Source: Crossiella cryophila
GTDB lineage: Bacteria > Actinomycetota > Actinomycetes > Mycobacteriales > Pseudonocardiaceae
DNA: 64,000 nucleotides
Assembly (NCBI RefSeq): GCF_014204915.1
Contig: NZ_JACHMH010000001.1
Span: forward strand, 1,922,001 to 1,986,000
Reading direction: 5' to 3'
The first letter of the stretch is position 1; every line of letters begins with the position of its first letter. Made by a program: the position numbers and the translations under genes. The notes below the pieces were generated by a model, which had not been told where the DNA came from, ran no database searches, and was given only the letters and a program-made list of their open reading frames with translations. Below, in pieces: positions 1 through 64,000 of the stretch.

Positions 1-1
1 C

Positions 2-2272
2 CGGCTGTGCCGGGACCGCTGTCACTACTGCACCTTCGTCACCGTCCCGCACCGGGTGCCCGGCGCCTACCTCGAACGCGAGGAGGTGCTCGAGATCGCC
101 CGCCAGGGCGCGGCCATGGGCTGCAAGGAAGCCCTGTTCACCCTGGGCGACCGGCCGGAGGAGCGCTGGCCGCAGGCCAAGGAGTGGCTGGACGAACGCG
201 GTTATTCCTCCACTGTGGACTACGTCAGGGCCTGCGCCATCGCGGTGCTGGAGGAGACCGGGCTGCTGCCGCACCTCAACCCCGGCGTGCTCAGCTGGGA
301 GGAACTCCAGCGGCTCAAGCCGGTCGCGCCCAGCATGGGCATGATGCTGGAGACCACCGCGACCCGGCTGTGGAGCGAGCCGGGCGGCCCGCACTACGGC
401 TCGCCGGACAAGGAGCCCGCGGTCCGGCTGCGCTCGATCACCGACGCCGGCCGGGTCGGCGTTCCGTTCACCACCGGCATCCTGATCGGCATTGGCGAGA
501 ACCTCACCGAGCGCGCCGAATCCCTGCTCGCGATCCGCCAGATCGCCCGGCAGTACGGGCACATCCAAGAGATCATCGTGCAGAACTTCCTGGCCAAGCC
601 GGGCACCGCGATGATGCACGCGCCAGACGCCGACCTGCGCGAACTGGCCGCCACCGTCGCCGTCGCCCGGCTGCTGATGCCGTCGGGGGTGAGCGTGCAG
701 GCGCCGCCGAACCTGGTCGGCAACGAGCACCTGCTGATGCTGCGCGCCGGCATCGACGACTGGGGCGGCGTGTCCCCGCTGACCGCCGACCACGTCAACC
801 CGGAGAAGCCCTGGCCGCAGATCGAATCGCTGGCCGCGACCACAGCCGAGGCCGGGTTCACCCTGGTCGAGCGGCTGACCGCGTACCCCAAGTTCGTCCG
901 CCAGGGCCAGCCCTGGTTCGACGTCCGGGTGCTGCCGCACATCACCGCGCTGGCCCAGCCGGGCGGGCTGGCCGACATGGCCGCGCCGGTGGTCGGGCAC
1001 GAGTGGCAGGAGCCCGACGGCGGACTGGCCGGCACCGGCCGGGTCGATCTGCACACCAGCATCGACACCGAGGGCCGCACCGAGGACCGCCGGAGCGATT
1101 TCGACTCCGTCTACGGCGACTGGGACGAGCTGCGCAGCCAGGCGGGCGGCGCGGTCACCCCCGAGCGGCTGGACGCGGACGTGCGGGCCGGTTTACGGCT
1201 GGCCGAGTCCGATCCGGCCGCGCTGCTGGAGGAGGGCAACGCCGCCGCCGCGCTGGCCCTGTTCACCGCGGACGGCCCGGCGCTGGAGACCATGACCAGG
1301 CTGGCCGATGAGCTGCGCGCCGAGGTGATCGGCGCGGACGTCACCTACGTGGTCAACCGCAACATCAACTTCTCCAACGTCTGCTACGTCGGCTGCCGCT
1401 TCTGCGCCTTCGCCCAGCGGGAACGCGACGCGGACGCCTTCCGGCTCTCCCCTGAGCAGGTCGCCGACCGCGCCGAGGAGGCCTGGAACGAGGGCGCCAC
1501 CGAGATCTGCATGCAGGGCGGTATCGACCCGGAGATCCCGGTCACCGGCTACGCCGACCTGGTGCGCGCGATCAAGGCGCGGGTGCCCGGCATGCACGTG
1601 CACGCGTTCAGCCCGATGGAGATCGTCAGCGGCGCGACCAAGGCCGGGGTCAGCATCGCGGAGTGGCTGACCGAGCTGCGCGACGCCGGGCTGGACACCA
1701 TCCCGGGCACCGCCGCGGAGATCCTCGACGACGAGGTCCGCTGGGTGCTGACCAAGGGCAAGCTGCCCACCGCCACCTGGCTGGAGGTGGTCGGCACCGC
1801 GCACAAGCTGGGCATCCGGTCCAGCTCCACGATGATGTACGGCCACGTCGACCACCCCGGCCACTGGCTCGGGCACCTGCGCACGCTGGCCAGGCTGCAG
1901 GACGAGACCGGCGGCTTCACCGAGTTCGTGCCGTTGCCCTTCGTGCACCGCAACGCCCCGATCTACCTCGCCGGGGTGGCCCGTCCGGGTCCGACCCGGC
2001 GGGACAACCGGGCCGTGCACGCGATGGCCCGGCTGGCCCTGCACGGGCGGATCCGCAACATCCAGTGCTCCTGGGTCAAGCTCGGCGACGAGGGCACCGC
2101 GGACGTGCTCACCGGTGGCGCGAACGATCTCGGCGGCACGCTGATGGAGGAGACGATCAGCCGTATGGCCGGGTCAGAGCATGGTTCGGCGCGCACTGTC
2201 CAGCAACTTCACTCGATCGCGGCCGCGGTGCACCGGCCCGCGCGACAGCGCACTACCACGTATGCCCAGTAG
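2..2272 (+). CDS. fbiC: FO synthase (fused CofG-CofH), 5' end cut by window
   Basis: Bifunctional 7,8-didemethyl-8-hydroxy-5-deazariboflavin synthase, which makes the deazaflavin chromophore of coenzyme F420. The reading frame is open from the window edge, so the start is missing; 756 residues are visible. Two radical-SAM CX3CX2C clusters can be read: CRDRCHYC at the very start (CofG half) and CYVGCRFC near residue 460 (CofH half, within [15 protein letters not shown]). Both halves in one chain is the actinobacterial FbiC arrangement; archaea and cyanobacteria use separate proteins. The C-terminal part carries the conserved GGTLMEE segment of CofH. It ends in TAG and is followed by about 170 bp without a gene. 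Identification is firm; only the N-terminus is absent. Confidence 0.96.
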
Positions 2273-2423
2273 ATGATCAAGTAGCCGGGTGAAAGCGGGT
2301 TGTCACCGGCCCGCTACTCTGCCTCACGTAACGAAGGTGCAACCGGCGGCAAATATGAGCGGGTTGACACGTTCGGTAGCTTTTCCCCGCAGAACCACAG
2401 GTACCCTCACTCGAACGGGTTAA

Positions 2424-3773
<1,350 letters not shown>

Positions 3774-3843
3774 CGGCTGCTGACTGCGCCGTGCGGGTGA
3801 GTTGATCAGGCGGATGGCGGCTCACCCCGGTTAGCGTTCCGGG

Positions 3844-4869
3844 GTGAGCACCGAGAAGCCGTCCTGGTTCGCCAGGCAGCGGCAGCGTTTCCCCTGGCTG
3901 GACCACCTCGTCCGGGCAGGCGGGCGCTACCAGGAGCGCTACGGCGACCACTACGCGGCCGCGATCACCTACTTCAGCGTGCTCTCGCTGGTGCCGGTGC
4001 TCATGGTCGCCTTCGCGGTGGCCGGCCTGGTGCTCTCCGGCAACACCGAGCTGCTGGACCAGGCCAGGGCCGAACTGGCCGCCGCGGTACCGGACAAGGG
4101 CCTGAGCGACACCCTGGGCAAGGCGGTCAACCAGGCCATCGAGCAGCGGTACGCGGTCGGCATCACCGGTCTGGCCATCGCGCTGTACTCCGGCATCGGC
4201 TGGATGACCAACCTGCGCGACGCGATCACCGCGCAGTGGGGCCAGGCCCGCGAGGAGCTGCCGCTGCTGCGCACCTACCTGGTCGACTTCCTGTCCCTGA
4301 TCGGCCTCGGCCTGGCGCTGCTGGTCAGCTTCGGGCTGACCACGCTGGCCCAGGGCTTCGCCGAGGACCTGCTCGAACTCGTCGGCCTGCACAACCAGGG
4401 CCTGCCAAGGGTGCTGTTCATCGGACTGGCCGTGCTGCTGTCGGTGGCGGCCAACTTCGGCGTGTTCCTCTGGGTGCTGGCCTGGCTGCCGCGCCAGCGG
4501 GTCAGCGCCCGCAGCGCGCTCAAGGGCGCGCTGGCCGCGGCCGTCGGTTTCGAGCTGCTCAAGCAGGTCGGCGGCATCTACCTGCGCAGCATCAGCGCCA
4601 GCCCGGCAGGCGCGGCCTTCGGCTCACTGCTGGGTCTGCTGGTCTTCGTCTACCTGGTCTCCCGCTTCCTGCTCTTCGTCACCGCCTGGACCGCCACCGC
4701 GCGGGACAACCTGGCCGTGGAGCCGATCCAGCCGCCGCCACCCGCGGTGATCCGGCCGGTGGTCGAGCTGCGCGAGGGCCCGGCGCCCCGGCAGACCGCG
4801 GCCCTGCTGGGCATCGGCGCGGTCCTCGGACTGCTGCTGCGCGGGCTGTTCCGGTCCCGGCGGGACTGA
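3844..4869 (+). CDS. YihY/BrkB-family inner membrane protein
   Basis: A 341-residue integral membrane protein with about six hydrophobic segments (roughly 42-64, 95-117, 138-165, 182-206, 220-240, 250-275). The N-terminal AAAITYFSVLSLVPVLM segment is the hallmark of the YihY/virulence factor BrkB family, and SRFLLFVTAWTA matches its last helix. The family is widespread but its biochemical role is unsettled. TAGCGT ends 6 bases before the GTG start, so a leaderless mRNA is plausible. The stop lies only 19 bases from the convergent sigma-factor stop, with no hairpin between them. Confidence 0.9.
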   Translation: MSTEKPSWFARQRQRFPWLDHLVRAGGRYQERYGDHYAAAITYFSVLSLVPVLMVAFAVAGLVLSGNTELLDQARAELAAAVPDKGLSDTLGKAVNQAIEQRYAVGITGLAIALYSGIGWMTNLRDAITAQWGQAREELPLLRTYLVDFLSLIGLGLALLVSFGLTTLAQGFAEDLLELVGLHNQGLPRVLFIGLAVLLSVAANFGVFLWVLAWLPRQRVSARSALKGALAAAVGFELLKQVGGIYLRSISASPAGAAFGSLLGLLVFVYLVSRFLLFVTAWTATARDNLAVEPIQPPPPAVIRPVVELREGPAPRQTAALLGIGAVLGLLLRGLFRSRRD

Positions 4870-4888
4870 ACGGGCCGGGAAGGACCGG

Positions 4889-6040
4889 TCAGCGACTGGC
4901 GTTGAGCCGGGCGGCCTGGCGGGTCAGGTGGGCGACCTCGGCGAGGTTGCTCGCCTGCTGGGCCGCCTCGGCGTAGAGCCGGGCCGCGGTGGCCAGATCG
5001 CCGTCGCGCTCGTGCAGGTAGGCCGCCACCGCGGTGTAGCGCGGCAGCGAGCTGTCCAGCTTGGCCAGTGCCGCCAGCCCGGCCCGCGGTCCGTCCGCCT
5101 CGCCGACGGCCACCGCCCGGTTGAGCCGGACCACCGGGTTGCCGGTCAGCCCCGCGAGCTCGTCGTACCACTCCACGATCTGCACCCAGTCGGTCTCCGC
5201 GGCCGCCGGCGCGTCGGCGTGCAGGGCCGCGATGGCCGCCTGGGCCTGGAACTCGCCCAGCCGGTCGCGGGCCAGCGCCGCCTGCAGGATGTGCACGCCC
5301 TCGGCGATCAGGGCGGTGTCCCACCGGGAGCGGTCCTGTTCGGCCAGCGGCACCAGCTCGCCCTCGGGCGTGGTCCTGGCGGCGCGCCGGGCGTGGTGCA
5401 GCAGCATGAGCGCGAGCAGGCCGGCCGCCTCGGGGTGGTCGATGGCGGCCGCGAGCTGCCGGGTGAGCCGGATGGCCTCGGCGGCCAGGTCGAGGTCGCC
5501 GGAGTAGCCCTCGTTGAAGACCAGGTAGAGCACCCGCAGCACGGTGGCCACGTCACCGGGCTGGTCGAAGCGCACCTCGCCGACGGTGCGCTTGGCCCGG
5601 CTGATCCGCTGGGCCATGGTCGCCTCGGGCACCAGGTATGCCTGGGCGATCTGGCGGGTGGTCAGCCCACCGACGGCGCGCAGGGTGAGCGCGACCGCGG
5701 AGGAGGGCGTCAGCGAGGGGTGCGCGCACAGGAAGTAGAGCTGGAGCGTGTCGTCCGTCGCCGCCGCCGGGCCGGGCGCCGGCTCCTCCTCGAGGAGGTC
5801 CTCCCGGCGGCGGCGGGCGGTCTCCGCCCTGGTCGCGTCCAGGAACTTGCGCCAGGCCACCGTGACCAGCCAGCCCTTGGGATCGTGCGGCTGGTCTTCC
5901 GGCCAGACCCGGAGCGCCTCGATCAGGGCCTCCTGCACGGCATCCTCGGCCGTCGCGAAATCCGCTCCGCGACGGACGAGGATGCCGAGCACTCCAGGGG
6001 TGAGGCCGCGGAGCAGGGCCTCGTTCAGCTGGGCGGTCAT
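4889..6040 (-). CDS. ECF sigma factor with long C-terminal extension (ECF42/DGPF-associated type)
   Basis: A 383-residue sigma-70 family factor. Sigma region 2 is near the N-terminus (ATAEDAVQEALIEALRVWP, then GWLVTVAWRKFLDATR) and region 4 near 150-200 (LTTRQIAQAYLVPEATMAQR as helix-turn-helix). About 190 helical residues follow, resembling the TPR-like tail of ECF42 sigma factors. These factors are typically encoded beside DGPF/YCII proteins, as here: its ATG overlaps the stop of the upstream DGPF gene (ATGA), so the two are translationally coupled. No anti-sigma factor gene is visible. Target promoters are unknown. Confidence 0.9.
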   Translation of the reverse strand: MTAQLNEALLRGLTPGVLGILVRRGADFATAEDAVQEALIEALRVWPEDQPHDPKGWLVTVAWRKFLDATRAETARRRREDLLEEEPAPGPAAATDDTLQLYFLCAHPSLTPSSAVALTLRAVGGLTTRQIAQAYLVPEATMAQRISRAKRTVGEVRFDQPGDVATVLRVLYLVFNEGYSGDLDLAAEAIRLTRQLAAAIDHPEAAGLLALMLLHHARRAARTTPEGELVPLAEQDRSRWDTALIAEGVHILQAALARDRLGEFQAQAAIAALHADAPAAAETDWVQIVEWYDELAGLTGNPVVRLNRAVAVGEADGPRAGLAALAKLDSSLPRYTAVAAYLHERDGDLATAARLYAEAAQQASNLAEVAHLTRQAARLNASR

Positions 6041-6444
6041 TCCGTGACGGTGGGCGCCACGCCGTAGAACGGGCGCAGCTCGAGCCACTCGTGGATCGGC
6101 TTCCCGCCCGCGCCCGGCGCGGCCGACAGCTCGCCGGCCAGCTCGATGGCGCGGTCCTGGCTGTCGACGTCGATCACCATCCAGCCCGCGATGAGGTCCT
6201 TGGTCTCGGCGAACGGGCCGTCGGTGGCGGGCGGGCGTCCCTCGCCGTTGTACTGGACCCACAGGCCCTCGGGGGCCAGCGCCTGACCGTCGACGTACTC
6301 GCCGGTCTGCTTCAGCCGGTCCGCGAAGTCCTGCATGTACTGCACGTGGGCCGAGATCTCCTCCGGCGTCCACTCGGCCATCGGCACGTTGTTCACCGCT
6401 GCCGGGGCGCCGCGGTAGTGCTTGAGCAGCAGGTACTTGGCCAT
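6037..6444 (-). CDS. YCII-related DGPF-domain protein
   Basis: A 135-residue protein with the DGPF signature (DGPFAETKDLIAGW at about 77-90) of the YCII-related fold. In actinobacteria these are the constant partners of ECF42-type sigma factors and may sense or modify a ligand for the sigma tail, although no enzyme activity is established. The ATG at 6444 has a good upstream GAGGAGA on the minus strand. The gene is first in a two-gene operon with the sigma factor and overlaps it by 4 bases. Confidence 0.9.
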   Translation of the reverse strand: MAKYLLLKHYRGAPAAVNNVPMAEWTPEEISAHVQYMQDFADRLKQTGEYVDGQALAPEGLWVQYNGEGRPPATDGPFAETKDLIAGWMVIDVDSQDRAIELAGELSAAPGAGGKPIHEWLELRPFYGVAPTVTE

Positions 6445-6593
6445 CGTCGTTCTCCTCGGTGCTGTGGTGCGGCCCATTGTGGTCGCTTTCACGGCAGGGA
6501 CGGAGCTGGAGGAGGGATCTCGACATCCCCGGCCAAGATTTCTCGGATTTTCTTCGCCGGACCGGCTGAGCTGCGGAGAAGCCCGGAAAAGCA

Positions 6594-6629
6594 CGATGCC
6601 GCCCTCCCGGCGGTGGGAGGGCGGCATCG
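6594..6629 (-). terminator. Intrinsic terminator downstream of the carboxypeptidase gene
   Basis: A 16-base stem (CGATGCCGCCCTCCCG and its near-perfect complement) with a very short loop lies just past the D,D-carboxypeptidase stop at 6655. It would end transcripts of that gene before the DGPF/sigma operon begins. Confidence 0.75.
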
Positions 6630-6654
6630 TCAGGTTGACGCCGCTGCGGGCCGC

Positions 6655-7977
6655 TCAGACCGCCGCGGCGGCCGCTCGTGCCCTGGCGGCCGCCTTCGCC
6701 CGCTTCTTCCGGACGTAGAGGAAGGCGAAGATGAGCACGAACACGCCGGCCGCGATGGTCAGCGGCAGGCCCACGTTGCCGAAGGGGGTGACCGCGGCGG
6801 CTGAGGGGTTCTCCGGGGCGGTGATGCCGCCGTTGCCGTCCTGCTTGGCCTGGGCCGCACCGCCGTCACCGCTGGCCGCAGTCTCCGCGGGGGCCCGCTC
6901 CACCAGCTGGCCGACCGGCTCGGCAGCGGCCTTCACGCTGAAGCCGTAGTCCAGCAGCTTGGCCGCCTGGGTGTAGACCGACTGGGCGCCGATCTTCTCC
7001 GCCCTGATCAGCACCGCGACCAGGCGGCGGCCGCCCTTCTCCGCCGCGCCGATGAAGGTGTGCCTGGCGTCGTCGGTGAAGCCGGTCTTGCCGCCAAGCG
7101 CGCCGGTGTACAGGGCGAGCAGCTGGTTGTCGTTGCTGACCTTGAAGGCCGGCTTGTTGCCGTAGCCGGGGAAGTTGAAGGACTTGGTGGCGACCGCCTT
7201 GGCGATCTCCGGGTTCTTCAGCGCGGCCTTGAAGATGACCGCCTGGTCGTAGGCCGAGGTGGACATGCCGGGGCCGTCCAGGCCGGAGGGGGTGGCCGCG
7301 CGGGTGTCCAGCGCGCCGAGCTGGCGGGCGAGCTGGTTCATCTTGCGCACTGTCTCGTCAACGCCGCCGAGCTTGCGGGCCAGCGCGTGCGCCGCGTCGT
7401 TGCCCGAGTCCAGCATCATGCCGGTGATCAGGTCCTTGACGGTGTACTTGCCGCCGACCCCGACCCCGACCTTGCTGCCCTCCTGCTCGGTGTCCGCCTT
7501 CTCCCCGACGATCACCGTCGAGGGGTCCAGCTCCTTGAGCGCGACCAGCGCGGTGAGCACCTTGATGATGGAGGCGGGCCGGTGCCGGGCGTGCGGGTCC
7601 TTGGCCGCGATGATCGCGCCCGAGTTCAGGTCCGCGACCACCCAGGACTGGGCGTTGAGCAGGTTCGGGCCCGGCGGGGCGGCAGCGCCACCAGGTGTGA
7701 TCACGCCGCAGTCGTAGAGCCGCGAGCCACCGACCGGCTTGGCCGGGACCGGCAGCGGGCCGGGCGCGGTCTTACCGGGTTTGGGCTGCTCGGACATGTC
7801 CACCGCGGGCGGCGGAATGCTGCGGTCCTGACAGGAGGCAGACGGAGTCGACGAGGTCGGCGTCGTGGTCTGCGACGGCTGGGCCAGCACGACCGGAGCA
7901 CTCAGCACCGCAGCGGCCAGCAGCGCGCAGACAGAGGCGACCAGCGCCGTTGCGGGGCGGTGGGCGGTAGATGGCAC
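6655..7977 (-). CDS. dacB: D-alanyl-D-alanine carboxypeptidase, PBP5/6 family
   Basis: Exported penicillin-binding protein that trims the terminal D-Ala from peptidoglycan stem peptides. The three serine-peptidase motifs are present: SIIK at 136-139 (catalytic Ser136), SGN at 191-193 and KTG at 297-299. A signal peptide covers about residues 10-32, followed by a low-complexity Thr/Ser/Pro linker. A C-terminal membrane helix near 405-425 and a basic tail (YVRKKRAKAAARARAAA) tether it to the membrane, unlike the amphipathic tail of E. coli PBP5. The start is GTG; TAGCCT lies 6 bases upstream, suggesting a leaderless transcript. It is divergent from an SCO4848-type gene, as in Streptomyces. Confidence 0.95.
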   Translation of the reverse strand: MPSTAHRPATALVASVCALLAAAVLSAPVVLAQPSQTTTPTSSTPSASCQDRSIPPPAVDMSEQPKPGKTAPGPLPVPAKPVGGSRLYDCGVITPGGAAAPPGPNLLNAQSWVVADLNSGAIIAAKDPHARHRPASIIKVLTALVALKELDPSTVIVGEKADTEQEGSKVGVGVGGKYTVKDLITGMMLDSGNDAAHALARKLGGVDETVRKMNQLARQLGALDTRAATPSGLDGPGMSTSAYDQAVIFKAALKNPEIAKAVATKSFNFPGYGNKPAFKVSNDNQLLALYTGALGGKTGFTDDARHTFIGAAEKGGRRLVAVLIRAEKIGAQSVYTQAAKLLDYGFSVKAAAEPVGQLVERAPAETAASGDGGAAQAKQDGNGGITAPENPSAAAVTPFGNVGLPLTIAAGVFVLIFAFLYVRKKRAKAAARARAAAAAV

Positions 7978-8037
7978 AAGGGCAGGCTAGCCACCCCAGC
8001 CCGGGAACGGTATTCGGCCCACCGGAATACTGCGCTG

Positions 8038-8283
8038 GTGACCCTGTCCCGCCGCGCCTCGCTGTTCCTGCTGGCCTTCGCGCTCTGGAGCTGGTGGATC
8101 TGGCCGACGTTCCTGGTGAACATCTCCCGGGACGCCCGTTCCTGGGCCGCCGACGGCTCCCCGACCGGCTTCTTCACCGTGCACCTGGTGCTGGTCATCA
8201 CGTCGCTGGTGCTCGGAACTGTGATCGGCGTCATGGGTTGGCGCGGCTTCCGTGCCATACGTAGGCAGACTACGGCATCCTGA
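8038..8283 (+). CDS. SCO4848-family small membrane protein
   Basis: An 81-residue protein starting VTLSRRASLFLLAFALWSWW with two hydrophobic segments (about 8-28 and 46-68), the second rich in Val/Leu and ending GWRGFRAIRR. Sequence style and position next to the divergent D,D-carboxypeptidase match the SCO4848 family (recognised from memory). The GTG at 8038 is the first start after the divergent promoter region and gives the expected length. A role connected to the cell envelope is an inference from the neighbour only. Confidence 0.8.
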   Translation: MTLSRRASLFLLAFALWSWWIWPTFLVNISRDARSWAADGSPTGFFTVHLVLVITSLVLGTVIGVMGWRGFRAIRRQTTAS

Positions 8284-8326
8284 TCTGAAGAACTGCTGAA
8301 TTCTTCCCACCACGAAGGAGACCGCC

Positions 8327-8674
8327 GTGGAGTTCGTGCGGCTTGTCCTGATCTTCCTGCACCTGCTCGGCATGGCGATGCTGGTCGGGATGATCCTGCT
8401 CCAGCTCAAGACGGCCAAGGACGGCCCGCTGAACAAGGGCTGGCTGCACGGAGTGCTGTTGCAGCTGGTCACCGGGGTCGCCCTGGTCGGCATCGCCTAC
8501 CCGCTCGGCAAGGACGTCGACAACATCAAGATCGGCGTCAAACTCCTGGTCCTGATCGCCATCGGCGCGGTCGTAGCAGCCAACCTGAGCAAACAGAAGA
8601 TCGCCACCTGGCTCGTCCCCACCCTGGCCGCCCTCACCGTCCTCAACGTCGGCGTAGCCGTCTTCTGGCGCTGA
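8327..8674 (+). CDS. Small four-helix integral membrane protein
   Basis: A 115-residue protein with four predicted membrane helices (about 2-24, 44-62, 71-90, 95-113) separated by short charged loops. The GTG start has GAAGGAG 6 bases upstream. It follows the SCO4848-type gene by 43 bp on the same strand and probably shares its transcript. I do not recognise a characterised family. Its stop is followed directly by the first palindromic repeat array. Confidence 0.8.
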   Translation: MEFVRLVLIFLHLLGMAMLVGMILLQLKTAKDGPLNKGWLHGVLLQLVTGVALVGIAYPLGKDVDNIKIGVKLLVLIAIGAVVAANLSKQKIATWLVPTLAALTVLNVGVAVFWR

Positions 8675-8679
8675 CCCCA

Positions 8680-8822
8680 GCACCCAGCCGTACAACAACA
8701 GCCAAACCGACGTACAACAACGGCCAACACGCCGACGAGGGTTTCAACCCTCCGCGCGTGTTGGCCGTTGTCGTACGGAGTGTTGGCCGTTGTTGTACGC
8801 CACGTTGGCCGTTTTGGGACGC
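8680..8822. repeat. Palindromic 22-bp-unit array, copy 1
   Basis: Two left-handed units (core ACGGCCAAC) and three right-handed units (core GTTGGCCGTT) flank a variable centre at 8731-8757 containing AGGGTTTCAACCCT. The right-hand units repeat at exactly 22 bp. The outer arms pair over ACAACGGCCAACACGC and its complement. It lies between the ends of two convergent genes and would fold into a long hairpin in RNA from either strand. Confidence 0.9.
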
Positions 8823-9170
8823 CAACCAGGCAAGCGGGCGAAGCCCGGGAACGCTGCGGCTAGGCGGTTCACGCGCGCCGCGACCGGGCGAAGCCCGCAC
8901 AGGCGGCCGGGGTGGCTTTTCAAACATCCCCGAGCGGTTCCCCCATCCCCGTCAGCCTGGAGAGGACACACCGCATCCCGGGCAAGCGGCCCGCAACCTG
9001 CGAAACCCTAGCCACCCAACCGCAACCGGCCGCTTGCCCGGGATGTGGTTTGGTATCGGAGGGCTGACGGGGATGGGGGAACCGTACGAGCACTGCTCTT
9101 TGTCTTTGCTCTTGTTTTTGATTTTCCCCCCATCCTTTGATTTCTGCCCGTCCGGCGAGGACGCCCTTGA
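8795..9170. repeat. Long intergenic repeat element, copy A (about 375 bp)
   Basis: This segment recurs, same orientation and highly similar, at 20388-20760. It begins in the last units of the 22-bp array and contains an imperfect inverted repeat: 8936-8990 pairs with 9028-9083 (GGTTCCCCCATCCCCGTCAG against CTGACGGGGATGGGGGAACC at the outer ends, ATCCCGGGCAAGCGGCC against GGCCGCTTGCCCGGGAT inside). A T-rich tract (9098-9126) follows the hairpin, as in an outsized intrinsic terminator. No plausible coding sequence is seen in it. Confidence 0.85.
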
Positions 9171-9250
9171 CTGTCGCTCGTGTACCTCAGCAACAGAGGC
9201 CAACAGCGCAAAGATCAAGAGCGGAAAAGATGGCCTCGCCGGCCGGGCAG
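9144..9250. repeat. Inverted repeat, 17-bp arms
   Basis: CTGCCCGTCCGGCGAGG (9144-9160) pairs with CCTCGCCGGCCGGGCAG (9234-9250) with one mismatch, across a 73-base loop. It follows the larger hairpin of element copy A and extends the series of nested palindromes. Confidence 0.7.
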
Positions 9251-9298
9251 ACCACCGGAGGGGGGAGGGCAGATCAAGAGCCGGGATGAGCAGGTTGC

Positions 9299-9541
9299 GG
9301 GGCGGGGTTTGGGCTGCCGGGGCCGGATCCAGCGTGGCTCCGAGGGCTCGCGTGTTCTCCGCACGGCCTTCCGCAAGCCAACCACACCTCACCGAGTGGC
9401 CCCCGTTGCGGATTCGTGGGCAGGCGGCGGCAGGTTGCAGGGGCCACTCGGTGAGGCGCGGTCAGCAAGCTCCAGGCCGTACGGAGAACACGCGAGAACC
9501 CTCGTCGTGGGGTTTCACCCCCAACCCCAAACCCCGCCCCG
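9299..9541. repeat. Long imperfect inverted repeat, arms of about 100 bp
   Basis: 9299-9404 and 9438-9541 are imperfect reverse complements. Anchors include GGCGGGGTTTGGG against CCCAAACCCCGCC-type sequence, CTCGCGTGTTCTCCG against CGGAGAACACGCGAG, and CCTCACCGAGTGGCCCC against GGGGCCACTCGGTGAGG. The loop is about 33 bases. No matching copy is found at 20 kb or elsewhere in the window. No coding sequence is convincing here. Confidence 0.8.
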
Positions 9542-9544
9542 TCC

Positions 9545-9660
9545 CATAACGGCCAACGACCCGTACAACAACGGCCAACACGGCGTACAAGAACGGCCAA
9601 CACGCCGGGGGCTTGTGAAGCCTGTCGGTGTGTTGGCCGTTGTCGTACGTTGGTTTGGCT
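9545..9660. repeat. Palindromic 22-bp-unit array, copy 2
   Basis: Three left-handed units (ACGGCCAAC core) and one and a half right-handed units flank a centre in which GGCTT pairs with AAGCC inside CCG/CGG. It lies immediately before the sdhB stop codon at 9668, so sdh transcripts run into it. Confidence 0.88.
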
Positions 9661-9667
9661 TTTGTGG

Positions 9668-10449
9668 TCAGCGGCGGAACAGCAGTGCGCGCTTTACTTC
9701 CTGGATCGCCTTCGTCACCTGGATCCCGCGTGGGCAGGCATCCGTGCAGTTGAACGTCGTCCGGCAGCGCCAAACGCCATCAACGTCGTTCAGGATGTCC
9801 AGCCGCTCCTCAGCGGCCTCATCCCGGCTGTCGAAGATGAACCGGTGCGCGTTCACGATCGCCGCGGGCCCGAAGTAGGACCCCTCCACCCAGTACACCG
9901 GGCAGCTCGTGGTGCAGCAGGCGCACAGGATGCACTTGGTGGTGTCGTCGAAACGCTCGCGGTCGGCCGCGGACTGGATGCGTTCCTTGGACGGGTCCTG
10001 GCCGTAGTTGATCAGGTACGGCTTGACCGCCCGGAATGCCTCGAAGAAGGGCTCCATGTCCACCAGGAGGTCCTTCTCGGCCTGTAGGCCCTTGATCGGC
10101 TCCAGGGTGATCGTGGTCGGCTTGCCCTTCTTCGCCATCAGGTCCTTGACCAGGACCTTGCAGGCCAGTCGGTTCACGCCGTTGATCCGCATCGCGTCCG
10201 AGCCACACACACCGTGCGCGCAGGAGCGGCGGAAGGTCAGCGAGCCGTCGACGTACCACTTCACGTAGTGCAGCAGGTTGAGCACTCGATCAGTGGGCAG
10301 TGCGGGCACCGAGAAGGACTCCCAGCGCGGCTCCGCGTCGGTCTCCGGGGTGAAACGCCGGATCCGGACGGTGACGAGCGTGGACCCCTCGGGGGCGGGG
10401 GGAAGGGCGCCGCGGGAACCAGCCGCGGGGGCCTGCGCAGTCGCGGTCA

Positions 10450-10450
<1 letters not shown>
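9668..10450 (-). CDS. sdhB: Succinate dehydrogenase iron-sulfur subunit
   Basis: Electron-transfer subunit of respiratory complex II, 260 residues. The [2Fe-2S] site uses C77, C82 and C97, with Asp at the CGSD position (residue 85), a substitution also found in E. coli SdhB. The [3Fe-4S]/[4Fe-4S] ligands lie in CILCACCTTSCP (173-184) and FNCTDACPRG (234-242). It is last of the sdhCDAB operon; its ATG overlaps the sdhA stop (TGATG). The N-terminal 20 residues are an Ala/Pro-rich extension. A palindromic array lies directly downstream. Confidence 0.97.
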
Positions 10451-12201
<1,751 letters not shown>

Positions 12202-12215
12202 GGTGGGAGCCTCGC

Positions 12216-12638
12216 TCAGCCGAAGTTCGGGGTGAAGGTGAAGATCACGAACGTGCCGAGCGCGACTGTCAGGATCACGGACACGTACAGCAGCGTGGTC
12301 AGCCAGAACCGGGTGCTGTCCTTGCGCGAGTAGTCATTGATGATCGTGCGCATCCCGTTGCCGCCGTGGATCATGGCCAGCCACAGCATGGACAGGTCCC
12401 AGAACTGCCAGAACGGCGAGGCCCAGCGGCCGGCCACGAAGGCGAAGTTGACCTTGTGCACACCGCCGTCCAGGTACAGCATGATCAGCAGGTGGCCGAG
12501 CACCAGGAACACCAGCACCAGGCCGGACAGGCGCATGAACAGCCAGCTGGCCAGCTCGAAGTTGCTCCGGCGGGCGGCCCGGCGGCGCGGATGCCGCGGC
12601 GGCGCCAGGTCGGGCGCGTTGAGGGTCGCTTCGCTCAT
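12216..12638 (-). CDS. sdhD: Succinate dehydrogenase membrane anchor subunit
   Basis: A 140-residue membrane subunit with three helices (about 34-56, 76-98, 113-135). A His-rich region ([20 protein letters not shown]) offers haem or quinone ligands. The N-terminus is a basic, Pro-rich cytoplasmic stretch. It lies between sdhC (1 base upstream) and sdhA. The assignment of SdhD versus SdhC rests on operon order and the [13 protein letters not shown] motif. Confidence 0.92.
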
Positions 12639-12639
12639 G

Positions 12640-13068
12640 TCACATCCCGCCCATCAACATGCTGTACGCCTTGGCGAGCAGGTGGTACGAGCCGGGGATC
12701 ATCAGCGCGGCCCAGATCACCAGCACGGTCCACATCATCGGACGCTGGAATCGCGGGCCCTTGCCCCAGAAGTCCACCAGCATGACGCGGATGCCGTTGA
12801 GCGCGTGGAAGAGCACCGCGGCCACCAGGCCCAGCTCGAACAGGACGAAGAACGGTTCCTTGTAGGTCGCGATGACCTTGTCGTACGCCTCCGGCGACAC
12901 CCGCACCAGCGCGGTGTCCAGGACGTGCACGAACAGGAAGAAGAACGTGAGCACCCCGGTGATCCGGTGGGCGACCCACGACCACATGCCCAGGTCTCCC
13001 CGGTACAGCTTGCCGCCGCCGCGGGAACCCCGCTGCTGCTGCGTCGCCGCGGCCTCTGTGCTGGCCAT
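12640..13068 (-). CDS. sdhC: Succinate dehydrogenase cytochrome b556 subunit
   Basis: First gene of the sdh operon; 142 residues with three membrane helices (about 35-55, 72-98, 112-135). WSWVAHRITGVLTFFF carries the conserved HRxTG motif, and HVLDTAL and FHALNGIRVM supply the His residues expected to bind haem b. The ATG at 13068 follows a short leader in the 382-bp divergent region shared with the BMP lipoprotein gene. Confidence 0.93.
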   Translation of the reverse strand: MASTEAAATQQQRGSRGGGKLYRGDLGMWSWVAHRITGVLTFFFLFVHVLDTALVRVSPEAYDKVIATYKEPFFVLFELGLVAAVLFHALNGIRVMLVDFWGKGPRFQRPMMWTVLVIWAALMIPGSYHLLAKAYSMLMGGM

Positions 13069-13450
13069 GGTGGACGGCCTCCAACGTCATTGCTGGATCT
13101 CTGGCACCGGTGTTCGGGCAGCCGGGGCCTTGACCCACGGGATGCTAGCCGTGTAGGCGCCGGTCGACCCACTTGGCGTCGCCCGCTGTGATCGACGAGA
13201 CAGCCTCCAGGGGGACTCGCGCACGCGACGCAACACGCGCGTAACCCGCGCGCGCGAACTTCGGCGCGAACGGGGGCGGCCTGTGGATGGAGCGGCCAAC
13301 AATTCGGTCACGTACGGCAGACTGCCTGCGGAGTACGCCATACCGGCGGGTACGGTTCGGCGTTTGTAGAAGCCCCCGTCGATGGAGCCGGGGGTTGTGC
13401 CGGGCGGCCGTGAGGTAGCTCGGTGAGGCCATGTGAAGGAGACGAGAGCC
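13069..13450. promoter_or_regulatory. Divergent intergenic region, sdhC / nucleoside operon
   Basis: This 382-bp stretch must hold the promoters of sdhCDAB (minus) and of the BMP-ABC operon (plus). I see a short hairpin (CCCCCG at 13373 with CGGGGG at 13389) about 55 bp before the BMP start and a strong GAAGGAGA ribosome-binding site at 13435. No convincing -35/-10 pair could be assigned, and no gene is supported. Confidence 0.5.
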
Positions 13451-14590
13451 GTGCGTCGGATGCGAAACGCCGCGGTGGCCGCGGTCGCGATCACCAGCGT
13501 CCTGTCGCTGGTCGCGTGCGCGAAGGACAGCGGGACGACCCCGGGCGGCAACGCCGCCGGGGCCGAGTGCCAGAAGGCCACCCCGCCCACCGTGCAGGCC
13601 GGTTCGACCAGCAGCAGCACCACCGGGACCAAGCCCGACGCCAAGGCGCTCAAGGTGGGTCTGACCTACGACATCGGCGGCCGGGGCGACGCCTCGTTCA
13701 ACGACGCGGCCGCCGCGGGCATCGACCGCGCGATCGCCGAGCTGGGCGTGCAGAAGAGCAACGTCAAGGAGGCGTCGGCGGCCGCCGGTGACACCGAGGA
13801 CGTCAAGGCCAGCCGCCTGCGCCAGCTGGCCAGCGAGGGCTTCAACCCGGTGGTCGCGGTCGGCTTCGCCTACGCCGACGCGCTCAAGGTGGTGGCCGCG
13901 CAGTTCCCGAACACCCGCTTCGCCATCGTGGACGCGGGCGTGGACGGCGCCAAGAACGTCACCCCGCTGGTCTTCGCCGAGGAGCAGGGCTCCTTCCTGG
14001 CCGGGGTGATCGCCGCGTACAAGAGCAAGAAATGCTCAGTCGGCTTCGTCGGCGGCGTGAACGTGCCGCTGATCCAGAAGTTCGAGGCGGGCTTCTACGC
14101 GGGCGCCAAGGCGGCCGCGCCGAACATCAAGATCGAGAAGAAGTACCTCACCCCCGCGGGTGACGTCTCCGGCTTCAACGACCCGACCAAGGGCAAGGTC
14201 GCCTCGGACGGTCTGATCGACGGCGGCGCGGACGTGCTCTACCACGCGGCCGGCGCCTCCGGTAAGGGCGTGTTCAACGCCGCCAAGGCCCGCGGCGCGC
14301 TGGCCATCGGCGTGGACTCCGACCAGTACAAGCAGACCACCGTGGCCGAGTCCAAGGACATCATCATCTCCTCGGTGCTCAAGCGGGTCGACGTGGCCGT
14401 CTACGACTACATCGCCGCGGCCGCCAAGAACGACCTGAGCACGCTGCCGAAGTCCTTCGACCTCAGCGTCGACGGCGTCGGTTACGCCACCAGCGGCGGC
14501 AAGGTCGACGACATCAAGTCCACTGTGGACGCCTACAAGGCCGCGATCGTCTCCGGCCAGATCAAGGTCTCGGACAAGCCGAGCAGCTGA
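13451..14590 (+). CDS. BMP-family nucleoside-binding lipoprotein
   Basis: Substrate-binding lipoprotein of a nucleoside ABC importer (BmpA/PnrA family), 379 residues. The signal peptide ends in the lipobox LVAC (Cys about residue 23). A Thr/Ser/Gly linker follows, and mature features include VGLTYDIGGRGDASFND and GFVGGVNVPLIQKFEAGF, both typical of the family. The GTG at 13451 is chosen over an in-frame GTG at 13433 because GAAGGAGA at 13435 is 8 bases upstream of it. It is the first gene of a six-gene operon with ATPase, two permeases, cdd and deoA; the operon content argues for nucleosides as ligands. Confidence 0.92.
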   Translation: MRRMRNAAVAAVAITSVLSLVACAKDSGTTPGGNAAGAECQKATPPTVQAGSTSSSTTGTKPDAKALKVGLTYDIGGRGDASFNDAAAAGIDRAIAELGVQKSNVKEASAAAGDTEDVKASRLRQLASEGFNPVVAVGFAYADALKVVAAQFPNTRFAIVDAGVDGAKNVTPLVFAEEQGSFLAGVIAAYKSKKCSVGFVGGVNVPLIQKFEAGFYAGAKAAAPNIKIEKKYLTPAGDVSGFNDPTKGKVASDGLIDGGADVLYHAAGASGKGVFNAAKARGALAIGVDSDQYKQTTVAESKDIIISSVLKRVDVAVYDYIAAAAKNDLSTLPKSFDLSVDGVGYATSGGKVDDIKSTVDAYKAAIVSGQIKVSDKPSS

Positions 14591-14599
14591 GCAAGCATC

Positions 14600-14643
14600 A
14601 ACACGCGATGGGCCCGGGGCGAGGCTCCGGGCCCATCGCGTGT
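14600..14643 (+). terminator. Strong hairpin inside the nucleoside operon
   Basis: A stem of about 19 bp (AACACGCGATGGGCCCGG with its complement) between the BMP gene and the ATPase gene. It can act as a partial terminator or as a 3'-end stabiliser, giving more binding protein than membrane components. Confidence 0.75.
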
Positions 14644-14672
14644 TAGCCGCCACCCACCGGGAGAACTCGACG

Positions 14673-16241
14673 ATGAGCAGTTCCCTCGATGCCGCCCAGC
14701 ACTCGCGCCCCGCGGTCCGGCTCACCGGCATCACCAAACGCTTCCCCGGCGTGATCGCCAACTCCGACGTGCACCTGACCGTGGCGCACGGCGAGGTGCA
14801 CGCGCTGTGCGGGGAGAACGGCGCTGGCAAGTCCACGCTGATGAAGATCCTCTACGGCATGCAGCAGCCCGATGAGGGCATGATCGAGGTCAACGGCGAG
14901 CAGGTGCACTTCCGCTCGCCATCGGATGCGATCAAGGCCGGCATCGGCATGGTGCACCAGCACTTCATGCTCGCCGACAACCTCACCGTGCTGGAGAACG
15001 TGGTGCTGGGCGCGGAGGCGCTGCACGGCATCGGGTCCAAGGCACGCAAGCGGATCGCCGAACTGGCCAAGCAGACCGGGTTGCACGTCAGCCCGGACCT
15101 GCCGGTGGAGCACCTCGGCGTGGCCGACCGGCAGCGGGTGGAGATCCTCAAGGTCCTCTACCGCGGCGCGCGGATCGTCATCCTGGACGAGCCCACCGCG
15201 GTGCTGGTGCCGCAGGAGGTCGAGGAGCTGTTCCTCACCCTGCGCGGCATGCGCGAGCAGGGCTACACGTTCCTGTTCATCTCGCACAAGCTGGACGAGG
15301 TCAGGGCCATCGCGGACAGCCTCACCGTGATCCGCCGCGGCAGCACGGTCGGCACCGCCGACCCGAGGACCGTCACCTCCCGCCAGCTCGGCGAGCTGAT
15401 GGTGGGCAGCGAGCTGCCCAGCCCGGAGACCCGCGAGTCCACCGTCACCGACCGCGCCGTGCTCACCCTGTCCGAGGTGCGGCTGTGCGCCGCGGGCGGG
15501 CAGCGGCCGCTGCTGGACCACATCACGCTGACCGTGCACGCGGGCGAGGTGCTGGGCATCGCGGGCGTGGAGGGCAACGGCCAGACCGAACTGGTCGAGG
15601 CCGTGATGGGCATCCGCAAGATCGACAGCGGCTCGGTCACCCTTGGCGGCGAGGACATCACCAAGACCCCGACGCTGGCCAGGCGGGAGGCAGGCATCGG
15701 GTACGTGCCCGAGGACCGGCACCGGCAGGGCCTGCTGCTCACCCAGACGTTGTGGGCCAACCGCATCCTGGGTTACCAGACCCGCCGCCCGGTGGTCCGC
15801 GGCCGCTGGCTGGACATCGAGGGCGCGCGGGCGGACACCCGGCGGATCGTCGAGCAGTTCGACGTGCGCACCCCTGGCATCGAGGTGCCCGCGGCCGCGC
15901 TCTCCGGCGGCAACCAGCAGAAGCTCGTGGTCGGCCGTGAACTCTCCGGCGACCCGGTGCTGCTCATCGCCTCGCACCCGACCCGGGGCGTGGACGTGGG
16001 CGCGCAGGCGGTGATCTGGGAGCAGATCCGCACCGCCAGGGCCAACGGCCTGGCCGTGCTGCTGGTCTCGGCCGACCTGGACGAGCTGATCGGGCTGTCC
16101 GACTCGATCAAGGTCATGTCGCGCGGACGGCTGGTGGCCGACGCCGACCCGAACGTGGTGACGCCCGAGGACCTCGGCGCGGCCATGACCGGCGACTGCG
16201 AGTACGAGGCCGGCGCCATCGACGAGGGGACCGAGCAGTGA
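14673..16241 (+). CDS. Nucleoside ABC transporter, tandem ATP-binding protein
   Basis: A 522-residue protein with two nucleotide-binding domains. Domain 1 has Walker A GENGAGKST (47-55) and Walker B IVILDEPTAV. Domain 2 has a degenerate Walker A (GVEGNGQTE) but an intact signature (LSGGNQQKLVVGREL), as usual for the sugar/nucleoside (CUT2-like) class. The ATG at 14673 follows GGGAGA by 8 bases. It overlaps the first permease by 4 bases (GTGA). It energises uptake together with the BMP lipoprotein upstream. Confidence 0.94.
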   Translation: MSSSLDAAQHSRPAVRLTGITKRFPGVIANSDVHLTVAHGEVHALCGENGAGKSTLMKILYGMQQPDEGMIEVNGEQVHFRSPSDAIKAGIGMVHQHFMLADNLTVLENVVLGAEALHGIGSKARKRIAELAKQTGLHVSPDLPVEHLGVADRQRVEILKVLYRGARIVILDEPTAVLVPQEVEELFLTLRGMREQGYTFLFISHKLDEVRAIADSLTVIRRGSTVGTADPRTVTSRQLGELMVGSELPSPETRESTVTDRAVLTLSEVRLCAAGGQRPLLDHITLTVHAGEVLGIAGVEGNGQTELVEAVMGIRKIDSGSVTLGGEDITKTPTLARREAGIGYVPEDRHRQGLLLTQTLWANRILGYQTRRPVVRGRWLDIEGARADTRRIVEQFDVRTPGIEVPAAALSGGNQQKLVVGRELSGDPVLLIASHPTRGVDVGAQAVIWEQIRTARANGLAVLLVSADLDELIGLSDSIKVMSRGRLVADADPNVVTPEDLGAAMTGDCEYEAGAIDEGTEQ

Positions 16242-17317
16242 AGCTGAACGCCCGCGCTGTCCTGCTGCCCCCGCTGCTGGCGATCATCGCGGCCCTGCTG
16301 CTGTGCTCGATCGCGCTGATGATCTCCGGCGGCAACCCGCTCGAGGCCTTCGGCGCGATGATCGCGCAGGTCGGCAGGGGCACCACCGCGGTGGACATCG
16401 TCAACACCGGCAGCACCTACTACCTGGCCGCGCTCGCGGTGGCCATCGGCTTCCAGATGAAGCTGTTCAACATCGGCGTCGAGGGTCAGTACAAGCTGGC
16501 CGCGATCGTGGCGATGATCGCCGGTGGCGCGGTCGCCCTGCCGCCGGTGCTGCACACGCTGTTCATCCTGGTGGTGGCGGCCCTGGTGGGTGCGATGTGG
16601 GCGGCCATCCCGGCCATCCTCAAGATCACCCGCGGGGTGAACGAGGTCATCTCCACGATCATGCTCAACTGGATCGCCACCGGCATCGCCGCGTACCTGA
16701 TCCAGCAGTCGGTCTTCGGCGAGCTGCGCGGCAACAACCTGGGCACGCCGGTGGTGGCCGAGTCCGGCTGGGTGCCCGGCATCTCCCTCGGCGGCGCCGG
16801 GACGATCTTCGGCCTGGTGGTGCTGGCCGTGCTGGCCGGGGTCGGCTACTGGGTGCTGATGAACCGCACCCGGTTCGGCTTCGAGCTGCGCGCCTCCGGC
16901 GAGTCGGCCACCGCGGCCACCGCGGGCGGGGTCAACGCGAAGAAGATGGTCCTGGTCGCGATGCTGCTCTCCGGGGCCACCGCCGGCCTGGTCGCGATGC
17001 CCGAGCTGCTCGGCCGCGACTACACCTACACGCTGAACTTCCCGGCCGCCTACGGCTTCACCGGTATCGCGGTGGCGCTGCTGGGCCGCAACCACCCGGT
17101 CGGCATCGCCTTCGGCGCGCTGCTGTGGGCCTTCCTGGACAAGTCCTCGGTCGCGCTGGAGAACGTGGGCGTGCCCAAGGAGATCGTGACCATCATGCAG
17201 GGCTCGATCGTGCTGTCGGTGGTGGTGGCCTACGAGGTGGTCCGGCGGATCACCCTGGCGGCCGAACAACGCAAGGTCGGGCAGCAGCTCGGCACGACGG
17301 ACGAGGTGGCCGCATGA
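16238..17317 (+). CDS. Nucleoside ABC transporter permease 1
   Basis: A 359-residue BPD_transp_2-type permease with about 8-10 membrane helices. FNIGVEGQYKLAAIVA and GVNEVISTIMLNWIA are the conserved segments of nucleoside permeases related to YufP/NupP. The GTG start overlaps the ATPase stop, and its own stop overlaps the next ATG (ATGA), so ATPase and both permeases are translationally coupled. Confidence 0.93.
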   Translation: MKLNARAVLLPPLLAIIAALLLCSIALMISGGNPLEAFGAMIAQVGRGTTAVDIVNTGSTYYLAALAVAIGFQMKLFNIGVEGQYKLAAIVAMIAGGAVALPPVLHTLFILVVAALVGAMWAAIPAILKITRGVNEVISTIMLNWIATGIAAYLIQQSVFGELRGNNLGTPVVAESGWVPGISLGGAGTIFGLVVLAVLAGVGYWVLMNRTRFGFELRASGESATAATAGGVNAKKMVLVAMLLSGATAGLVAMPELLGRDYTYTLNFPAAYGFTGIAVALLGRNHPVGIAFGALLWAFLDKSSVALENVGVPKEIVTIMQGSIVLSVVVAYEVVRRITLAAEQRKVGQQLGTTDEVAA

Positions 17318-18585
17318 GCGCCGTAGTCGACACCCCGCAGAGCCCGGACAGCGCGGCGTTCCTGGCCGGTCCGGGACCGAAGCGCAAGCTGCCCGGCTGG
17401 AGCGTCGGCCTGCTGCTGGTGGCCGCGGCCATCGGCGCGCTGTCCACCGCCTCCTACCTGACCGGCGTGCCGCAGCTGACCTCCTCCGGCACCTTCCAGA
17501 CCGCGGTCCAGCTGGCCATGCCGATCCTGCTCGCCGGGCTCGGCGGCCTGTGGGCCGAGCGCGCGGGCGTGGTCAACATCGGCCTCGAAGGCATGATGAT
17601 CATGGGCACCTGGGGCGGGGCCTGGGCCGGTTACCAGTGGGGCCCGTGGGCCGGACTGGTCGCGGCCGCGGTCTTCGGCGCGCTGGGCGGCCTGCTGCAC
17701 GCCATCGCCACGGTGACCTTCGGGGTCAACCACATCGTCTCCGGTGTGGCGATCAACCTGCTCGGCGCGGGCGTGACCAAGTACCTGTCCACGCTGCTGT
17801 TCCAGCCGGTCTCGCACAACCCGCGGGAATCACCGCCGGTGCCCAAGTTCGACACCTTCTCCATGCAGCCGCTCGGCGACTGGCTGGCCGAGCTGGAGAA
17901 CGAGCAGCGGGTCGGCATCTCCGATGTCGCGGGCATCCTCAAGGGCCTGGTCACCGGGGTGTCCCCGCTGACCATGCTGGCCATCCTGCTGGTGCCGATC
18001 ACCTACCTGGTGCTCTGGCGCAGCCGGTTCGGCCTGCGGCTGCGCTCCTGTGGCGAGAACCCGGTGGCCGCGGAGTCGCTCGGCGTCAACGTCTACCTGC
18101 ACAAGTACGCCGCGGTGATCGTCTCCGGCGCGCTGGCCGGTCTCGGCGGGGCGGCGCTGCTGCTCAACCCTGGCCAGTCGGGTTACCTGGAGAACCAGAC
18201 GAACGGCCGCGGTTACATCGGCCTGGCCGCGATGATCTTCGGCAACTGGCGGCCCACCGGCCTGCTCGGCGGCGCGGCGCTGTTCGGCTACGCCGACGGG
18301 TTGCAGCTGCGCAGCGGTGGCGGCGCGGTGCTCGCGCTGCTGTACGCGGCGGTGCTGGCGCTGGGCGTGGTCGTCATCTGGCAGCTCTGGCGGCGACGCT
18401 GGGTGGCCACCGCGGTGACCGTCTCCGGCGCGCTGATCCTGTACTGGGTGTACTGGTCCTTCAACGAGTTGCCCAGCCAGATCACCACCTACCTGCCGCA
18501 CCTGGTGACGCTGGTGGTGCTGGCGGTGTCCGCGCAACGACTGCGCCCACCGGCGGCGAACGGCGTCGAGTACCGGCGCGGCTGA
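17314..18585 (+). CDS. Nucleoside ABC transporter permease 2
   Basis: A 423-residue paralogous permease (YufQ/NupQ-like). The family motif ERAGVVNIGLEGMMIMG and the GVNHIVSGVAINLL loop are visible. The N-terminal 30 residues are a Pro/Lys-rich cytoplasmic extension, and two additional C-terminal helices follow the core. It overlaps permease 1 by 4 bases and is followed 2 bp later by cdd, linking uptake directly to pyrimidine salvage. Confidence 0.93.
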   Translation: MSAVVDTPQSPDSAAFLAGPGPKRKLPGWSVGLLLVAAAIGALSTASYLTGVPQLTSSGTFQTAVQLAMPILLAGLGGLWAERAGVVNIGLEGMMIMGTWGGAWAGYQWGPWAGLVAAAVFGALGGLLHAIATVTFGVNHIVSGVAINLLGAGVTKYLSTLLFQPVSHNPRESPPVPKFDTFSMQPLGDWLAELENEQRVGISDVAGILKGLVTGVSPLTMLAILLVPITYLVLWRSRFGLRLRSCGENPVAAESLGVNVYLHKYAAVIVSGALAGLGGAALLLNPGQSGYLENQTNGRGYIGLAAMIFGNWRPTGLLGGAALFGYADGLQLRSGGGAVLALLYAAVLALGVVVIWQLWRRRWVATAVTVSGALILYWVYWSFNELPSQITTYLPHLVTLVVLAVSAQRLRPPAANGVEYRRG

Positions 18586-18587
18586 CA

Positions 18588-18989
18588 ATGTCCACTGTGG
18601 ACTGGGAACTGCTGCGCGAGACCGCGGTCAAGGCCGCCGGGCACGCCTACTGCCCCTACTCGGGGCTGCGGGTGGGCTCGGCGGCCGTCTGCGACGACGG
18701 CCGGATCGTGACCGGCTGCAATGTGGAGAACGCCTCCTACGGCCTCGGGCTGTGCGCGGAGTGCACGATGGCCGGTCAGCTGCGACTCACCGGCGGTGGC
18801 CGGTTCGTCGCGGTGACCTGCCGCAGCGGCACCGGCGAACTGCTGATGCCGTGCGGCCGCTGCCGCCAGGTGCTCTACGAGCTGGGCGGTCCGGACTGCC
18901 TGCTCGACACCCCGCGCGGGATCCTGCCGATGAGCGAGGTCCTGCCGGATGCCTTTGGACCCGATCAGCTGCCGGAGCCGCCAGCATGA
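18588..18989 (+). CDS. cdd: Cytidine deaminase
   Basis: Converts cytidine and deoxycytidine to uridine and deoxyuridine. A 133-residue homotetrameric-type enzyme: zinc ligand and proton shuttle in CAE (56-58, Glu58) and zinc ligands in PCGRC (Cys89, Cys92); GCNVENASYG (43-52) binds the ribose. Its start lies 2 bp after the permease stop and its own stop overlaps the deoA ATG (ATGA). Its product is the next substrate of DeoA. Confidence 0.96.
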   Translation: MSTVDWELLRETAVKAAGHAYCPYSGLRVGSAAVCDDGRIVTGCNVENASYGLGLCAECTMAGQLRLTGGGRFVAVTCRSGTGELLMPCGRCRQVLYELGGPDCLLDTPRGILPMSEVLPDAFGPDQLPEPPA

Positions 18990-20263
18990 GTCACAACGCC
19001 ATTGACGTGATCCGCGCCAAGCGCGACCGCAATCGATTGACCGACGAGCAGATCGACTGGGTGATCGACGCCTACACCCGGGGTGTGGTGGCCGACGAGC
19101 AGATGTCCGCGCTGGCCATGGCCATCTTCCTGAACGGGATGACGGCCGAGGAGACCGCCCGCTGGACCGCCGCGATGGTCGCCTCCGGCGAGCACCTTGA
19201 CCTGTCCGCGGTCACCCGGCCCACGGTGGACAAGCACTCCACCGGCGGCGTCGGTGACAAGATCACCCTGCCGCTGGCCCCACTGGTGGCGGCCTGCGGC
19301 GCGGCCGTGCCACAGCTGTCCGGCCGGGGCCTCGGCCACACCGGCGGCACCCTGGACAAGCTGGAGTCCATCCCCGGCTGGCGGGCGAACCTGTCCACCG
19401 AGGAGATCACCGCCCAGCTCAACTCGGTCGGCGCGGTCATCTGCGCGGCCACCGAGGGCCTGGCGCCGGCCGACCGCAAGCTCTACGCGCTGCGCGATGT
19501 CACCGGCACGGTCGAGGCCATCCCGCTGATCGCCAGCTCGATCATGAGCAAGAAGATCGCCGAGGGCGCCCAGTCCCTGGTCCTGGACGTCAAGACCGGC
19601 ACCGGCGCGTTCATGAAGACCGAGGCCGCCGCCCGCGACCTGGCCAAGGCCCTGGTAGCCATCGGCAAGGCCAACGGCCTCAACATCAGCGCCCTGCTCA
19701 CCGACATGTCCATCCCGCTGGGCCGCGCGGTCGGCAACGCGGTGGAGGTCGCGGAGTCCATCGAGGTCCTGCAGGGCAACGGCCCAGCCGACGTCACCGA
19801 GCTGACCGTGGCCCTGGCCAGGGAAATGCTCACCCTGGCAGGCATCGACACCGACCCGGCCCCCGTACTCGCCTCCGGCCAGGCCTACGAGACCTGGTGC
19901 CGGATGATCAAGGCCCAGCACGGCGACCCGGACGCCGCCCTGCCCAAGCCCAACCACATCCACGTGGTCGAGGCCCCTGCCACCGGCACCCTCACCACCC
20001 TGGACGCCTACGCCGTCGGCGTCGCCGCCTGGCGCCTGGGCGCGGGCCGGGCCCGCAAGGAAGACCCGGTCCAGCACGCCGCCGGCATCCTCTGCCACGC
20101 CAAACCCGGCGACCACGTGACCAAGGGCCAACCCCTCCTGGAACTCCACACCAACACCCCAGAAGCCTTCACCGGAGCCCTGGCCGCCCTCACCGGCGGC
20201 TACCAAATCGGCGACTCCACCCCCGAAGCCAAGCCCCTCATCCTCGACACCCTCCGAGGCTGA
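18986..20263 (+). CDS. deoA: Thymidine/pyrimidine-nucleoside phosphorylase
   Basis: Phosphorolyses thymidine or deoxyuridine (possibly uridine) to base plus (deoxy)ribose-1-phosphate. 425 residues; the phosphate-binding KHSTGGVGDK (83-92) and the family signature SGRGLGHTGGTLDKLE (112-127) are intact. It ends the transport/salvage operon and overlaps cdd by 4 bases. The C-terminal domain (HAKPGDHVTKGQPLLELH) matches the PyNP C-terminal fold. A repeat array follows 8 bases after the stop. Thymidine-only versus broad specificity cannot be decided from sequence alone. Confidence 0.95.
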   Translation: MSHNAIDVIRAKRDRNRLTDEQIDWVIDAYTRGVVADEQMSALAMAIFLNGMTAEETARWTAAMVASGEHLDLSAVTRPTVDKHSTGGVGDKITLPLAPLVAACGAAVPQLSGRGLGHTGGTLDKLESIPGWRANLSTEEITAQLNSVGAVICAATEGLAPADRKLYALRDVTGTVEAIPLIASSIMSKKIAEGAQSLVLDVKTGTGAFMKTEAAARDLAKALVAIGKANGLNISALLTDMSIPLGRAVGNAVEVAESIEVLQGNGPADVTELTVALAREMLTLAGIDTDPAPVLASGQAYETWCRMIKAQHGDPDAALPKPNHIHVVEAPATGTLTTLDAYAVGVAAWRLGAGRARKEDPVQHAAGILCHAKPGDHVTKGQPLLELHTNTPEAFTGALAALTGGYQIGDSTPEAKPLILDTLRG

Positions 20264-20270
20264 CCCACAA

Positions 20271-20412
20271 CAGCCAACACCCCGTACAACAACGGCCAAC
20301 ACGGCGTACAAGAACGGCCAACACACGGTACGACAACGGCCAACACGCCGACAGAGCTTGAAACCCGTCGGCGTGTTGGCCGTTGTCGTACGCCACGTTG
20401 GCCGTTTTGGGA
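20271..20412. repeat. Palindromic 22-bp-unit array, copy 3
   Basis: Three to four left-handed units at 22-bp spacing, a centre with GCCGAC pairing to GTCGGC across AGAGCTTGAAACCC, then two right-handed units that merge into long element copy B. It lies directly after the deoA stop, opposite the convergent coiled-coil gene. Confidence 0.9.
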
Positions 20413-20760
20413 CGCCAACCAGGCAGGCGGGCGTAGCCCGGGAACGCTGCGGCTAGGCGGTTCACGCGCGCCGCGAGCGGGCGGAGCCCGAACAGGCGGA
20501 GGGGGTGGCTTTCAACACTCCCCGAGCGGTTCCCCCATCCCCGTCAGCCTGGAGAGGACACACCACATCCCGGGCAAGCGGCCCGCAACACAAACCGCCG
20601 CCGAACCAACACCAACGCGACCGGCCGCTTGCCCGGGATGTGGTTTGGTATCGGAGGGCTGACGGGGATGGGGGAACCGTACGAGCACTGCTCTTCTTCT
20701 CTGCCTTTGATTTTCCCCCCCATCCTTTGATTTCTGCCCGTCCGGCGAGGACGCCCTTGA
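20388..20760. repeat. Long intergenic repeat element, copy B (about 373 bp)
   Basis: Near-copy of 8795-9170 in the same orientation, with the same internal inverted repeat (20528-20583 with 20623-20676) and the same T-rich tract after it. Differences concentrate in the loop (20587-20620) and in the tract after the hairpin. No transposase, terminal inverted repeat or target-site duplication was found. This and the following 100 bp hold no convincing gene. Confidence 0.85.
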
Positions 20761-20810
20761 TCTTCGCTTTTGACTTTGACCCGCGCGGGCGGGCAAGGGC
20801 AGACAGCACT

Positions 20811-20841
20811 GCGCCCCGGGAGCCTGGGGCTCCCGGGGCGC
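20811..20841 (-). terminator. Intrinsic terminator of the coiled-coil gene
   Basis: A perfect 14-bp stem (GCGCCCCGGGAGCC with its complement) and a TGG loop, 22 bp beyond the minus-strand stop at 20863. Confidence 0.85.
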
Positions 20842-20862
20842 GATGGTCGGTCCTGGTGTGCG

Positions 20863-22167
20863 TCAGCTGTCGATGTCCACGTCCACGCCATCGGGGTCGA
20901 CGGACTTCTCCGCGTCGCGGGACTTGCCGGTGCTCTTGGCGCGGCTGCGGCGCTGCTGGCGGGGCATGACCGCGGGGGGCGGGGGCGGGGTGGGGGCGCC
21001 GCCGCCGAGGATCAGCTCGGCGAAGGTGGCCATGGCCTCGTCCAGCTGGCCGGCGTGGCGCTGGTCGGACTCCTGGTTGGCCTGGCGGACCAGGCCGATC
21101 AGGGCGTCGTTGTCCGGGCGCTCGGTGACCGCGCCGGTGACCCGGTTCAGGCCCTGCTTGACGTTGCCGTCCAGGTCGCCGAGGCGGCCGCTGACGTTGT
21201 CCTCGACCTCGTCGATCCGGCCGCCGACCTGCTCCAGCCGGGCGTTGAGCGCCTCCAGCCGGTCGGCAAGGCCCTGCAGCCGCTCGGTGGGGTCGACCGC
21301 GGGGCGGCCGAGCAGGTCGTCCAGCTTGTCGTTCTGCTCGTCGCGGGCCGCGGCCAGCGCGTTGTGCAGGCTGTTGTTGCCGTCGCCGATGGTGTTGCGC
21401 AGGCCGGTGTTGCCCTCGGTGATGGTGCTCTTGAGGGTGTTGTTGCCCTCGGTGATCGCGCCACGCAGCGAGCTGGTGCCGTCGTTGATCGAGCTGCGCA
21501 GGGTGTCGGTGCCCTCGGAGATCAGGCCACGCAGGCTGTCGGTGCTCTCGGTCAGCGAGCGCTGCAGCGCCTCGCGGGTGCCGTCGAGGTGCTCGTGCAC
21601 GCCCTCGTCCACCTCGTCGATCCGGCCGCGCAACACGGTCTCCAGCGCCTCCACGCGCTCGCGCACCGGGTTGGTGATCGCGGCGGGCAGTGCCTCCAGG
21701 CGGGCGTCCTGCTTGTCCAGGTGCCGCTCGACGTTGCCGCCGAGGTCGTCCAGGCGCTTGTGGATGTTGGAGAGCTTGTCCTCAAGCCCGTCCATCTTGC
21801 CCTGCACGCCCTCGAACCGGCCCGCGACGCCGTCCAGGCGGCCGTCCAGCTGGGCGAAGGGCTTGGCCAGCTTGTCGACCAGGCTCTCCACCGCGCGGCC
21901 GAGCCCGGCGATCGCGCCGTCCTGGGCCTCCAGCCGGGCGAGGGTCTCGTCCAGGCGCTCGGCCAGCACGCTGACCTCGGTGCGGTCGGGCAGCTCGGAG
22001 AGGCGCTTGCGCACCGAGCCGAGCGATTCCAGCGGCGAGAGTCGAGCGTGGATCTCGTCCAGCGCGTCGAAGATCTGCTGCTGTTCGCTCTCACGGATCT
22101 CGGCTGCGCGGATCAGCGTGTTGCGCATCCGATCGAAAGACATTGTGGAGTGGTTGTTCTCGCTCAC
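20863..22167 (-). CDS. Long coiled-coil protein with hendecad repeats
   Basis: A 434-residue acidic, helical protein with no membrane segment. Heptad-like coiled coil runs from about 20 to 200 and 290 to 375. In the middle six consecutive 11-residue repeats start at 205, 216, 227, 238, 249 and 260, each of the form (L/I)-(T/S)-(E/D)-G-N/T-x-x-L-x-x-x. The tail has a PTPPPPP stretch (392-398) and an Arg/Lys-rich patch (403-417) before an acidic end. The GTG at 22167 is chosen because GAAGG lies upstream; an internal ATG at residue 9 has no such site. Function unknown; a structural or scaffold role is inferred. Confidence 0.85.
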   Translation of the reverse strand: MSENNHSTMSFDRMRNTLIRAAEIRESEQQQIFDALDEIHARLSPLESLGSVRKRLSELPDRTEVSVLAERLDETLARLEAQDGAIAGLGRAVESLVDKLAKPFAQLDGRLDGVAGRFEGVQGKMDGLEDKLSNIHKRLDDLGGNVERHLDKQDARLEALPAAITNPVRERVEALETVLRGRIDEVDEGVHEHLDGTREALQRSLTESTDSLRGLISEGTDTLRSSINDGTSSLRGAITEGNNTLKSTITEGNTGLRNTIGDGNNSLHNALAAARDEQNDKLDDLLGRPAVDPTERLQGLADRLEALNARLEQVGGRIDEVEDNVSGRLGDLDGNVKQGLNRVTGAVTERPDNDALIGLVRQANQESDQRHAGQLDEAMATFAELILGGGAPTPPPPPAVMPRQQRRSRAKSTGKSRDAEKSVDPDGVDVDIDS

Positions 22168-22535
22168 GGCAGGGACCTTCGTCGAAGGGAGGGGACCGAC
22201 GGACGCGACTCTAGCCAGTCGCCCGAGTTGTTGGTCACCGACCCCCGGCCGAACTTCGGTGAAAGTTGGCTAGGAGTACGCCATTCGGGTGACTGGCTGC
22301 AGGAAACGCCAGTGGTTTGATCTTCAGTGGTTGATCAGCGCAGAACCGCGTTCCCCATTCGAGCTACTTGCTTCCCCGACCATGATCGACGTTCCGTGGC
22401 GAAGGAGCCGCGAGAACATCAAAGAACCATCCGACAGAGTGGACTTGCCACTCGTCGTACAGGTCAAATGATCATAGCGGGTGCTCTCCGGAACGGCTTG
22501 CCAACACGCCGGTCGAGCACGGGTACCGTGTCGCC
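22168..22535. promoter_or_regulatory. Divergent intergenic region before add
   Basis: These 368 bp separate the coiled-coil gene (minus) from add (plus). TACCGT at 22524-22529 ends 6 bases before the add ATG and fits a -10 element for a leaderless mRNA; TTGCCA at 22498 is a possible -35 but with 20-bp spacing. No gene is supported. Confidence 0.5.
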
Positions 22536-23624
22536 ATGTCAACCCCGGTGACTCTGGAAACCATCCGCACCGCACCCAAGGTGCTGCTGCACGACCACCT
22601 CGATGGCGGCTTGCGACCGCAGACCGTGATCGACCTGGCCGACGCCGGCGGCTACGCCAACCTGCCCACCACCGACGCCGAGGAACTGGGCGTCTGGTTC
22701 GCCGAGGCGGCCGACTCCGGCTCCCTGGTCCGCTACCTCGAGACCTTCGCGCACACCGTCGGCGTCATGCAGAACACCGACGCGATCATCCGGGTGGCCG
22801 CCGAGGCCGCCGAGGATCTCGCCGACGACGGTGTGGTCTACGCCGAGGTCCGCTACGCCCCCGAACTGTTCACCGAGGGCGGCCTGTCCCTGGAACAGAT
22901 CGTGGAAGCCGTGCAGGAGGGCTTCCGGCAGGGCGAGGCCACCGCCGCCGCGCGTGGCAAGAAGGTCCGGATCGGCACGCTGCTCTGCGCCATGCGGCAG
23001 AACGCCCGCTCGCTGGAGATCGCCGAACTGGCCGTGCGCTACCGCGACGCCGGCGTGGTCGGCTTCGACATCGCGGGCCCCGAGGCGGGCTTCCCGCCCA
23101 CCCGCAACCTGGACGCCTTCGAGTACCTGCGCCAGCAGAACGCGCACTTCACCATCCACGCCGGTGAAGCCTTCGGCCTGCCCTCGATCTGGGAGGCCAT
23201 CCAGCACTGCGGCGCCGAACGGCTCGGCCACGGCGTGCGCATCGTGGACGACATCAAGGTGGAGGAGGACGGCACCGTGCACCTGGGCCGCCTCGCCAGC
23301 TACGTCCGCGACCGCCGCATCCCGCTGGAGATGTGCCCCAGCTCCAACCTGCAGACCGGCGCCGCGGCCTCCATCGCCGAGCACCCGATCGGCCTGCTGC
23401 ACCGGCTGCGCTTCCGGGTCACCGTCAACACCGACAACCGGCTGATGAGCCACTGCTCGATGTCCGGTGAGATGGCCGCGCTGGTGGAGGCATTCGGCTA
23501 CGGCTGGGCCGACCTGCAGTGGTTCACCGTCAACGCGATGAAGTCCGCCTTCATCGGCTTCGACGAGCGCCTGGCGATCATCAACGATGTGATCAAGCCC
23601 GGTTACGCCGCGCTCCAGGCATGA
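22536..23624 (+). CDS. add: Adenosine deaminase
   Basis: Hydrolyses adenosine and deoxyadenosine to inosine and deoxyinosine. 362 residues. Metal and catalytic residues are visible: HDHLDG (19-24; His19, His21), HAGE (208-211; Glu211), GHG (231-233) and TDN (299-301; Asp300). The first motif reads HDHLDGG rather than the HTHLDG of mammalian enzymes, as is common in actinobacteria. It is transcribed alone from a probable leaderless promoter and ends at a strong hairpin. It supplies inosine to the nucleoside phosphorylase encoded at 42.4-43.2 kb. Confidence 0.95.
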
Positions 23625-23631
23625 GCACAAC

Positions 23632-23667
23632 AGTGGGGCCGCACCGATGATCCGGTGCGGCCCCACT
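23632..23667. terminator. Bidirectional terminator between add and the Rv3311-like gene
   Basis: A stem of about 16 bp (AGTGGGGCCGCACCG with its complement) with a short loop, between two convergent stop codons; T-rich on the plus side. Confidence 0.85.
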
Positions 23668-23689
23668 GTCTATAAAGGAGTTACAGCGC

Positions 23690-24919
23690 TCAGTGCGCGC
23701 GCAGGCGTTCCTCGAAGCCGGCGACCAGCTTCTCCCAGGACTCCACCTCGGCGGTGAACGGCGCGCTCGGCGCCAGCCGGTTCGGGTCCGGCCGGATCAC
23801 GAAGGACACCAGCCAGCCAAGGCTCTCCGACTTGGCCAGCGCCTTCTCCGCCGACTCGTCCTCGGCCCACTGGGCCGAGTCGGTGATCAGCTCGACGGCC
23901 AGCTCCAGCTGGTACGGGTCCACCTGTTCGACCCCACCGGCCAGGTCGTCGGACAACCCGGTCAGCACGTAGGTGTTGTCCTGCTCGACCTCGATCTCCA
24001 GGTCGCCGTTGGTGGCCGCGGCCACCACGTCCTCCCAGGTGACCACGGCGGACAGGTCGTTGGCGTGGTCCTCGGCCGAATCGCCCTCGCCGGTGGCCAG
24101 GAAGCGGGCCAGCGCGCGCGGCGTGCCGAAGACGTCGATCTGGCCCTCGGAACCGAGGAAGACCGGCTTGTCATCGAGGTAGCAGCGCAGCGTGTAGTGC
24201 TCGCCAACCGAGGTGATGATCTTGATCGGGTCGATGCCGACCTCGGCCCAGAAGCCGGTCGGCGCCTCCTCCTCGGCCTCGGCCTGCTCGCCCTCGGCGG
24301 CTTCCTCGTCGGCCTCGGTCTCCAGCTCGTCCAGCTCGGCCTGGGCCACGGTCAGCGCGGCCTCGTCCACCTCGGGCTGGGTGACCACGGCGTCGATCGC
24401 GTCCAGGACCTTGTCCCACTCGTCGATCACGACCTTGGCCAGTGCGTTCCACCTGGCCTCGCCGTCGCGCCCCTGGAACGGGTAGGTGCCCTGGTTGAGC
24501 AGGGCGAACCCGTCCGCGGAGTCCAGCACCTCGTGCACGGCCTCCAGCTCGCAGACATCGGCCAGCGAGCGCACGATGGCCACGGTCTCGGCCAGTTCGC
24601 CGATGGTCCAGGTGTCCGGCTCCTCGGCGACCAGCTCGGGCACGCCGACCAGGTCGAAGCGGTGCTCGTCGTCCGGGATCAGCTCACCGGCGTGCAGGCC
24701 GGGCACCTGCGCCCAGGCCGGGTGGTCGGTGAGGTCGTGCTCCTGCGCCTTGCGCAGGTAGGCGGCCAGGTGGGCGGCGTCGGCGAAGCCGTAGAGGTCC
24801 TCGCCGTGGCCGAGGAAGGCCTCCCACTCCTCGCCGTCCTCACGCCATTTCGGCGCCCACAGTGTGACCAGGTCACCCTGCGGAAGACCGAGTTCGATCG
24901 GGACGATGTCCTGGGCCAT
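23690..24919 (-). CDS. Rv3311-like acidic protein of unknown function
   Basis: A 409-residue, strongly acidic soluble protein with a Glu/Ala-rich spacer around 205-240 (ELETEADEEAAEGEQAEAEE) separating two halves. No catalytic motif or membrane segment is apparent. Its size, acidic character and position beside add match M. tuberculosis Rv3311 (from memory); orthologues are often labelled primosomal protein in databases, a label I cannot support from the sequence. It is preceded, 62 bp upstream on the same strand, by the YbaB-like genes of the type VII-associated cluster. Confidence 0.75.
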   Translation of the reverse strand: MAQDIVPIELGLPQGDLVTLWAPKWREDGEEWEAFLGHGEDLYGFADAAHLAAYLRKAQEHDLTDHPAWAQVPGLHAGELIPDDEHRFDLVGVPELVAEEPDTWTIGELAETVAIVRSLADVCELEAVHEVLDSADGFALLNQGTYPFQGRDGEARWNALAKVVIDEWDKVLDAIDAVVTQPEVDEAALTVAQAELDELETEADEEAAEGEQAEAEEEAPTGFWAEVGIDPIKIITSVGEHYTLRCYLDDKPVFLGSEGQIDVFGTPRALARFLATGEGDSAEDHANDLSAVVTWEDVVAAATNGDLEIEVEQDNTYVLTGLSDDLAGGVEQVDPYQLELAVELITDSAQWAEDESAEKALAKSESLGWLVSFVIRPDPNRLAPSAPFTAEVESWEKLVAGFEERLRAH

Positions 24920-24981
24920 TCCCTGCCTCCGGGTCGCCGACGGATTCGGCCGCAGCCTACGGGTTCACCGCGCGCTGCGGA

Positions 24982-25437
24982 TCACCGGTCCGAACGAAGG
25001 CTCGACAGATCGAAGGAGAACACGTCCTCGTCCTCCTCAGCGGCGAGCGCGGGCCTGCCGGGCGTGGCGGCCGGACCGGTCACCGCGGCGCTGTCCCAGC
25101 CGGCCGCGCGGGCCGGCACGGTGCCGCCGACGGCCTCCACCACCGCGGTGAACTCATCGCCCAGCGCGCGGGCGAGCACGTTGTAGGAGCGCTGCACGGC
25201 GAACTCGGCGGCCTGCCGGGCGGTCTCGGTGATCGCCTGGCCGAGCCGGTCCGCGCCCAGGTTCACCGCGGCCGGGTCCAGCCACAGCTGCAACAGTTCG
25301 CCGCTGGCGTTGACGGTGGCCGCGACCAGGCCGTCCTGGCTGCGTGCCTGGCCGACCACCCTGGCCATGTCGGCCTCGAGCCGCTGACTGGCCAGCAGCC
25401 GGTCCTCGGCCTCGCGCACCTCATCCGGCTCGCTCAT
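24982..25437 (-). CDS. YbaB/EbfC-like protein, type VII-associated
   Basis: A 151-residue protein whose N-terminal 100 residues follow the YbaB/EbfC fold pattern (helix, three-strand sheet with GLVAATVNASGELLQLWLDP, then a long helix), followed by an acidic Pro/Ala tail. In actinobacteria such proteins accompany ESX substrates (EspL-like). Its ATG overlaps the stop of the next upstream gene (ATGA), so it is coupled to a second YbaB-like protein. DNA binding is known for EbfC but is not demonstrated for this subgroup. Confidence 0.75.
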   Translation of the reverse strand: MSEPDEVREAEDRLLASQRLEADMARVVGQARSQDGLVAATVNASGELLQLWLDPAAVNLGADRLGQAITETARQAAEFAVQRSYNVLARALGDEFTAVVEAVGGTVPARAAGWDSAAVTGPAATPGRPALAAEEDEDVFSFDLSSLRSDR

Positions 25438-25835
25438 CGCGCCCTCCGCAGGAAAGACCCGCCGTCCTCGTCATCGTCGTCGGGCACCGGCTGCGGCGCC
25501 ATGCCCAGCGCGGTCAGCCCCTCGGCCGCGCGCGTGTCCAGCACGCCGTGCAGGGTCCGGTGCAGCCGCCCGGCCGCGTCCCTGGTGGCCCGCTGGGCCT
25601 GCTTGAGCACCTCGGCGGCCAGCTGCGCGGAACCCAGCTGCAGGGCCCTCGGGTCGATCAGGACCTCCTGGATCTCCCCGCCGGGCACCACGGTCACGCT
25701 CACCGCGCCGTCGCCGGAACGGGCCCGGCCGAGCACCGGCCCGGACCGGGCCAGCCGTTCGGTTACCCGCTGATCGGTCTCGGCGATCCTCGCCGCCGCC
25801 CGCGCGTTGTCCGCCTCGACGTAGTCCTCGTGCAT
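25434..25835 (-). CDS. YbaB/EbfC-like protein, type VII-associated, paralogue
   Basis: A 133-residue paralogue of the downstream gene, with the same core (GAVSVTVVPGGEIQEVLIDP) and an acidic DDDDEDGG motif before a basic C-terminus (SFLRRAR). Start ATG at 25835. It lies 14 bp downstream of the WXG-like/NlpC-P60 gene. The two YbaB-like proteins, coupled by a 4-base overlap, may form a heteromer. Confidence 0.75.
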   Translation of the reverse strand: MHEDYVEADNARAAARIAETDQRVTERLARSGPVLGRARSGDGAVSVTVVPGGEIQEVLIDPRALQLGSAQLAAEVLKQAQRATRDAAGRLHRTLHGVLDTRAAEGLTALGMAPQPVPDDDDEDGGSFLRRAR

Positions 25836-25849
25836 CGACCTACCCCCGC

Positions 25850-27004
25850 TCAGCCGGTGGGCCGGAAGAAGCCCATGAACGGCATGCCGCTGTTGGTGGT
25901 GCGCAGCTTGCCGATCTGCACCGGGTCACCGGCCTCGATGATCTGCCCGTCGCCGATGAACATCGCCACGTGACCCTTCCACACCACCAGGTCGCCGGGC
26001 AGCAGCTGGCCGGGCGGCACCTGCGCGCCCATCGCCTGGGCCGCGGAGTGCCTGGGCAGCTCGAACCCGGCTGCCGCGTAGGACCACTTGGTCAGCCCGG
26101 AGCAGTCGGTGCCCTGCGGCGGATTGGAGGCCGCCCAGACGTACGGCGTGCCCAGCGCGGTCAGCGCCTTGCGCACCGCGGCCGCGGCGATCTCGTTGGG
26201 CGCCTGCACGGTCTTGCCGCCGGGCAGGTTCACGTCCACACCCGAACCCGGCTGCGGCGGGATGGCCACCGGCAGGTTGGACGCGGGCGCGCCGCCGCCA
26301 CCGCCGCCCCCTCCGCCGCCACCACTGCCCGAACCGCCGCCGCCGCCCCCGTTGGAGCCGCTGCCATTGCCGCCGGAACCGTTGCGGCCGTTGGACCCCG
26401 CGGTGCCGGTGCCGTCCACGCCGCCGCCGAGCGCGCCGCCCATGCCGCCGAGTGAACCCACGTCCACCCCTGGCAGGCCGCGCAGTTTGCCCGCGGCCTC
26501 GCTCAGTGCCTGCTTGGCCTTGGTGATCTCCTGGGTGCCCTTGAGGTGGAAGTTGGCCGCGGTGCACCAGCACTGCTTGATCGCCTCGGGCACGCTGGCC
26601 TTGTTGCCGCCTGCCTTACCTGCCAGCGCCGCCTGCACCTGCGGGGTGACCGCGCCACGCAGCTCGTTGACCAGCCGCTCGATGTTGCCCTTGGCCGAGG
26701 TGACCGCGTTGTAGGCGCCGTTGACCGCGTCCTGGGCGGTCTTGCAGTTGGCGGCCAGCTTGTCCAGCGAGCCCTCCAGGGTGGCGACCCGGCCCTGGAA
26801 GACGTTGGCCCGGTCGCCGTACCAGCCGTTCATCGCGCCCTTGAACGCGCCGTTGTGCCTGCCCTTGAGATCGGCCAGCGCGGTGTTGGCCTGTCCGAAG
26901 GCGGTGGCCGCGCGCTGGGCGGCGCCGTGGTCGCCCTCGATGTCCTTCAGGTTGTTGCGCAACGGTTCGGTGAGTCCGTTGAGCACTGCTTCGACGTCGG
27001 ACAT
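25850..27004 (-). CDS. WXG-like domain fused to NlpC/P60 peptidase, probable type VII substrate
   Basis: A 384-residue three-part protein. Residues 1-175 are helical with a W-x-G turn (GWYGDR, 60-65), like a WXG100/ESX substrate. Residues 184-240 are a Gly/Ser/Asn linker with a run of nearly pure glycine (219-238). Residues 265-384 are an NlpC/P60 (C40) cysteine peptidase: Cys301 in TDCSGLTKW, His345 in GHVAMFIG, and an acidic or polar third residue in IIEAGDP. No signal peptide is present, consistent with type VII rather than Sec export. Expected to cleave cell-wall stem peptides. A CWC motif (145-147) in the helical domain is unusual. It follows the EspC-like gene by 19 bp. Confidence 0.85.
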   Translation of the reverse strand: MSDVEAVLNGLTEPLRNNLKDIEGDHGAAQRAATAFGQANTALADLKGRHNGAFKGAMNGWYGDRANVFQGRVATLEGSLDKLAANCKTAQDAVNGAYNAVTSAKGNIERLVNELRGAVTPQVQAALAGKAGGNKASVPEAIKQCWCTAANFHLKGTQEITKAKQALSEAAGKLRGLPGVDVGSLGGMGGALGGGVDGTGTAGSNGRNGSGGNGSGSNGGGGGGSGSGGGGGGGGGGGAPASNLPVAIPPQPGSGVDVNLPGGKTVQAPNEIAAAAVRKALTALGTPYVWAASNPPQGTDCSGLTKWSYAAAGFELPRHSAAQAMGAQVPPGQLLPGDLVVWKGHVAMFIGDGQIIEAGDPVQIGKLRTTNSGMPFMGFFRPTG

Positions 27005-27023
27005 GTCCTGGATCCCCCTGTGC

Positions 27024-27344
27024 TCAGCGCTGTCCGGCGCGCTTCACGCTGGCGGCGTGCTCGGCGTCCTGCTGGTGGTAGTCGGTGACCGTGCCGCTGA
27101 CCGCGGTGCCCAGCTCGCCCAGTGCCTTGGCCGCGGCCGCGATGGCGTCCATGATCGACTGCGCGGCCGGGGTCAGCGCGCCGGAGACCTCCGCGCCGAT
27201 CTTGCCGAAGGCGTTGCCCGGCACCGCGTTGGCCCCGGCCAGCGTGCCGCTGCCGACCTTGCCGATTTCGCCGGACATGCCCTTGGCCGCGTTGGCGTAA
27301 CTCGTCAACGCGGCCGGGTCGACCTTGAAACCCTTCTCGGCCAT
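27024..27344 (-). CDS. EspC-like type VII secretion-associated small protein
   Basis: A 106-residue, Ala/Gly-rich helical protein starting MAEKGFKVDPAALTSYANAA, a pattern typical of ESX-1-associated EspC/DUF2580 proteins (recognised by style). The ATG at 27344 has GGGGAG 5 bases upstream; longer in-frame extensions lack one. First gene of the minus-strand cluster that continues with the WXG-like/NlpC protein and two YbaB-like proteins; probably the secretion partner of the peptidase. Confidence 0.75.
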   Translation of the reverse strand: MAEKGFKVDPAALTSYANAAKGMSGEIGKVGSGTLAGANAVPGNAFGKIGAEVSGALTPAAQSIMDAIAAAAKALGELGTAVSGTVTDYHQQDAEHAASVKRAGQR

Positions 27345-27482
27345 CGCTCCCCGTCTGCCTCTCCCCATGAGCCCCTGTGTGACCGGTTCGACGCGGGTGC
27401 GCGCTCCGCGGTTCCGGCCGGATAGCCCAGCTTGCCGCACGTCAGGCCGCTTGGGGGCGTGGATGGCCGGATTCACGCGACC

Positions 27483-27524
27483 GACTAGGTTGCACAGCCA
27501 GCTAGATGGCGATACCTTCTAGTC
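27483..27524 (+). promoter_or_regulatory. Promoter and possible operator of the PadR gene
   Basis: TTGCAC (27490-27495), a 17-bp spacer and TACCTT (27513-27518) form a good -35/-10 pair. The expected transcription start coincides with the GTG codon at 27525, so the mRNA should be leaderless. GACTAG (27483) and CTAGTC (27519) are inverted copies flanking the promoter, a candidate autoregulatory operator. Confidence 0.6.
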
Positions 27525-27887
27525 GTGAGTCCGGTCGAGGTGCGTCAGGCGCAGTGGCTGCGCGGCGTGCTCGACCTGGCCGTGCTCGCCCTGCTCGCCG
27601 AGAGCGGGGAGAGCTACGGGTACCTGATCTCCCAGCAGCTGGCCGAGTCCGGCCTTGGCGAGGTCAAGGGCGGCACGCTGTACCCGTTGCTCAACCGGCT
27701 GGAGGAGGCCGGGCTGCTCAACAGCGCCTGGCGGGCCGGCGACGGCGGGCCGGGCCGCAAGTTCTACGAGATCAGCGGCGGCGGCAGACGGCTGCTGGCC
27801 GAGCACGCTCCACAGTGGACAGCCTTCGCGGGCGCGGCGACCACGGTCGTCCAGCGCGGTATGCGTGAGGCGGCGCTGAGCGGCTGA
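27525..27887 (+). CDS. PadR-family transcriptional regulator
   Basis: A 120-residue winged-helix regulator. YGYLISQQL and GGTLYPLLNRLEEAGLL (wing helix-turn-helix, about 49-65) are characteristic of PadR. Start GTG at 27525 with no ribosome-binding site but a well-placed promoter. It is divergent from the EspC/NlpC cluster 180 bp away, and a strong hairpin follows it. Whether it controls the divergent cluster or an efflux gene elsewhere is unknown. Confidence 0.92.
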   Translation: MSPVEVRQAQWLRGVLDLAVLALLAESGESYGYLISQQLAESGLGEVKGGTLYPLLNRLEEAGLLNSAWRAGDGGPGRKFYEISGGGRRLLAEHAPQWTAFAGAATTVVQRGMREAALSG

Positions 27888-27904
27888 CCTGCCGCGATGA
27901 TGCT

Positions 27905-27939
27905 TCGGTGGGGCCGGCGTCGGGGGCCGGCTCCACCGA
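27905..27939 (+). terminator. Intrinsic terminator after PadR
   Basis: TCGGTGGGGCCGGC and its imperfect complement form a stem of about 13 bp closing a short G-rich loop, 18 bp after the stop. Confidence 0.7.
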
Positions 27940-28026
27940 ACCTGATCGGGTACTTGCTCCGACCGGCCCAACGATGATCACGGGTTGGCGGCACCGATCA
28001 AGCCCGTGAGCTGCGATCATGTGCTT

Positions 28027-28608
28027 ATGGACGTTGCCGAGGGCTGGGGCCGGCTGAGGACCTGGCTGGCCGCGAGCGCGCCCACCACCTACGAACTCCT
28101 CCGGCCGGGTGCGGCGCCCGCCGAGGTCGAGGAGCTGCAACGCCGCCTGGGCCTGGGTTTCCCGGCCGACCTGTGCCGGTGGTGGACGCTGTGCGACGGC
28201 ACCGAGCGCACCGAGTTCGCCGAGATCCTGCCGCCCTTCTACACCCCGCACAGCACCCGCAGCGCCTTCGACGCCAGGGAATGGCGGCGGCTGCGGTACC
28301 GCGCGACCTGGGCCGAACCGGACGCCGAACCGGAGGCGGGCACCGCGGCCCGCAGCTTCCACCCGGCCTGGGTGCCCATCGCCTTCGACGGCTGCGGCGA
28401 CGCCCTGGTCGTCGACCTGCGCCCCGGCCCGCTGCACGGCTGCGTGCTGGAGTGGGACCAGGAACGCTCCGAGGTGCACAAGCCGGAGTGGCCCAGCCTG
28501 GGCGAGATGGCGGCCGAGGTGGCCGAGGCCCTGGAGACGGGCACGCCGGTGCGGCACAGCCACCCGACCGTGACCCCGGACGGCAGGCTGGACTGGCGGA
28601 TCCGCTGA
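28027..28608 (+). CDS. SMI1/KNR4-family protein
   Basis: A 193-residue soluble acidic protein. RPGAAPAEVEELQRRLGLGF followed by PADLCRWWTLCDG is the start of the SMI1/KNR4 (SUKH) domain, and FAEILPPFYTP continues it. Such proteins are often immunity proteins of polymorphic toxins or cytoplasmic interaction modules. The ATG at 28027 is preferred; a GTG two codons upstream is equally possible, and neither has a strong ribosome-binding site. It stands alone between PadR and two membrane-protein genes; no adjacent toxin gene is seen apart from the NlpC protein 1 kb away. Confidence 0.8.
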   Translation: MDVAEGWGRLRTWLAASAPTTYELLRPGAAPAEVEELQRRLGLGFPADLCRWWTLCDGTERTEFAEILPPFYTPHSTRSAFDAREWRRLRYRATWAEPDAEPEAGTAARSFHPAWVPIAFDGCGDALVVDLRPGPLHGCVLEWDQERSEVHKPEWPSLGEMAAEVAEALETGTPVRHSHPTVTPDGRLDWRIR

Positions 28609-28683
28609 ATCCGGAGTTCTTCCCTGGTGAGCGGTGGTTTCCCGGTACGATGGGTGCTCACATCGGGGAGCACTGGGGGGCGG

Positions 28684-29205
28684 ATGTACAACGTTGCAAA
28701 GGACCGCACGTTCTTAGGCTGGTACGTGCTGGGGTCGGTGGTCGGCGTGCTGCTGATCGCCGCTGCCTTCCAGGGCCTGCTGCACACGGGGCAGGGGCGG
28801 ACCGTGCTGACCGGCGATGAGCTGCTCGACGCGGGAGGCACGGTGCTGAGCACGCTGGGCGGGGTGTCGATCGTGCTGGTCCTGTTCGCCGTCTCGGCCG
28901 GGCGCACCGGGCCGGAACGGTCCAGGGCGCTGCGCAAGCGGGGTGTGCTGGTGGCGGTGGGGTTCGTCCTCTTCGTGGGCGCCACGGTCTTCGTCCAGAT
29001 GTTCTTCTACGAGCAGATGGGCCGGGAGGTGCGCCGGAGCGTGCTGGTGGACGTGCCGGTGCTGGTGCCGATCGGGCTGCTGATCGCGGGTCTGCTGGCC
29101 TTGGGGCTGATGGGCTGGGCCGGGGCGCGGGCGCACCGCCGGGTCCAGGCGGCGCGGGCGGCGAACGTGCAGCCGAGCCAGTACTGGCTGGACGTGCCGA
29201 GGTGA
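28684..29205 (+). CDS. Membrane protein, paralogue 1 of a pair
   Basis: A 173-residue protein with four hydrophobic segments (about 10-30, 55-75, 90-112, 125-150). The short C-terminal tail ends VQPSQYWLDVPR. The ATG at 28684 follows a GGGGGCGG stretch. It overlaps the next gene by 4 bases (GTGA). The family is not recognised; the shared tail with its neighbour suggests gene duplication. Confidence 0.7.
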   Translation: MYNVAKDRTFLGWYVLGSVVGVLLIAAAFQGLLHTGQGRTVLTGDELLDAGGTVLSTLGGVSIVLVLFAVSAGRTGPERSRALRKRGVLVAVGFVLFVGATVFVQMFFYEQMGREVRRSVLVDVPVLVPIGLLIAGLLALGLMGWAGARAHRRVQAARAANVQPSQYWLDVPR

Positions 29206-29741
29206 GCGAGGCGGGAGGTCTGCGCCACCTCGGGATCGGTCGCGCGCTGGGCTGGACCTGGGTGCTGATGGGCGTGGCAGGGGTGCTGATGCTCATCGTG
29301 GGGACACGGGGCCAGCGGCAGATCAGCGACGGTTGGCTGTGGCTCACCACCGGCGGGCTGGTCCACCTGGTCTTCAACGCGGTGCTGCCGCTGAGTGTTG
29401 TGGTCTACGCGCTGGGGATGGCGGTGCTCTCGGCGCGCCAGGTCGAGCCGGGCCCGAACCCGAGGCTCCGGCGCTGGGGCGTGCTGGGCGCCGTGCTGGT
29501 GCTGGCGCTCGCCGGGCTGAGCAGCTTCGGCGAGCCGGTGGTGCGGAACGGGTTGAGCGCGGAGGTGCGGGACACCGTGCTGTTGCTGGCCCCGGCGGAG
29601 CTGGTGGTGATCCTGATGGTGATCGGGATCGTGCTGCTCCTGCTGTGCCTGGGCGGCGCCAGTTGGCTGCACCAGCAGGGGCGGGCCCGCCGGGCGGTGC
29701 ACGTGCAGGCGAGTGAGTACCGGCCGTACGTGCCGCACTGA
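29202..29741 (+). CDS. Membrane protein, paralogue 2 of a pair
   Basis: A 179-residue protein with four hydrophobic segments (about 17-35, 50-75, 91-110, 127-150). The tail ends VQASEYRPYVPH, mirroring VQPSQYWLDVPR of the upstream gene, and both have a basic stretch (GRARRAVH / ARAHRRVQ) before it. GTG start within the 4-base overlap. Function unknown. Confidence 0.7.
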   Translation: MSEAGGLRHLGIGRALGWTWVLMGVAGVLMLIVGTRGQRQISDGWLWLTTGGLVHLVFNAVLPLSVVVYALGMAVLSARQVEPGPNPRLRRWGVLGAVLVLALAGLSSFGEPVVRNGLSAEVRDTVLLLAPAELVVILMVIGIVLLLLCLGGASWLHQQGRARRAVHVQASEYRPYVPH

Positions 29742-29745
29742 GCGG

Positions 29746-29773
29746 GGTGGGGGCGGCCGGAACCGCCCCCACC
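29746..29773. terminator. Bidirectional terminator at a convergent junction
   Basis: A perfect 11-bp stem (GGTGGGGGCGG with CCGCCCCCACC) and a CCGGAA loop, between the membrane-protein stop and the ALDH-like stop. Confidence 0.85.
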
Positions 29774-29780
29774 GTCGGGC

Positions 29781-30647
29781 TCAGACGCCGGTCGGGTGCC
29801 AGACCGTCTTGTGCTCCAGGAAACCGCGCAGCCTGCTGATGTCCGGGGTGGCGGTCCAGTCCGGTTCCTTGGCCGGGGCGCGCAGCACGCGCTTGACCGT
29901 GCCTGCCGCCGAACGTTCCAGGTCGGCCCTGGCCTCCAGCGGCACGCCGGTGGGGTCGATCGCGTTCACATCGGCGTGCTCGGCCAGCCACGGGGACAGT
30001 TCCGCGGCCTTGCCGGTGAGCAGGTTGACCACGCCGCCGGGCAGGTCGGAGGTGGCCAGCACCTCGGACAGGGTGATCGCGGGCAGCGGGCGGTCCTCGC
30101 TGGTGACCACCACGCAGGTGTTGCCCGCCGCGATCACCGGGGCGACCACGCTGACCAGGCCCAGCAGCGAGGATGCCTGCGGGGCGAAGACCGCGACCAC
30201 GCCGGTGGGCTCTGGGGTGGTGAAGGAGAAGTACGGGCCCGCGACCGGGTTGGCCGAACCGAGCACGGTGGCCAGCTTGTCCGTCCAGCCCGCGTACCAG
30301 ACCCAGCGGTCCACCGCGGCGTCCACCAGGGTCTCCGCCTTCTTGGCGGCGATGCCCTCGGCGGTGGCCACCTCGGCGATGAACTGCTCGCGGCGGCCCT
30401 CCAGCATCTCGGCCACCCGGTAGAGCACCTGGCCGCGGTTGTAGGCGGTGGCGCCGGACCACTTGGCGAAGGCCGACCTGGCCGCGCCCACGGCGTCCCG
30501 CGCGTCCTTGCGCGAGGCCAGGGACGCGTTGGCGAGGAACTTCCCGCGTGCGTCGTTCACCGGGTACACCCGTCCGGACTCGGAGCGGGGGAACTTCCCG
30601 CCCACGTACAGCTTGTAGGTCTTGGCCACGCTGATCCGCTCAGACAT
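29781..30647 (-). CDS. Short aldehyde-dehydrogenase-like protein lacking the catalytic domain
   Basis: A 288-residue protein aligning with the N-terminal NAD-binding part of aldehyde dehydrogenases (YVGGKFPRSESGR, FTTPEPTGVVAVFAPQAS, VVAPVIAAGNTCVV, GVVNLLTGK). The domain carrying the active-site Cys is absent, and the chain ends after RLRGFLEHKTVW. ALDHs are normally about 480 residues. It overlaps the full-length ALDH gene by 8 bases, so it is an intact co-translated gene rather than a recent fragment. It may be a structural or regulatory partner. The ATG at 30647 is chosen by similarity to ALDH N-termini. Confidence 0.85.
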   Translation of the reverse strand: MSERISVAKTYKLYVGGKFPRSESGRVYPVNDARGKFLANASLASRKDARDAVGAARSAFAKWSGATAYNRGQVLYRVAEMLEGRREQFIAEVATAEGIAAKKAETLVDAAVDRWVWYAGWTDKLATVLGSANPVAGPYFSFTTPEPTGVVAVFAPQASSLLGLVSVVAPVIAAGNTCVVVTSEDRPLPAITLSEVLATSDLPGGVVNLLTGKAAELSPWLAEHADVNAIDPTGVPLEARADLERSAAGTVKRVLRAPAKEPDWTATPDISRLRGFLEHKTVWHPTGV

Positions 30648-32079
30648 CGAGGTACGCCTCCAGACCCGCCCGGCCGCCCTCGCGGCCGAAGCCCGACTCG
30701 CCGAACCCGCCGAAGGGCGCGGTCGGGTCGAACCGATTGAACGTGTTGGCCCACACCACACCGGCCCGCAGCTGCTCGGCCATCCACAGGATGCGCGAGC
30801 CCTTCTCGGTCCAGATCCCGGCGGAGAGCCCGTACGGGGTGTTGTTGGCCTTGGCCACCGCCTCGGCCGGAGTGCGGAAGGTCAGCACCGACAGCACCGG
30901 CCCGAAGATCTCCTCGCGGGCGATCCGCATGGCCTGCTGCACACCGGAGAACACGGTGGGCGCGAAGTAGAAACCCTTGTCCGGCACCGGGCACGGGCTG
31001 GTCCAGCGCTCCGCGCCGTCGGCGTCACCGGAGGCGACCAGCTCGCGGATCCGGTCCAGCTGCGGCTTGGAGTTGATCGCGCCGATGTCGGTGTTCTTGT
31101 CCATCGGGTCGCCAAGGCGCAGCGTGGACACCCTGGCCCGCAGCTTGGCCATCAGCTCCTCGGCGATGGACTCCTGCACCAGCAGCCGGGAGCCCGCGCA
31201 GCAGACGTGGCCCTGGTTGAAGAAGATGCCGTTGACGATGCCCTCGACCGCCTGGTCCAGCGGCGCGTCGTCGAAGACCACGTTGGCCGCCTTGCCGCCC
31301 AGCTCCAGGGTCAGCTTCTTCCCGGTGCCGGCCAGCGACCGCTGGATCAGCTTGCCGACGTCGGTGGAGCCGGTGAAGGCCACCTTGTCGATGCCGCCGT
31401 GGTTGACCAGCTCACTGCCGACGTCACCGGCGCCGGGCAGGATGTTGACCACCCCGGCCGGCAGTCCGGCCTGCTGGCAGATCTCGGCGAAGACCAGCGC
31501 GCTCAGCGGGGTGGTCTCGGCTGGCTTGAGCACCACGGTGTTGCCGCAGGCCAGTGCGGGCGCGATCTTCCAGGCCAGCATCAGCAGCGGGAAGTTCCAC
31601 GGGATGACCTGACCGGCAACGCCAAGCGGCTTGGGGTCCGGCCCGTACCCGGCGTAGCCGAGCTTGTCCGCCCAGCCCGCGTGGTGGAAGAAGTGCGCGG
31701 CCGCGGTCGGGATGTCGACGTCCCGCGACTCCTTGATCGGCTTGCCGTTGTCCAGGGTCTCCAGCACCGCCAGCTCGCGGCCGCGCTCCTGCATGATCCG
31801 CGCGATCCGGAACAGGTACTTGGCCCGCTCGGCGCCGGGCATCCGGCCCCACACCTTGTCGTAGGCACGCCGGGCGGCCTTGACCGCCTTGTCCACATCG
31901 GACGGCGCGGCGGTGCTCACCTCGGCGAGCACCTCCTCGGTGCCCGGGTTCACCGTCTTGAGCGGCTCGCCCTCGCCGTCGACGAAGTTGCCGTCGACGA
32001 ACATCTGGTAGTTCGCCTTGAGGTTGGCGATCGCCCTGGACTCAGGGGCCGGGGCGTACTCCCACACGGGATTGCTCAT
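30640..32079 (-). CDS. Aldehyde dehydrogenase, NAD(P)-dependent
   Basis: A full-length 479-residue ALDH. Catalytic Cys in GHVCCAGSRL, general-base Glu in LELGGKAAN, nucleotide-binding FTGSTDVGKLI, and the conserved IIPWNFPLLM-type segment (VIPWNFPLLML). It lies between deoC (2 bp upstream) and the short ALDH-like gene. DeoC releases acetaldehyde, so oxidation of acetaldehyde to acetate is the likely role (inference from operon). Same order is found in Streptomyces (from memory). Confidence 0.93.
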   Translation of the reverse strand: MSNPVWEYAPAPESRAIANLKANYQMFVDGNFVDGEGEPLKTVNPGTEEVLAEVSTAAPSDVDKAVKAARRAYDKVWGRMPGAERAKYLFRIARIMQERGRELAVLETLDNGKPIKESRDVDIPTAAAHFFHHAGWADKLGYAGYGPDPKPLGVAGQVIPWNFPLLMLAWKIAPALACGNTVVLKPAETTPLSALVFAEICQQAGLPAGVVNILPGAGDVGSELVNHGGIDKVAFTGSTDVGKLIQRSLAGTGKKLTLELGGKAANVVFDDAPLDQAVEGIVNGIFFNQGHVCCAGSRLLVQESIAEELMAKLRARVSTLRLGDPMDKNTDIGAINSKPQLDRIRELVASGDADGAERWTSPCPVPDKGFYFAPTVFSGVQQAMRIAREEIFGPVLSVLTFRTPAEAVAKANNTPYGLSAGIWTEKGSRILWMAEQLRAGVVWANTFNRFDPTAPFGGFGESGFGREGGRAGLEAYLDV

Positions 32080-32081
32080 CG

Positions 32082-33086
32082 TCAGTCCACCGTCACGTAG
32101 TCGGGGCCGCTGTAGTGGCCCTCAAGCTGGGTCCGCCGCTGCATCAGCAGATCGTTGAGCAGGCTGGAGGCGCCGAACCGGAACAGCGTGTTGGTCAGCC
32201 ATTCCGGGCCCGCGACCTCGTGCACCGCGACCAGGTACCGGATGGCGTCCTTGGTGGTGCGGATCCCGCCTGCGGGCTTGACCCCGCGCAGCTCGCCGGT
32301 CTGGTCCTTCCAGTCCCGCACCGCCTGCAGCATCAGGTGCGTGGTGGGCAGGGTGGCCGCGGGGGAGACCTTGCCGGTGGAGGTCTTGATGAAGTCGCCA
32401 CCGGCCAGCAGCGCCAGCCAGGACGCGCGCCGGATGTTGTCGTAGGTGGCCAGCTCGCCGGTCTCCAGGATGACCTTGAGGTGCGCCGACCCGCAGGCCG
32501 CCTTGACCGCCTTGATCTCGTCGAAGACCTGGCCGTAGCGCCCGGAGAGGAACGCGCCCCGGTCGATCACCATGTCGATCTCGGTCGCGCCCGCCTGCAC
32601 CGCCAGTTCGGTGTCGGCCAGCTTCACCGCGCGGTTGGACCGGCCGGACGGGAAGGCGGTGGCCACGCTGGCGATGCCGACCCCGCTGTCACCGAGTGCC
32701 TCGACCGCGGTGGCCACCAGGTCGGGATACACGCAGATCGCGCCGACCCTGGGCACCTCCGGGTACTCCGGATCGGGCCTGCGGGCCTTCGCGCACAGGG
32801 TGCGCACCTTGCCCTGGGTGTCCGCGCCCTCCAGCGTGGTCAGGTCGACCATGCTGATGGCGGTGTCGATGGCCCAGAGCTTGGAGGCCTTCTTGATGCT
32901 CCGGGTGGCCAGGGTCGCGGCGCGCTGTTCGAGCCCGACCGCGTCGACGCCGGGCAGGCCGTGCAGGAACCGGCGCAGTGCGGTGTCGTCCCTGGTCGCG
33001 TCGGCCAGTTCAGGGGGGAGCGCCGGTCCACCGGAGGGGGCGGGTACGCCCGGTCCGGCAGCCGTCGCCGATGACGGTGCAGCCAT
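32082..33086 (-). CDS. deoC: Deoxyribose-phosphate aldolase
   Basis: Cleaves 2-deoxyribose-5-phosphate to acetaldehyde and glyceraldehyde-3-phosphate. 334 residues, longer than the 220-260 of E. coli-type enzymes, with an N-terminal extension of about 70. The Schiff-base Lys234 is in DFIKTSTGK, and the second Lys is in LKVILETGEL (Lys204). TAGACT ends 7 bases before the ATG on the minus strand, suggesting a leaderless mRNA. First gene of deoC-ALDH-ALDH-like; it consumes the deoxyribose phosphate generated by DeoA and PunA. Confidence 0.95.
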   Translation of the reverse strand: MAAPSSATAAGPGVPAPSGGPALPPELADATRDDTALRRFLHGLPGVDAVGLEQRAATLATRSIKKASKLWAIDTAISMVDLTTLEGADTQGKVRTLCAKARRPDPEYPEVPRVGAICVYPDLVATAVEALGDSGVGIASVATAFPSGRSNRAVKLADTELAVQAGATEIDMVIDRGAFLSGRYGQVFDEIKAVKAACGSAHLKVILETGELATYDNIRRASWLALLAGGDFIKTSTGKVSPAATLPTTHLMLQAVRDWKDQTGELRGVKPAGGIRTTKDAIRYLVAVHEVAGPEWLTNTLFRFGASSLLNDLLMQRRTQLEGHYSGPDYVTVD

Positions 33087-33183
33087 GCGCCAGAGTCTAG
33101 GGTCGTGACCCCGCTCACCCGGTCATCCATCCACAACCGGCAGTTCAAGACCCAAATGGCCTACCGCGCTACCGTCTTGGACC

Positions 33184-33807
33184 ATGGACGTTCTCGTCGT
33201 CGAACACCCGCTGGCCCGCGCCCGTCTGACCACCATGCGGGACGCGAGGACCGACAGCGCCGCGTTCCGGGCCGCGCTCCAGGAACTCACCCAGATGCTG
33301 ATCTACGAGGCGATGCGGGAGGCGCCGGTCGCGGTGGAGCGCATCCACACCCCGGTGGCCCGCACCGACGGGTTCCGGCTGGCCAACCCGCCGCTGCTGG
33401 TGCCGGTGCTGCGGGCCGGGCTGGGCATGGCCGACCAGGCGCACAACCTGATCCCGGACGCCCAGATGGGCTTCGTCGGGCTGGCCCGCGACGAGCGGAC
33501 GCTGCAGCCGACCCCGTACCTGGAGTCGCTGCCCGCGGACCTGGCCGGGCGCCCGGTGCTGGTGCTGGACCCGATGCTGGCCACCGGTGGCTCGATGATC
33601 TACACGATCCGGCTGCTGGTGGACCGGGGCGCCACCGACATCACCGCGGTCTGCGTGCTGGCCGCGCCGGAAGGGGTCGAGAAACTGGCCTCCGCGGACC
33701 TTCCGGTGCGCGTGGTCACCGCCAGCGTGGACGAACGGCTCAATGACTCCGGGTTCATCGTGCCCGGCCTCGGCGATGCCGGGGACCGCCTTTACGGGGC
33801 GGTGTAA
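33184..33807 (+). CDS. upp: Uracil phosphoribosyltransferase
   Basis: Makes UMP from uracil and PRPP. 207 residues, the standard length. PRPP-binding loop [15 protein letters not shown] (about 121-135); uracil-binding C-terminus ends in [13 protein letters not shown]. It is divergent from deoC. TACCGT (33170-33175) ends 8 bases before the ATG and no ribosome-binding site is present, so the mRNA is probably leaderless. It recycles the uracil released by DeoA. Confidence 0.97.
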
Positions 33808-33835
33808 CCGCAGCTCCCAGCCGGTCAACCCGCCG

Positions 33836-33871
33836 AAGGGCCTCCTCGCGACAGTCGCGGGGAGGCCCTTT
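33836..33871 (+). terminator. Intrinsic terminator of upp
   Basis: A 15-bp stem (AAGGGCCTCCTCGCGAC with its complement) closing a 3-4 base loop and running into CTTTGAG, 28 bp after the upp stop. Confidence 0.88.
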
Positions 33872-33981
33872 GAGTTAGCCCGTTCGTGGGTCCGTTTGGA
33901 CCAGTGCGCACATGCCCGGTTGGCCCAAACGGTTGGGGTTGAACGACTTTCACGTTTTGCTAGGCCGAACGAGTGACTGAT

Positions 33982-34015
33982 TGGTCTAGACCTTGACGAT
34001 CTGTGGTCTGAACCA
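33982..34015 (+). promoter_or_regulatory. Two DasR-like boxes in the chitinase promoter region
   Basis: TGGTCTAGACCT (33982-33993) and TGGTCTGAACCA (34004-34015) are near-copies of the palindromic dre element bound by the GntR regulator DasR and of the direct repeats of Streptomyces chitinase promoters. Their centres are 22 bp apart, two helical turns. TTGACG begins at 33993 and may be a -35 element, so bound repressor would overlap the promoter. The rest of the 507-bp upp-chitinase gap contains the upp terminator and a leader hairpin but no gene. Confidence 0.75.
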
Positions 34016-34206
34016 CATGGTGATTGCAAGCGCGGCAACACCGCGCAAGCACCACCTGAGTTTCGCCGCCGCCTCGCACGTGCTCCATCCACGCCATGGG
34101 TCCGCCAACCCAGGGAGCCCTGAAGAGATGAGGTCGCGATGGCTGCCGCAGATCGCCGTACCCGCGTCAAGACTCCCTGTGCTCGGCTGACCGAGGTGAC
34201 CGGCTT

Positions 34207-34250
34207 CCGGCCGGCTCCGGGGTGCCGTTAGTCCCCCGGAGCCCGGCCGG
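34207..34250 (+). other. Stem-loop in the chitinase mRNA leader
   Basis: CCGGCCGGCTCCGGGG pairs with CCCCGGAGCCCGGCCGG with one bulged base across an 11-base loop, 65 bp before the chitinase ATG. It could stabilise the leader or attenuate transcription; no T-tract follows, which argues against a simple terminator. Confidence 0.6.
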
Positions 34251-34314
34251 TCTCACCGCACCTCCAGTCTCACCACCCCCTGCTGCGCCTTTCGCTCCTG
34301 ACGCGAGGAGAGAC

Positions 34315-36258
34315 ATGCCCATCCGCCGATGGCGTGCCACCGCGATGCTGACCGCCCTGCTGCTCACCCTGGTGGGCCTGGCCGCCCTGCCCGCCCACGC
34401 GGCGACCGGGGTGACCGCGAAGTTCACCAAGACCTCCGGCTGGGAAACCGGCTACGAGGGCAGGTTCACCGTGACCAACAACGGCCCGGCCTCGATCACC
34501 GGCTGGACCGTGGAGTTCGACCTGCCCTCCGGTCAGCGGCTCGGTTCGCTGTGGGAGGCCACGCACACCGTCAGCGGCCAGCACGTGACCGCGAAAAGCC
34601 AGTCCTGGAACGGGAATCTGGCCGCCGGGCAGTCCGCGAGCTTCGGCTTCGGGGTCCAGTTCACCGGCGCCTACGCCGACCCGTCCGGCTGCAAGGTCAA
34701 CGGCGCCTCCTGTGACGGCGGCAGCAGCGAACCCGACACCCAGGCGCCCACCGCGCCCGGTCAGCCGACGGTCACCAGCGTCAGCAGCTCCACCATCTCG
34801 CTGAGCTGGCCCGCCAGCACCGACAACGTCGGCGTCACCGGCTACGAGGTCCTCGGCGCCGGCGGCGTGGTCACGACCGCCACCGGCGCCTCGGTCACCG
34901 TGACCGGCCTGGCCGCGGACACCTCCTACAGCTTCACCGTGCGGGCCAAGGACGCCGCGGGCAACACCTCCGCGGCCAGCCCCTCGGTCAGCGGCAAGAC
35001 CTCCACCGGCGGTGGCGACCCGGGCCCGGCGGGCAACCGCAAGGTCGGCTACTACACCCAGTGGAGCGTCTACGACCGCGCCTACCACGTGAAGAACCTG
35101 GACACCTCCGGCACCGCGGCCCGGCTGACCCACCTCAACTACGCCTTCGGCAACGTCAACGCCGAGGGCAAGTGCTTCCAGGTCAACCAGGCAGGCCAGG
35201 GCGACTCCTGGGCGGACTACCAGCGCAGGCTGCCAGCCGAGCAGGCCATCGACGGCGTGGCCGACGTCTACAACCAGCCGGTCGCGGGCAACCTGAACCA
35301 GCTCAAGAAGCTCAAGGCCAAGTACCCGAACCTGCGGGTGCTGATCAGCCTTGGCGGCTGGACCTGGTCCAAGTACTTCTCCAACGCCGCGCTCACCGAC
35401 GCCTCGCGCAAGGCCCACGTCAGCTCCTGCATCGACATGTGGATCAAGGGCAACCTGCCGGTCATCGGCGGCGACCCGCAGGGCGGACCTGGCTCCGGCG
35501 CAGGCATCTTCGACGGCATCGACATCGACTGGGAGTGGCCCGGTTCCGAGGGCAACACCGGCAACATCGTGCGGCCGGAGGACAAGCGCAACTTCAGCCT
35601 GCTGGCCGCGGAGTACCGGGCCCAGCTGGACGCGCTCGGCGCGAGCACCGGCAAGAAGTACGACCTGACCGCGTTCCTGCCCGCCGACCCGCGCAAGGTC
35701 GACTCCGGGTTCGAGGTCGGCGAGGTCGTGAAGAACCTGACCTTCGGCAACGTCCAGGGCTATGACTTCCACGGTGGCTGGGAGAACCGGTCCAACCAGC
35801 AGTCCTCGGTCAAGCTCCCGGCGGGCGACCCGGGTCCGATCGCCTACTCCGACGAGATCGCGGTGGACGCCTGGACCAGCCGCGGCGCACCGGCCAAGTG
35901 GGTCGTGCTCGGCGTGCCCTTCTACAGCCGGGGCTGGACCGGGGTGACCAATGCCAACAACGGTCTCTTCCAGACCGCCACCGGCCCCGCGCCGGGCAGT
36001 TTCGAGCCCGGCATCGAGGACTACAAGAAGGTCAAGAACCTGATCGCTTCCGGCTACACGGTGCACCGCGACACCACCGCGGGACATGCCTGGCTGTTCA
36101 ACGGCAGCACCTTCTGGACCTTCGACGATCCCACCGAGATCACCAGGAAGGTCAACTGGGCCAAGAGCAAGGGCCTGGGCGGCGCGATGATCTGGTCCCT
36201 CGACGGCGACACCGCGGACGGTGAGCTGATCAAGGCCCTGGCCACCGCGCTCGGATAG
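34315..36258 (+). CDS. Secreted GH18 chitinase with CBM2 and FN3 domains
   Basis: A 647-residue extracellular chitinase. Signal peptide 1-29 (ALPAHA cleavage); family 2-type carbohydrate-binding module about 31-135 (WNGNLAAGQSASFGFG); fibronectin type III domain about 143-228; GH18 catalytic domain about 240-645. The DxxDxDxE motif is FDGIDIDWEWP, with catalytic Glu near residue 407, and the substrate-binding YDFHG and WSLDGD segments are present. GCGAGGAGAG is the ribosome-binding site. Regulation by N-acetylglucosamine through DasR is inferred from the upstream boxes. It is followed by a paralogous chitinase gene. Confidence 0.95.
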   Translation: MPIRRWRATAMLTALLLTLVGLAALPAHAATGVTAKFTKTSGWETGYEGRFTVTNNGPASITGWTVEFDLPSGQRLGSLWEATHTVSGQHVTAKSQSWNGNLAAGQSASFGFGVQFTGAYADPSGCKVNGASCDGGSSEPDTQAPTAPGQPTVTSVSSSTISLSWPASTDNVGVTGYEVLGAGGVVTTATGASVTVTGLAADTSYSFTVRAKDAAGNTSAASPSVSGKTSTGGGDPGPAGNRKVGYYTQWSVYDRAYHVKNLDTSGTAARLTHLNYAFGNVNAEGKCFQVNQAGQGDSWADYQRRLPAEQAIDGVADVYNQPVAGNLNQLKKLKAKYPNLRVLISLGGWTWSKYFSNAALTDASRKAHVSSCIDMWIKGNLPVIGGDPQGGPGSGAGIFDGIDIDWEWPGSEGNTGNIVRPEDKRNFSLLAAEYRAQLDALGASTGKKYDLTAFLPADPRKVDSGFEVGEVVKNLTFGNVQGYDFHGGWENRSNQQSSVKLPAGDPGPIAYSDEIAVDAWTSRGAPAKWVVLGVPFYSRGWTGVTNANNGLFQTATGPAPGSFEPGIEDYKKVKNLIASGYTVHRDTTAGHAWLFNGSTFWTFDDPTEITRKVNWAKSKGLGGAMIWSLDGDTADGELIKALATALG

Positions 36259-36267
36259 GAAAACCAC

Positions 36268-36306
36268 GGTCGCGGCCCGGGACTCCCTGCCCCCGGGCCG
36301 CGACCA
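36268..36306 (+). terminator. Hairpin between the two chitinase genes
   Basis: A 14-bp perfect stem (GGTCGCGGCCCGGG with its complement) and a 10-base loop. It either terminates the first chitinase mRNA or stabilises its 3' end in a two-gene transcript; only about 30 bp remain before the next gene, which holds AAGGAGA but no obvious promoter. Confidence 0.75.
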
Positions 36307-36336
36307 CCCTCCGGAATCAAGGAGAAGTGCTCGCAG

Positions 36337-37680
36337 ATGATGACCACTCAGCGCCGCGGCCGGATCGCCGCGGTCGTTGTCACCACCTTGGCCGGTCTCC
36401 TGGCGTCACTGGGACCGGCAGCCGTGGCCGATGAGGCCGCGGCCGAGCACTGGGGGCAGTCCCAGCGCAGGGTCGGCTACTACACGCAGTGGAGCGCCAA
36501 CCAGTTCGGCTACACCGTCAACAAGCTGGTCAGCTCCGGCACCGCTGGCAAGCTCAGCCACCTCAACTACGCCTTCGGCAACGTCAGCGAGGAGGGCAAG
36601 TGCTTCGCCAGCAGCACCGCCGGACTCGGTGACGCCAAGGCCGACTACCAGCGGCTGCACACCGCGGCCGAATCGGTGGACGGGGTGGCGGACAAGCCGG
36701 AGCAGGCACTGGCCGGCAACTTCAACCAGATCCGCAAGCTGAAGAAGAAGTACCCCAACCTCAAGGTCAACATCAGCCTCGGCGGCTGGACCTGGTCCAA
36801 GTACTTCTCCAACGCGGTGCTCACCGACGCCTCCCGCAAGGCGTTCGTGAAGAGCTGCGTCGACCTCTACCTCAAGGGCGACCTGCCCAAGCTGGACGGA
36901 CTGGCCCAGGGCGGCCAGGGCGCGGCCGCTGGGCTCTTCGACGGCATCGACCTGGACTGGGAGTGGCCCGGCGCGGCCGGTGCGCCCGGCAACGTGGTCC
37001 GGCCGGAGGACAAGCAGAACTTCACCCTGGCACTGGTCGAGTTCCGCAAGCAGTTCGCCGAACTGTCCTGGCGCACCGGCAAGCACTACGAGCTGACCGC
37101 CTTCCTGCCTGCCGGGGCTGCCACGCTGGACGCGGGCATCGAGGTGCCCAAGGTGTTCCGGCTGCTGGACTTCGCCACCATCCAGGGCTACGACATCCAC
37201 GGCGCCTGGGACTCGGTGACCAACCACCAGTCCGCCATCCACGCCCCGGACAACGACCCCACCCCCGGGAAACTGGACCTGGACCAGGTGATCAAGGACT
37301 ACCTGGACCGCGGCGCCCCCCGGCGTTCGCTGGTGCTCGGCGTGCCCTTCTACGGGCGTGGCTGGACCGGCGTGACCGGTGGCGGCAACGGCCTGTTCCA
37401 GCCGGCCACCGGCTGCGCGCCCAGCACGCACGAGTGCGGCTACCTGAACTACAACAAGATCAAGCAGCTGCCCGGCTTCACCCTGCACCGGGACCCGAAG
37501 GCGGCCACCGGCTGGCTGTACGACGGCAACACGTTCTGGAACTTCGACGACCCGGTCTCCATCGGGGCGAAGACGCGCTACATCCGGCAGCAGAAGCTGG
37601 GTGGCGCCATGGTCTGGTCGCTGGACGGTGACACCGACAACGGTGAGCTGTTCTCGGCGATCCACAGAGGACTGTCCTAG
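36337..37680 (+). CDS. Secreted GH18 chitinase, catalytic domain only
   Basis: A 447-residue paralogue of the preceding enzyme without binding modules. Signal peptide about 1-32 (ending SLGPAAVADEA); GH18 domain from about 43 (RVGYYTQWSANQFGY) to the end. Catalytic motif FDGIDLDWEWP with Glu near residue 209; VWSLDGDTDNGELF closes the domain. AAGGAGA is 12 bases before the ATG. Two chitinases with and without a binding module would act on insoluble and soluble substrate respectively (inference). Confidence 0.94.
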   Translation: MMTTQRRGRIAAVVVTTLAGLLASLGPAAVADEAAAEHWGQSQRRVGYYTQWSANQFGYTVNKLVSSGTAGKLSHLNYAFGNVSEEGKCFASSTAGLGDAKADYQRLHTAAESVDGVADKPEQALAGNFNQIRKLKKKYPNLKVNISLGGWTWSKYFSNAVLTDASRKAFVKSCVDLYLKGDLPKLDGLAQGGQGAAAGLFDGIDLDWEWPGAAGAPGNVVRPEDKQNFTLALVEFRKQFAELSWRTGKHYELTAFLPAGAATLDAGIEVPKVFRLLDFATIQGYDIHGAWDSVTNHQSAIHAPDNDPTPGKLDLDQVIKDYLDRGAPRRSLVLGVPFYGRGWTGVTGGGNGLFQPATGCAPSTHECGYLNYNKIKQLPGFTLHRDPKAATGWLYDGNTFWNFDDPVSIGAKTRYIRQQKLGGAMVWSLDGDTDNGELFSAIHRGLS

Positions 37681-37693
37681 ACGGACAGTTCAG

Positions 37694-37736
37694 CGAGGCC
37701 CGGGGAACCGTTGGCGGCGGGGTGTCCCGGGCCTCG
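37694..37736. terminator. Bidirectional terminator at a convergent junction
   Basis: A perfect 11-bp stem (CGAGGCCCGGG with CCCGGGCCTCG) with a 21-base loop between the chitinase and TetR stop codons. Confidence 0.75.
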
Positions 37737-37745
37737 CGCCCTCTG

Positions 37746-38348
37746 TCAGTCCGACAGGGGCGCGAGCCAGCCGCGGGTGTGCGCGGCCATCGCCCGCCGG
37801 TAGTTCTGCTCGGCCGCCGGCCCCGGCACCAGCCGCCCGGCCAGTTCCAGGCTGACCAGCCCGTGGGTGAGTCCCCAGGCCGAGTTGGCCAGCTCCTCCG
37901 GCGACTCCGCCGCGAACACGCCTGCCTCGATGCCCCGGCGCACCACCGCGAGCAGTGGCGCCAGCGTGTTCATCGCGGCCGCGATGGTCTCCTCGTCCGG
38001 CTCGAAGTCCAGTTCCAATGAGCTGAACAGCACCGGGTACAGGTTCGGGTCGGCCAGTGCGGCGGAGCGGTAGGCCAGCCCGAGTTCGGTCAGGTCGTGC
38101 GCGGGGTCCTCGGTCACCGGCACCGCGGCCTGCCACTGCCCGAAGCGCCGGAACGCCTCCAGGTACAGCTCGCGCAGCAGCCCCGGCTTGCCGCCGAAGA
38201 GCGAGTAGACCGCGGTGGTGGAGGTGCCCACGTCCTGGGCGAGCCCGCGCAGACCCAGTGCGCCGGGGCCCTTGGCGGCCAGCAGTTCTCCTGCCCGGTC
38301 GAGCAGCTTCCCGCGCAGCGCTTCGTCGTGCGTCTTCGGTCGAGGCAC
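37746..38348 (-). CDS. TetR-family transcriptional regulator
   Basis: A 200-residue regulator. The N-terminal helix-turn-helix is GLRGLAQDVGTSTTAVYSLF (33-52), and the C-terminal part resembles the TetR_C_33-type (WHG) domain (PNLYPVLFSSLELDF). GTG at 38348 is chosen because the next in-frame codons match TetR N-termini (PRPKTHDEALR). A palindrome lies 22 bp upstream. Target genes are unknown; the divergent toxin-antitoxin-like pair and the chitinases are neighbours. Confidence 0.9.
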   Translation of the reverse strand: MPRPKTHDEALRGKLLDRAGELLAAKGPGALGLRGLAQDVGTSTTAVYSLFGGKPGLLRELYLEAFRRFGQWQAAVPVTEDPAHDLTELGLAYRSAALADPNLYPVLFSSLELDFEPDEETIAAAMNTLAPLLAVVRRGIEAGVFAAESPEELANSAWGLTHGLVSLELAGRLVPGPAAEQNYRRAMAAHTRGWLAPLSD

Positions 38349-38370
38349 CCCTCGATCGTACTGCAACACT

Positions 38371-38380
38371 GTTACGTAAC
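38371..38380. promoter_or_regulatory. Palindrome upstream of tetR, candidate operator
   Basis: GTTACGTAAC is a perfect 10-bp palindrome 22 bp upstream of the TetR start, a typical place and shape for an autoregulatory TetR operator. Confidence 0.5.
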
Positions 38381-38400
38381 CCGAATGGACGTATCTGACC

Positions 38401-38438
38401 TCTGGATACGGTGATACCAGATCGGTACCATCCCCCGC
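38401..38438 (+). promoter_or_regulatory. Promoter/operator of the antitoxin-like gene
   Basis: TCTGGATACGGTGATACCAGA (38401-38421, shown here as TCTGGATAC and GATACCAGA around GGT) is an imperfect palindrome directly before TACCAT (38426-38431), which ends 7 bases before the ATG. It fits an autoregulated, leaderless promoter. Confidence 0.5.
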
Positions 38439-38645
38439 ATGGCCATGACGCTGCGGTTGACCGAAGAGGAGAATCGGCAACTCGACGAGCTAGCCACCGT
38501 CGAGGGCCGCTCCAAACAGGAGATCGTGCGCCTGGCGCTGGCCGACCGATGGTCGCGGTTGCACAAGGAGCAACAGCTCTCCGATGCGCTGGAACGTGTT
38601 CTTCCCCGCTATCGGGGATTGCTCGAAAGGCTCGGCTCGACCTGA
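38439..38645 (+). CDS. Ribbon-helix-helix antitoxin-like protein
   Basis: A 68-residue protein. MTLRLTEEENRQLDELATVE followed by GRSKQEIVRLAL is a ribbon-helix-helix DNA-binding fold (CopG/Phd-like role). It is followed 21 bp later by a Doc-like gene, giving the usual antitoxin-toxin order. An imperfect palindrome overlaps its promoter, as expected for autoregulation. Confidence 0.82.
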   Translation: MAMTLRLTEEENRQLDELATVEGRSKQEIVRLALADRWSRLHKEQQLSDALERVLPRYRGLLERLGST

Positions 38646-38666
38646 TTTTCTGGTATTCCCTGGCTA

Positions 38667-39053
38667 GTGATCACTTATCTGGATGCCAGCGACCTGCTCG
38701 TGCTGGCCACCGCGGTCACTGGGGGTGACCTTGTGGTGCGCGACGTCGGACTGCTGGACTCCGCCGCGCACCGACCTCGTGCCGCCGTACTCGGCGTCGA
38801 GGCGTACGCGACGCTCTGGTTGAAGGCTGCCGCTCTGCTCGATTCGATCGTGCGCACCCGTCCGCTGCTCGAAGGGAACTGGCGACTGGGCTGGGTTGCC
38901 GCGGTGACCCTGTGTGACATCAACGGCTGGTGGATCGACGCCGACGAGGACGAGGCGCTCGACGTCGTCCGCGATCTGGGCCGCGGTCTGATCGAAGTAT
39001 CTGAAGTGGCCGACCGGTTCGAGGAGTGGGCCAGTCCCAAGGACGAGGACTGA
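38667..39053 (+). CDS. Doc-like (Fic fold) toxin with degenerate active-site motif
   Basis: A 128-residue protein matching the death-on-curing family from ITYLDASDLLVLA through VRDVGLLDSAAHRPRA, LWLKAAALLDSIV and INGWWIDADEDEALDVV. The active motif HPFxDGNKR is replaced by RPLLEGNWR (65-73): the catalytic His is Arg, Phe is Leu, Asp is Glu and Lys is Trp. Doc normally phosphorylates EF-Tu; this copy may be inactive or have changed activity. GTG start at 38667. Paired with the ribbon-helix-helix gene upstream. Confidence 0.82.
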   Translation: MITYLDASDLLVLATAVTGGDLVVRDVGLLDSAAHRPRAAVLGVEAYATLWLKAAALLDSIVRTRPLLEGNWRLGWVAAVTLCDINGWWIDADEDEALDVVRDLGRGLIEVSEVADRFEEWASPKDED

Positions 39054-39078
39054 GCGAAAACCCGTTCGTGGTTCCGGG

Positions 39079-39116
39079 TTGACCTGGAGTGCACTCCAGC
39101 TCCTACCGTCGACGAC
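39079..39116 (+). promoter_or_regulatory. MerR-type promoter with palindromic 19-bp spacer
   Basis: TTGACC (39079-39084) and TACCGT (39104-39109) are separated by 19 bp, the over-long spacing typical of MerR-activated promoters, and the spacer region contains the perfect 16-bp palindrome CTGGAGTGCACTCCAG (39084-39099). The predicted start falls at the GTG at 39117, so the mRNA is leaderless. Confidence 0.8.
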
Positions 39117-39514
39117 GTGAGCTACTCCATCGCCCAGGCGGCCGAGCGCAGCGGATTGTCCGTGGACACCCTGCGGTACTACGAGCGCATCGGCCTGTTG
39201 GACCCGCCGGCCAGGGACTCCGGCGGGCGGCGGTCCTACTCCGATGACGACCTGGGCTGGCTGGGGTTCCTCACCAAACTCCGGCTGACCGGCATGCCCA
39301 TCCGGATGATGCGGGAATATGCCCAGCTCCGGCACCGCGGCGCGGCCAGTTACGGCCGCCGCAAGGCGATCCTGACCGATCAGCGCGCCTCGGTGCGCGA
39401 GCGCATCGCCGAGCTGCAGGCCTGCCTGGAGATCCTGGACTACAAGATCGAGCACTACGACCAGATCGAGCAGCAGATGACCGCGGCCGATCTGATCCAC
39501 GAGGAGGCGAGCGC

Positions 39515-39518
<4 letters not shown>
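39117..39518 (+). CDS. MerR-family transcriptional regulator
   Basis: A 133-residue regulator. [20 protein letters not shown] (helix-turn-helix) and [19 protein letters not shown] (wing) are canonical. The C-terminal helix ([22 protein letters not shown] region) forms the dimer coil; no Cys cluster for metals is seen, so a small-molecule or redox ligand is more likely. It is coupled to the aldo/keto reductase gene by a 4-base overlap (ATGA) and probably activates its own operon through the palindrome in the promoter. Confidence 0.93.
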
Positions 39519-40507
<989 letters not shown>

Positions 40508-40510
40508 CCC

Positions 40511-40708
40511 CAACACACCGTCCCAGAACGGCCAACACGGCGTACAACAACGGCCAACACACCGTCCACAACGGCCAACACTCGGTACGACAACGGCCAA
40601 CACGCCGGGAGGGTTGGACCCCGCCCGGCGTGTTGGCCGGTTTGGTACGGCGTGTTGGCCGTTGTTGTACGGGTGGTTGGCCGTTGTGGGGCGGGTGGTT
40701 GGCTGTTA
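40511..40708. repeat. Palindromic 22-bp-unit array, copy 4
   Basis: Four left-handed units (ACGGCCAACAC core) and four right-handed units (GTTGGCCG core, spaced 22, 22 and 22 bp) flank a centre with GCCGGG pairing to CCCGGC. It fills the whole 198-bp gap between convergent genes, and the last unit, GTTGGCTGTTA, includes the pmmB stop codon (TTA on this strand). Confidence 0.92.
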
Positions 40709-42370
40709 GGGGGCGGTCAGTAGGGCTGTGATGGCCTCGCGGACCTTGGTCAGGCGGGTTTTGCCCTCGGCTCGGGCCTGGGGTAGGGCGTCGAGGCCGG
40801 TGACCGGGGTGACCACCTCCAGGTACGCCTTCACCTTGGGCTCGGTGCCGGAGGGGCGGATCAGCACCCGCAGGCCCTCGGCCCGCAGCACCAGCACATC
40901 CGCCTTGGGCTCCAGGTCCGTCTGGCTGACCTCGGTGCCGCCCAGCTCGGTGATCGGCGTGCCGCGGAAGCGGCGCATGGTGGCGCCGATCAGGGCCAGG
41001 TCGGCCACCCGCAGCGACACCTGGTCGGTCAGGTGCAGCCCGTGCGCCACGGCCAGGTCGTCCAGCGCGTCCAGCAGGTCGCGGCCCTCGGCCTTGAGCG
41101 TGGCGGCCAGATCGCAGGCGAGCACCGCGGCGCTGATGCCGTCCTTGTCCCGCACGTAGTCCGGGTCCACGCAGTGACCCAGCGCCTCCTCGTAGGCATA
41201 GACCAGTCCGGTGCCGTTGCCATCGCCCGCGCGCACCAGCCACTTGAAGCCGGTGAGCGTCTCGTCGTAACGCGCGCCGTGTGCCTTTGCCACCGAACGC
41301 AGCAGTTCCGAGGAGACGATCGTGGTCGCCACCAACGGATCCGGGTTCGCCTGCTTGTCCAATGTGGACAGAACCTGGTTGCCGAGCAGCACGCCGGTCT
41401 CATCGCCGCGCAGCATCCGCCAGCCGTCCGGACCGCGCACGCCCAGCGCGCACCGGTCCGCGTCCGGGTCCAGCGCGATCGCCAGGTCGGCCTGCACCGC
41501 GGCGGCCAGCGCGAGCAGTTCGTCGGTTGCGCCCGGCTCCTCCGGGTTGGGGAAGGAGACGGTCGGGAAGTCCGGGTCCGGGCTGGCCTGCGACTCGACC
41601 AGGTGCAGATCGGTGAAACCGGCCCGCCCCAGCACTTCCAGTAACGTCTCCGAGCCCACCCCGTGCAACGCGGTGACCGCGACCCGCAGCTCCCGCGCCT
41701 TCCCCCGCGGCAGGCTGGAGGCCCGGTCCGCGTAGGCCTCGATCAGGTCCTCGCCCACCGGCTGCCAGGCGGCCACCCTGGGCACCGAGACCGCGGCAGG
41801 CACCTTCGCGATGGCCGCCTCGATCTGCCGGTCGGCGGGCGGCACGATCTGCGCGCCCGCGTCCAGGTAGACCTTGTAACCGTTGTCCGCCTTGGGATTG
41901 TGCGAGGCGGTCACCTGCACCCCGGCCACCGCGCCGATCGCGCGCACCGCGAAGGCCAGCACCGGCGTCGGCAGCGGCCTGGGCAGCACCCGCACGTCGA
42001 AGCCCGCGCCGGTGAGCACCTCGGCCACGTCGGAGCAGAAGTTCTCCGAGCCGTGCCGGGCGTCCCGCCCGACCACGACCAGCCCGCCGGAGCGGCCCTG
42101 CACCCGCAGGTACTCGGCCAGCCCCGCGGTGGTGCGCACCACGACCGAACGGTTCATCCCGTTCGGCCCGGCCCGCAGCGGTCCGCGCAGCCCAGCGGTG
42201 CCGAACTGCAACGGCCCGGCCATCCGGTCGGCCAGTGCGGCCACCGCGGACTCATCGCCCGCCATCGCCGTGGCCAGCACCTTCTGCAGCTCCAGCCGGG
42301 CATCAGGGTCGACGTCATCGGCGATCCAGCGGAACGCGGCGTCGCGCAGCTCCGTGCCCAGCTTCGTCAT
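40706..42370 (-). CDS. pmmB: Phosphohexomutase/phosphopentomutase-type phospho-sugar mutase
   Basis: A 554-residue alpha-D-phosphohexomutase superfamily enzyme. The phosphoserine loop is [13 protein letters not shown], metal-binding DPDADRC, sugar-binding GDETG, and phosphate-binding [10 protein letters not shown]. Annotated as phosphomannomutase in mycobacteria, but its 4-base overlap with the purine nucleoside phosphorylase gene suggests it converts (deoxy)ribose-1-phosphate to the 5-phosphate (inference; PGM2-like phosphopentomutases belong to this subgroup). Its stop codon lies in the last unit of repeat array 4. Confidence 0.94.
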
Positions 42371-43197
42371 GCGCGCTCCACGAGCTTCCGCAGCAGCTCG
42401 CCCATCTCGGTGGCCGCGGCCTTGCCCGCCTCCAGGACCTCGATGTGGTTGAGCGGCTCACCGGTGATGCCCGCGGCCAGGTTGGTCACCAGGGACAGCC
42501 CGAACACCTCGGCCCCGGCGGCGCGGGCGGCGATGGCCTCCAGCACGGTGGACATGCCGACCAGGTCCGCGCCCATGGTGCGCAGCATCCGGATCTCGGC
42601 CGGGGTCTCGAAGTGCGGGCCTGGCAGCCCGGCGTAGACGCCCTCCTCCAGCGAGGAGTCGATCTCCTTGGCGATCCCGCGCAGCCGCGGCGAGTACAGG
42701 TCGGTGAGGTCGACGAACCTGGCGCCCACCAGCGGCGAGGCCGCGGTCAGGTTCAGGTGGTCGCTGATCAGCACCGGCTGGCCGACCCGCATGCCCTGGC
42801 GCAGGCCACCGGCGGCGTTGGTCAGCACCACCGTGGTGCAGCCTGCCGCGGTGGCCACCCGCACGCCGTGCACGGTCTGCGGGATGCCCCTGCCCTCGTA
42901 GTAGTGCGTGCGGCCGAGCAGCACCAGCACGTTCTTCTCGCCCACCCGGACCGAGCGGACGGTGCCGCCGTGGCCGACCACGTTGGGCGCGACGAAACCG
43001 GGTAGTTCGCCGATGGGGACCTCGGCGACCGGCTCGCCGAGCACGTCGGCGGCCGGCCGCCAGCCGGAGCCCAGCACCAGGGCGATGTCGTGGGATGCGA
43101 TGCCGGTTCGAGCGGCCAGTTCCGCGGCAGCGGCGGCGGCAGCCGCGTCGGGGTCCGCCGCGGGGCTGACGTTCAGAGAAGTGCTTGTCTCGGTCAC
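42367..43197 (-). CDS. punA: Purine nucleoside phosphorylase, trimeric class
   Basis: Phosphorolyses inosine/guanosine and deoxy forms. A 276-residue protein of the trimeric (high-molecular-mass-specificity for 6-oxopurines) class: phosphate-binding [18 protein letters not shown] and TNAAGGL, plus the Glu and Asn residues of the base site ([19 protein letters not shown]). GTG start; TAGGGT ends 7 bases upstream. It overlaps pmmB by 4 bases, linking phosphorolysis to sugar-phosphate isomerisation. The M. tuberculosis orthologue is named deoD. Confidence 0.95.
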
Positions 43198-43207
43198 ACC
43201 AAGGACC

Positions 43208-44971
43208 CTAGCCAGCGGGGATGAAGCTGGCAGCCATCGGCCCGAACAGCTCCTTCTGCCCGGTGTCCTCGGACTCGGTGGGCACGGTGACCTGCACCAC
43301 CCACAGATCCCGCACCTTGGGCAGTAGCAGCAGGTAGGTGGAGCGCCGGACCAGGTTGCCCTCGGCGCCGGAATCGGTCGGCTTGGGCACGGTGGTGAAC
43401 GGACCGGGGTCGGCCACCCGGTACAGCAACTCGACGGGCGCCTCCGGCGAGTCCGGGGCCTTGGTCCCTGGCCGGGTCGGCGTCTCGTTGTAGGTGCCCT
43501 GAGTGCTGACCGCGTTGCGCGGCAGGTTGCTGAGGAAGTTCGACAGCCGGAACTGCGGGTAGTAGTTGGCGAAGCGCTCGATCACCAGCTCCTGGCGGCC
43601 GTCGGCGGAGACGAAGCGCACCGCGGCGCTGACCGCCGGCGAGCCGACCCGCAGCTCGCGGAAGGTGGTCCAGTCCTTGGGCACGTTCACGGTGAACTCG
43701 CCGCCGGAGTCATTCGGCGTGCTGCTGGCCCGCTCGGTGCGCGGCCCCAGCTCCAGCACCGGGGACAGCAGCTGCTGCTCGGTGGTGCGGGCGGGCGCGG
43801 TTGTGGGCAGCACCGGCTTGCCGCCGAGCACCCTGGCCAGCGCGAACCCGCCGCCGCTTGCCCCGGTGAACAGCACGAAGGCCAGCGCGGCGAGCAGCAC
43901 CTTGCCCGTGCGCGAGCGGCGCCTTGGCTCGCCCGCACTGGTCATGAAGGGCAGCGGACCGGGGTCGCTGGCCAGCAGCGCGGGCAGCACCCCGGAGCCG
44001 GGGGTGGGCGTGCGCGGCTGTTCCAGCAGCTCGGCGGACTCCGGCTGGAGGTCCTTCGGATTCACCTCGAACAGGCGCTCGCCGGGTTCGGGCAGCAGCG
44101 GGTGCAGCAGCCTGCGCACCTCGGCCAGGGACATCCGGGAGCCGGTTTCCTTGGTCATCAGGCCGGCGATCACCGGGTGCAGCGGATGCTCGGCGTCGAC
44201 CTGCGGCACCTCGCCGTGCACCACCTCGGTGACGGTGTCCAGCGGGTCGCCGTCGGCGTCATACGGGGGCCGCGCCTCCAGCGCCGCGAACAGCGTCGCG
44301 CCCAGTCCCCACAGGTCGGCCGAGGGGGTCGCCGGATCGCCGGAGGCCACCTCCGGCGAGATGAACGCGGGCGTGCCGAGCATGATCCCGGTGCTGGTCA
44401 GCGTGTGGTCGCTGACGCTGCGGGCGATGCCGAAGTCGGTGAGTTTGATCTGCCCGTCCACCCCGACCAGCACGTTGCCGGGTTTGACGTCGCGGTGGGT
44501 GACCCCGGCCCGGTGCGCGGCCTCCAGCGCGGCGGCCACCGCGTCGCCGATGGCCGCGGCCTGCGTGGTGGACAGCGGGCCCTGCTCGCGGACCAGTTCG
44601 GCCAGGCTGAGCGAGGGCAGCAGCTCCATCACCACGAACGGCTCGCCGTCCTGGCGGACCACGTCGTAGAGGGTGATCACGTTGGGGTGGGAGAGCACCG
44701 CGATGGCCCGCGCCTCGCGCAGGGTCCGCTCGCGCAGCGCGTCCGCCTCCGCCACCGGGATGCCCGGCGGCAGCCGGACCTCCTTGACCGCGACCCGGCG
44801 GCCGAGCATCTCGTCGTGCGCCGACCACACCGTGCCCATCGCGCCCCTGCCGAGCAGCCCGTTCAGCCGGTAGCGCTCGGCGATGCGGCGGACCGGCAGG
44901 TCCGGCTCGACCGGGACATCGGTCGGCTCGGGCTGGTCGGAGGGGGTGTCAGCGGGTGGCACAAGGTCCAT
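43208..44971 (-). CDS. Membrane Ser/Thr protein kinase (PknB-like)
   Basis: A 587-residue Hanks-type kinase. GRGAMG P-loop (41-46), Lys63, Glu86, catalytic HRDVKPGN (159-166), DFG (179-181), SPE (205-207 in place of APE). The Pro-rich juxtamembrane region leads to one membrane helix (about 358-378), and a 210-residue extracellular domain follows ([14 protein letters not shown]..., no PASTA repeats), probably a sensor. ATG start at 44971; divergent from xylB. The kinase domain's regulatory targets are not evident from context. Confidence 0.93.
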
Positions 44972-45038
44972 TTTGCACGCTCGGCCGCTCGGCCGGACGG
45001 TGGCGCGCTCCTCCGCCGACAGCGCATGATGCCGCGCT

Positions 45039-46439
45039 ATGGCACTCACCATCGGCATCGACTCCTCGACCCAGTCCACCAAGGCCCTCGTGGTGGAGGC
45101 CGAGACCGGCCAGGTCCTCGCCCAGGGCCGCGCCGCGCACCCGGACGCCACCGAGGTCGATCCCCGGGTCTGGCTGGCGGCCTGCCGGGACGCGCTCGCC
45201 CAGGCCACCGCCGAGCTGCCGGGGCCGGTCAGCGCGCTGGCGGTGGGCGGGCAGCAGCACGGGCTGGTCACCGTGGACGCCGAGGGCGCGCCGGTGCGGC
45301 CCGCGCTGCTGTGGAACGACCTGCGTTCGGCCCCCGAGGCGGCCGAGCTGGCGGCCGGACTGGGCGGGCCGGGGGAGTGGGCGCGGCGGACCGGCTCGGT
45401 GCCCGGCCCGAGTTTCACCGTGACCAAACTGGCCTGGCTGGCCCGGCACGAGCCCGCGCTCGCCGACCGGGTGGCCAGGGTGCTGCTGCCGCACGACTGG
45501 CTGACCAGCCGGCTCGCCGAACCCGGTCAGCTCCCGGCGACCGACCGCGGTGACGCCTCCGGCACCGGCTACTTCGCCCCGGCCACCGGGGAGTGGCTGC
45601 CGGAGATCCTCACCGCGGCCTTCGGTCGGGTGCCGGAGCTGCCGCGGATCCTCGGACCGGCGGAAAGCGCCGGTCAGACGCCGGAGGGCTGGCTGCTCGG
45701 CGCGGGCACCGGGGACAACATGGCCGCCGCGCTCGGCCTGGGCGCCGGGCCGGGGGACGTGGTGGTCTCGCTGGGCACCTCGGGCACGGTGTTCGCGGTG
45801 GCCGAGCACCCGGCCGCGGACGCCAGTGGCGCGGTGGCCGGGTTCTGCGATGCCACCGGCCGCTACCTGCCGCTGGTCTGCACGCTCAACGCGGCCAGGG
45901 TGCTCACCGCGACCGCCCAGCTCCTGGGCGTTGACCTGGCCGAACTGGACCGGCTGGCGCTGGCCGCGACGCTGGGTGCTGGCGGGCTGGTGCTGCTGCC
46001 CTACCTGGACGGCGAGCGCACCCCGGACCTGCCGAACGCCTCCGGCACGCTGACCGGGCTGCGCCGGGCCAACATGACCCCGGAGAACCTGGCCAGGGCC
46101 GCGGTCGAGGGCATGCTCTGCGGGCTGGCCGACGGGCTGGCCGCGTTGCGCGCGCACGGGGTCGAGGTGCGCCGGGTGCTGCTGGTCGGCGGCGCGGCCC
46201 GCTCGGCCGCGGTGCGCGCGGTCGCGCCGGGGCTCTTCGCCGCGCCGGTGGAGGCGCCCGAGCCCGCTGAGTACGTCGCACTGGGCGCGGCCCGGCAGGC
46301 CGCCTGGGCCGCGGCAGGCACCGCGGAGCCGCCGGTGTGGCAGCTCCGGTCCGAGCCCTGCCCGGCCGCGAACCCCGACGATTACGCCGAGGTCCGCGCC
46401 GCCTATTCCACCGCCAGGGGTCAAGTACACGATTACTGA
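45039..46439 (+). CDS. xylB: Xylulokinase
   Basis: Phosphorylates D-xylulose to xylulose-5-phosphate. A 466-residue FGGY-family sugar kinase: IGIDSSTQSTKALVV phosphate-binding loop, GGQQHGLVTVD and LLWNDLR sugar-binding segments, ATP-binding SLGTSGTVFAV and LLVGGAARSAAV. CATGAT ends 8 bases before the ATG, so a leaderless start is possible. It is upstream of a ROK regulator and xylA on the same strand. Confidence 0.95.
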   Translation: MALTIGIDSSTQSTKALVVEAETGQVLAQGRAAHPDATEVDPRVWLAACRDALAQATAELPGPVSALAVGGQQHGLVTVDAEGAPVRPALLWNDLRSAPEAAELAAGLGGPGEWARRTGSVPGPSFTVTKLAWLARHEPALADRVARVLLPHDWLTSRLAEPGQLPATDRGDASGTGYFAPATGEWLPEILTAAFGRVPELPRILGPAESAGQTPEGWLLGAGTGDNMAAALGLGAGPGDVVVSLGTSGTVFAVAEHPAADASGAVAGFCDATGRYLPLVCTLNAARVLTATAQLLGVDLAELDRLALAATLGAGGLVLLPYLDGERTPDLPNASGTLTGLRRANMTPENLARAAVEGMLCGLADGLAALRAHGVEVRRVLLVGGAARSAAVRAVAPGLFAAPVEAPEPAEYVALGAARQAAWAAAGTAEPPVWQLRSEPCPAANPDDYAEVRAAYSTARGQVHDY

Positions 46440-46542
46440 TGGACTGAACGGGTGATCCACTCTTCAGCGGGGTGACGTGCGGCCGTTCAGCCGATAGGCA
46501 CTCAGGGCGGGGTCAGGTTGACCTGCGGCCGTCGGAGTCTTA

Positions 46543-46561
46543 GTTTGACTGGGCAACAAAC
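46543..46561 (+). promoter_or_regulatory. Candidate ROK/XylR operator
   Basis: GTTTG (46543) and CAAAC (46557) form an inverted repeat across a 9-base spacer, 16 bp before the regulator start. ROK repressors of xylose genes bind A/T-flanked sites of this kind. Confidence 0.45.
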
Positions 46562-46576
46562 GAATCGAGGTGCAGG

Positions 46577-47866
46577 GTGCAGGGTCCGGACCGTCCCGCC
46601 GACCATGCCGGGTTGCGCAAGGCGAACCTGGCCCTGGTGCTTCGTGCGTTGCGGTCCGACGGGCCGCAGTCCCGCGCCCGGCTGGCCCGGATGACCGGGC
46701 TCAACAAGGCGACCATGTCCAGTCTGGTCGCCGAACTCGAGCAGCGCAGGCTGGTCCGGCTCGGCGCCGTGGTCGGCGGCGCCATCGGCAGGCCGGGGCA
46801 GCTGGTCGAGCTGCGCCCGCGCACGGTGTGCGGCATCGGCCTGGAGGCCAACGTCGACTACGCCGCGGTCGCCGTGCTCGACCTCTCCGGCGACCTGGTG
46901 CTGCACCGCAGGGTGCCCACCGACGTGGCCGGGCTGGGCGCGGTCGGCGCGATCGACCTGCTGGCCGGCCTGGCCGCCGAGGCCCGCCGCACGGTGGAGG
47001 CCATGGGCGGCTGGGTCGCCGGGGTCACCGCCGCGGTGCCCGGCCTGGTCGACGTGGACGGCGGCGTGGTCCGGTTCGCGCCCAACCTGCGCTGGCGGAA
47101 CGCGGCCGTGGTCGATCAACTCAGCGCCAGCCTGGACCTGCCTGCCGGGCGGATCGCGGTGGACAACGACGCCAACCTGTCCGCGGTGGCCGAGCACGTC
47201 ACCGGGGTGGCCGCGGGCGCGACCGACCTGCTCTACCTGACCGGCGAGGTCGGCGTGGGTGGCGGCGTGATCGCCGACGGGCGGCTGCTGCGCGGGGCCA
47301 CCGGGTTCACCGGCGAGGTCGGGCACATGCCGCTGGACCCCTCCGGCGCGGACTGCGGCTGCGGGCGCAAGGGCTGCTGGGAGACCCAGGTCGGCCTCGG
47401 CGCGCTGCTGCGCTCGGTCGCCGAGGAGGGCGACCCGATTCGCGATCCCTCGCTTGACCTGGAGAAACGGCTGGCCACCATTGTCAGCCGGGCCCGCGAG
47501 GGGGACAAGCGCACGCTGGCCGCGCTGGAGCGGATAGGCGCCGCGCTCGGCGTCGGCGCGTCCATCCTGGTCAACATCCTCAACCCGGCCGCGGTGGTGC
47601 TCGGCGGCTACTTCGCGGTGCTCGCCGACTGGCTGATCGCCCCGGCCGAGCGCGAGCTGACCGCCAGGGTGGTCGCCACCGGGGCCGAACAGCCCGGCGC
47701 CTGCCGCCTGCTGCCCTCGGACCTCGGGTTCACCGCGGCCGTGCGCGGCGGCGCGTACGCGGCCATGGAGCACGTGCTGACCGACCCGACGCTGGCCCCC
47801 GTGCCCGCGCCGGGCAACCGCTGGGAACTCGTCCCCGCACAGTCCACAGTGGACAGCCGGAGGTAG
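46577..47866 (+). CDS. xylR: ROK-family transcriptional regulator (xylose repressor type)
   Basis: A 429-residue ROK repressor. N-terminal winged helix ([20 protein letters not shown]), then a sugar-kinase-like domain with [12 protein letters not shown] and the zinc motif [20 protein letters not shown]. The GTG at 46577 is preferred, with GAGG 6 bases upstream. It lies between xylB and xylA and reads into xylA (2 bp gap), so it should respond to xylose and repress the locus (inference from context). Confidence 0.9.
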
Positions 47867-47868
47867 TC

Positions 47869-49032
47869 GTGAGCACTGATCCGTATCGGCCGCGGCCGGA
47901 ACACCGCTTCAGCTTCGGGCTGTGGACGGTGGGCTGGCGCGGCAACGACCCCTTCGGCGAGCCCACCAGGCCCGCGATGGAACCCGAGCACGCGCTGGGC
48001 AGGCTGGCCGAGCTGGGCGCGTGGGGGGTGAGCCTGCACGACGACGACCTCATCCCGTTCGGCGCGCAGGACGCCAGTCGTGGGCGACTGCTGGACCGCT
48101 TCCGCAAGGCGCTGGCCGACACCGGGCTGGCCGTGCCGATGCTGACCACCAACCTGTTCACCCACCCGGTGTTCAAGGACGGCGCGTTCACCGCCAACGA
48201 CCGCGACGTGCGCCGGTTCGCGCTGCGCAAGACCCTGCGCAACCTGGACCTGGCCGCCGAGCTGGGCGCCGGCGTGTACGTGCTCTGGGGCGGGCGCGAG
48301 GGCGCGGAGACCCCGGTGGCCAAGGACGCCAGGGTCGCGCTGGACCGCTACGCCGAGGCGGTGGACCTGCTCTGCGGGTACGTGCGCGAGCAGGGCTACG
48401 ACATCCGGTTCGCGCTGGAGCCCAAGCCGAACGAGCCGCGCGGGGACATCCTGCTGCCCACCATCGGGCACGCGCTGGCCTTCATCGAGCGGCTGGCCCA
48501 TCCCGAGCTGGTCGGGGTGAACCCGGAGGTCGGGCACGAGCAGATGGCCGGGCTGTCGGTGACGCACGGGGTGGCCCAGGCGCTGTGGGCAGGCAAGTTG
48601 TTCCACATCGACCTCAACGGCCAGACCGGGCCGCGCTACGACCAGGACCTGCGCTTCGGCAACGGCGATGTCAAGGCCGCCTTCCACCTGGTCGACCTGC
48701 TGGAACGGGCCGGGTACGACGGTCCGCGGCACTTCGACTTCAAGCCCGCGCGCACCGAGGACGAGCACGGCGTGTGGGCCGCGGCGGCCGCCTGCATGCG
48801 CAACTACCTGATCTTCGCCGAACGGGCCGCCGCCTTCCACGCCGATCCCGAGGTGGCCGCGGCCAAGGAGGCGTCCCGGATCAGCGCACTGGCCGTGCCC
48901 ACCCTGCTGCCGGGGGAGGACCTGGCCGGACTGCGTGCCGAGTCCTTTGACCCGGAGTCGGCGGCGACGCGCGGAATGGGCTACGAGCGACTCGATCAGT
49001 TGGCACTCGATCACCTGTTCGGGGTGCGCTGA
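47869..49032 (+). CDS. xylA: Xylose isomerase
   Basis: Interconverts D-xylose and D-xylulose. A 387-residue class I enzyme like that of Streptomyces/Actinoplanes: [12 protein letters not shown] near the start, [10 protein letters not shown], metal/substrate ligands in [11 protein letters not shown], and [11 protein letters not shown] near residue 290. GTG start, 2 bp after the regulator stop. Together with xylB it feeds xylose into the pentose phosphate pathway. Confidence 0.97.
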
Positions 49033-49141
49033 ACTCACGATCCGCCACCAAGATCCCCGGGTGGGGTGACCATCGACCGGGCGACAGGGCATGCTCTTCT
49101 CGACGGTGCACACATGGTGCGCGCTTGTGGAGGAGGCGACG

Positions 49142-49450
49142 ATGCGAGGTCGGGCCAACGCGGTGGTAGCCGCCCTGCTGGGCGGGCTCGCGCTGCTGGC
49201 CACGCCGACCGCGGCCGCCGCGGCCGAGCCGGTGGCCGTGGTCCGGGTGCTCGCGCAGCAGCAGCCCCCGAGTTCGCCGAAGCCGAGCGGCACGAGCCCG
49301 TCCTCGACCAGCACCGCGCCGCCGATCACGCCGGAACAGCAGGCCGACAACGAGCGTCGGGTGACCATCGCGATCATCGCGGTGGTGCTGCTCGGCATCG
49401 TTTTTCTCGGGCGGAAATACCGCAAGAAGTGGGGTAAGAGCGCCGGGTGA
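49142..49450 (+). CDS. Small membrane-anchored exported protein
   Basis: A 102-residue protein with a signal peptide (1-27, ending PTAAAAAEP), a Pro/Ser/Thr-rich linker (38-62), and a C-terminal membrane helix (about 74-90) followed by the basic tail GRKYRKKWGKSAG. The ATG at 49142 follows GGAGGCGACG. Family not recognised; topology suggests a small membrane-tethered protein outside the cytoplasm. Confidence 0.75.
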   Translation: MRGRANAVVAALLGGLALLATPTAAAAAEPVAVVRVLAQQQPPSSPKPSGTSPSSTSTAPPITPEQQADNERRVTIAIIAVVLLGIVFLGRKYRKKWGKSAG

Positions 49451-49675
49451 CCCCGCTCTGACCTGGTATTTTGGCCAGCCGGAAGAAACGCTGTCCGGAT
49501 AGGAACCCCTTCGTCCGCATTGACTGTGGTGGAGTGGGCACGTTCGGATGGACGGGACCGGGGTACAGCCAGACCGAAGGGCACGGCTCCGCTCGGCGCA
49601 GCGAACCAACCGCCAGGCGGCTCGTTGTCGATCTTTGGATCTTGGCCAAAACGGGTAGTGCAGGATTGGATGCAA

Positions 49676-50896
49676 ATGAGTACCGACACCAAAGTCCAGT
49701 GCCGCTCCGCCGTCGAGCGGTACTCGGACGCGCTGGTCGGGCTCTCCCGGAGCATCCACGCCGAACCCGAGCTGGCCTTCGCCGAGTACCGCAGCGCCGA
49801 CAAGGTCGCCGAGCTGATGGGCCGCGAGGGCTTCAAGGTCGAACGCGGCACCTCGGGCCTGGACACCGCGCTGACCGCCACCTATGGCTCTGGTGAGCTG
49901 GTGGTCGGGCTGTGCGCGGAGTACGACGCGCTGCCCGAGGTCGGGCACGCCTGCGGGCACAACATCATCGCCGCCTCCTCGGTCGGCGCCGCGCTCGCGT
50001 TGCGCGAGGTCGCCGACCGGCTCGGCATCACGGTCAAGCTGTTCGGCACCCCGGCCGAGGAAGCCGGTGGCGGCAAGGTGCTGATGCTGGAGCGCGGGGC
50101 CTTCGACGACGTGTCGATGGCGATGATGGTGCACCCCGCCCCGCACGAGACCTGCGCCTGCTCCTCGCTGGCCATCACCGACCTCGAGGTCGCCTACACC
50201 GGCCGTGCCTCGCACGCCGCCGCGGCGCCGCACCTCGGCGTGAACGCCGCGGACGCGCTGACCGTGGCCCAGGTCTCCATCGGCCTGCTGCGCCAGCACC
50301 TGGAGCACGGGCAGATGGTGCACGGCATCGTCACCCACGGCGGCGCCGCGCCCAACATCGTGCCCGCGCGCACCGCCGGGCTGTTCTACCTGCGAGCCGA
50401 GAACATGGACTCGCTGAGCCACCTGGACGAGCGGATCCGCCGGTGCTTCGAGGCCGGCGCCGTGGCCACCGGCTGCGCGCACGAGATCACCCAGGTGTCC
50501 CCGAACTACGCCGAGCTGGCCCCGGACCCGTGGCTGGCCCTGGCGTACCGCGCTGCCGTGACGGAACTGGGCCGGGAGCCGTTGAGCCCCGCCGAGGAGG
50601 CGAACCGCCAGACCGGCAGCACCGACATGGGCAACATCACCCACGCGTTGCCCGCCATCCATCCCACGATCGCCATCGACTGTGGCAGTTCGGTGAACCA
50701 CCAGCCGGAGTTCGCGGCCGCCTGCGCCTCGCCCTCCGCGGACAAGGCGGTGCTGGACGGCGCGCTCGCGCTGGCCTGGACCGCGGTGGCCGCCGCCTCG
50801 GATGATGCCCAGCGAGCCCGGCTGCTCGCGGACACCGCTGATCGTGTGAACAGCCGCGTTGCCGTGCCAGCCACGGCAGGAGGTTTTGAGGCGTGA
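49676..50896 (+). CDS. amiB1: M20-family amidohydrolase/peptidase
   Basis: A 406-residue metallo-amidohydrolase of the aminobenzoyl-glutamate/hippurate type. Metal site EYDALPEVGHACGHN and PAEEAGGGK are visible, as is the dimerisation-domain segment GRASHAAAAPHLGVNA. The second of two close ATGs (49676) has AGGA at better spacing. It overlaps the next M20 gene by 4 bases (GTGA). Position next to punA/pmmB and identity of order match M. tuberculosis Rv3306c AmiB1 (from memory). Substrate not deducible. Confidence 0.88.
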   Translation: MSTDTKVQCRSAVERYSDALVGLSRSIHAEPELAFAEYRSADKVAELMGREGFKVERGTSGLDTALTATYGSGELVVGLCAEYDALPEVGHACGHNIIAASSVGAALALREVADRLGITVKLFGTPAEEAGGGKVLMLERGAFDDVSMAMMVHPAPHETCACSSLAITDLEVAYTGRASHAAAAPHLGVNAADALTVAQVSIGLLRQHLEHGQMVHGIVTHGGAAPNIVPARTAGLFYLRAENMDSLSHLDERIRRCFEAGAVATGCAHEITQVSPNYAELAPDPWLALAYRAAVTELGREPLSPAEEANRQTGSTDMGNITHALPAIHPTIAIDCGSSVNHQPEFAAACASPSADKAVLDGALALAWTAVAAASDDAQRARLLADTADRVNSRVAVPATAGGFEA

Positions 50897-52179
50897 CAGT
50901 CCTGGATTCCCGACCCGGCCCGCCCTTCGGACCGGAGTCCCGCGGACCCATCGACGTGCTGAGCCCCGGCTCCGGCCGCACCATGTCCACTGTGGAGGAT
51001 CTTGGCGCGGGGCGGGGACCGTCCTGGCTGGACAAGTGGCTGGGGAAGAACCTCGGCCAGGTGGTGGCCTGGCGGCGGCAGATCCACGCCAACCCCGAGC
51101 TGTCCCGCAACGAGCACAACACCACCAAGTTCCTCTTCCGCGAGCTGGCCAACGCCGGCCTGCGGCCCCGCGTGCTGCCCGGCGGCACCGGCCTGATCTG
51201 CGAGGTCGGCAGCGGCTCGCGCTGCGTCGCGCTGCGCGCCGACATCGACGCGCTGCCGCTGACCGAGGACACCGGCCTGCCCTTCGCCTCCACCGTGCCC
51301 GGCGTCTCGCACGCCTGCGGGCACGACGCGCACACCACCGTGCTGCTGGGCACCGCGCTGGCCCTGGCCAGTGCCGATTCGCTGCCCGGCCGGGTCCGGC
51401 TGATCTTCCAGCCCGCCGAGGAGGTCATGCCAGGCGGCGCGCTGGACGTGCTGGCCGCCGGTGGCCTCGACGGGGTGGAGCGGATCTTCGGCCTGCACTG
51501 CGCGCCGCGGCTGCAGGTGGGCAAGCTGGGCACCCGGATCGGCGCGATCACCTCCGCCAGCGACCTGCTGGAGATCCGGCTGACCTCGCCCGGCGGCCAC
51601 ACCTCCCGCCCGCACCTGACCGCCGACCTGGTGCACGGCCTCGGCACGCTGATCACCAGGCTGCCCGAGCTGCTCACCCGCCGGGTCGACCCGCGTTCGG
51701 GCACGGTGCTGGTCTGGGGCGCGGTGCACGCCGGCGACGCGGCCAACGCCATCCCGCAGGACGGTCTGCTGCGCGGCACCCTGCGCACCGGCGACCGGGA
51801 CACCTGGGCCGAGCTGGAGCCGGTGGTCCGCGAGCTGGTCGGCGCCCTGCTGGGCCCGCTGGGCATTGGTTTCGACCTGCTGCACCGCCGCGGCGTGCCG
51901 CCGGTGGTCAACGACCGGGAGAGCACCCGCCTGCTGCGCACGGCCACCCAGACCGCGCTCGGCGAGGACGCCATCACCGGCACCGAGCAGTCCTCGGGCG
52001 GCGAGGACTTCGCCTGGTACCTGGAACACGTGCCCGGCTCCTTCGCCAGGCTGGGCGTCTGGTCCGGCCAGGGCCCGCAAAAGGACCTCCACCAACCCAC
52101 CTTCGACCTCGACGAGCGCGCCCTCCCAGTAGGCATCCGCATCCTCACCCAAGCCGCCCTCGACACCCTCCAGTCCTAA
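50893..52179 (+). CDS. amiA1: M20-family amidohydrolase/peptidase, second
   Basis: A 428-residue paralogue. RADIDALPLTEDTGLPFAS, SHACGHDAHTTVLLG and FQPAEEVMPGGA are the metal-binding and catalytic segments, and GGHTSRPHLTADLV the dimerisation motif. GTG start in a 4-base overlap with amiB1. Orthologous position to Rv3305c AmiA1. An N-terminal extension of about 45 residues precedes the conserved RQIHANPELS; an internal ATG at residue 31 is an alternative start. A half repeat array follows directly. Confidence 0.88.
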   Translation: MTVLDSRPGPPFGPESRGPIDVLSPGSGRTMSTVEDLGAGRGPSWLDKWLGKNLGQVVAWRRQIHANPELSRNEHNTTKFLFRELANAGLRPRVLPGGTGLICEVGSGSRCVALRADIDALPLTEDTGLPFASTVPGVSHACGHDAHTTVLLGTALALASADSLPGRVRLIFQPAEEVMPGGALDVLAAGGLDGVERIFGLHCAPRLQVGKLGTRIGAITSASDLLEIRLTSPGGHTSRPHLTADLVHGLGTLITRLPELLTRRVDPRSGTVLVWGAVHAGDAANAIPQDGLLRGTLRTGDRDTWAELEPVVRELVGALLGPLGIGFDLLHRRGVPPVVNDRESTRLLRTATQTALGEDAITGTEQSSGGEDFAWYLEHVPGSFARLGVWSGQGPQKDLHQPTFDLDERALPVGIRILTQAALDTLQS

Positions 52180-52181
52180 CC

Positions 52182-52252
52182 CCCCACTCGTGTTGGCCGA
52201 ACTCGTACGGTGAGTTGGCCGAACTCGTACGGGGTCTTGGCCGTTGTGGGAC
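52182..52252 (+). repeat. Diverged half-array of the 22-bp family, left flank of the DUF559-like gene
   Basis: Three right-handed units, GTGTTGGCCGAACTCGTACG, GAGTTGGCCGAACTCGTACG and GTCTTGGCCGTTGTGGGACG, in 22-bp phase. The first two belong to a subfamily with CGAACTCGTACGG in place of CGTTGTTGTACGG. The reverse complement recurs at 53239-53309 with few mismatches over about 70 bp. Confidence 0.9.
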
Positions 52253-52256
52253 GGAG

Positions 52257-52283
52257 TTGTCCACAACCGGGCAGTTATCCACA
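52257..52283 (+). other. Two DnaA-box-like nonamers
   Basis: TTGTCCACA (52257-52265) and TTATCCACA (52275-52283) both match the actinobacterial DnaA-box consensus, same orientation, 18 bp apart. No replication genes are nearby and only two boxes exist, so origin function is not supported; a regulatory role is possible. Confidence 0.5.
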
Positions 52284-52336
52284 GCTCGTCGATCGACGCC
52301 TGGCCCGCACCCCGGGTCAGCGTCGATCGTCATGCC

Positions 52337-53236
52337 ATGCCCACGACCATCCCGCTCCCCGTCCCCTGTACCCGCGCGCAGGCCGTCGCCGCTCTCGGCG
52401 AACGCGGCCTGCGCACCGCGCTGAACTCCGGCTGGCTGACCCGGATCTGGAAAAACCTGTTCGTGCCCGTCACCCGTGCGCACGACCCTCGGACCAGGGC
52501 CAGGGCGGCCCTGCTGCTGGCTGGTCCGGAGGCCGCGCTGAGCGGGCCGACCGCCGCCGAGGTGTACGGGTGGACCCCGTTGACCAGCTCAGCCGTGCAC
52601 ATCACGGTGCCGTACTCGCGCTGGGCCAAGAACCGGCCGGGGCTGGTCGTGCACCATGACCGGTTCACGCCGGAGGACGTCGTCGTGCTGGATGACCTGC
52701 GGGTGCTCGCCCCGGAGTACGTGCTCGCCGAGTTGCTGTGCGGCCGGTCGCACCGGGACGGGTTCGCCTGCACCGATCAGGCGCTCCGATCGCTGCCGCC
52801 GGGGCTCCAGGAGGAGCTTCGGCAGGAGATCGACACCCGGTTGCGGGCCAGGGACGATCACCGAGGGGTGGGGCGGGCCCTCCTGCTGCTCGAGCTGGCC
52901 ACCGGGCTGCCGGAGTCACCCGCGGAGAGCCTGATGCTGCTGACCCTCGTGCTCGACGGCCAGTTCCCGATTCCGGATCTCCAGCACGAGATCCTGGACC
53001 TGGACGGCCGGGTGGTGTGCAGGCTGGACTTCGCCTGGCGGCGGCACCGGATAGCGCTGGAGTACGACGGGTTCGAGGCGCACGAGAACCGGGCCGAGCA
53101 GGATGCCGATCGAGACGAGCGGATGGCAGGGCGGGGTTGGCTCACGGTGCGGGCCGGTGCGCGGGACCTCCGGTCGCCGGAGGCGCTGTTCGGGCGACTC
53201 CGGGCGGCCTTCGAGAGCAGGGAACGGCCAACATGA
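52337..53236 (+). CDS. DUF559/AbiEi-like protein
   Basis: A 299-residue protein. The N-terminal part (TRAQAVAALGERGLRTALNSG, LTRIWKNLFVPV, ALSGPTAAEVYGW) resembles AbiEi-type antitoxin winged helices; the C-terminal part contains CRLDFAWRRHRIALEYDG, a Vsr/DUF559 nuclease-like arrangement (Asp then Glu-x-Asp), and ends LTVRAGARDLRSPEALFGRL. ATG at 52337 precedes PTTIPLPVPCTRAQ. No partner AbiEii gene is present. The last codons (GAACGGCCAACATGA) are themselves a repeat unit, so the flanking array has invaded the reading frame's end. Nuclease activity is inferred, not shown. Confidence 0.75.
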   Translation: MPTTIPLPVPCTRAQAVAALGERGLRTALNSGWLTRIWKNLFVPVTRAHDPRTRARAALLLAGPEAALSGPTAAEVYGWTPLTSSAVHITVPYSRWAKNRPGLVVHHDRFTPEDVVVLDDLRVLAPEYVLAELLCGRSHRDGFACTDQALRSLPPGLQEELRQEIDTRLRARDDHRGVGRALLLLELATGLPESPAESLMLLTLVLDGQFPIPDLQHEILDLDGRVVCRLDFAWRRHRIALEYDGFEAHENRAEQDADRDERMAGRGWLTVRAGARDLRSPEALFGRLRAAFESRERPT

Positions 53237-53309
53237 GGTCCACAACGGCCAAGACCCGGTACGAGTTCGGCCAACACACCGTACGAGTTCGGCCAACACT
53301 CGGGTGGGG
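53223..53309. repeat. Diverged half-array of the 22-bp family, right flank
   Basis: Left-handed units (ACGGCCAACA, ACAACGGCCAAGACC, CGAGTTCGGCCAACACACCG, CGAGTTCGGCCAACACTCG), the reverse complement of 52182-52252. The first unit encodes the last three codons of the DUF559-like gene, and the last abuts the stop codon of the convergent GGCT-like gene. Confidence 0.9.
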
Positions 53310-53771
53310 TTAGTTGTTGCTGTTGGGGCCTATGCCGTTGCAGGGGCGGGTGCGGAGGTCGTTCACGTAGTCGGCGGGGGCTCCGGCTGCTTCGGCGGCG
53401 TCGGCGACCACGCCTACGTAGCGGGCTGAGGGGAGGCCGCCCTCGTAGGCGTCCAGGACGTAGAGCCAGGCCAGGACCGAGCCTTCCAGGGTCTGGACCC
53501 GGAGGCGGATCTTTTTGTAGAGGCCCAGTTCGGCGCCTTCCCAGCGGTCCAGGCGGTCCTCGTCGTTGTTGACGTCGTAGAGGACCACGAAGACCTGGCT
53601 GCCGGGATCCTCGACGATGGTGGAGAGCGCGCCCTCCCAGCCGAGGTCTTCGCCTCCGAAGGTCATTCGCCAGCCGACGAGCCACCCCGTACCGGCCATC
53701 GGCGAGTGCGGAGCGCGCTCCGTCATCTGGTCCGGATCCATGTTGGACCCGTAAGCGGCATAGAGCGGCAC
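53310..53771 (-). CDS. Gamma-glutamylcyclotransferase-like protein
   Basis: A 153-residue protein with the GGCT/AIG2 signature YAAYGSNMDPDQM at 4-16 (YGSN binds the gamma-glutamyl carboxylate). The family opens gamma-glutamyl amino acids to 5-oxoproline or trims gamma-glutamylamines; which is done here is not evident. ATG start; it is divergent from lpdA and convergent with the DUF559-like gene, whose right repeat flank touches its stop. Confidence 0.82.
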   Translation of the reverse strand: MPLYAAYGSNMDPDQMTERAPHSPMAGTGWLVGWRMTFGGEDLGWEGALSTIVEDPGSQVFVVLYDVNNDEDRLDRWEGAELGLYKKIRLRVQTLEGSVLAWLYVLDAYEGGLPSARYVGVVADAAEAAGAPADYVNDLRTRPCNGIGPNSNN

Positions 53772-53906
53772 GGCCCTAGCCTAGCGACCCGCTCGCGCCA
53801 TCGGGACGCGCCGTGCGCACAGCCTCCGAACTGACCCCGGACGGGTAGCGCGTACGGTTGGACCCGCCGACAACCTGACCGCATCACCCACCACAGGAGG
53901 ACCCCC

Positions 53907-55310
53907 GTGACCCGCATCGTGATCATGGGAGGCGGGCCGGCCGGATATGAGGCCGCGCTGGTCGGCGCCCAGCACGGAGCCGACGTCACCCTGGTGGAGA
54001 GCGACGGCCTCGGTGGCGCCTGTGTGCTGTACGACTGCGTGCCCTCCAAGACCTTCATCGCCTCCGCGGGCGCCCGCTCCGCCTTCCGCAACGGGCCCGA
54101 ACTCGGCATCAACACCGGGGACGGCCCCATCGGCGTCGAGCTGCCCGTGGTGCACGGACGGGTCAAGGGGCTCGCACTGGCGCAGTCCGCGGACATCAGG
54201 GCGCGGGTGCAGCGCGAGGGTGTGCGGATCATGAACGGGCACGCCCGGTTGTGCGATGACGCGCCTGGGCTGGCCCAGCACCGGGTGGCGGTGCGTGGGG
54301 CCGACGGGTCGGTGGAGAAGCTGGCCGCCGATGTGGTGCTGATCGCCACCGGCGCCAACCCGCGGATCCTGCCCGGCGCCCAGCCCGACGGCGAGCGCAT
54401 CCTGACCTGGCGGCAGATCTACGACCTGCCGCAGCTGCCCGAGCACCTGGTGGTGATCGGCTCGGGTGTCACCGGCGCCGAGTTCGCCTCCGCCTACACC
54501 GAGATGGGCGTCAAGGTCACCGTGGTCTCCAGCCGGGACCGCATCCTGCCGCACGAGGACGCCGACGCGGCCGCCGTGCTGGAGGACGTGTTCACCGAGC
54601 GGGGCACCGCGTTGTTCAAGCACGCGCGGGCGGACAAGGTCGAGCGGACCGCGGGCGGGGTCAAGGTCTTCCTGGCCGACGGCCGGACCGTGGAGGCCAG
54701 CCACGCGCTGATGACCGTCGGCTCGATCCCGAACACCGCCGACATCGGCCTGGACAAGGTCGGCATCGAGGCTGGCCCCGGCGGGTTCGTGCCGGTGGAC
54801 CGGGTCTCCCGCACCACCGTGCCGGGCATCTACGCCGCCGGTGACTGCACCGGACTGCTGATGCTCGCCTCGGTCGCGGCCATGCAGGGCCGGATCGCGA
54901 TGTGGCACGCGCTGGGCCAGGGCGTGCAGCCGATCAAGCTCAAGACCGTGGCGGCCAACGTCTTCACCCACCCGGAGATCGCCACCGTGGGCATCAGCCA
55001 GCAGGCGATCGACGCCGGTGAGGTGCCGGCGCGCACGATCATGCTGCCGCTGGCCACCAACGCGCGGGCCAAGATGGAGGGCCTGCGCCGCGGTTTCGTG
55101 AAGCTGTTCTGCCGCCCGGCCACCGGTGTGGTCATCGGCGGCGTGGTGGTGGCCCCGGTGGCCAGTGAGCTGATCACGCCGATCGCGCTGGCGGTGCAGA
55201 ACCAGCTCACCGTGGAACACCTTGCCTACACCTTCTCGGTCTACCCCTCGCTGTCCGGTTCGATCACCGAGGCCGGGCGCAAGCTGATGCGGCACGACGA
55301 CCTGGACTGA
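53907..55310 (+). CDS. lpdA: Flavoprotein disulfide reductase family, LpdA-type NAD(P)H quinone reductase
   Basis: A 467-residue FAD enzyme. FAD motif GGGPAGYEA (8-16), NAD(P) motif VIGSGVTGAEFASAY, C-terminal FAD site GIYAAGDCTGLLML. The redox pair C39-x4-C44 (GGACVLYDCVPSKT) is present, but the catalytic HPTxxE of true lipoamide dehydrogenases is replaced by VYPSLSGSITEAG, with no His or Glu. This supports an LpdA-type quinone reductase rather than a dihydrolipoamide dehydrogenase. AGGAGG lies 8 bases before the GTG start. The lpdA-glpD neighbourhood matches Rv3303c-Rv3302c, with the sortase cluster and glpKF inserted here. Confidence 0.92.
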   Translation: MTRIVIMGGGPAGYEAALVGAQHGADVTLVESDGLGGACVLYDCVPSKTFIASAGARSAFRNGPELGINTGDGPIGVELPVVHGRVKGLALAQSADIRARVQREGVRIMNGHARLCDDAPGLAQHRVAVRGADGSVEKLAADVVLIATGANPRILPGAQPDGERILTWRQIYDLPQLPEHLVVIGSGVTGAEFASAYTEMGVKVTVVSSRDRILPHEDADAAAVLEDVFTERGTALFKHARADKVERTAGGVKVFLADGRTVEASHALMTVGSIPNTADIGLDKVGIEAGPGGFVPVDRVSRTTVPGIYAAGDCTGLLMLASVAAMQGRIAMWHALGQGVQPIKLKTVAANVFTHPEIATVGISQQAIDAGEVPARTIMLPLATNARAKMEGLRRGFVKLFCRPATGVVIGGVVVAPVASELITPIALAVQNQLTVEHLAYTFSVYPSLSGSITEAGRKLMRHDDLD

Positions 55311-55359
55311 GCGGACTCCAGGCACCAGGTCTCGACCTGGTCACCGCGGACAACGGATA

Positions 55360-55432
55360 CCGGCACTCGCGCGTGTCCCCTACATCACTCGCTGATGAGG
55401 GAGGCACATCATGCGACACGCGCGAGTGCCGG
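55360..55432 (+). promoter_or_regulatory. 18-bp perfect inverted repeat enclosing the start of a small secreted-protein gene
   Basis: CCGGCACTCGCGCGTGTC (55360-55377) is the exact reverse complement of GACACGCGCGAGTGCCGG (55415-55432). The 37-base loop contains the ribosome-binding site GAGGGAGG and the ATG at 55411, so the mRNA can form a stable stem around the translation start; it could equally be a protein-binding site. Confidence 0.8.
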
Positions 55433-55725
55433 GGTTACTGACGACTACCGCGGCTCTGGCCACGGGTCCGGCCGAGTCCCCGGCGTTCACCGCGCCCGCC
55501 CCGTTGCACCGGAGGGCGGCCGGCAAGGCTGAGCTGATCGGCGCCGCCACCATCCGGCGGGACGCGGTGCCGGGTGCGCACAAGCTGTCCTTCTACTGCG
55601 GCCCGAGCCGGTACAGCAAGACGATCACCGTGCTGGACAAGGACAAGCCCGCCCCGCCGCCGGGCCCCGGCCCGGTGGTGGTCAAGCCCAAGGGCGGCGT
55701 GGAGACCGGAGGAGGTCTGTCATGA
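55411..55725 (+). CDS. Small exported-protein-like gene ending in GGVETGGG
   Basis: A 104-residue protein. A weak, proline-interrupted N-terminal segment is the only signal-peptide candidate. The body (AVPGAHKLSFYCG ... KTITVL) matches the C-terminal Ig-like repeat of the next gene (VKPGRYQVSFRCG ... TVFFIV), followed by a Pro-rich linker and KGGVETGGGLS at the end. There is no membrane anchor after the motif. It looks like a shortened duplicate of its neighbour. Stop overlaps the next ATG (ATGA), and the codons of ETGGG form the ribosome-binding site of that gene. Confidence 0.65.
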   Translation: MRHARVPGLLTTTAALATGPAESPAFTAPAPLHRRAAGKAELIGAATIRRDAVPGAHKLSFYCGPSRYSKTITVLDKDKPAPPPGPGPVVVKPKGGVETGGGLS

Positions 55726-56426
55726 GGGCACGAGGCATGGGGGTGCTGGCGGCCGCGGCGCTGCTGACCGGGCTGGCCGCGGGGCCCGCGGTGGCGAGCA
55801 CCGAGCCGGTGCTGCACCTGCCGACGATCTACCTGGGCAGCGAGCACATCCCGCTCAACGTGGTGTGCCCGGAGCAGGACTGGCAGCCGGTGCGCTCGAC
55901 GCTGTTCACCGAGCCGGTGCGGCTGGCCTCCTACCCGGCCAACCCGACCTGGGGCTTCGGCACCGGGTACCTGGCCAAGGGGCTGACCGCCGGGTCCACG
56001 CACGCGGTCAGCTTCGGCTGCGGTGCGGTCAGCCGCACCCTGCGGGTGACCGTGCAGCCGCCGGAGACCATCGGGCAGGCGCGGTTGCAGGTCAGCCCGT
56101 CCGCGGGCCGGGTCGGCGACAAGGTCAAGGTCGTGCGGACCTGCTACAAGGCCAACAAGCCGAACACGGTGCCGGTCTCGGCCGCGCTGGAGCCGATGAC
56201 GCACTGGACCGGCACCGCGTCCGAGCAGACCTTCGAGACCAAGGTCAGGGCCGGGGTGAAACCCGGTCGCTACCAGGTGTCGTTCCGCTGTGGTGGGACC
56301 GGTCGTACGGTGTTCTTCATCGTGGAGGCCCCGCCCGGCCAGCAGCCGCCACCGCCGGTGAACGGCGGCCAGGTGCGGATCAAGCCGGTGGGCGGCGTGG
56401 AGACCGGAGGGGGTGAACCGGCGTGA
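55722..56426 (+). CDS. Secreted Ig-like protein ending in GGVETGGG
   Basis: A 234-residue exported protein. Signal peptide 1-26 (LAAGPAVAS). Two Cys-containing beta-rich repeats follow (LNVVCPEQDW ... VSFGCGAVSRTLRVTV, and VVRTCYKANK ... VSFRCGGTGRTVFFIV), then a Pro-rich linker and GGVETGGGEPA. The motif resembles a sorting pentapeptide but no hydrophobic helix or basic tail follows. It is coupled to both neighbours by 4-base overlaps, and the next gene encodes a sortase. Function unknown; a surface or pilus-like role is a guess. Confidence 0.75.
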   Translation: MRARGMGVLAAAALLTGLAAGPAVASTEPVLHLPTIYLGSEHIPLNVVCPEQDWQPVRSTLFTEPVRLASYPANPTWGFGTGYLAKGLTAGSTHAVSFGCGAVSRTLRVTVQPPETIGQARLQVSPSAGRVGDKVKVVRTCYKANKPNTVPVSAALEPMTHWTGTASEQTFETKVRAGVKPGRYQVSFRCGGTGRTVFFIVEAPPGQQPPPPVNGGQVRIKPVGGVETGGGEPA

Positions 56427-57016
56427 GCAAGGTCGGTGTGGCCGGGTTGTCGCTGGCCGCGATGGTCGTCCTGACCGGCTGTGGTGCGCCCGCGCCCGCA
56501 GCGGGCCCGCCGCCGTCCGCACCGGCCAGCAGCAGTGCGGCGGCGCCCGAAGTGGCCGTGCTGGCCAAATCCACGCCCACCAGGGTGCGGGTGCCCAGGA
56601 TCGGCGCGGACTCCAGCCTGGTGTCGCTGGGCCTGAACAAGGACCAGACCGTGCAGGTGCCGCCGGTCACCCAGCCGATGCAGGCCGGGTGGTACGACGG
56701 TGCGCCGACGCCGGGGGAGAAGGGGCCAGCGATCGTGCTCGGCCATGTGGACGGGGCCGGGAAACCGGGCATCTTCTACAAGCTGCGCGATGTCGCGGTG
56801 GGCGATGAGATCCTGATCGACCGGCAGGACGGGAAAACCGTCCGGTTTGTCGTGCACGAGACCCAGCAGGTCGCGAAGAAGGGTTTTCCCACGGACCGTG
56901 TTTACGGCGACACGGACCGTCCGGAACTCCGCCTGATCACCTGTGGCGGGGTATTCGACAAGGGTGCGCGCAGTTATCAGGACAACATCATCGTGTATGC
57001 AACCATGGTCGAATAG
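56423..57016 (+). CDS. Class F-like sortase, lipoprotein form
   Basis: A 197-residue cysteine transpeptidase. Signal peptide with lipobox LTGC (Cys20), so probably lipid-anchored rather than held by a membrane helix. Sortase core from about 52: catalytic His108 in LGHVDG and Cys174 in LITCGG. The segment after the Cys reads FDKGARSYQDN, with Arg183 as the candidate third residue; the paralogue downstream has SYRDN instead. GTG start, GGAGGGGG 9 bases upstream inside the preceding gene's last codons. It should act on the ETGGG-bearing proteins beside it (inference). Confidence 0.85.
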   Translation: MSKVGVAGLSLAAMVVLTGCGAPAPAAGPPPSAPASSSAAAPEVAVLAKSTPTRVRVPRIGADSSLVSLGLNKDQTVQVPPVTQPMQAGWYDGAPTPGEKGPAIVLGHVDGAGKPGIFYKLRDVAVGDEILIDRQDGKTVRFVVHETQQVAKKGFPTDRVYGDTDRPELRLITCGGVFDKGARSYQDNIIVYATMVE

Positions 57017-57038
57017 TCCGCGTAGGACGTTCGATCAA

Positions 57039-57120
57039 CGTCGGGGTTGCCTGGCTTCTCGAAGAATGGCCATCTGGTCATAGGTCGCTGACCAGCGCCG
57101 ATCCAGGCAACCCAACGACG
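57039..57120 (+). other. Nested stem-loop in the sortase cluster
   Basis: CGTCGGGGTTGCCTGG (57039-57054) pairs with CCAGGCAACCCAACGACG (57103-57120) over 16 bp with a two-base bulge. Inside it CTGGTCA (57074) pairs with TGACCAG (57089) across 8 bases. It lies 22 bp after the first sortase and 75 bp before the third secreted protein; it may be a terminator or an RNA control element. Confidence 0.65.
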
Positions 57121-57194
57121 GCCCTGGCGTCTTAGGTGGTGTGGGCAGGCGAACTGCCCGCCATTGGACAAGTCGGGGAATAGGGGTAGTAGCA

Positions 57195-57818
57195 ATGGGT
57201 ATTGGTCGCATTCTTGCCGCCGGTTCCGCACTGGGTGCGACCGGCGTGCTCATCGCAGCGCCGATCGCGTTGGCCGCGGTTCCGAGCATCAGCCTGTCCG
57301 CCACGGACGTGCGTCCGGGCAGCCGGGTGGAGATCACCACCGAATGCGGACTCACCTCCAACTTCCGCGAGCCGAGTGCCGCGGTGCTGGAGAACGTGAA
57401 GCGGGTCAGCTACGACGGCAAGACCCTGATCGCCAAGTGGTCGGCGAATGTGAAGAAGGACGCGCAGCCCGGTCCGTACGAGGTCTCCTTCGCCTGCCAG
57501 GACCAGACCAGCAACGCCAAGTTCGCCGTCTCGGCCACCGGGACCGAACCCACCAAGCCCACCGAGCCGACCGTCCGGCCCACCACGTCCAAGCCGGTGC
57601 CGTCGAGCACCTCGGTCCGGCCGAAGCCGAGCACCACCGCGCCGACCACCTCCACCAGCGCGAAGACCCCCAAGGGCGCGCCGGAGACCGGTGGCGGCGG
57701 CACCGCTGACGGCGGTGGCGAGGGCCTGGCCATCGCCGGTGGCGCGGTCGCGCTGGCCGCCGGGGCCGGCATCGGGGTGATGGCGCTGCGGCGGCGTCGT
57801 GCGTCCGCGCAGGGCTGA
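57195..57818 (+). CDS. Cell-wall-sorted protein with PETGGG signal and C-terminal anchor
   Basis: A 207-residue exported protein. Signal peptide about 1-27 (APIALAAVPS), one Ig-like domain with the cluster's Cys pattern (ITTECGLTSN ... YEVSFACQDQ), a Thr/Pro/Ser-rich stalk (122-160), then APETGGGG, a hydrophobic helix (about 179-197) and the basic tail RRRRASAQG. This is a complete sorting signal with an unusual ETGGG core. ATG at 57195. Its 3' end overlaps the second sortase gene by 20 bases. Confidence 0.8.
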   Translation: MGIGRILAAGSALGATGVLIAAPIALAAVPSISLSATDVRPGSRVEITTECGLTSNFREPSAAVLENVKRVSYDGKTLIAKWSANVKKDAQPGPYEVSFACQDQTSNAKFAVSATGTEPTKPTEPTVRPTTSKPVPSSTSVRPKPSTTAPTTSTSAKTPKGAPETGGGGTADGGGEGLAIAGGAVALAAGAGIGVMALRRRRASAQG

Positions 57819-58437
57819 GCGGCGGGGCGGGCGTGTCCTCGCCGCGGTCCTGTCCGTACTGCTGCTCGCCGTCGGGGCGGTGCTCATCAGCGGTGGCGCA
57901 CGGGATCTCTGGGGTGACGTGTTCGCCGAGGCAGCCCACGATCCCGGCGGCCAGCCGGTCGCGGGCACACCGGGCAAGCCCATGCGGAAGTCCGACCCGG
58001 TCTCCATCGAGATCCCCAAGATCGGGGCCAGGTCCTCGCTGAGCAAGCTGGGCCTGAACAAGGACGGCACCGTGCAGGTGCCGCCGGTGAGCCAGCCCAT
58101 GCAGGCGGGCTGGTACTCGAAGGGCCCGACGCCAGGGGAGCAGGGACCGGCGGTGATCCTCGGGCACATCGACGGGGCGAAGAAGCCGGGCATCTTCTAC
58201 AAGCTGCGCGAACTGAAGCCAGGGGACGAGATCCTGGTCAAACGGGCCGACGGCAGCACCGCGAAGTTCGTGGTGCGGCGCTCGGCGCAGGTGCCCAAGA
58301 GCGACTTCCCGACCGATGAGGTCTACGGCAACACCACCAGCCCGGAACTCCGGCTGATCACCTGCGGCGGCAGTTTCGACCGCGCCGCGGGCAGCTACCG
58401 GGACAACACCATCGTCTACGCCACGCTGGTGGCCTGA
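57799..58437 (+). CDS. Class F-like sortase, membrane-anchored form
   Basis: A 212-residue sortase. N-terminal membrane helix about 13-31 after a basic MRPRRAERRGGR start; core from about 66 (DPVSIEIPKIGARS). Catalytic His123 (LGHIDG), Cys189 (LITCGG) and Arg in SYRDN (201) or FDR (195). About 60% identical to the lipoprotein sortase upstream over the core. The GTG start lies inside the end of the preceding substrate gene. A bidirectional terminator follows, ending the cluster. Confidence 0.88.
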   Translation: MRPRRAERRGGRVLAAVLSVLLLAVGAVLISGGARDLWGDVFAEAAHDPGGQPVAGTPGKPMRKSDPVSIEIPKIGARSSLSKLGLNKDGTVQVPPVSQPMQAGWYSKGPTPGEQGPAVILGHIDGAKKPGIFYKLRELKPGDEILVKRADGSTAKFVVRRSAQVPKSDFPTDEVYGNTTSPELRLITCGGSFDRAAGSYRDNTIVYATLVA

Positions 58438-58482
58438 GACCCGCGCTGAAGCGCCGGCCCCCAGCGGTGACTTCGGTGCGAC

Positions 58483-58517
58483 AGAACGGGGCGTGCCCAG
58501 GCGGCACGCCCCGTTCT
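58483..58517. terminator. Bidirectional terminator, sortase / glpK
   Basis: AGAACGGGGCGTGCC and its perfect complement form a 15-bp stem with a 5-base loop between two convergent stop codons. Confidence 0.9.
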
Positions 58518-58539
58518 CGCGTTCAGCCAGTCCGGTTGG

Positions 58540-60060
58540 TCAGTCGGCCTCGACCCAGTCGAAGGTCTTGGTGACCGCCTTCTTCCAGTTGCGGTACTGC
58601 TTGTCGCGGTGGGTCTCGTCCATGGCCGGGTCCCACTGCTTGTCCTGCGCCCAGTTGGCCCGGATGTCGTCCTCACTGGCCCAGAAGCCGACCGCGAGAC
58701 CGGCCGCGTAGGCCGCGCCCAGCGCGGTGGTCTCGTTGACCACCGGCCGGATCACCGGCACGCCGAGGATGTCCGCCTGGAACTGCATGAGCAGCTCGTT
58801 GACCACCATGCCGCCGTCGACCTTGAGCGAGGTCAGCGGCACGCCGGAGTCGGCGTTCATGGCGTCGATGACCTCGCGGGTCTGGAAGGCGGTGGCCTCC
58901 AGCGCGGCGCGCGCCAGGTGGCCCTTGTTCACGAACCGGGTCAGGCCGACGATCGCGCCGCGCGCGTCGCCCCGCCAGTACGGCGCGAACAGGCCGGAGA
59001 AGGCGGGCACGAAGTACGCGCCGCCGTTGTCCTCAACGCCCTTGGCCAGCGGCTCGATGTCCGCGGCCGAGCTGATCAGGCCCAGGTTGTCCCGCAGCCA
59101 CTGCACCAGCGAGCCGGTGACCGCGATCGAGCCCTCAAGGGCGTAGACCGGGGCGTTCTCGCCGATCTTGTAGCAGACCGTGGTGAGCAGCCCGTTCTCG
59201 CTCATCACCTTCTCGGTGCCGGTGTTGAGCAGCACGAAGTTGCCGGTGCCGTAGGTGTTCTTGGCCTCGCCGGGGGACAGGCAGGCCTGGCCGAAGGTGG
59301 CCGCCTGCTGGTCGCCGAGGATGCCCGCGATCGGCACCCCGGCCAGCACGCCGCGCTCGCGCACGTTGCCGTATGGCTCGGAGGAGGAGCGGATCTCCGG
59401 CAGCATCGCCAGCGGGATCCCCATCTCGCCGCAGATCTCCTCGTCCCAGTTCAGGGTGTCGAGGTCCATCAGGAGCGTGCGGGAGGCGTTCGTCGGGTCG
59501 GTGTAGTGCAGACCGCCGTCCGGGCCGCCGGTCATGTTCCACAGCACCCAGGTGTCCATGTTGCCGAAGAGCAGCTCGCCCGCCTCGGCCCTGGCCCTGG
59601 CGCCCTCGACGTTGTCCAGGATCCAGCGGATCTTGGGGCCGGAGAAGTAGGTGGCCAGCGGCAGGCCGGTGCGCGAGCGGTAGCGCTCCTGGCCGCCGCC
59701 GAGCGCGGCCAGCGACTCGCAGATCGCGTCGGTGCGGGTGTCCTGCCAGACGATCGCGTTGTACACCGGCTTGCCGGTGCTCTTGTCCCACACCACCGCG
59801 GTCTCGCGCTGGTTGGTGATGCCGACCGCGGCGATCTCGGAGTTCTGGATGTCGGCCTTGGCCAGCGCGCCCCCGCACACCTTGCGGGTGTTCTCCCAGA
59901 TCTCCTCGGCGTTGTGCTCTACCCAGCCTGCCTTGGGGAAGATCTGCTCGTGTTCGGTCTGGACGGCCGAGACGACCCGGCCGGAGTGGTCGAAGACCAT
60001 GCAACGCGTGGAGGTCGTGCCCTGGTCGATGGCGGCCACATAGCGCTTCTCAGCGGACAT
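58540..60060 (-). CDS. glpK: Glycerol kinase
   Basis: Phosphorylates glycerol to sn-glycerol-3-phosphate. 506 residues, FGGY family: [16 protein letters not shown] phosphate loop, [23 protein letters not shown], and GNFVLLNTG. The sequence [19 protein letters not shown] is the C-terminal family signature. It follows glpF by 30 bp on the minus strand, so glpFK form one operon divergent from glpD. Confidence 0.97.
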
Positions 60061-60090
60061 GATGCTGCTTGCCTTTCGTGTGGACGTTGA

Positions 60091-60828
60091 TCAGGCCAGT
60101 GCGAGGGACAGGAGTCCGGCGAGCACCGCGCCGATGAGCGGGCCGACGACGGGAACCCAGGAATAGCCCCAGTTCGCGCCGCCCTTGCCCTTGATCGGCA
60201 GCAGCGCGTAGGCGATCCGGGGGCCGAGGTCGCGGGCCGGGTTGATGGCGTAGCCGGTCGGGCCGCCGAGCGAGGCGCCGATACCGACGACCACGAACAT
60301 CACCGCGGCGTAGCCAAGCGCGGAGTTGCCGAACTGCGGCACGCCTTCGGCGGCGGCCTTGGCACTGGGGCTCAACAGGATCCACAGCACCAGCACGAAG
60401 GTGCCGATGACCTCGGTGACGGTGTTCCAGAACTTGTTGTCCACGGTCGGGCCGGTGGAGAAGATGCCGAGCGTGCCGCCGGGGTCGTCGTGCGTGTCGA
60501 ACTGGAGTTTGTAGGCCAGCCAGCAGAGCACCGCGCCGATGAAGGCGCCGAGCAGCTGGGCGCCGAAGTAGACCGGCACCAGTGCCCAGTCGAGTTTGCC
60601 CGCGGTGGCCAGACCGAGGGTCACCGCCGGGTTGAGGTGCGCGCCACTCGGGGCCGCGATGCTGGCGCCGGCGAAGACCGCGAAGCCCCAGCCGAAGTTG
60701 ATCAGCAGCCAGCCGCCGCTGTTACCCAGTGAGTTCTTCAGCACGGTGTTGGCCACCACACCGGCGCCGAGCAGAATCAGCACCGCGGTGCCGATCAGCT
60801 CCCAGACGAAGATTGCTCCGCTGGACAT
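60091..60828 (-). CDS. glpF: Glycerol facilitator (aquaglyceroporin)
   Basis: A 245-residue MIP-family channel with six helices and two half-helices. Pore motifs are [11 protein letters not shown] and [13 protein letters not shown]; the Asp after the second NPAR is the residue typical of glycerol-conducting members. First gene of glpFK. ATG at 60828. Confidence 0.96.
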
Positions 60829-60909
60829 GCGCGTCCTCCCTCAGTCCGCTCCATTGCGTCTGAGGTCGGGAACGTAGTCCTGGGCCGATCAACTGTCTAC
60901 GGTAGAATT

Positions 60910-60927
60910 CGAAACGGGACAGTTTCG
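60910..60927. promoter_or_regulatory. Candidate operator between glpF and glpD
   Basis: CGAAAC (60910) and GTTTCG (60922) form an inverted repeat across a 6-base spacer, central in the 179-bp divergent region. Two CACGTG hexamers (60943, 60951) lie beside it. A glycerol regulator of the IclR (GylR) or DeoR (GlpR) type could bind here; no regulator gene is in the window. Confidence 0.5.
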
Positions 60928-61007
60928 TTATTACTGTCAGTGCACGTGGACACGTGTGGACCGGTAGCGTAAGGGCCGCGTCCAAGCCAAGCAGGGAGGC
61001 GACGTCA

Positions 61008-62750
61008 GTGGCCAAGGCCAAGGAGAGCAGCGCGGAGATCGTGCAGGGTCGTTTGGGACCGGCCGAACGGCAGGAAGCCTGGCGCAGACTGGGTTCCGAG
61101 CACTTCGACGTGGTGATCATCGGCGGCGGCGTGACCGGCGCGGGCGCGGCCCTGGACGCCGCCACGCGCGGGCTGCGGGTGGCCCTGGTCGAGGCGCGGG
61201 ACCTGGCCTCCGGCACCTCCAGCCGCTCCAGCAAGCTCTTCCACGGTGGCCTGCGTTACCTCGAACAGCTCGAGTTCGGCCTGGTCCGGGAGGCACTGCG
61301 GGAGCGGGAGCTGATGATCACCCGGATCGCCCCGCACCTGGTGAAGCCGGTGAGCTTCCTCTACCCGCTGACCAAGCGGATCTGGGAGCGCCCGTACACC
61401 GCGGCCGGGTTGTTCCTCTACGACACCATGGGCGGCTCCAAGTCCGTGCCCGGTCAGAAGCACCTGACCAGGGCGGGCGCGCTGCGGATGGTCCCCGCGC
61501 TCAAGCGCAGCGCGCTGATCGGCGGCATCCGCTACTACGACGCGCAGGCCGATGACGCCCGGCACACCATGACGGTGGCCCGCACCGCGGCCCACTACGG
61601 CGCGGTGGTGCGCACCTCCACCCAGGTCACCGGCATGCTCCGGGAGGCAGACCGGGTGGCGGGCGTGCACGTGCGCGATGTGGAGACCGGCGCGGAGATC
61701 GAGGTCAAGGCGCACGCGGTGATCAACTGCACCGGCGTGTGGACCGATGAGATCCAGCGGCTGGCCGGCACCCGCGGGCGGTTCCGGGTGCGGGCGAGCA
61801 AGGGCGTGCACATCGTGGTGCCCAGGGACCGGATCGTGTCCGAGAGCGGCATGATCCTGCGCACCGAGAAGTCCGTGCTGTTCGTCATCCCGTGGCGCAA
61901 TCACTGGATCGTGGGCACCACCGACACGGACTGGAACCTGGACCTGGCGCACCCGGCGGCCACCAAGAAGGACATCGACTACATCCTCACCCACGTCAAC
62001 AAGGTGCTGGCCACGCCGTTGACCAATGACGACATCGAGGGTGTGTACGCGGGCCTGCGGCCGCTGCTGTCCGGGGAGAGCGAGGACACCTCCAAGCTCT
62101 CCAGGGAACACGCGGTGGCCAGGGTCGCGCCCGGCCTGGTGGCGATCGCGGGCGGGAAGTACACCACCTACCGGGTGATGGCGGCGGACGCGATCGACGC
62201 GGCCAGCCCCGACCTGCCCGGCCGGATCATGTCCTCGATCACCGACAAGGTGCCGCTGCTGGGCGCGGACGGGTACCACGCGCTGGTGAACCAGGCCGAC
62301 CAGCTCGGCGCCAAGCACGGCCTGCACCCCTACCGGGTGCGGCACCTGCTGGACCGCTACGGCTCGCTGGTGCACCAGGTGCTGGCCACCGCCGACGGCA
62401 ACCCGGAGCTGCTCCGCCCGCTGGCAGGCGCGCCGGACTACCTCCAGGTCGAGATCGTCTACGCGGCCGCCTGCGAGGGCGCGCTGCACCTGGAGGACGC
62501 GCTGACCCGGCGCACCCGGATCTCCATCGAGTACCCGCACCGCGGTGTGGAGAGCGCGGAGGCCGCGGCGAAGCTGATGGCAGGCGTGCACGGCTGGGAC
62601 GACAAGCGGGTCGCGCACGAGATCGAGGTCTACACCGCCAGGGTCGAGGCCGAACGGGACTCGCAGACCCAGCCGGACGACCAGGCCGCCGACGCCCGGC
62701 GCTCGGCCGCCCCGGAAGCCCGCCCCGAGGTCATCGAACCAGTCAGCTAA
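61008..62750 (+). CDS. glpD: Aerobic glycerol-3-phosphate dehydrogenase
   Basis: Membrane-associated FAD enzyme oxidising glycerol-3-phosphate to dihydroxyacetone phosphate and reducing quinone. 580 residues: FAD motif IIGGGVTGAGAALDA, ARDLASGTSSRSSKLFHGG, YYDAQADDAR, FVIPWRNHWIVGTTDTDW. GGGAGG is 9 bases before the GTG start. Pro/Ala/Glu-rich C-terminal tail of about 30 residues. Divergent from glpFK, and followed by repeat array 5. Confidence 0.97.
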   Translation: MAKAKESSAEIVQGRLGPAERQEAWRRLGSEHFDVVIIGGGVTGAGAALDAATRGLRVALVEARDLASGTSSRSSKLFHGGLRYLEQLEFGLVREALRERELMITRIAPHLVKPVSFLYPLTKRIWERPYTAAGLFLYDTMGGSKSVPGQKHLTRAGALRMVPALKRSALIGGIRYYDAQADDARHTMTVARTAAHYGAVVRTSTQVTGMLREADRVAGVHVRDVETGAEIEVKAHAVINCTGVWTDEIQRLAGTRGRFRVRASKGVHIVVPRDRIVSESGMILRTEKSVLFVIPWRNHWIVGTTDTDWNLDLAHPAATKKDIDYILTHVNKVLATPLTNDDIEGVYAGLRPLLSGESEDTSKLSREHAVARVAPGLVAIAGGKYTTYRVMAADAIDAASPDLPGRIMSSITDKVPLLGADGYHALVNQADQLGAKHGLHPYRVRHLLDRYGSLVHQVLATADGNPELLRPLAGAPDYLQVEIVYAAACEGALHLEDALTRRTRISIEYPHRGVESAEAAAKLMAGVHGWDDKRVAHEIEVYTARVEAERDSQTQPDDQAADARRSAAPEARPEVIEPVS

Positions 62751-62756
62751 CGCCCA

Positions 62757-62918
62757 CAACGGCCAACCCGCCGTACGACAACGGCCAAACCGGCGTACAA
62801 GAACGGCCAACACACGGTACGACAACGGCCAACACGCGCGGAGGGGTTCATACCCGCCGCGCGTGTTGGCCGTTCTGGGACGGTGTGTTGGCCGTTTTCG
62901 TACGGTGTGTTGGCTGGT
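62757..62918. repeat. Palindromic 22-bp-unit array, copy 5
   Basis: Four left-handed units at 22-bp spacing, a centre with GCGCGG pairing to CCGCGC, then three right-handed units at 22 bp, the last ending 6 bases before the convergent EspG stop codon. The array occupies almost all of the 173-bp gap. Confidence 0.92.
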
Positions 62919-62923
62919 TTGGG

Positions 62924-63718
62924 TTAGGGGGTGAGGAGGTCGGTTAGGACCTCTTCCAGGTGTTGGGTGAGGCGGCGGGTGTCGACGGGGGCGATGGTGC
63001 TCCAGGCCGCGCCGCCGTCCTGGCTGCGGCGGGTTTGCAGGTAGCGGCCCGCCGGGGTGTCGAAGAAGCCGATCACCCGGTCGGCGCGGCGGCGGCGGGA
63101 CCACTGTTCCTTGGCGGCAACGCCGAACTGGCCGAGGTCGCCGGCGTCCTTGGTCATCTCGCTGATGACCTGGGCGTCCTCCGGGCGGATGCCGCGTTCG
63201 ATCAGTTCCGGGCCGAGGCGGTCCGCTGAGTTGCCCGCGGCCGCGGCGGCGGCGTCCAGGTCGGCGCTGGGCAGGGTGACCGAGCGGCCGGGCCCCGCGG
63301 CCAGCGGACGCAGCACGGCGATGGCCTCGCGGGGCAGGCTCAGGCCGGAGACGGCCTTGACGGTGAGCTGACCGGAGTCCAGCACGGCCAGCGCGCCCTC
63401 CTCCTCGCGCGCGGCGGCCAGCACCCGCACGCTGCGGCCCAGCCACAGCCTGCCGTCCACCTCACGCGCCGGATCGGCGAGCAGGTGCAGCAGTTCGGAG
63501 AGTTCGGCGTCCACCGCGACCGGGCGGCCCAGCCCTCGGGACTCCAGCGCGTCCCAGGCCTGCCGTTCCAGCCCGGCCCGCTCGGTGTGCGTGCGGCCGG
63601 GCGAGGGCACCTTGATCACCAGTGGCGGCTGGCCGAGGCCGAGGTGCTGCCACAGCACGTCGAACTCCAGCGCGGTCAGCGCGAACGGCTCCCGCAGCCC
63701 CTGCTCGAACAGGGTCAC
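62924..63718 (-). CDS. EspG-family ESX secretion-associated protein
   Basis: A 264-residue cytosolic protein. FALTALEFDVLWQHLGLGQPPLVIKVPSPGRT is the typical EspG beginning (residues 12-43, quoted here in parts as FALTALEFDVLW and QPPLVIKVPSPG), and RRRADRVIGFFDTPAGRYL occurs near the end, both recurrent in actinobacterial EspG homologues. EspG chaperones PE/PPE-type substrates to type VII secretion systems. GTG start in a 4-base overlap with the preceding PPE-like gene, the expected partner. Confidence 0.88.
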   Translation of the reverse strand: MTLFEQGLREPFALTALEFDVLWQHLGLGQPPLVIKVPSPGRTHTERAGLERQAWDALESRGLGRPVAVDAELSELLHLLADPAREVDGRLWLGRSVRVLAAAREEEGALAVLDSGQLTVKAVSGLSLPREAIAVLRPLAAGPGRSVTLPSADLDAAAAAAGNSADRLGPELIERGIRPEDAQVISEMTKDAGDLGQFGVAAKEQWSRRRRADRVIGFFDTPAGRYLQTRRSQDGGAAWSTIAPVDTRRLTQHLEEVLTDLLTP

Positions 63719-64000
63719 TCGCCGATCACCGGTGGCGCGTACTGGCGGGCGTCGCCGAAGACGTCGTCGTCCTCGACCAGGAAGCTCTGGTGTTCCCCGT
63801 CCTCCTCGCGCCGGGCCCGGCCCACCGGGGCCGCGGCGGCGGATCGGGCCGCCGGAGCCGGTTCTGGGTCGAGGCCGAGCACGCCGCCGGGGACATCGCC
63901 GCCGCGGCGGGACTCGGCGAGGTGGGTGGCCTCGGCCGCGTCCCAGGCCGGTCGGTGCTGCGGGCCGGGGCGGGTGGTCGCGGCCGAGGACGTCGTGCCC
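63715..64000 (-). CDS. PPE-like protein, C-terminal tail only
   Basis: About 94 C-terminal residues are visible; the start lies beyond the window. The tail is Ala/Pro-rich and ends SFLVEDDDVFGDARQYAPP followed by VIGE, an ending I associate with PPE-domain ESX substrates of Pseudonocardiaceae. The stop overlaps the EspG start (GTGA), supporting a substrate-chaperone pair. The identification rests on the tail and the neighbour only. Confidence 0.65.
   Translation of the reverse strand, partial: GTTSSAATTRPGPQHRPAWDAAEATHLAESRRGGDVPGGVLGLDPEPAPAARSAAAAPVGRARREEDGEHQSFLVEDDDVFGDARQYAPPVIGE

Follow-up and report, generated by a model that had tools for sequence, protein, structure and literature searches.

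Arrays of a 22-bp repeat at gene ends in Crossiella cryophila seem to replace ordinary transcription stop signals kept by some relatives

Repeats at gene ends are usually regarded as merely tolerated. The REP superfamilies carry a GTAG or CGTC tag at one end of the palindrome. REPs number more than 100 copies per genome, are extragenic and stand in mixed orientations (PMC2817692), and most are found between convergent genes or genes of one direction (PMC3733652). The uptake sequences (DUS) of Neisseriaceae come in species dialects, form inverted pairs at terminators and are commonly intragenic (PMC3630211).

The window analyzed here is a 64,000-nucleotide stretch of the Crossiella cryophila genome, in which arrays of a 22-bp unit, about GTACRACAACGGCCAACACNCC and multiplied in runs, are located close to stop codons and, judged from comparison of sequences, seem to replace ordinary transcription stop signals that some relatives keep at the same spots. 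The arrays resemble REPs and BIMEs in being high in copy number (707 matches to the unit pattern in the whole genome and none to the reversed pattern), extragenic (of 62 multi-unit arrays, 61 fall outside the genes that were called) and preferentially convergent or unidirectional in placement. They differ in that the 22-bp units form runs of a single direction, mostly arranged as facing pairs, in that ordinary hairpins are mostly absent from the array gaps, and in a consensus without the GTAG tag; some array units read CGTCC. Nor is there a consistent RAYT. Such a link was not supported: the Y1 transposase family PF01797 has matches in two of five genomes (the window genome, with an internal stop, and relative G299) and in none of G298, G300 and G301, the last of which has 222 unit matches. 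Like MITEs, the arrays are non-coding, dispersed and present or absent between species; unlike them, they vary in unit number, and no partner transposase or target duplication came to light. Uptake-type sequences with species dialects would share the dialects, inverted pairs and 3'-end location described for DUS (PMC3630211). DUS are commonly intragenic, whereas only 17 of 84 clusters here lie inside genes, 16 of them single matches of 13-18 bits and the total near the control level of 18 matches; the units also stand in phased runs, and we regard an uptake role as scarcely credible.

The preliminary description of the window reported five arrays with the words ACGGCCAAC and GTTGGCCGT, all between convergent stop codons, and both statements hold (Table 1). 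Genes and junctions were called with a purpose-written gene caller, not a standard program; plus- and minus-strand stops flank each array, the pairs being 8674 and 9668 (two arrays at one junction), 20263 and 20863, 40507 and 40706, and 62750 and 62924. The reported tally of ten convergent junctions was likewise recovered: four have full arrays, one a half-array (53236 and 53310), four have hairpins, judged by eye (23624, 29741, 37680 and 58437), and one, a 19-bp gap at 4869, is bare.

Table 1. Arrays, half-arrays, comparison hairpins and dispersed element in the window (L and R, unit orientations)
Feature	Coordinates	Strand	Remarks
Array LLRRR (L-then-R)	8690..8820	.	starts 15 bp past + gene stop at 8674
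Array LLLR	9541..9648	.	19 bp short of - gene stop at 9668
Array LLLLRR	20262..20413	.	overlaps + gene stop (20263)
Array LLLLRRR	40520..40692	.	within 198-bp gap between 40507 and 40706
Array LLLLRRR	62751..62925	.	gap between 62750 and 62924 filled stop to stop
Half-array RRR	52187..52252	-	after + gene stop 52179; inverted partner of 53237-53302
Half-array LLL	53237..53302	+	between convergent stops 53236 and 53310
Ordinary hairpin, convergent junction	23625..23689	.	present in all four relatives; comparison case
Ordinary hairpin, convergent junction	37681..37745	.	present in all four relatives; comparison case
Ordinary hairpin, convergent junction	58438..58539	.	present in all four relatives; comparison case
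Dispersed non-coding element, three long hairpins	8823..9540	+	between both arrays of the junction 8674 and 9668
Partial copy of dispersed non-coding element	20416..20768	+	89% identity to the element's first 356 bases

The unit family is not due to chance: besides the pattern counts given above, a 22-column weight matrix at a threshold of at least 13 bits yielded 382 matches in 2.06 Mb and 18 in a reversed control. The unit consensus starts with G-T-(A/C)-C and varies appreciably at 10 of 22 positions. Spacing of 22 bp, as first described, was borne out in 209 of 259 same-strand cases, with 21 bp in a further 44. The layout of L units, a centre and R units does occur, but it is one of several: both orientations are present in 45 of 62 multi-unit arrays, and the other 17 have a single orientation, with such runs reaching up to 13 units; a count of blocks gave 26 L-then-R and 19 R-then-L. 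The unit strand is composed of 30% A, 40% C, 22% G and 8% T, and such C-rich, G-poor strands could load Rho at gene ends. This reading is weakened by the orientation counts, which reveal no clear preference of the C-rich strand toward the upstream gene (16 L-first and 12 R-first in convergent gaps, 8 and 13 in tandem gaps), and we consider it very improbable.

Placement was surveyed in a 20% systematic genome sample plus the window, restricted to gaps of at least 40 bp. Arrays are not spread equally over the three gap types, a pattern that the preliminary description had named as contrary to its proposal; gaps with an array number 28 of 131 where genes converge, 21 of 515 in tandem and 3 of 289 where genes diverge. 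When the preselected window is left out, the convergent and tandem counts are 23 of 123 and 20 of 498. Within tandem gaps, 18 of the 21 arrays are closer to the upstream stop. Array gaps measure about 140-250 bp where no other element is present, and the arrays span them nearly stop to stop. As 140 of 290 convergent junctions are shorter than 20 bp and array-free, a strong terminator is not required everywhere.

A hairpin beyond the array span was scored, at a mechanical stem-score threshold of 24, in 4 of 28 convergent array gaps versus 69 of 99 gaps that lack arrays and measure 20-400 bp (p = 2e-7), although the first figure partly reflects arrays filling the gap, because the sequence remaining around them seldom has room for another hairpin, and any element between two arrays is masked along with them. 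After shuffling, 13 of the 99 array-free gaps had a hairpin.

Eleven array sites were compared with four relatives (G298, G299, G300 and G301), giving 20 array-less orthologous gaps, which were read by eye. Ordinary hairpins stand in 11 of these, one of which (G298 at 40507) scores 21 and so falls below the mechanical threshold; six gaps are bare, and in three there is other sequence, gene-like in character and 0.7-1.2 kb long. Array and scored hairpin occur together at junction 20263, both here and in G299, and G301 has at 8674 an array plus a long imperfect inverted repeat, seen by eye, with a best stem score of 22. In G300, where the unit matches number four and none are paired in tandem, 10 of the 11 convergent gaps that measure at least 20 bp in the compared region have a scored hairpin; in G298, likewise unit-poor, the count is only 10 of 16, two others being too long to score. 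Some array-less gaps are very short, with 4 and 16 bp in two relatives at junction 62750 and 11 and 22 bp in two at L155:7440. At L155:7440 and L155:826, where such short gaps occur, the flanks are too divergent for a target-site duplication to be read by eye. Arrays at orthologous sites differ in presence, unit number and layout (at L155:15717, L-then-R in the window genome and R-then-L in G301). Extending the comparison upstream, where the sequence is largely non-syntenic, yielded no further array comparison.

The repeat family and ordinary terminator hairpins appear to act as alternatives at several shared junctions of related species, with intermediates in which both are present, and the takeover of a host signal by a selfish repeat thereby becomes directly testable in a few strains. 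We favor, at slightly better than even confidence, the reading that these are genus-specific, fast-changing repeats of the REP/BIME kind which have been taken into use as terminators, or as 3'-end elements, that work in both directions. Transcripts arriving from either side would be terminated by the arrays or have their 3' ends set and protected by them, as facing runs would give each transcript a very long terminal stem-loop; ordinary hairpin terminators at array junctions would then have become redundant and been lost, as the species comparison suggests. Spread may proceed by the copying of entire blocks from one site to another, to which near-identical blocks at far-apart sites (e.g. L089, L093 and L142) point, and by unit gain and loss, which would account for the differing unit numbers at orthologous sites.

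The same repeats could instead be selfish, REP- or MITE-like and devoid of a host role, multiplying where they are harmless, past stops and off promoters, while nearby terminators decay by chance. The near-identical blocks, the presence/absence and layout differences, the bare orthologous gaps, the separate structured element that frequently adjoins arrays and the rarity of arrays in divergent gaps all fit this explanation, as does the mainly convergent and unidirectional placement of REPs elsewhere (PMC3733652). Selfishness alone, however, predicts neither that junctions with arrays should lose their ordinary hairpins nor the near stop-to-stop filling of gaps, and no transposase is linked; we hold it possible but doubtful.

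With respect to terminator features, a stable stem-loop follows the stop codon at array positions: the one array gap that was folded, 40508-40705, gave -142.2 and -137.4 kcal/mol on the two strands (z of -11.5 and -10.3 against shuffles). Like bidirectional intrinsic terminators, the arrays place a stem-loop between convergent stops, where array-less relatives often have such terminators; they differ in their longer gaps, in that no U-tract was seen by eye in array flanks, and in that no arm covariation was detected in the window genome: its L-then-R arrays match at 415 of 670 variable positions versus a shuffled mean of 429. Facing units in R-then-L blocks of this genome match less than shuffled ones, which we tentatively ascribe to the mixed orientation of an asymmetric layout. 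In Crossiella sp. S99.2, 49 of 56 chains conform to one standard element of three units, and these triplets yielded a weak covariation signal that 52 of 2000 shuffles reach, the orientation having been fitted in a way that may affect the shuffles. The bidirectional termination proposed at the outset is partly supported: the scarcity of other hairpins in array gaps and the hairpins of array-less orthologous gaps speak for it indirectly, and the lack of a visible U-tract, of arm covariation in the window genome and of any hairpin in the six bare gaps against.

The arrays of a close relative are written in a different dialect; G299 matches a TTGGGCCAA-type pattern 566 times and the window genome 68 times, where the places among the matches listed comprise one exact instance and others that mostly read GTTCGGCCAA. 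Twenty-two base pairs equal about two DNA turns; on the protein filament raised in the preliminary description, the results spoke neither for nor against. A sequence-specific protein could coat the arrays and block RNA polymerase or mark a chromosomal boundary, the unit tracking each species' version of the protein. Phased spacing, single-orientation runs, the unit shift between close species, the standard S99.2 element and base-pairing unproved by covariation would suit such binding sites, but the many variable unit positions would not, and repeat copying likewise produces phasing and dialects, so that we deem this unlikely. A fuller version, which we think quite unlikely, is that a lineage-specific protein recognizes phased gene-end arrays and halts RNA polymerase from both sides, with ordinary terminators replaced at about one-fifth of spacious convergent junctions and the dialect rewritten genome-wide within the genus.

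Rfam searches of 8600-9700, which takes in the dispersed element, returned ten matches, all to microRNA models far under gathering scores, and phage and plasmid collections held no match to the element or the junction. A literature search, in which subscription journals were scarcely covered, found no paper describing such arrays in Crossiella. The half-arrays bracket one gene as an inverted pair, which the preliminary description overlooked; a transposase between them was rejected, the gene being DUF559-like with a match barely above the Pfam cut-off. An array-free copy of the dispersed element was found elsewhere, and CTTTTG stands to the right of the array starting at 9541.

All five arrays named in the preliminary description were confirmed in the window (positions 1,922,001-1,986,000 of a 10.06-Mb, single-contig genome), as was its division of ten convergent junctions into four with complete arrays, one with a half-array, four with short ordinary hairpins and one with nothing. 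Genes were called with our own caller trained on the window genome and not with a standard program. Pfam matches were obtained for nine of the ten proteins around the window arrays. The protein encoded at 20863-22167 gave chiefly coiled-coil matches below threshold, and its called minus-strand gene contains a 33-bp tandem repeat at 21361-21560.

Genome-wide distribution was assessed in 100 stretches of 20 kb taken at near-regular 100-kb steps (~20% of the genome), together with the window. When up to two mismatches were allowed, the unit pattern gave 342 + 365 matches in the window genome and none when reversed, and a weight matrix at ≥13 bits gave 382 hits in sample and window versus 18 in the reversed control. 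These hits form 84 clusters, of which 62 contain two or more units (34 in convergent gaps, 24 in tandem gaps, 3 in divergent gaps and 1 within a gene). The remaining 22 clusters have a single unit; 16 of them lie in genes, at 13-18 bits and near background, and three of the others, scoring 27-36 bits, are probably true units. Consistent with the placement at convergent gene ends claimed earlier, arrays are spread unequally over gaps of at least 40 bp, occupying 28/131 convergent, 21/515 tandem and 3/289 divergent gaps in sample and window (convergent excess, p = 3e-9 versus tandem and p = 1e-12 versus divergent); without the preselected window the counts are 23/123 convergent and 20/498 tandem. 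Tandem-gap arrays lie closer to the stop of the upstream gene in 18 of 21 cases, at a median distance of 10 bp. Extrapolation from the 55 multi-unit arrays in the sample without the window suggests about 280 in the whole genome. No array was found in the 24 convergent and 99 tandem gaps sampled at ~0.24-2.06 Mb of the window genome (G000:C1), limits that were set after viewing the data and with the window (1.92-1.99 Mb) lying inside but left out, versus 23/99 convergent and 20/399 tandem gaps elsewhere in the sample. Because exact units are present at 0.34, 1.74 and 1.77 Mb, and because of the window, the array-poor zone extends at most over ~0.34-1.74 Mb. It surrounds parS at 1,148,080 and 1,148,123. 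A second stretch with few arrays (1/16 convergent, 1/78 tandem) lies at 5.3-7.2 Mb.

The unit consensus is approximately GTACnAnAACGGCCAACACnCC, with C4, A6 and CGGCCAACAC as the strongest positions, and unit spacing is 22 bp in 209 of 259 cases and 21 bp in 44. Left-handed (L) and right-handed (R) units occur together in 45 of the 62 multi-unit arrays. The layout first described, L units, a centre and R units, does occur, but R-then-L, composite and single-orientation arrays are found too. In tandem gaps, single-orientation runs with no facing run were seen in two sample stretches, at L125:13265-13691 (13 units) and L105:12858-13077 (9 units). By reading and by level consensus, runs look polar: L-then-R arrays place GTCCCACAAC-kind units outward, and in them GTACGACAACGGCCAACACGCC adjoins a G-rich tract and the central hairpin. 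The single array gap folded as RNA, 40508-40705, gave -142.2 and -137.4 kcal/mol on the two strands (z of -11.5 and -10.3). Since facing units of L-then-R arrays in this genome match at 415 of 670 variable positions, with no excess over chance (shuffled mean 429), pairing of the arms is ascribed to the consensus, with no sign that it is maintained pair by pair. This lack of covariation and of any visible U-tract, like the occurrence of single-orientation runs, leaves room for an alternative in which a protein bound to the arrays would act at gene ends.

A stem above threshold was found in 69 of 99 array-free convergent gaps of 20-400 bp (13/99 when shuffled), whereas only 4 of 28 convergent array gaps had one outside the array span (p = 2e-7); where a gap has two arrays, any element that separates them counts as part of the masked span. 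The effect arises in part because arrays nearly fill their convergent gaps from stop to stop, leaving medians of 9 and 17 bp. The result means that the array is the sole candidate structure in the gap, not that hairpins are actively excluded.

The tandem-unit pattern retrieved 18 stretches from a public genome collection in which the window's own genome is possibly absent, all from Crossiella sp. S99.2, a member of the window's genus and very probably the relative G299. Unit matches numbered 707 in the window genome and 28, 247, 4 and 222 in its congeners G298, G299, G300 and G301; a looser tandem pattern gave 351, 68, 146, 0 and 94. The looser pattern matched once in each of two among 385 other genomes of the family, one of which also had a control match, and a draw over the order that held no other Crossiella yielded one single-mismatch hit, in one of 297 other genomes.

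The comparison of orthologous gaps took in eleven sites with arrays: five window sites, and three from each of the sample stretches L155 and L109, which were picked for their several arrays; the half-array at 52187 was left out. The 20 array-less orthologous gaps comprise 11 with an ordinary hairpin, 3 with 0.7-1.2 kb of other gene-like sequence and 6 that are bare, the last leaving room for a further reading, that the arrays may be purely selfish repeats. At 8674, 40507 and L155:15717, hairpins were recognised by eye in both G298 and G300 (that of G298 at 40507 falls below the mechanical threshold), and the window genome, G299 and G301 have arrays. The gap at 62750 is just 4 bp in G300 and 16 bp in G301. 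An ordinary hairpin is kept next to the array at 20263 in the window genome and G299, and G301 has an array and a long imperfect inverted repeat at 8674; such gaps look like intermediates. Convergent gaps of at least 20 bp in the compared regions hold 10 hairpins and 1 with neither in G300; 10 and 6 (two too long to score) in G298; 8 hairpins, 3 arrays and 3 with neither (one too long to score) in G301; and 5, 5 and 2 (one too long to score) in G299.

The data show the place of the arrays, their phasing, the scarcity of accompanying hairpins, between-species turnover with ordinary hairpins, and dialects. The arrays probably terminate or delimit the transcripts that reach them from either side, whether by forming long stem-loops or by binding a protein, a role that would have allowed the loss of ordinary terminators.

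G299 shares 90-98% identity with the window genome in long syntenic blocks and has arrays at 10 of 11 compared sites. Most of these arrays consist of, or include, a different unit that is based on the palindrome TTGGGCCAA; its pattern matches 566 times in G299 and 68 times in the window genome. We collected 56 S99.2 chains from the compared region, named loci and 40 stretches holding listed matches, a choice that favours hits. Of these chains, 49 share a single 67-bp form with three units, and 46 of the 49 are distinct. Gap type was assigned for 51 of the 56 (38 convergent, two of these being sub-chains of elements already counted, 10 tandem and 3 divergent). Covariation in their arm pairing is weak, being reached by 52 of 2000 shuffles. 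A third dialect is possible in G298 (e.g. C1:2031792-2031851), where GTAC and mostly CGGCCAACACG are constant at the places listed and intervening bases vary. At L155:7440 the window genome, G299 and G301 have homologous arrays differing in unit number and sequence, and arrays are therefore also inherited and rewritten in place. Layout likewise turns over, since L155:15717 is L-then-R in the window genome and R-then-L in G301.

The closest known kind is REP/BIME, and the distribution of the arrays agrees with that reported for such repeats in PMC3733652 and PMC1590033. GTAG is absent from the unit consensus and Y1 transposase had no match in G298, G300 and G301, so membership in the RAYT-linked GTAG class is unsupported. 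The uptake-sequence dialects, as treated in PMC3630211, are an instructive parallel and no match.

A dispersed element also occupies array junctions.

Dispersed non-coding element in the window
Position	Feature	Description	Setting
8823-9540	dispersed non-coding element	~650-720 bp, three long hairpins	in the first junction, between its two arrays
20416-20768	partial copy of the element		

Rfam returned no family above gathering score on 8600-9700, and phage and plasmid collections held no match to the element. Copies occur in sample stretches L089, L092, L100, L109, L143, L144, L155 and L156, and BLAST found relatives at many sample loci (82-94% identity, pieces of at least 250 bp). Double compensatory changes affect 12 of 52 pairs of one hairpin (18 copies) and 4 of 43 of a second (12 copies), three of these four splitting 6:6, possibly as a single event. 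The element is separate from the arrays and shares their niche, since related copies (~71-81%) occur in G301 and in G300, which has hardly any array, and no array adjoins the copy at L100:18389-19038. Elsewhere in the window, inverted half-arrays (RRR - gene - LLL) surround a DUF559-like gene at 52187-53302, a locus at which G301 has the LLL half-array and a gene end 91% identical.
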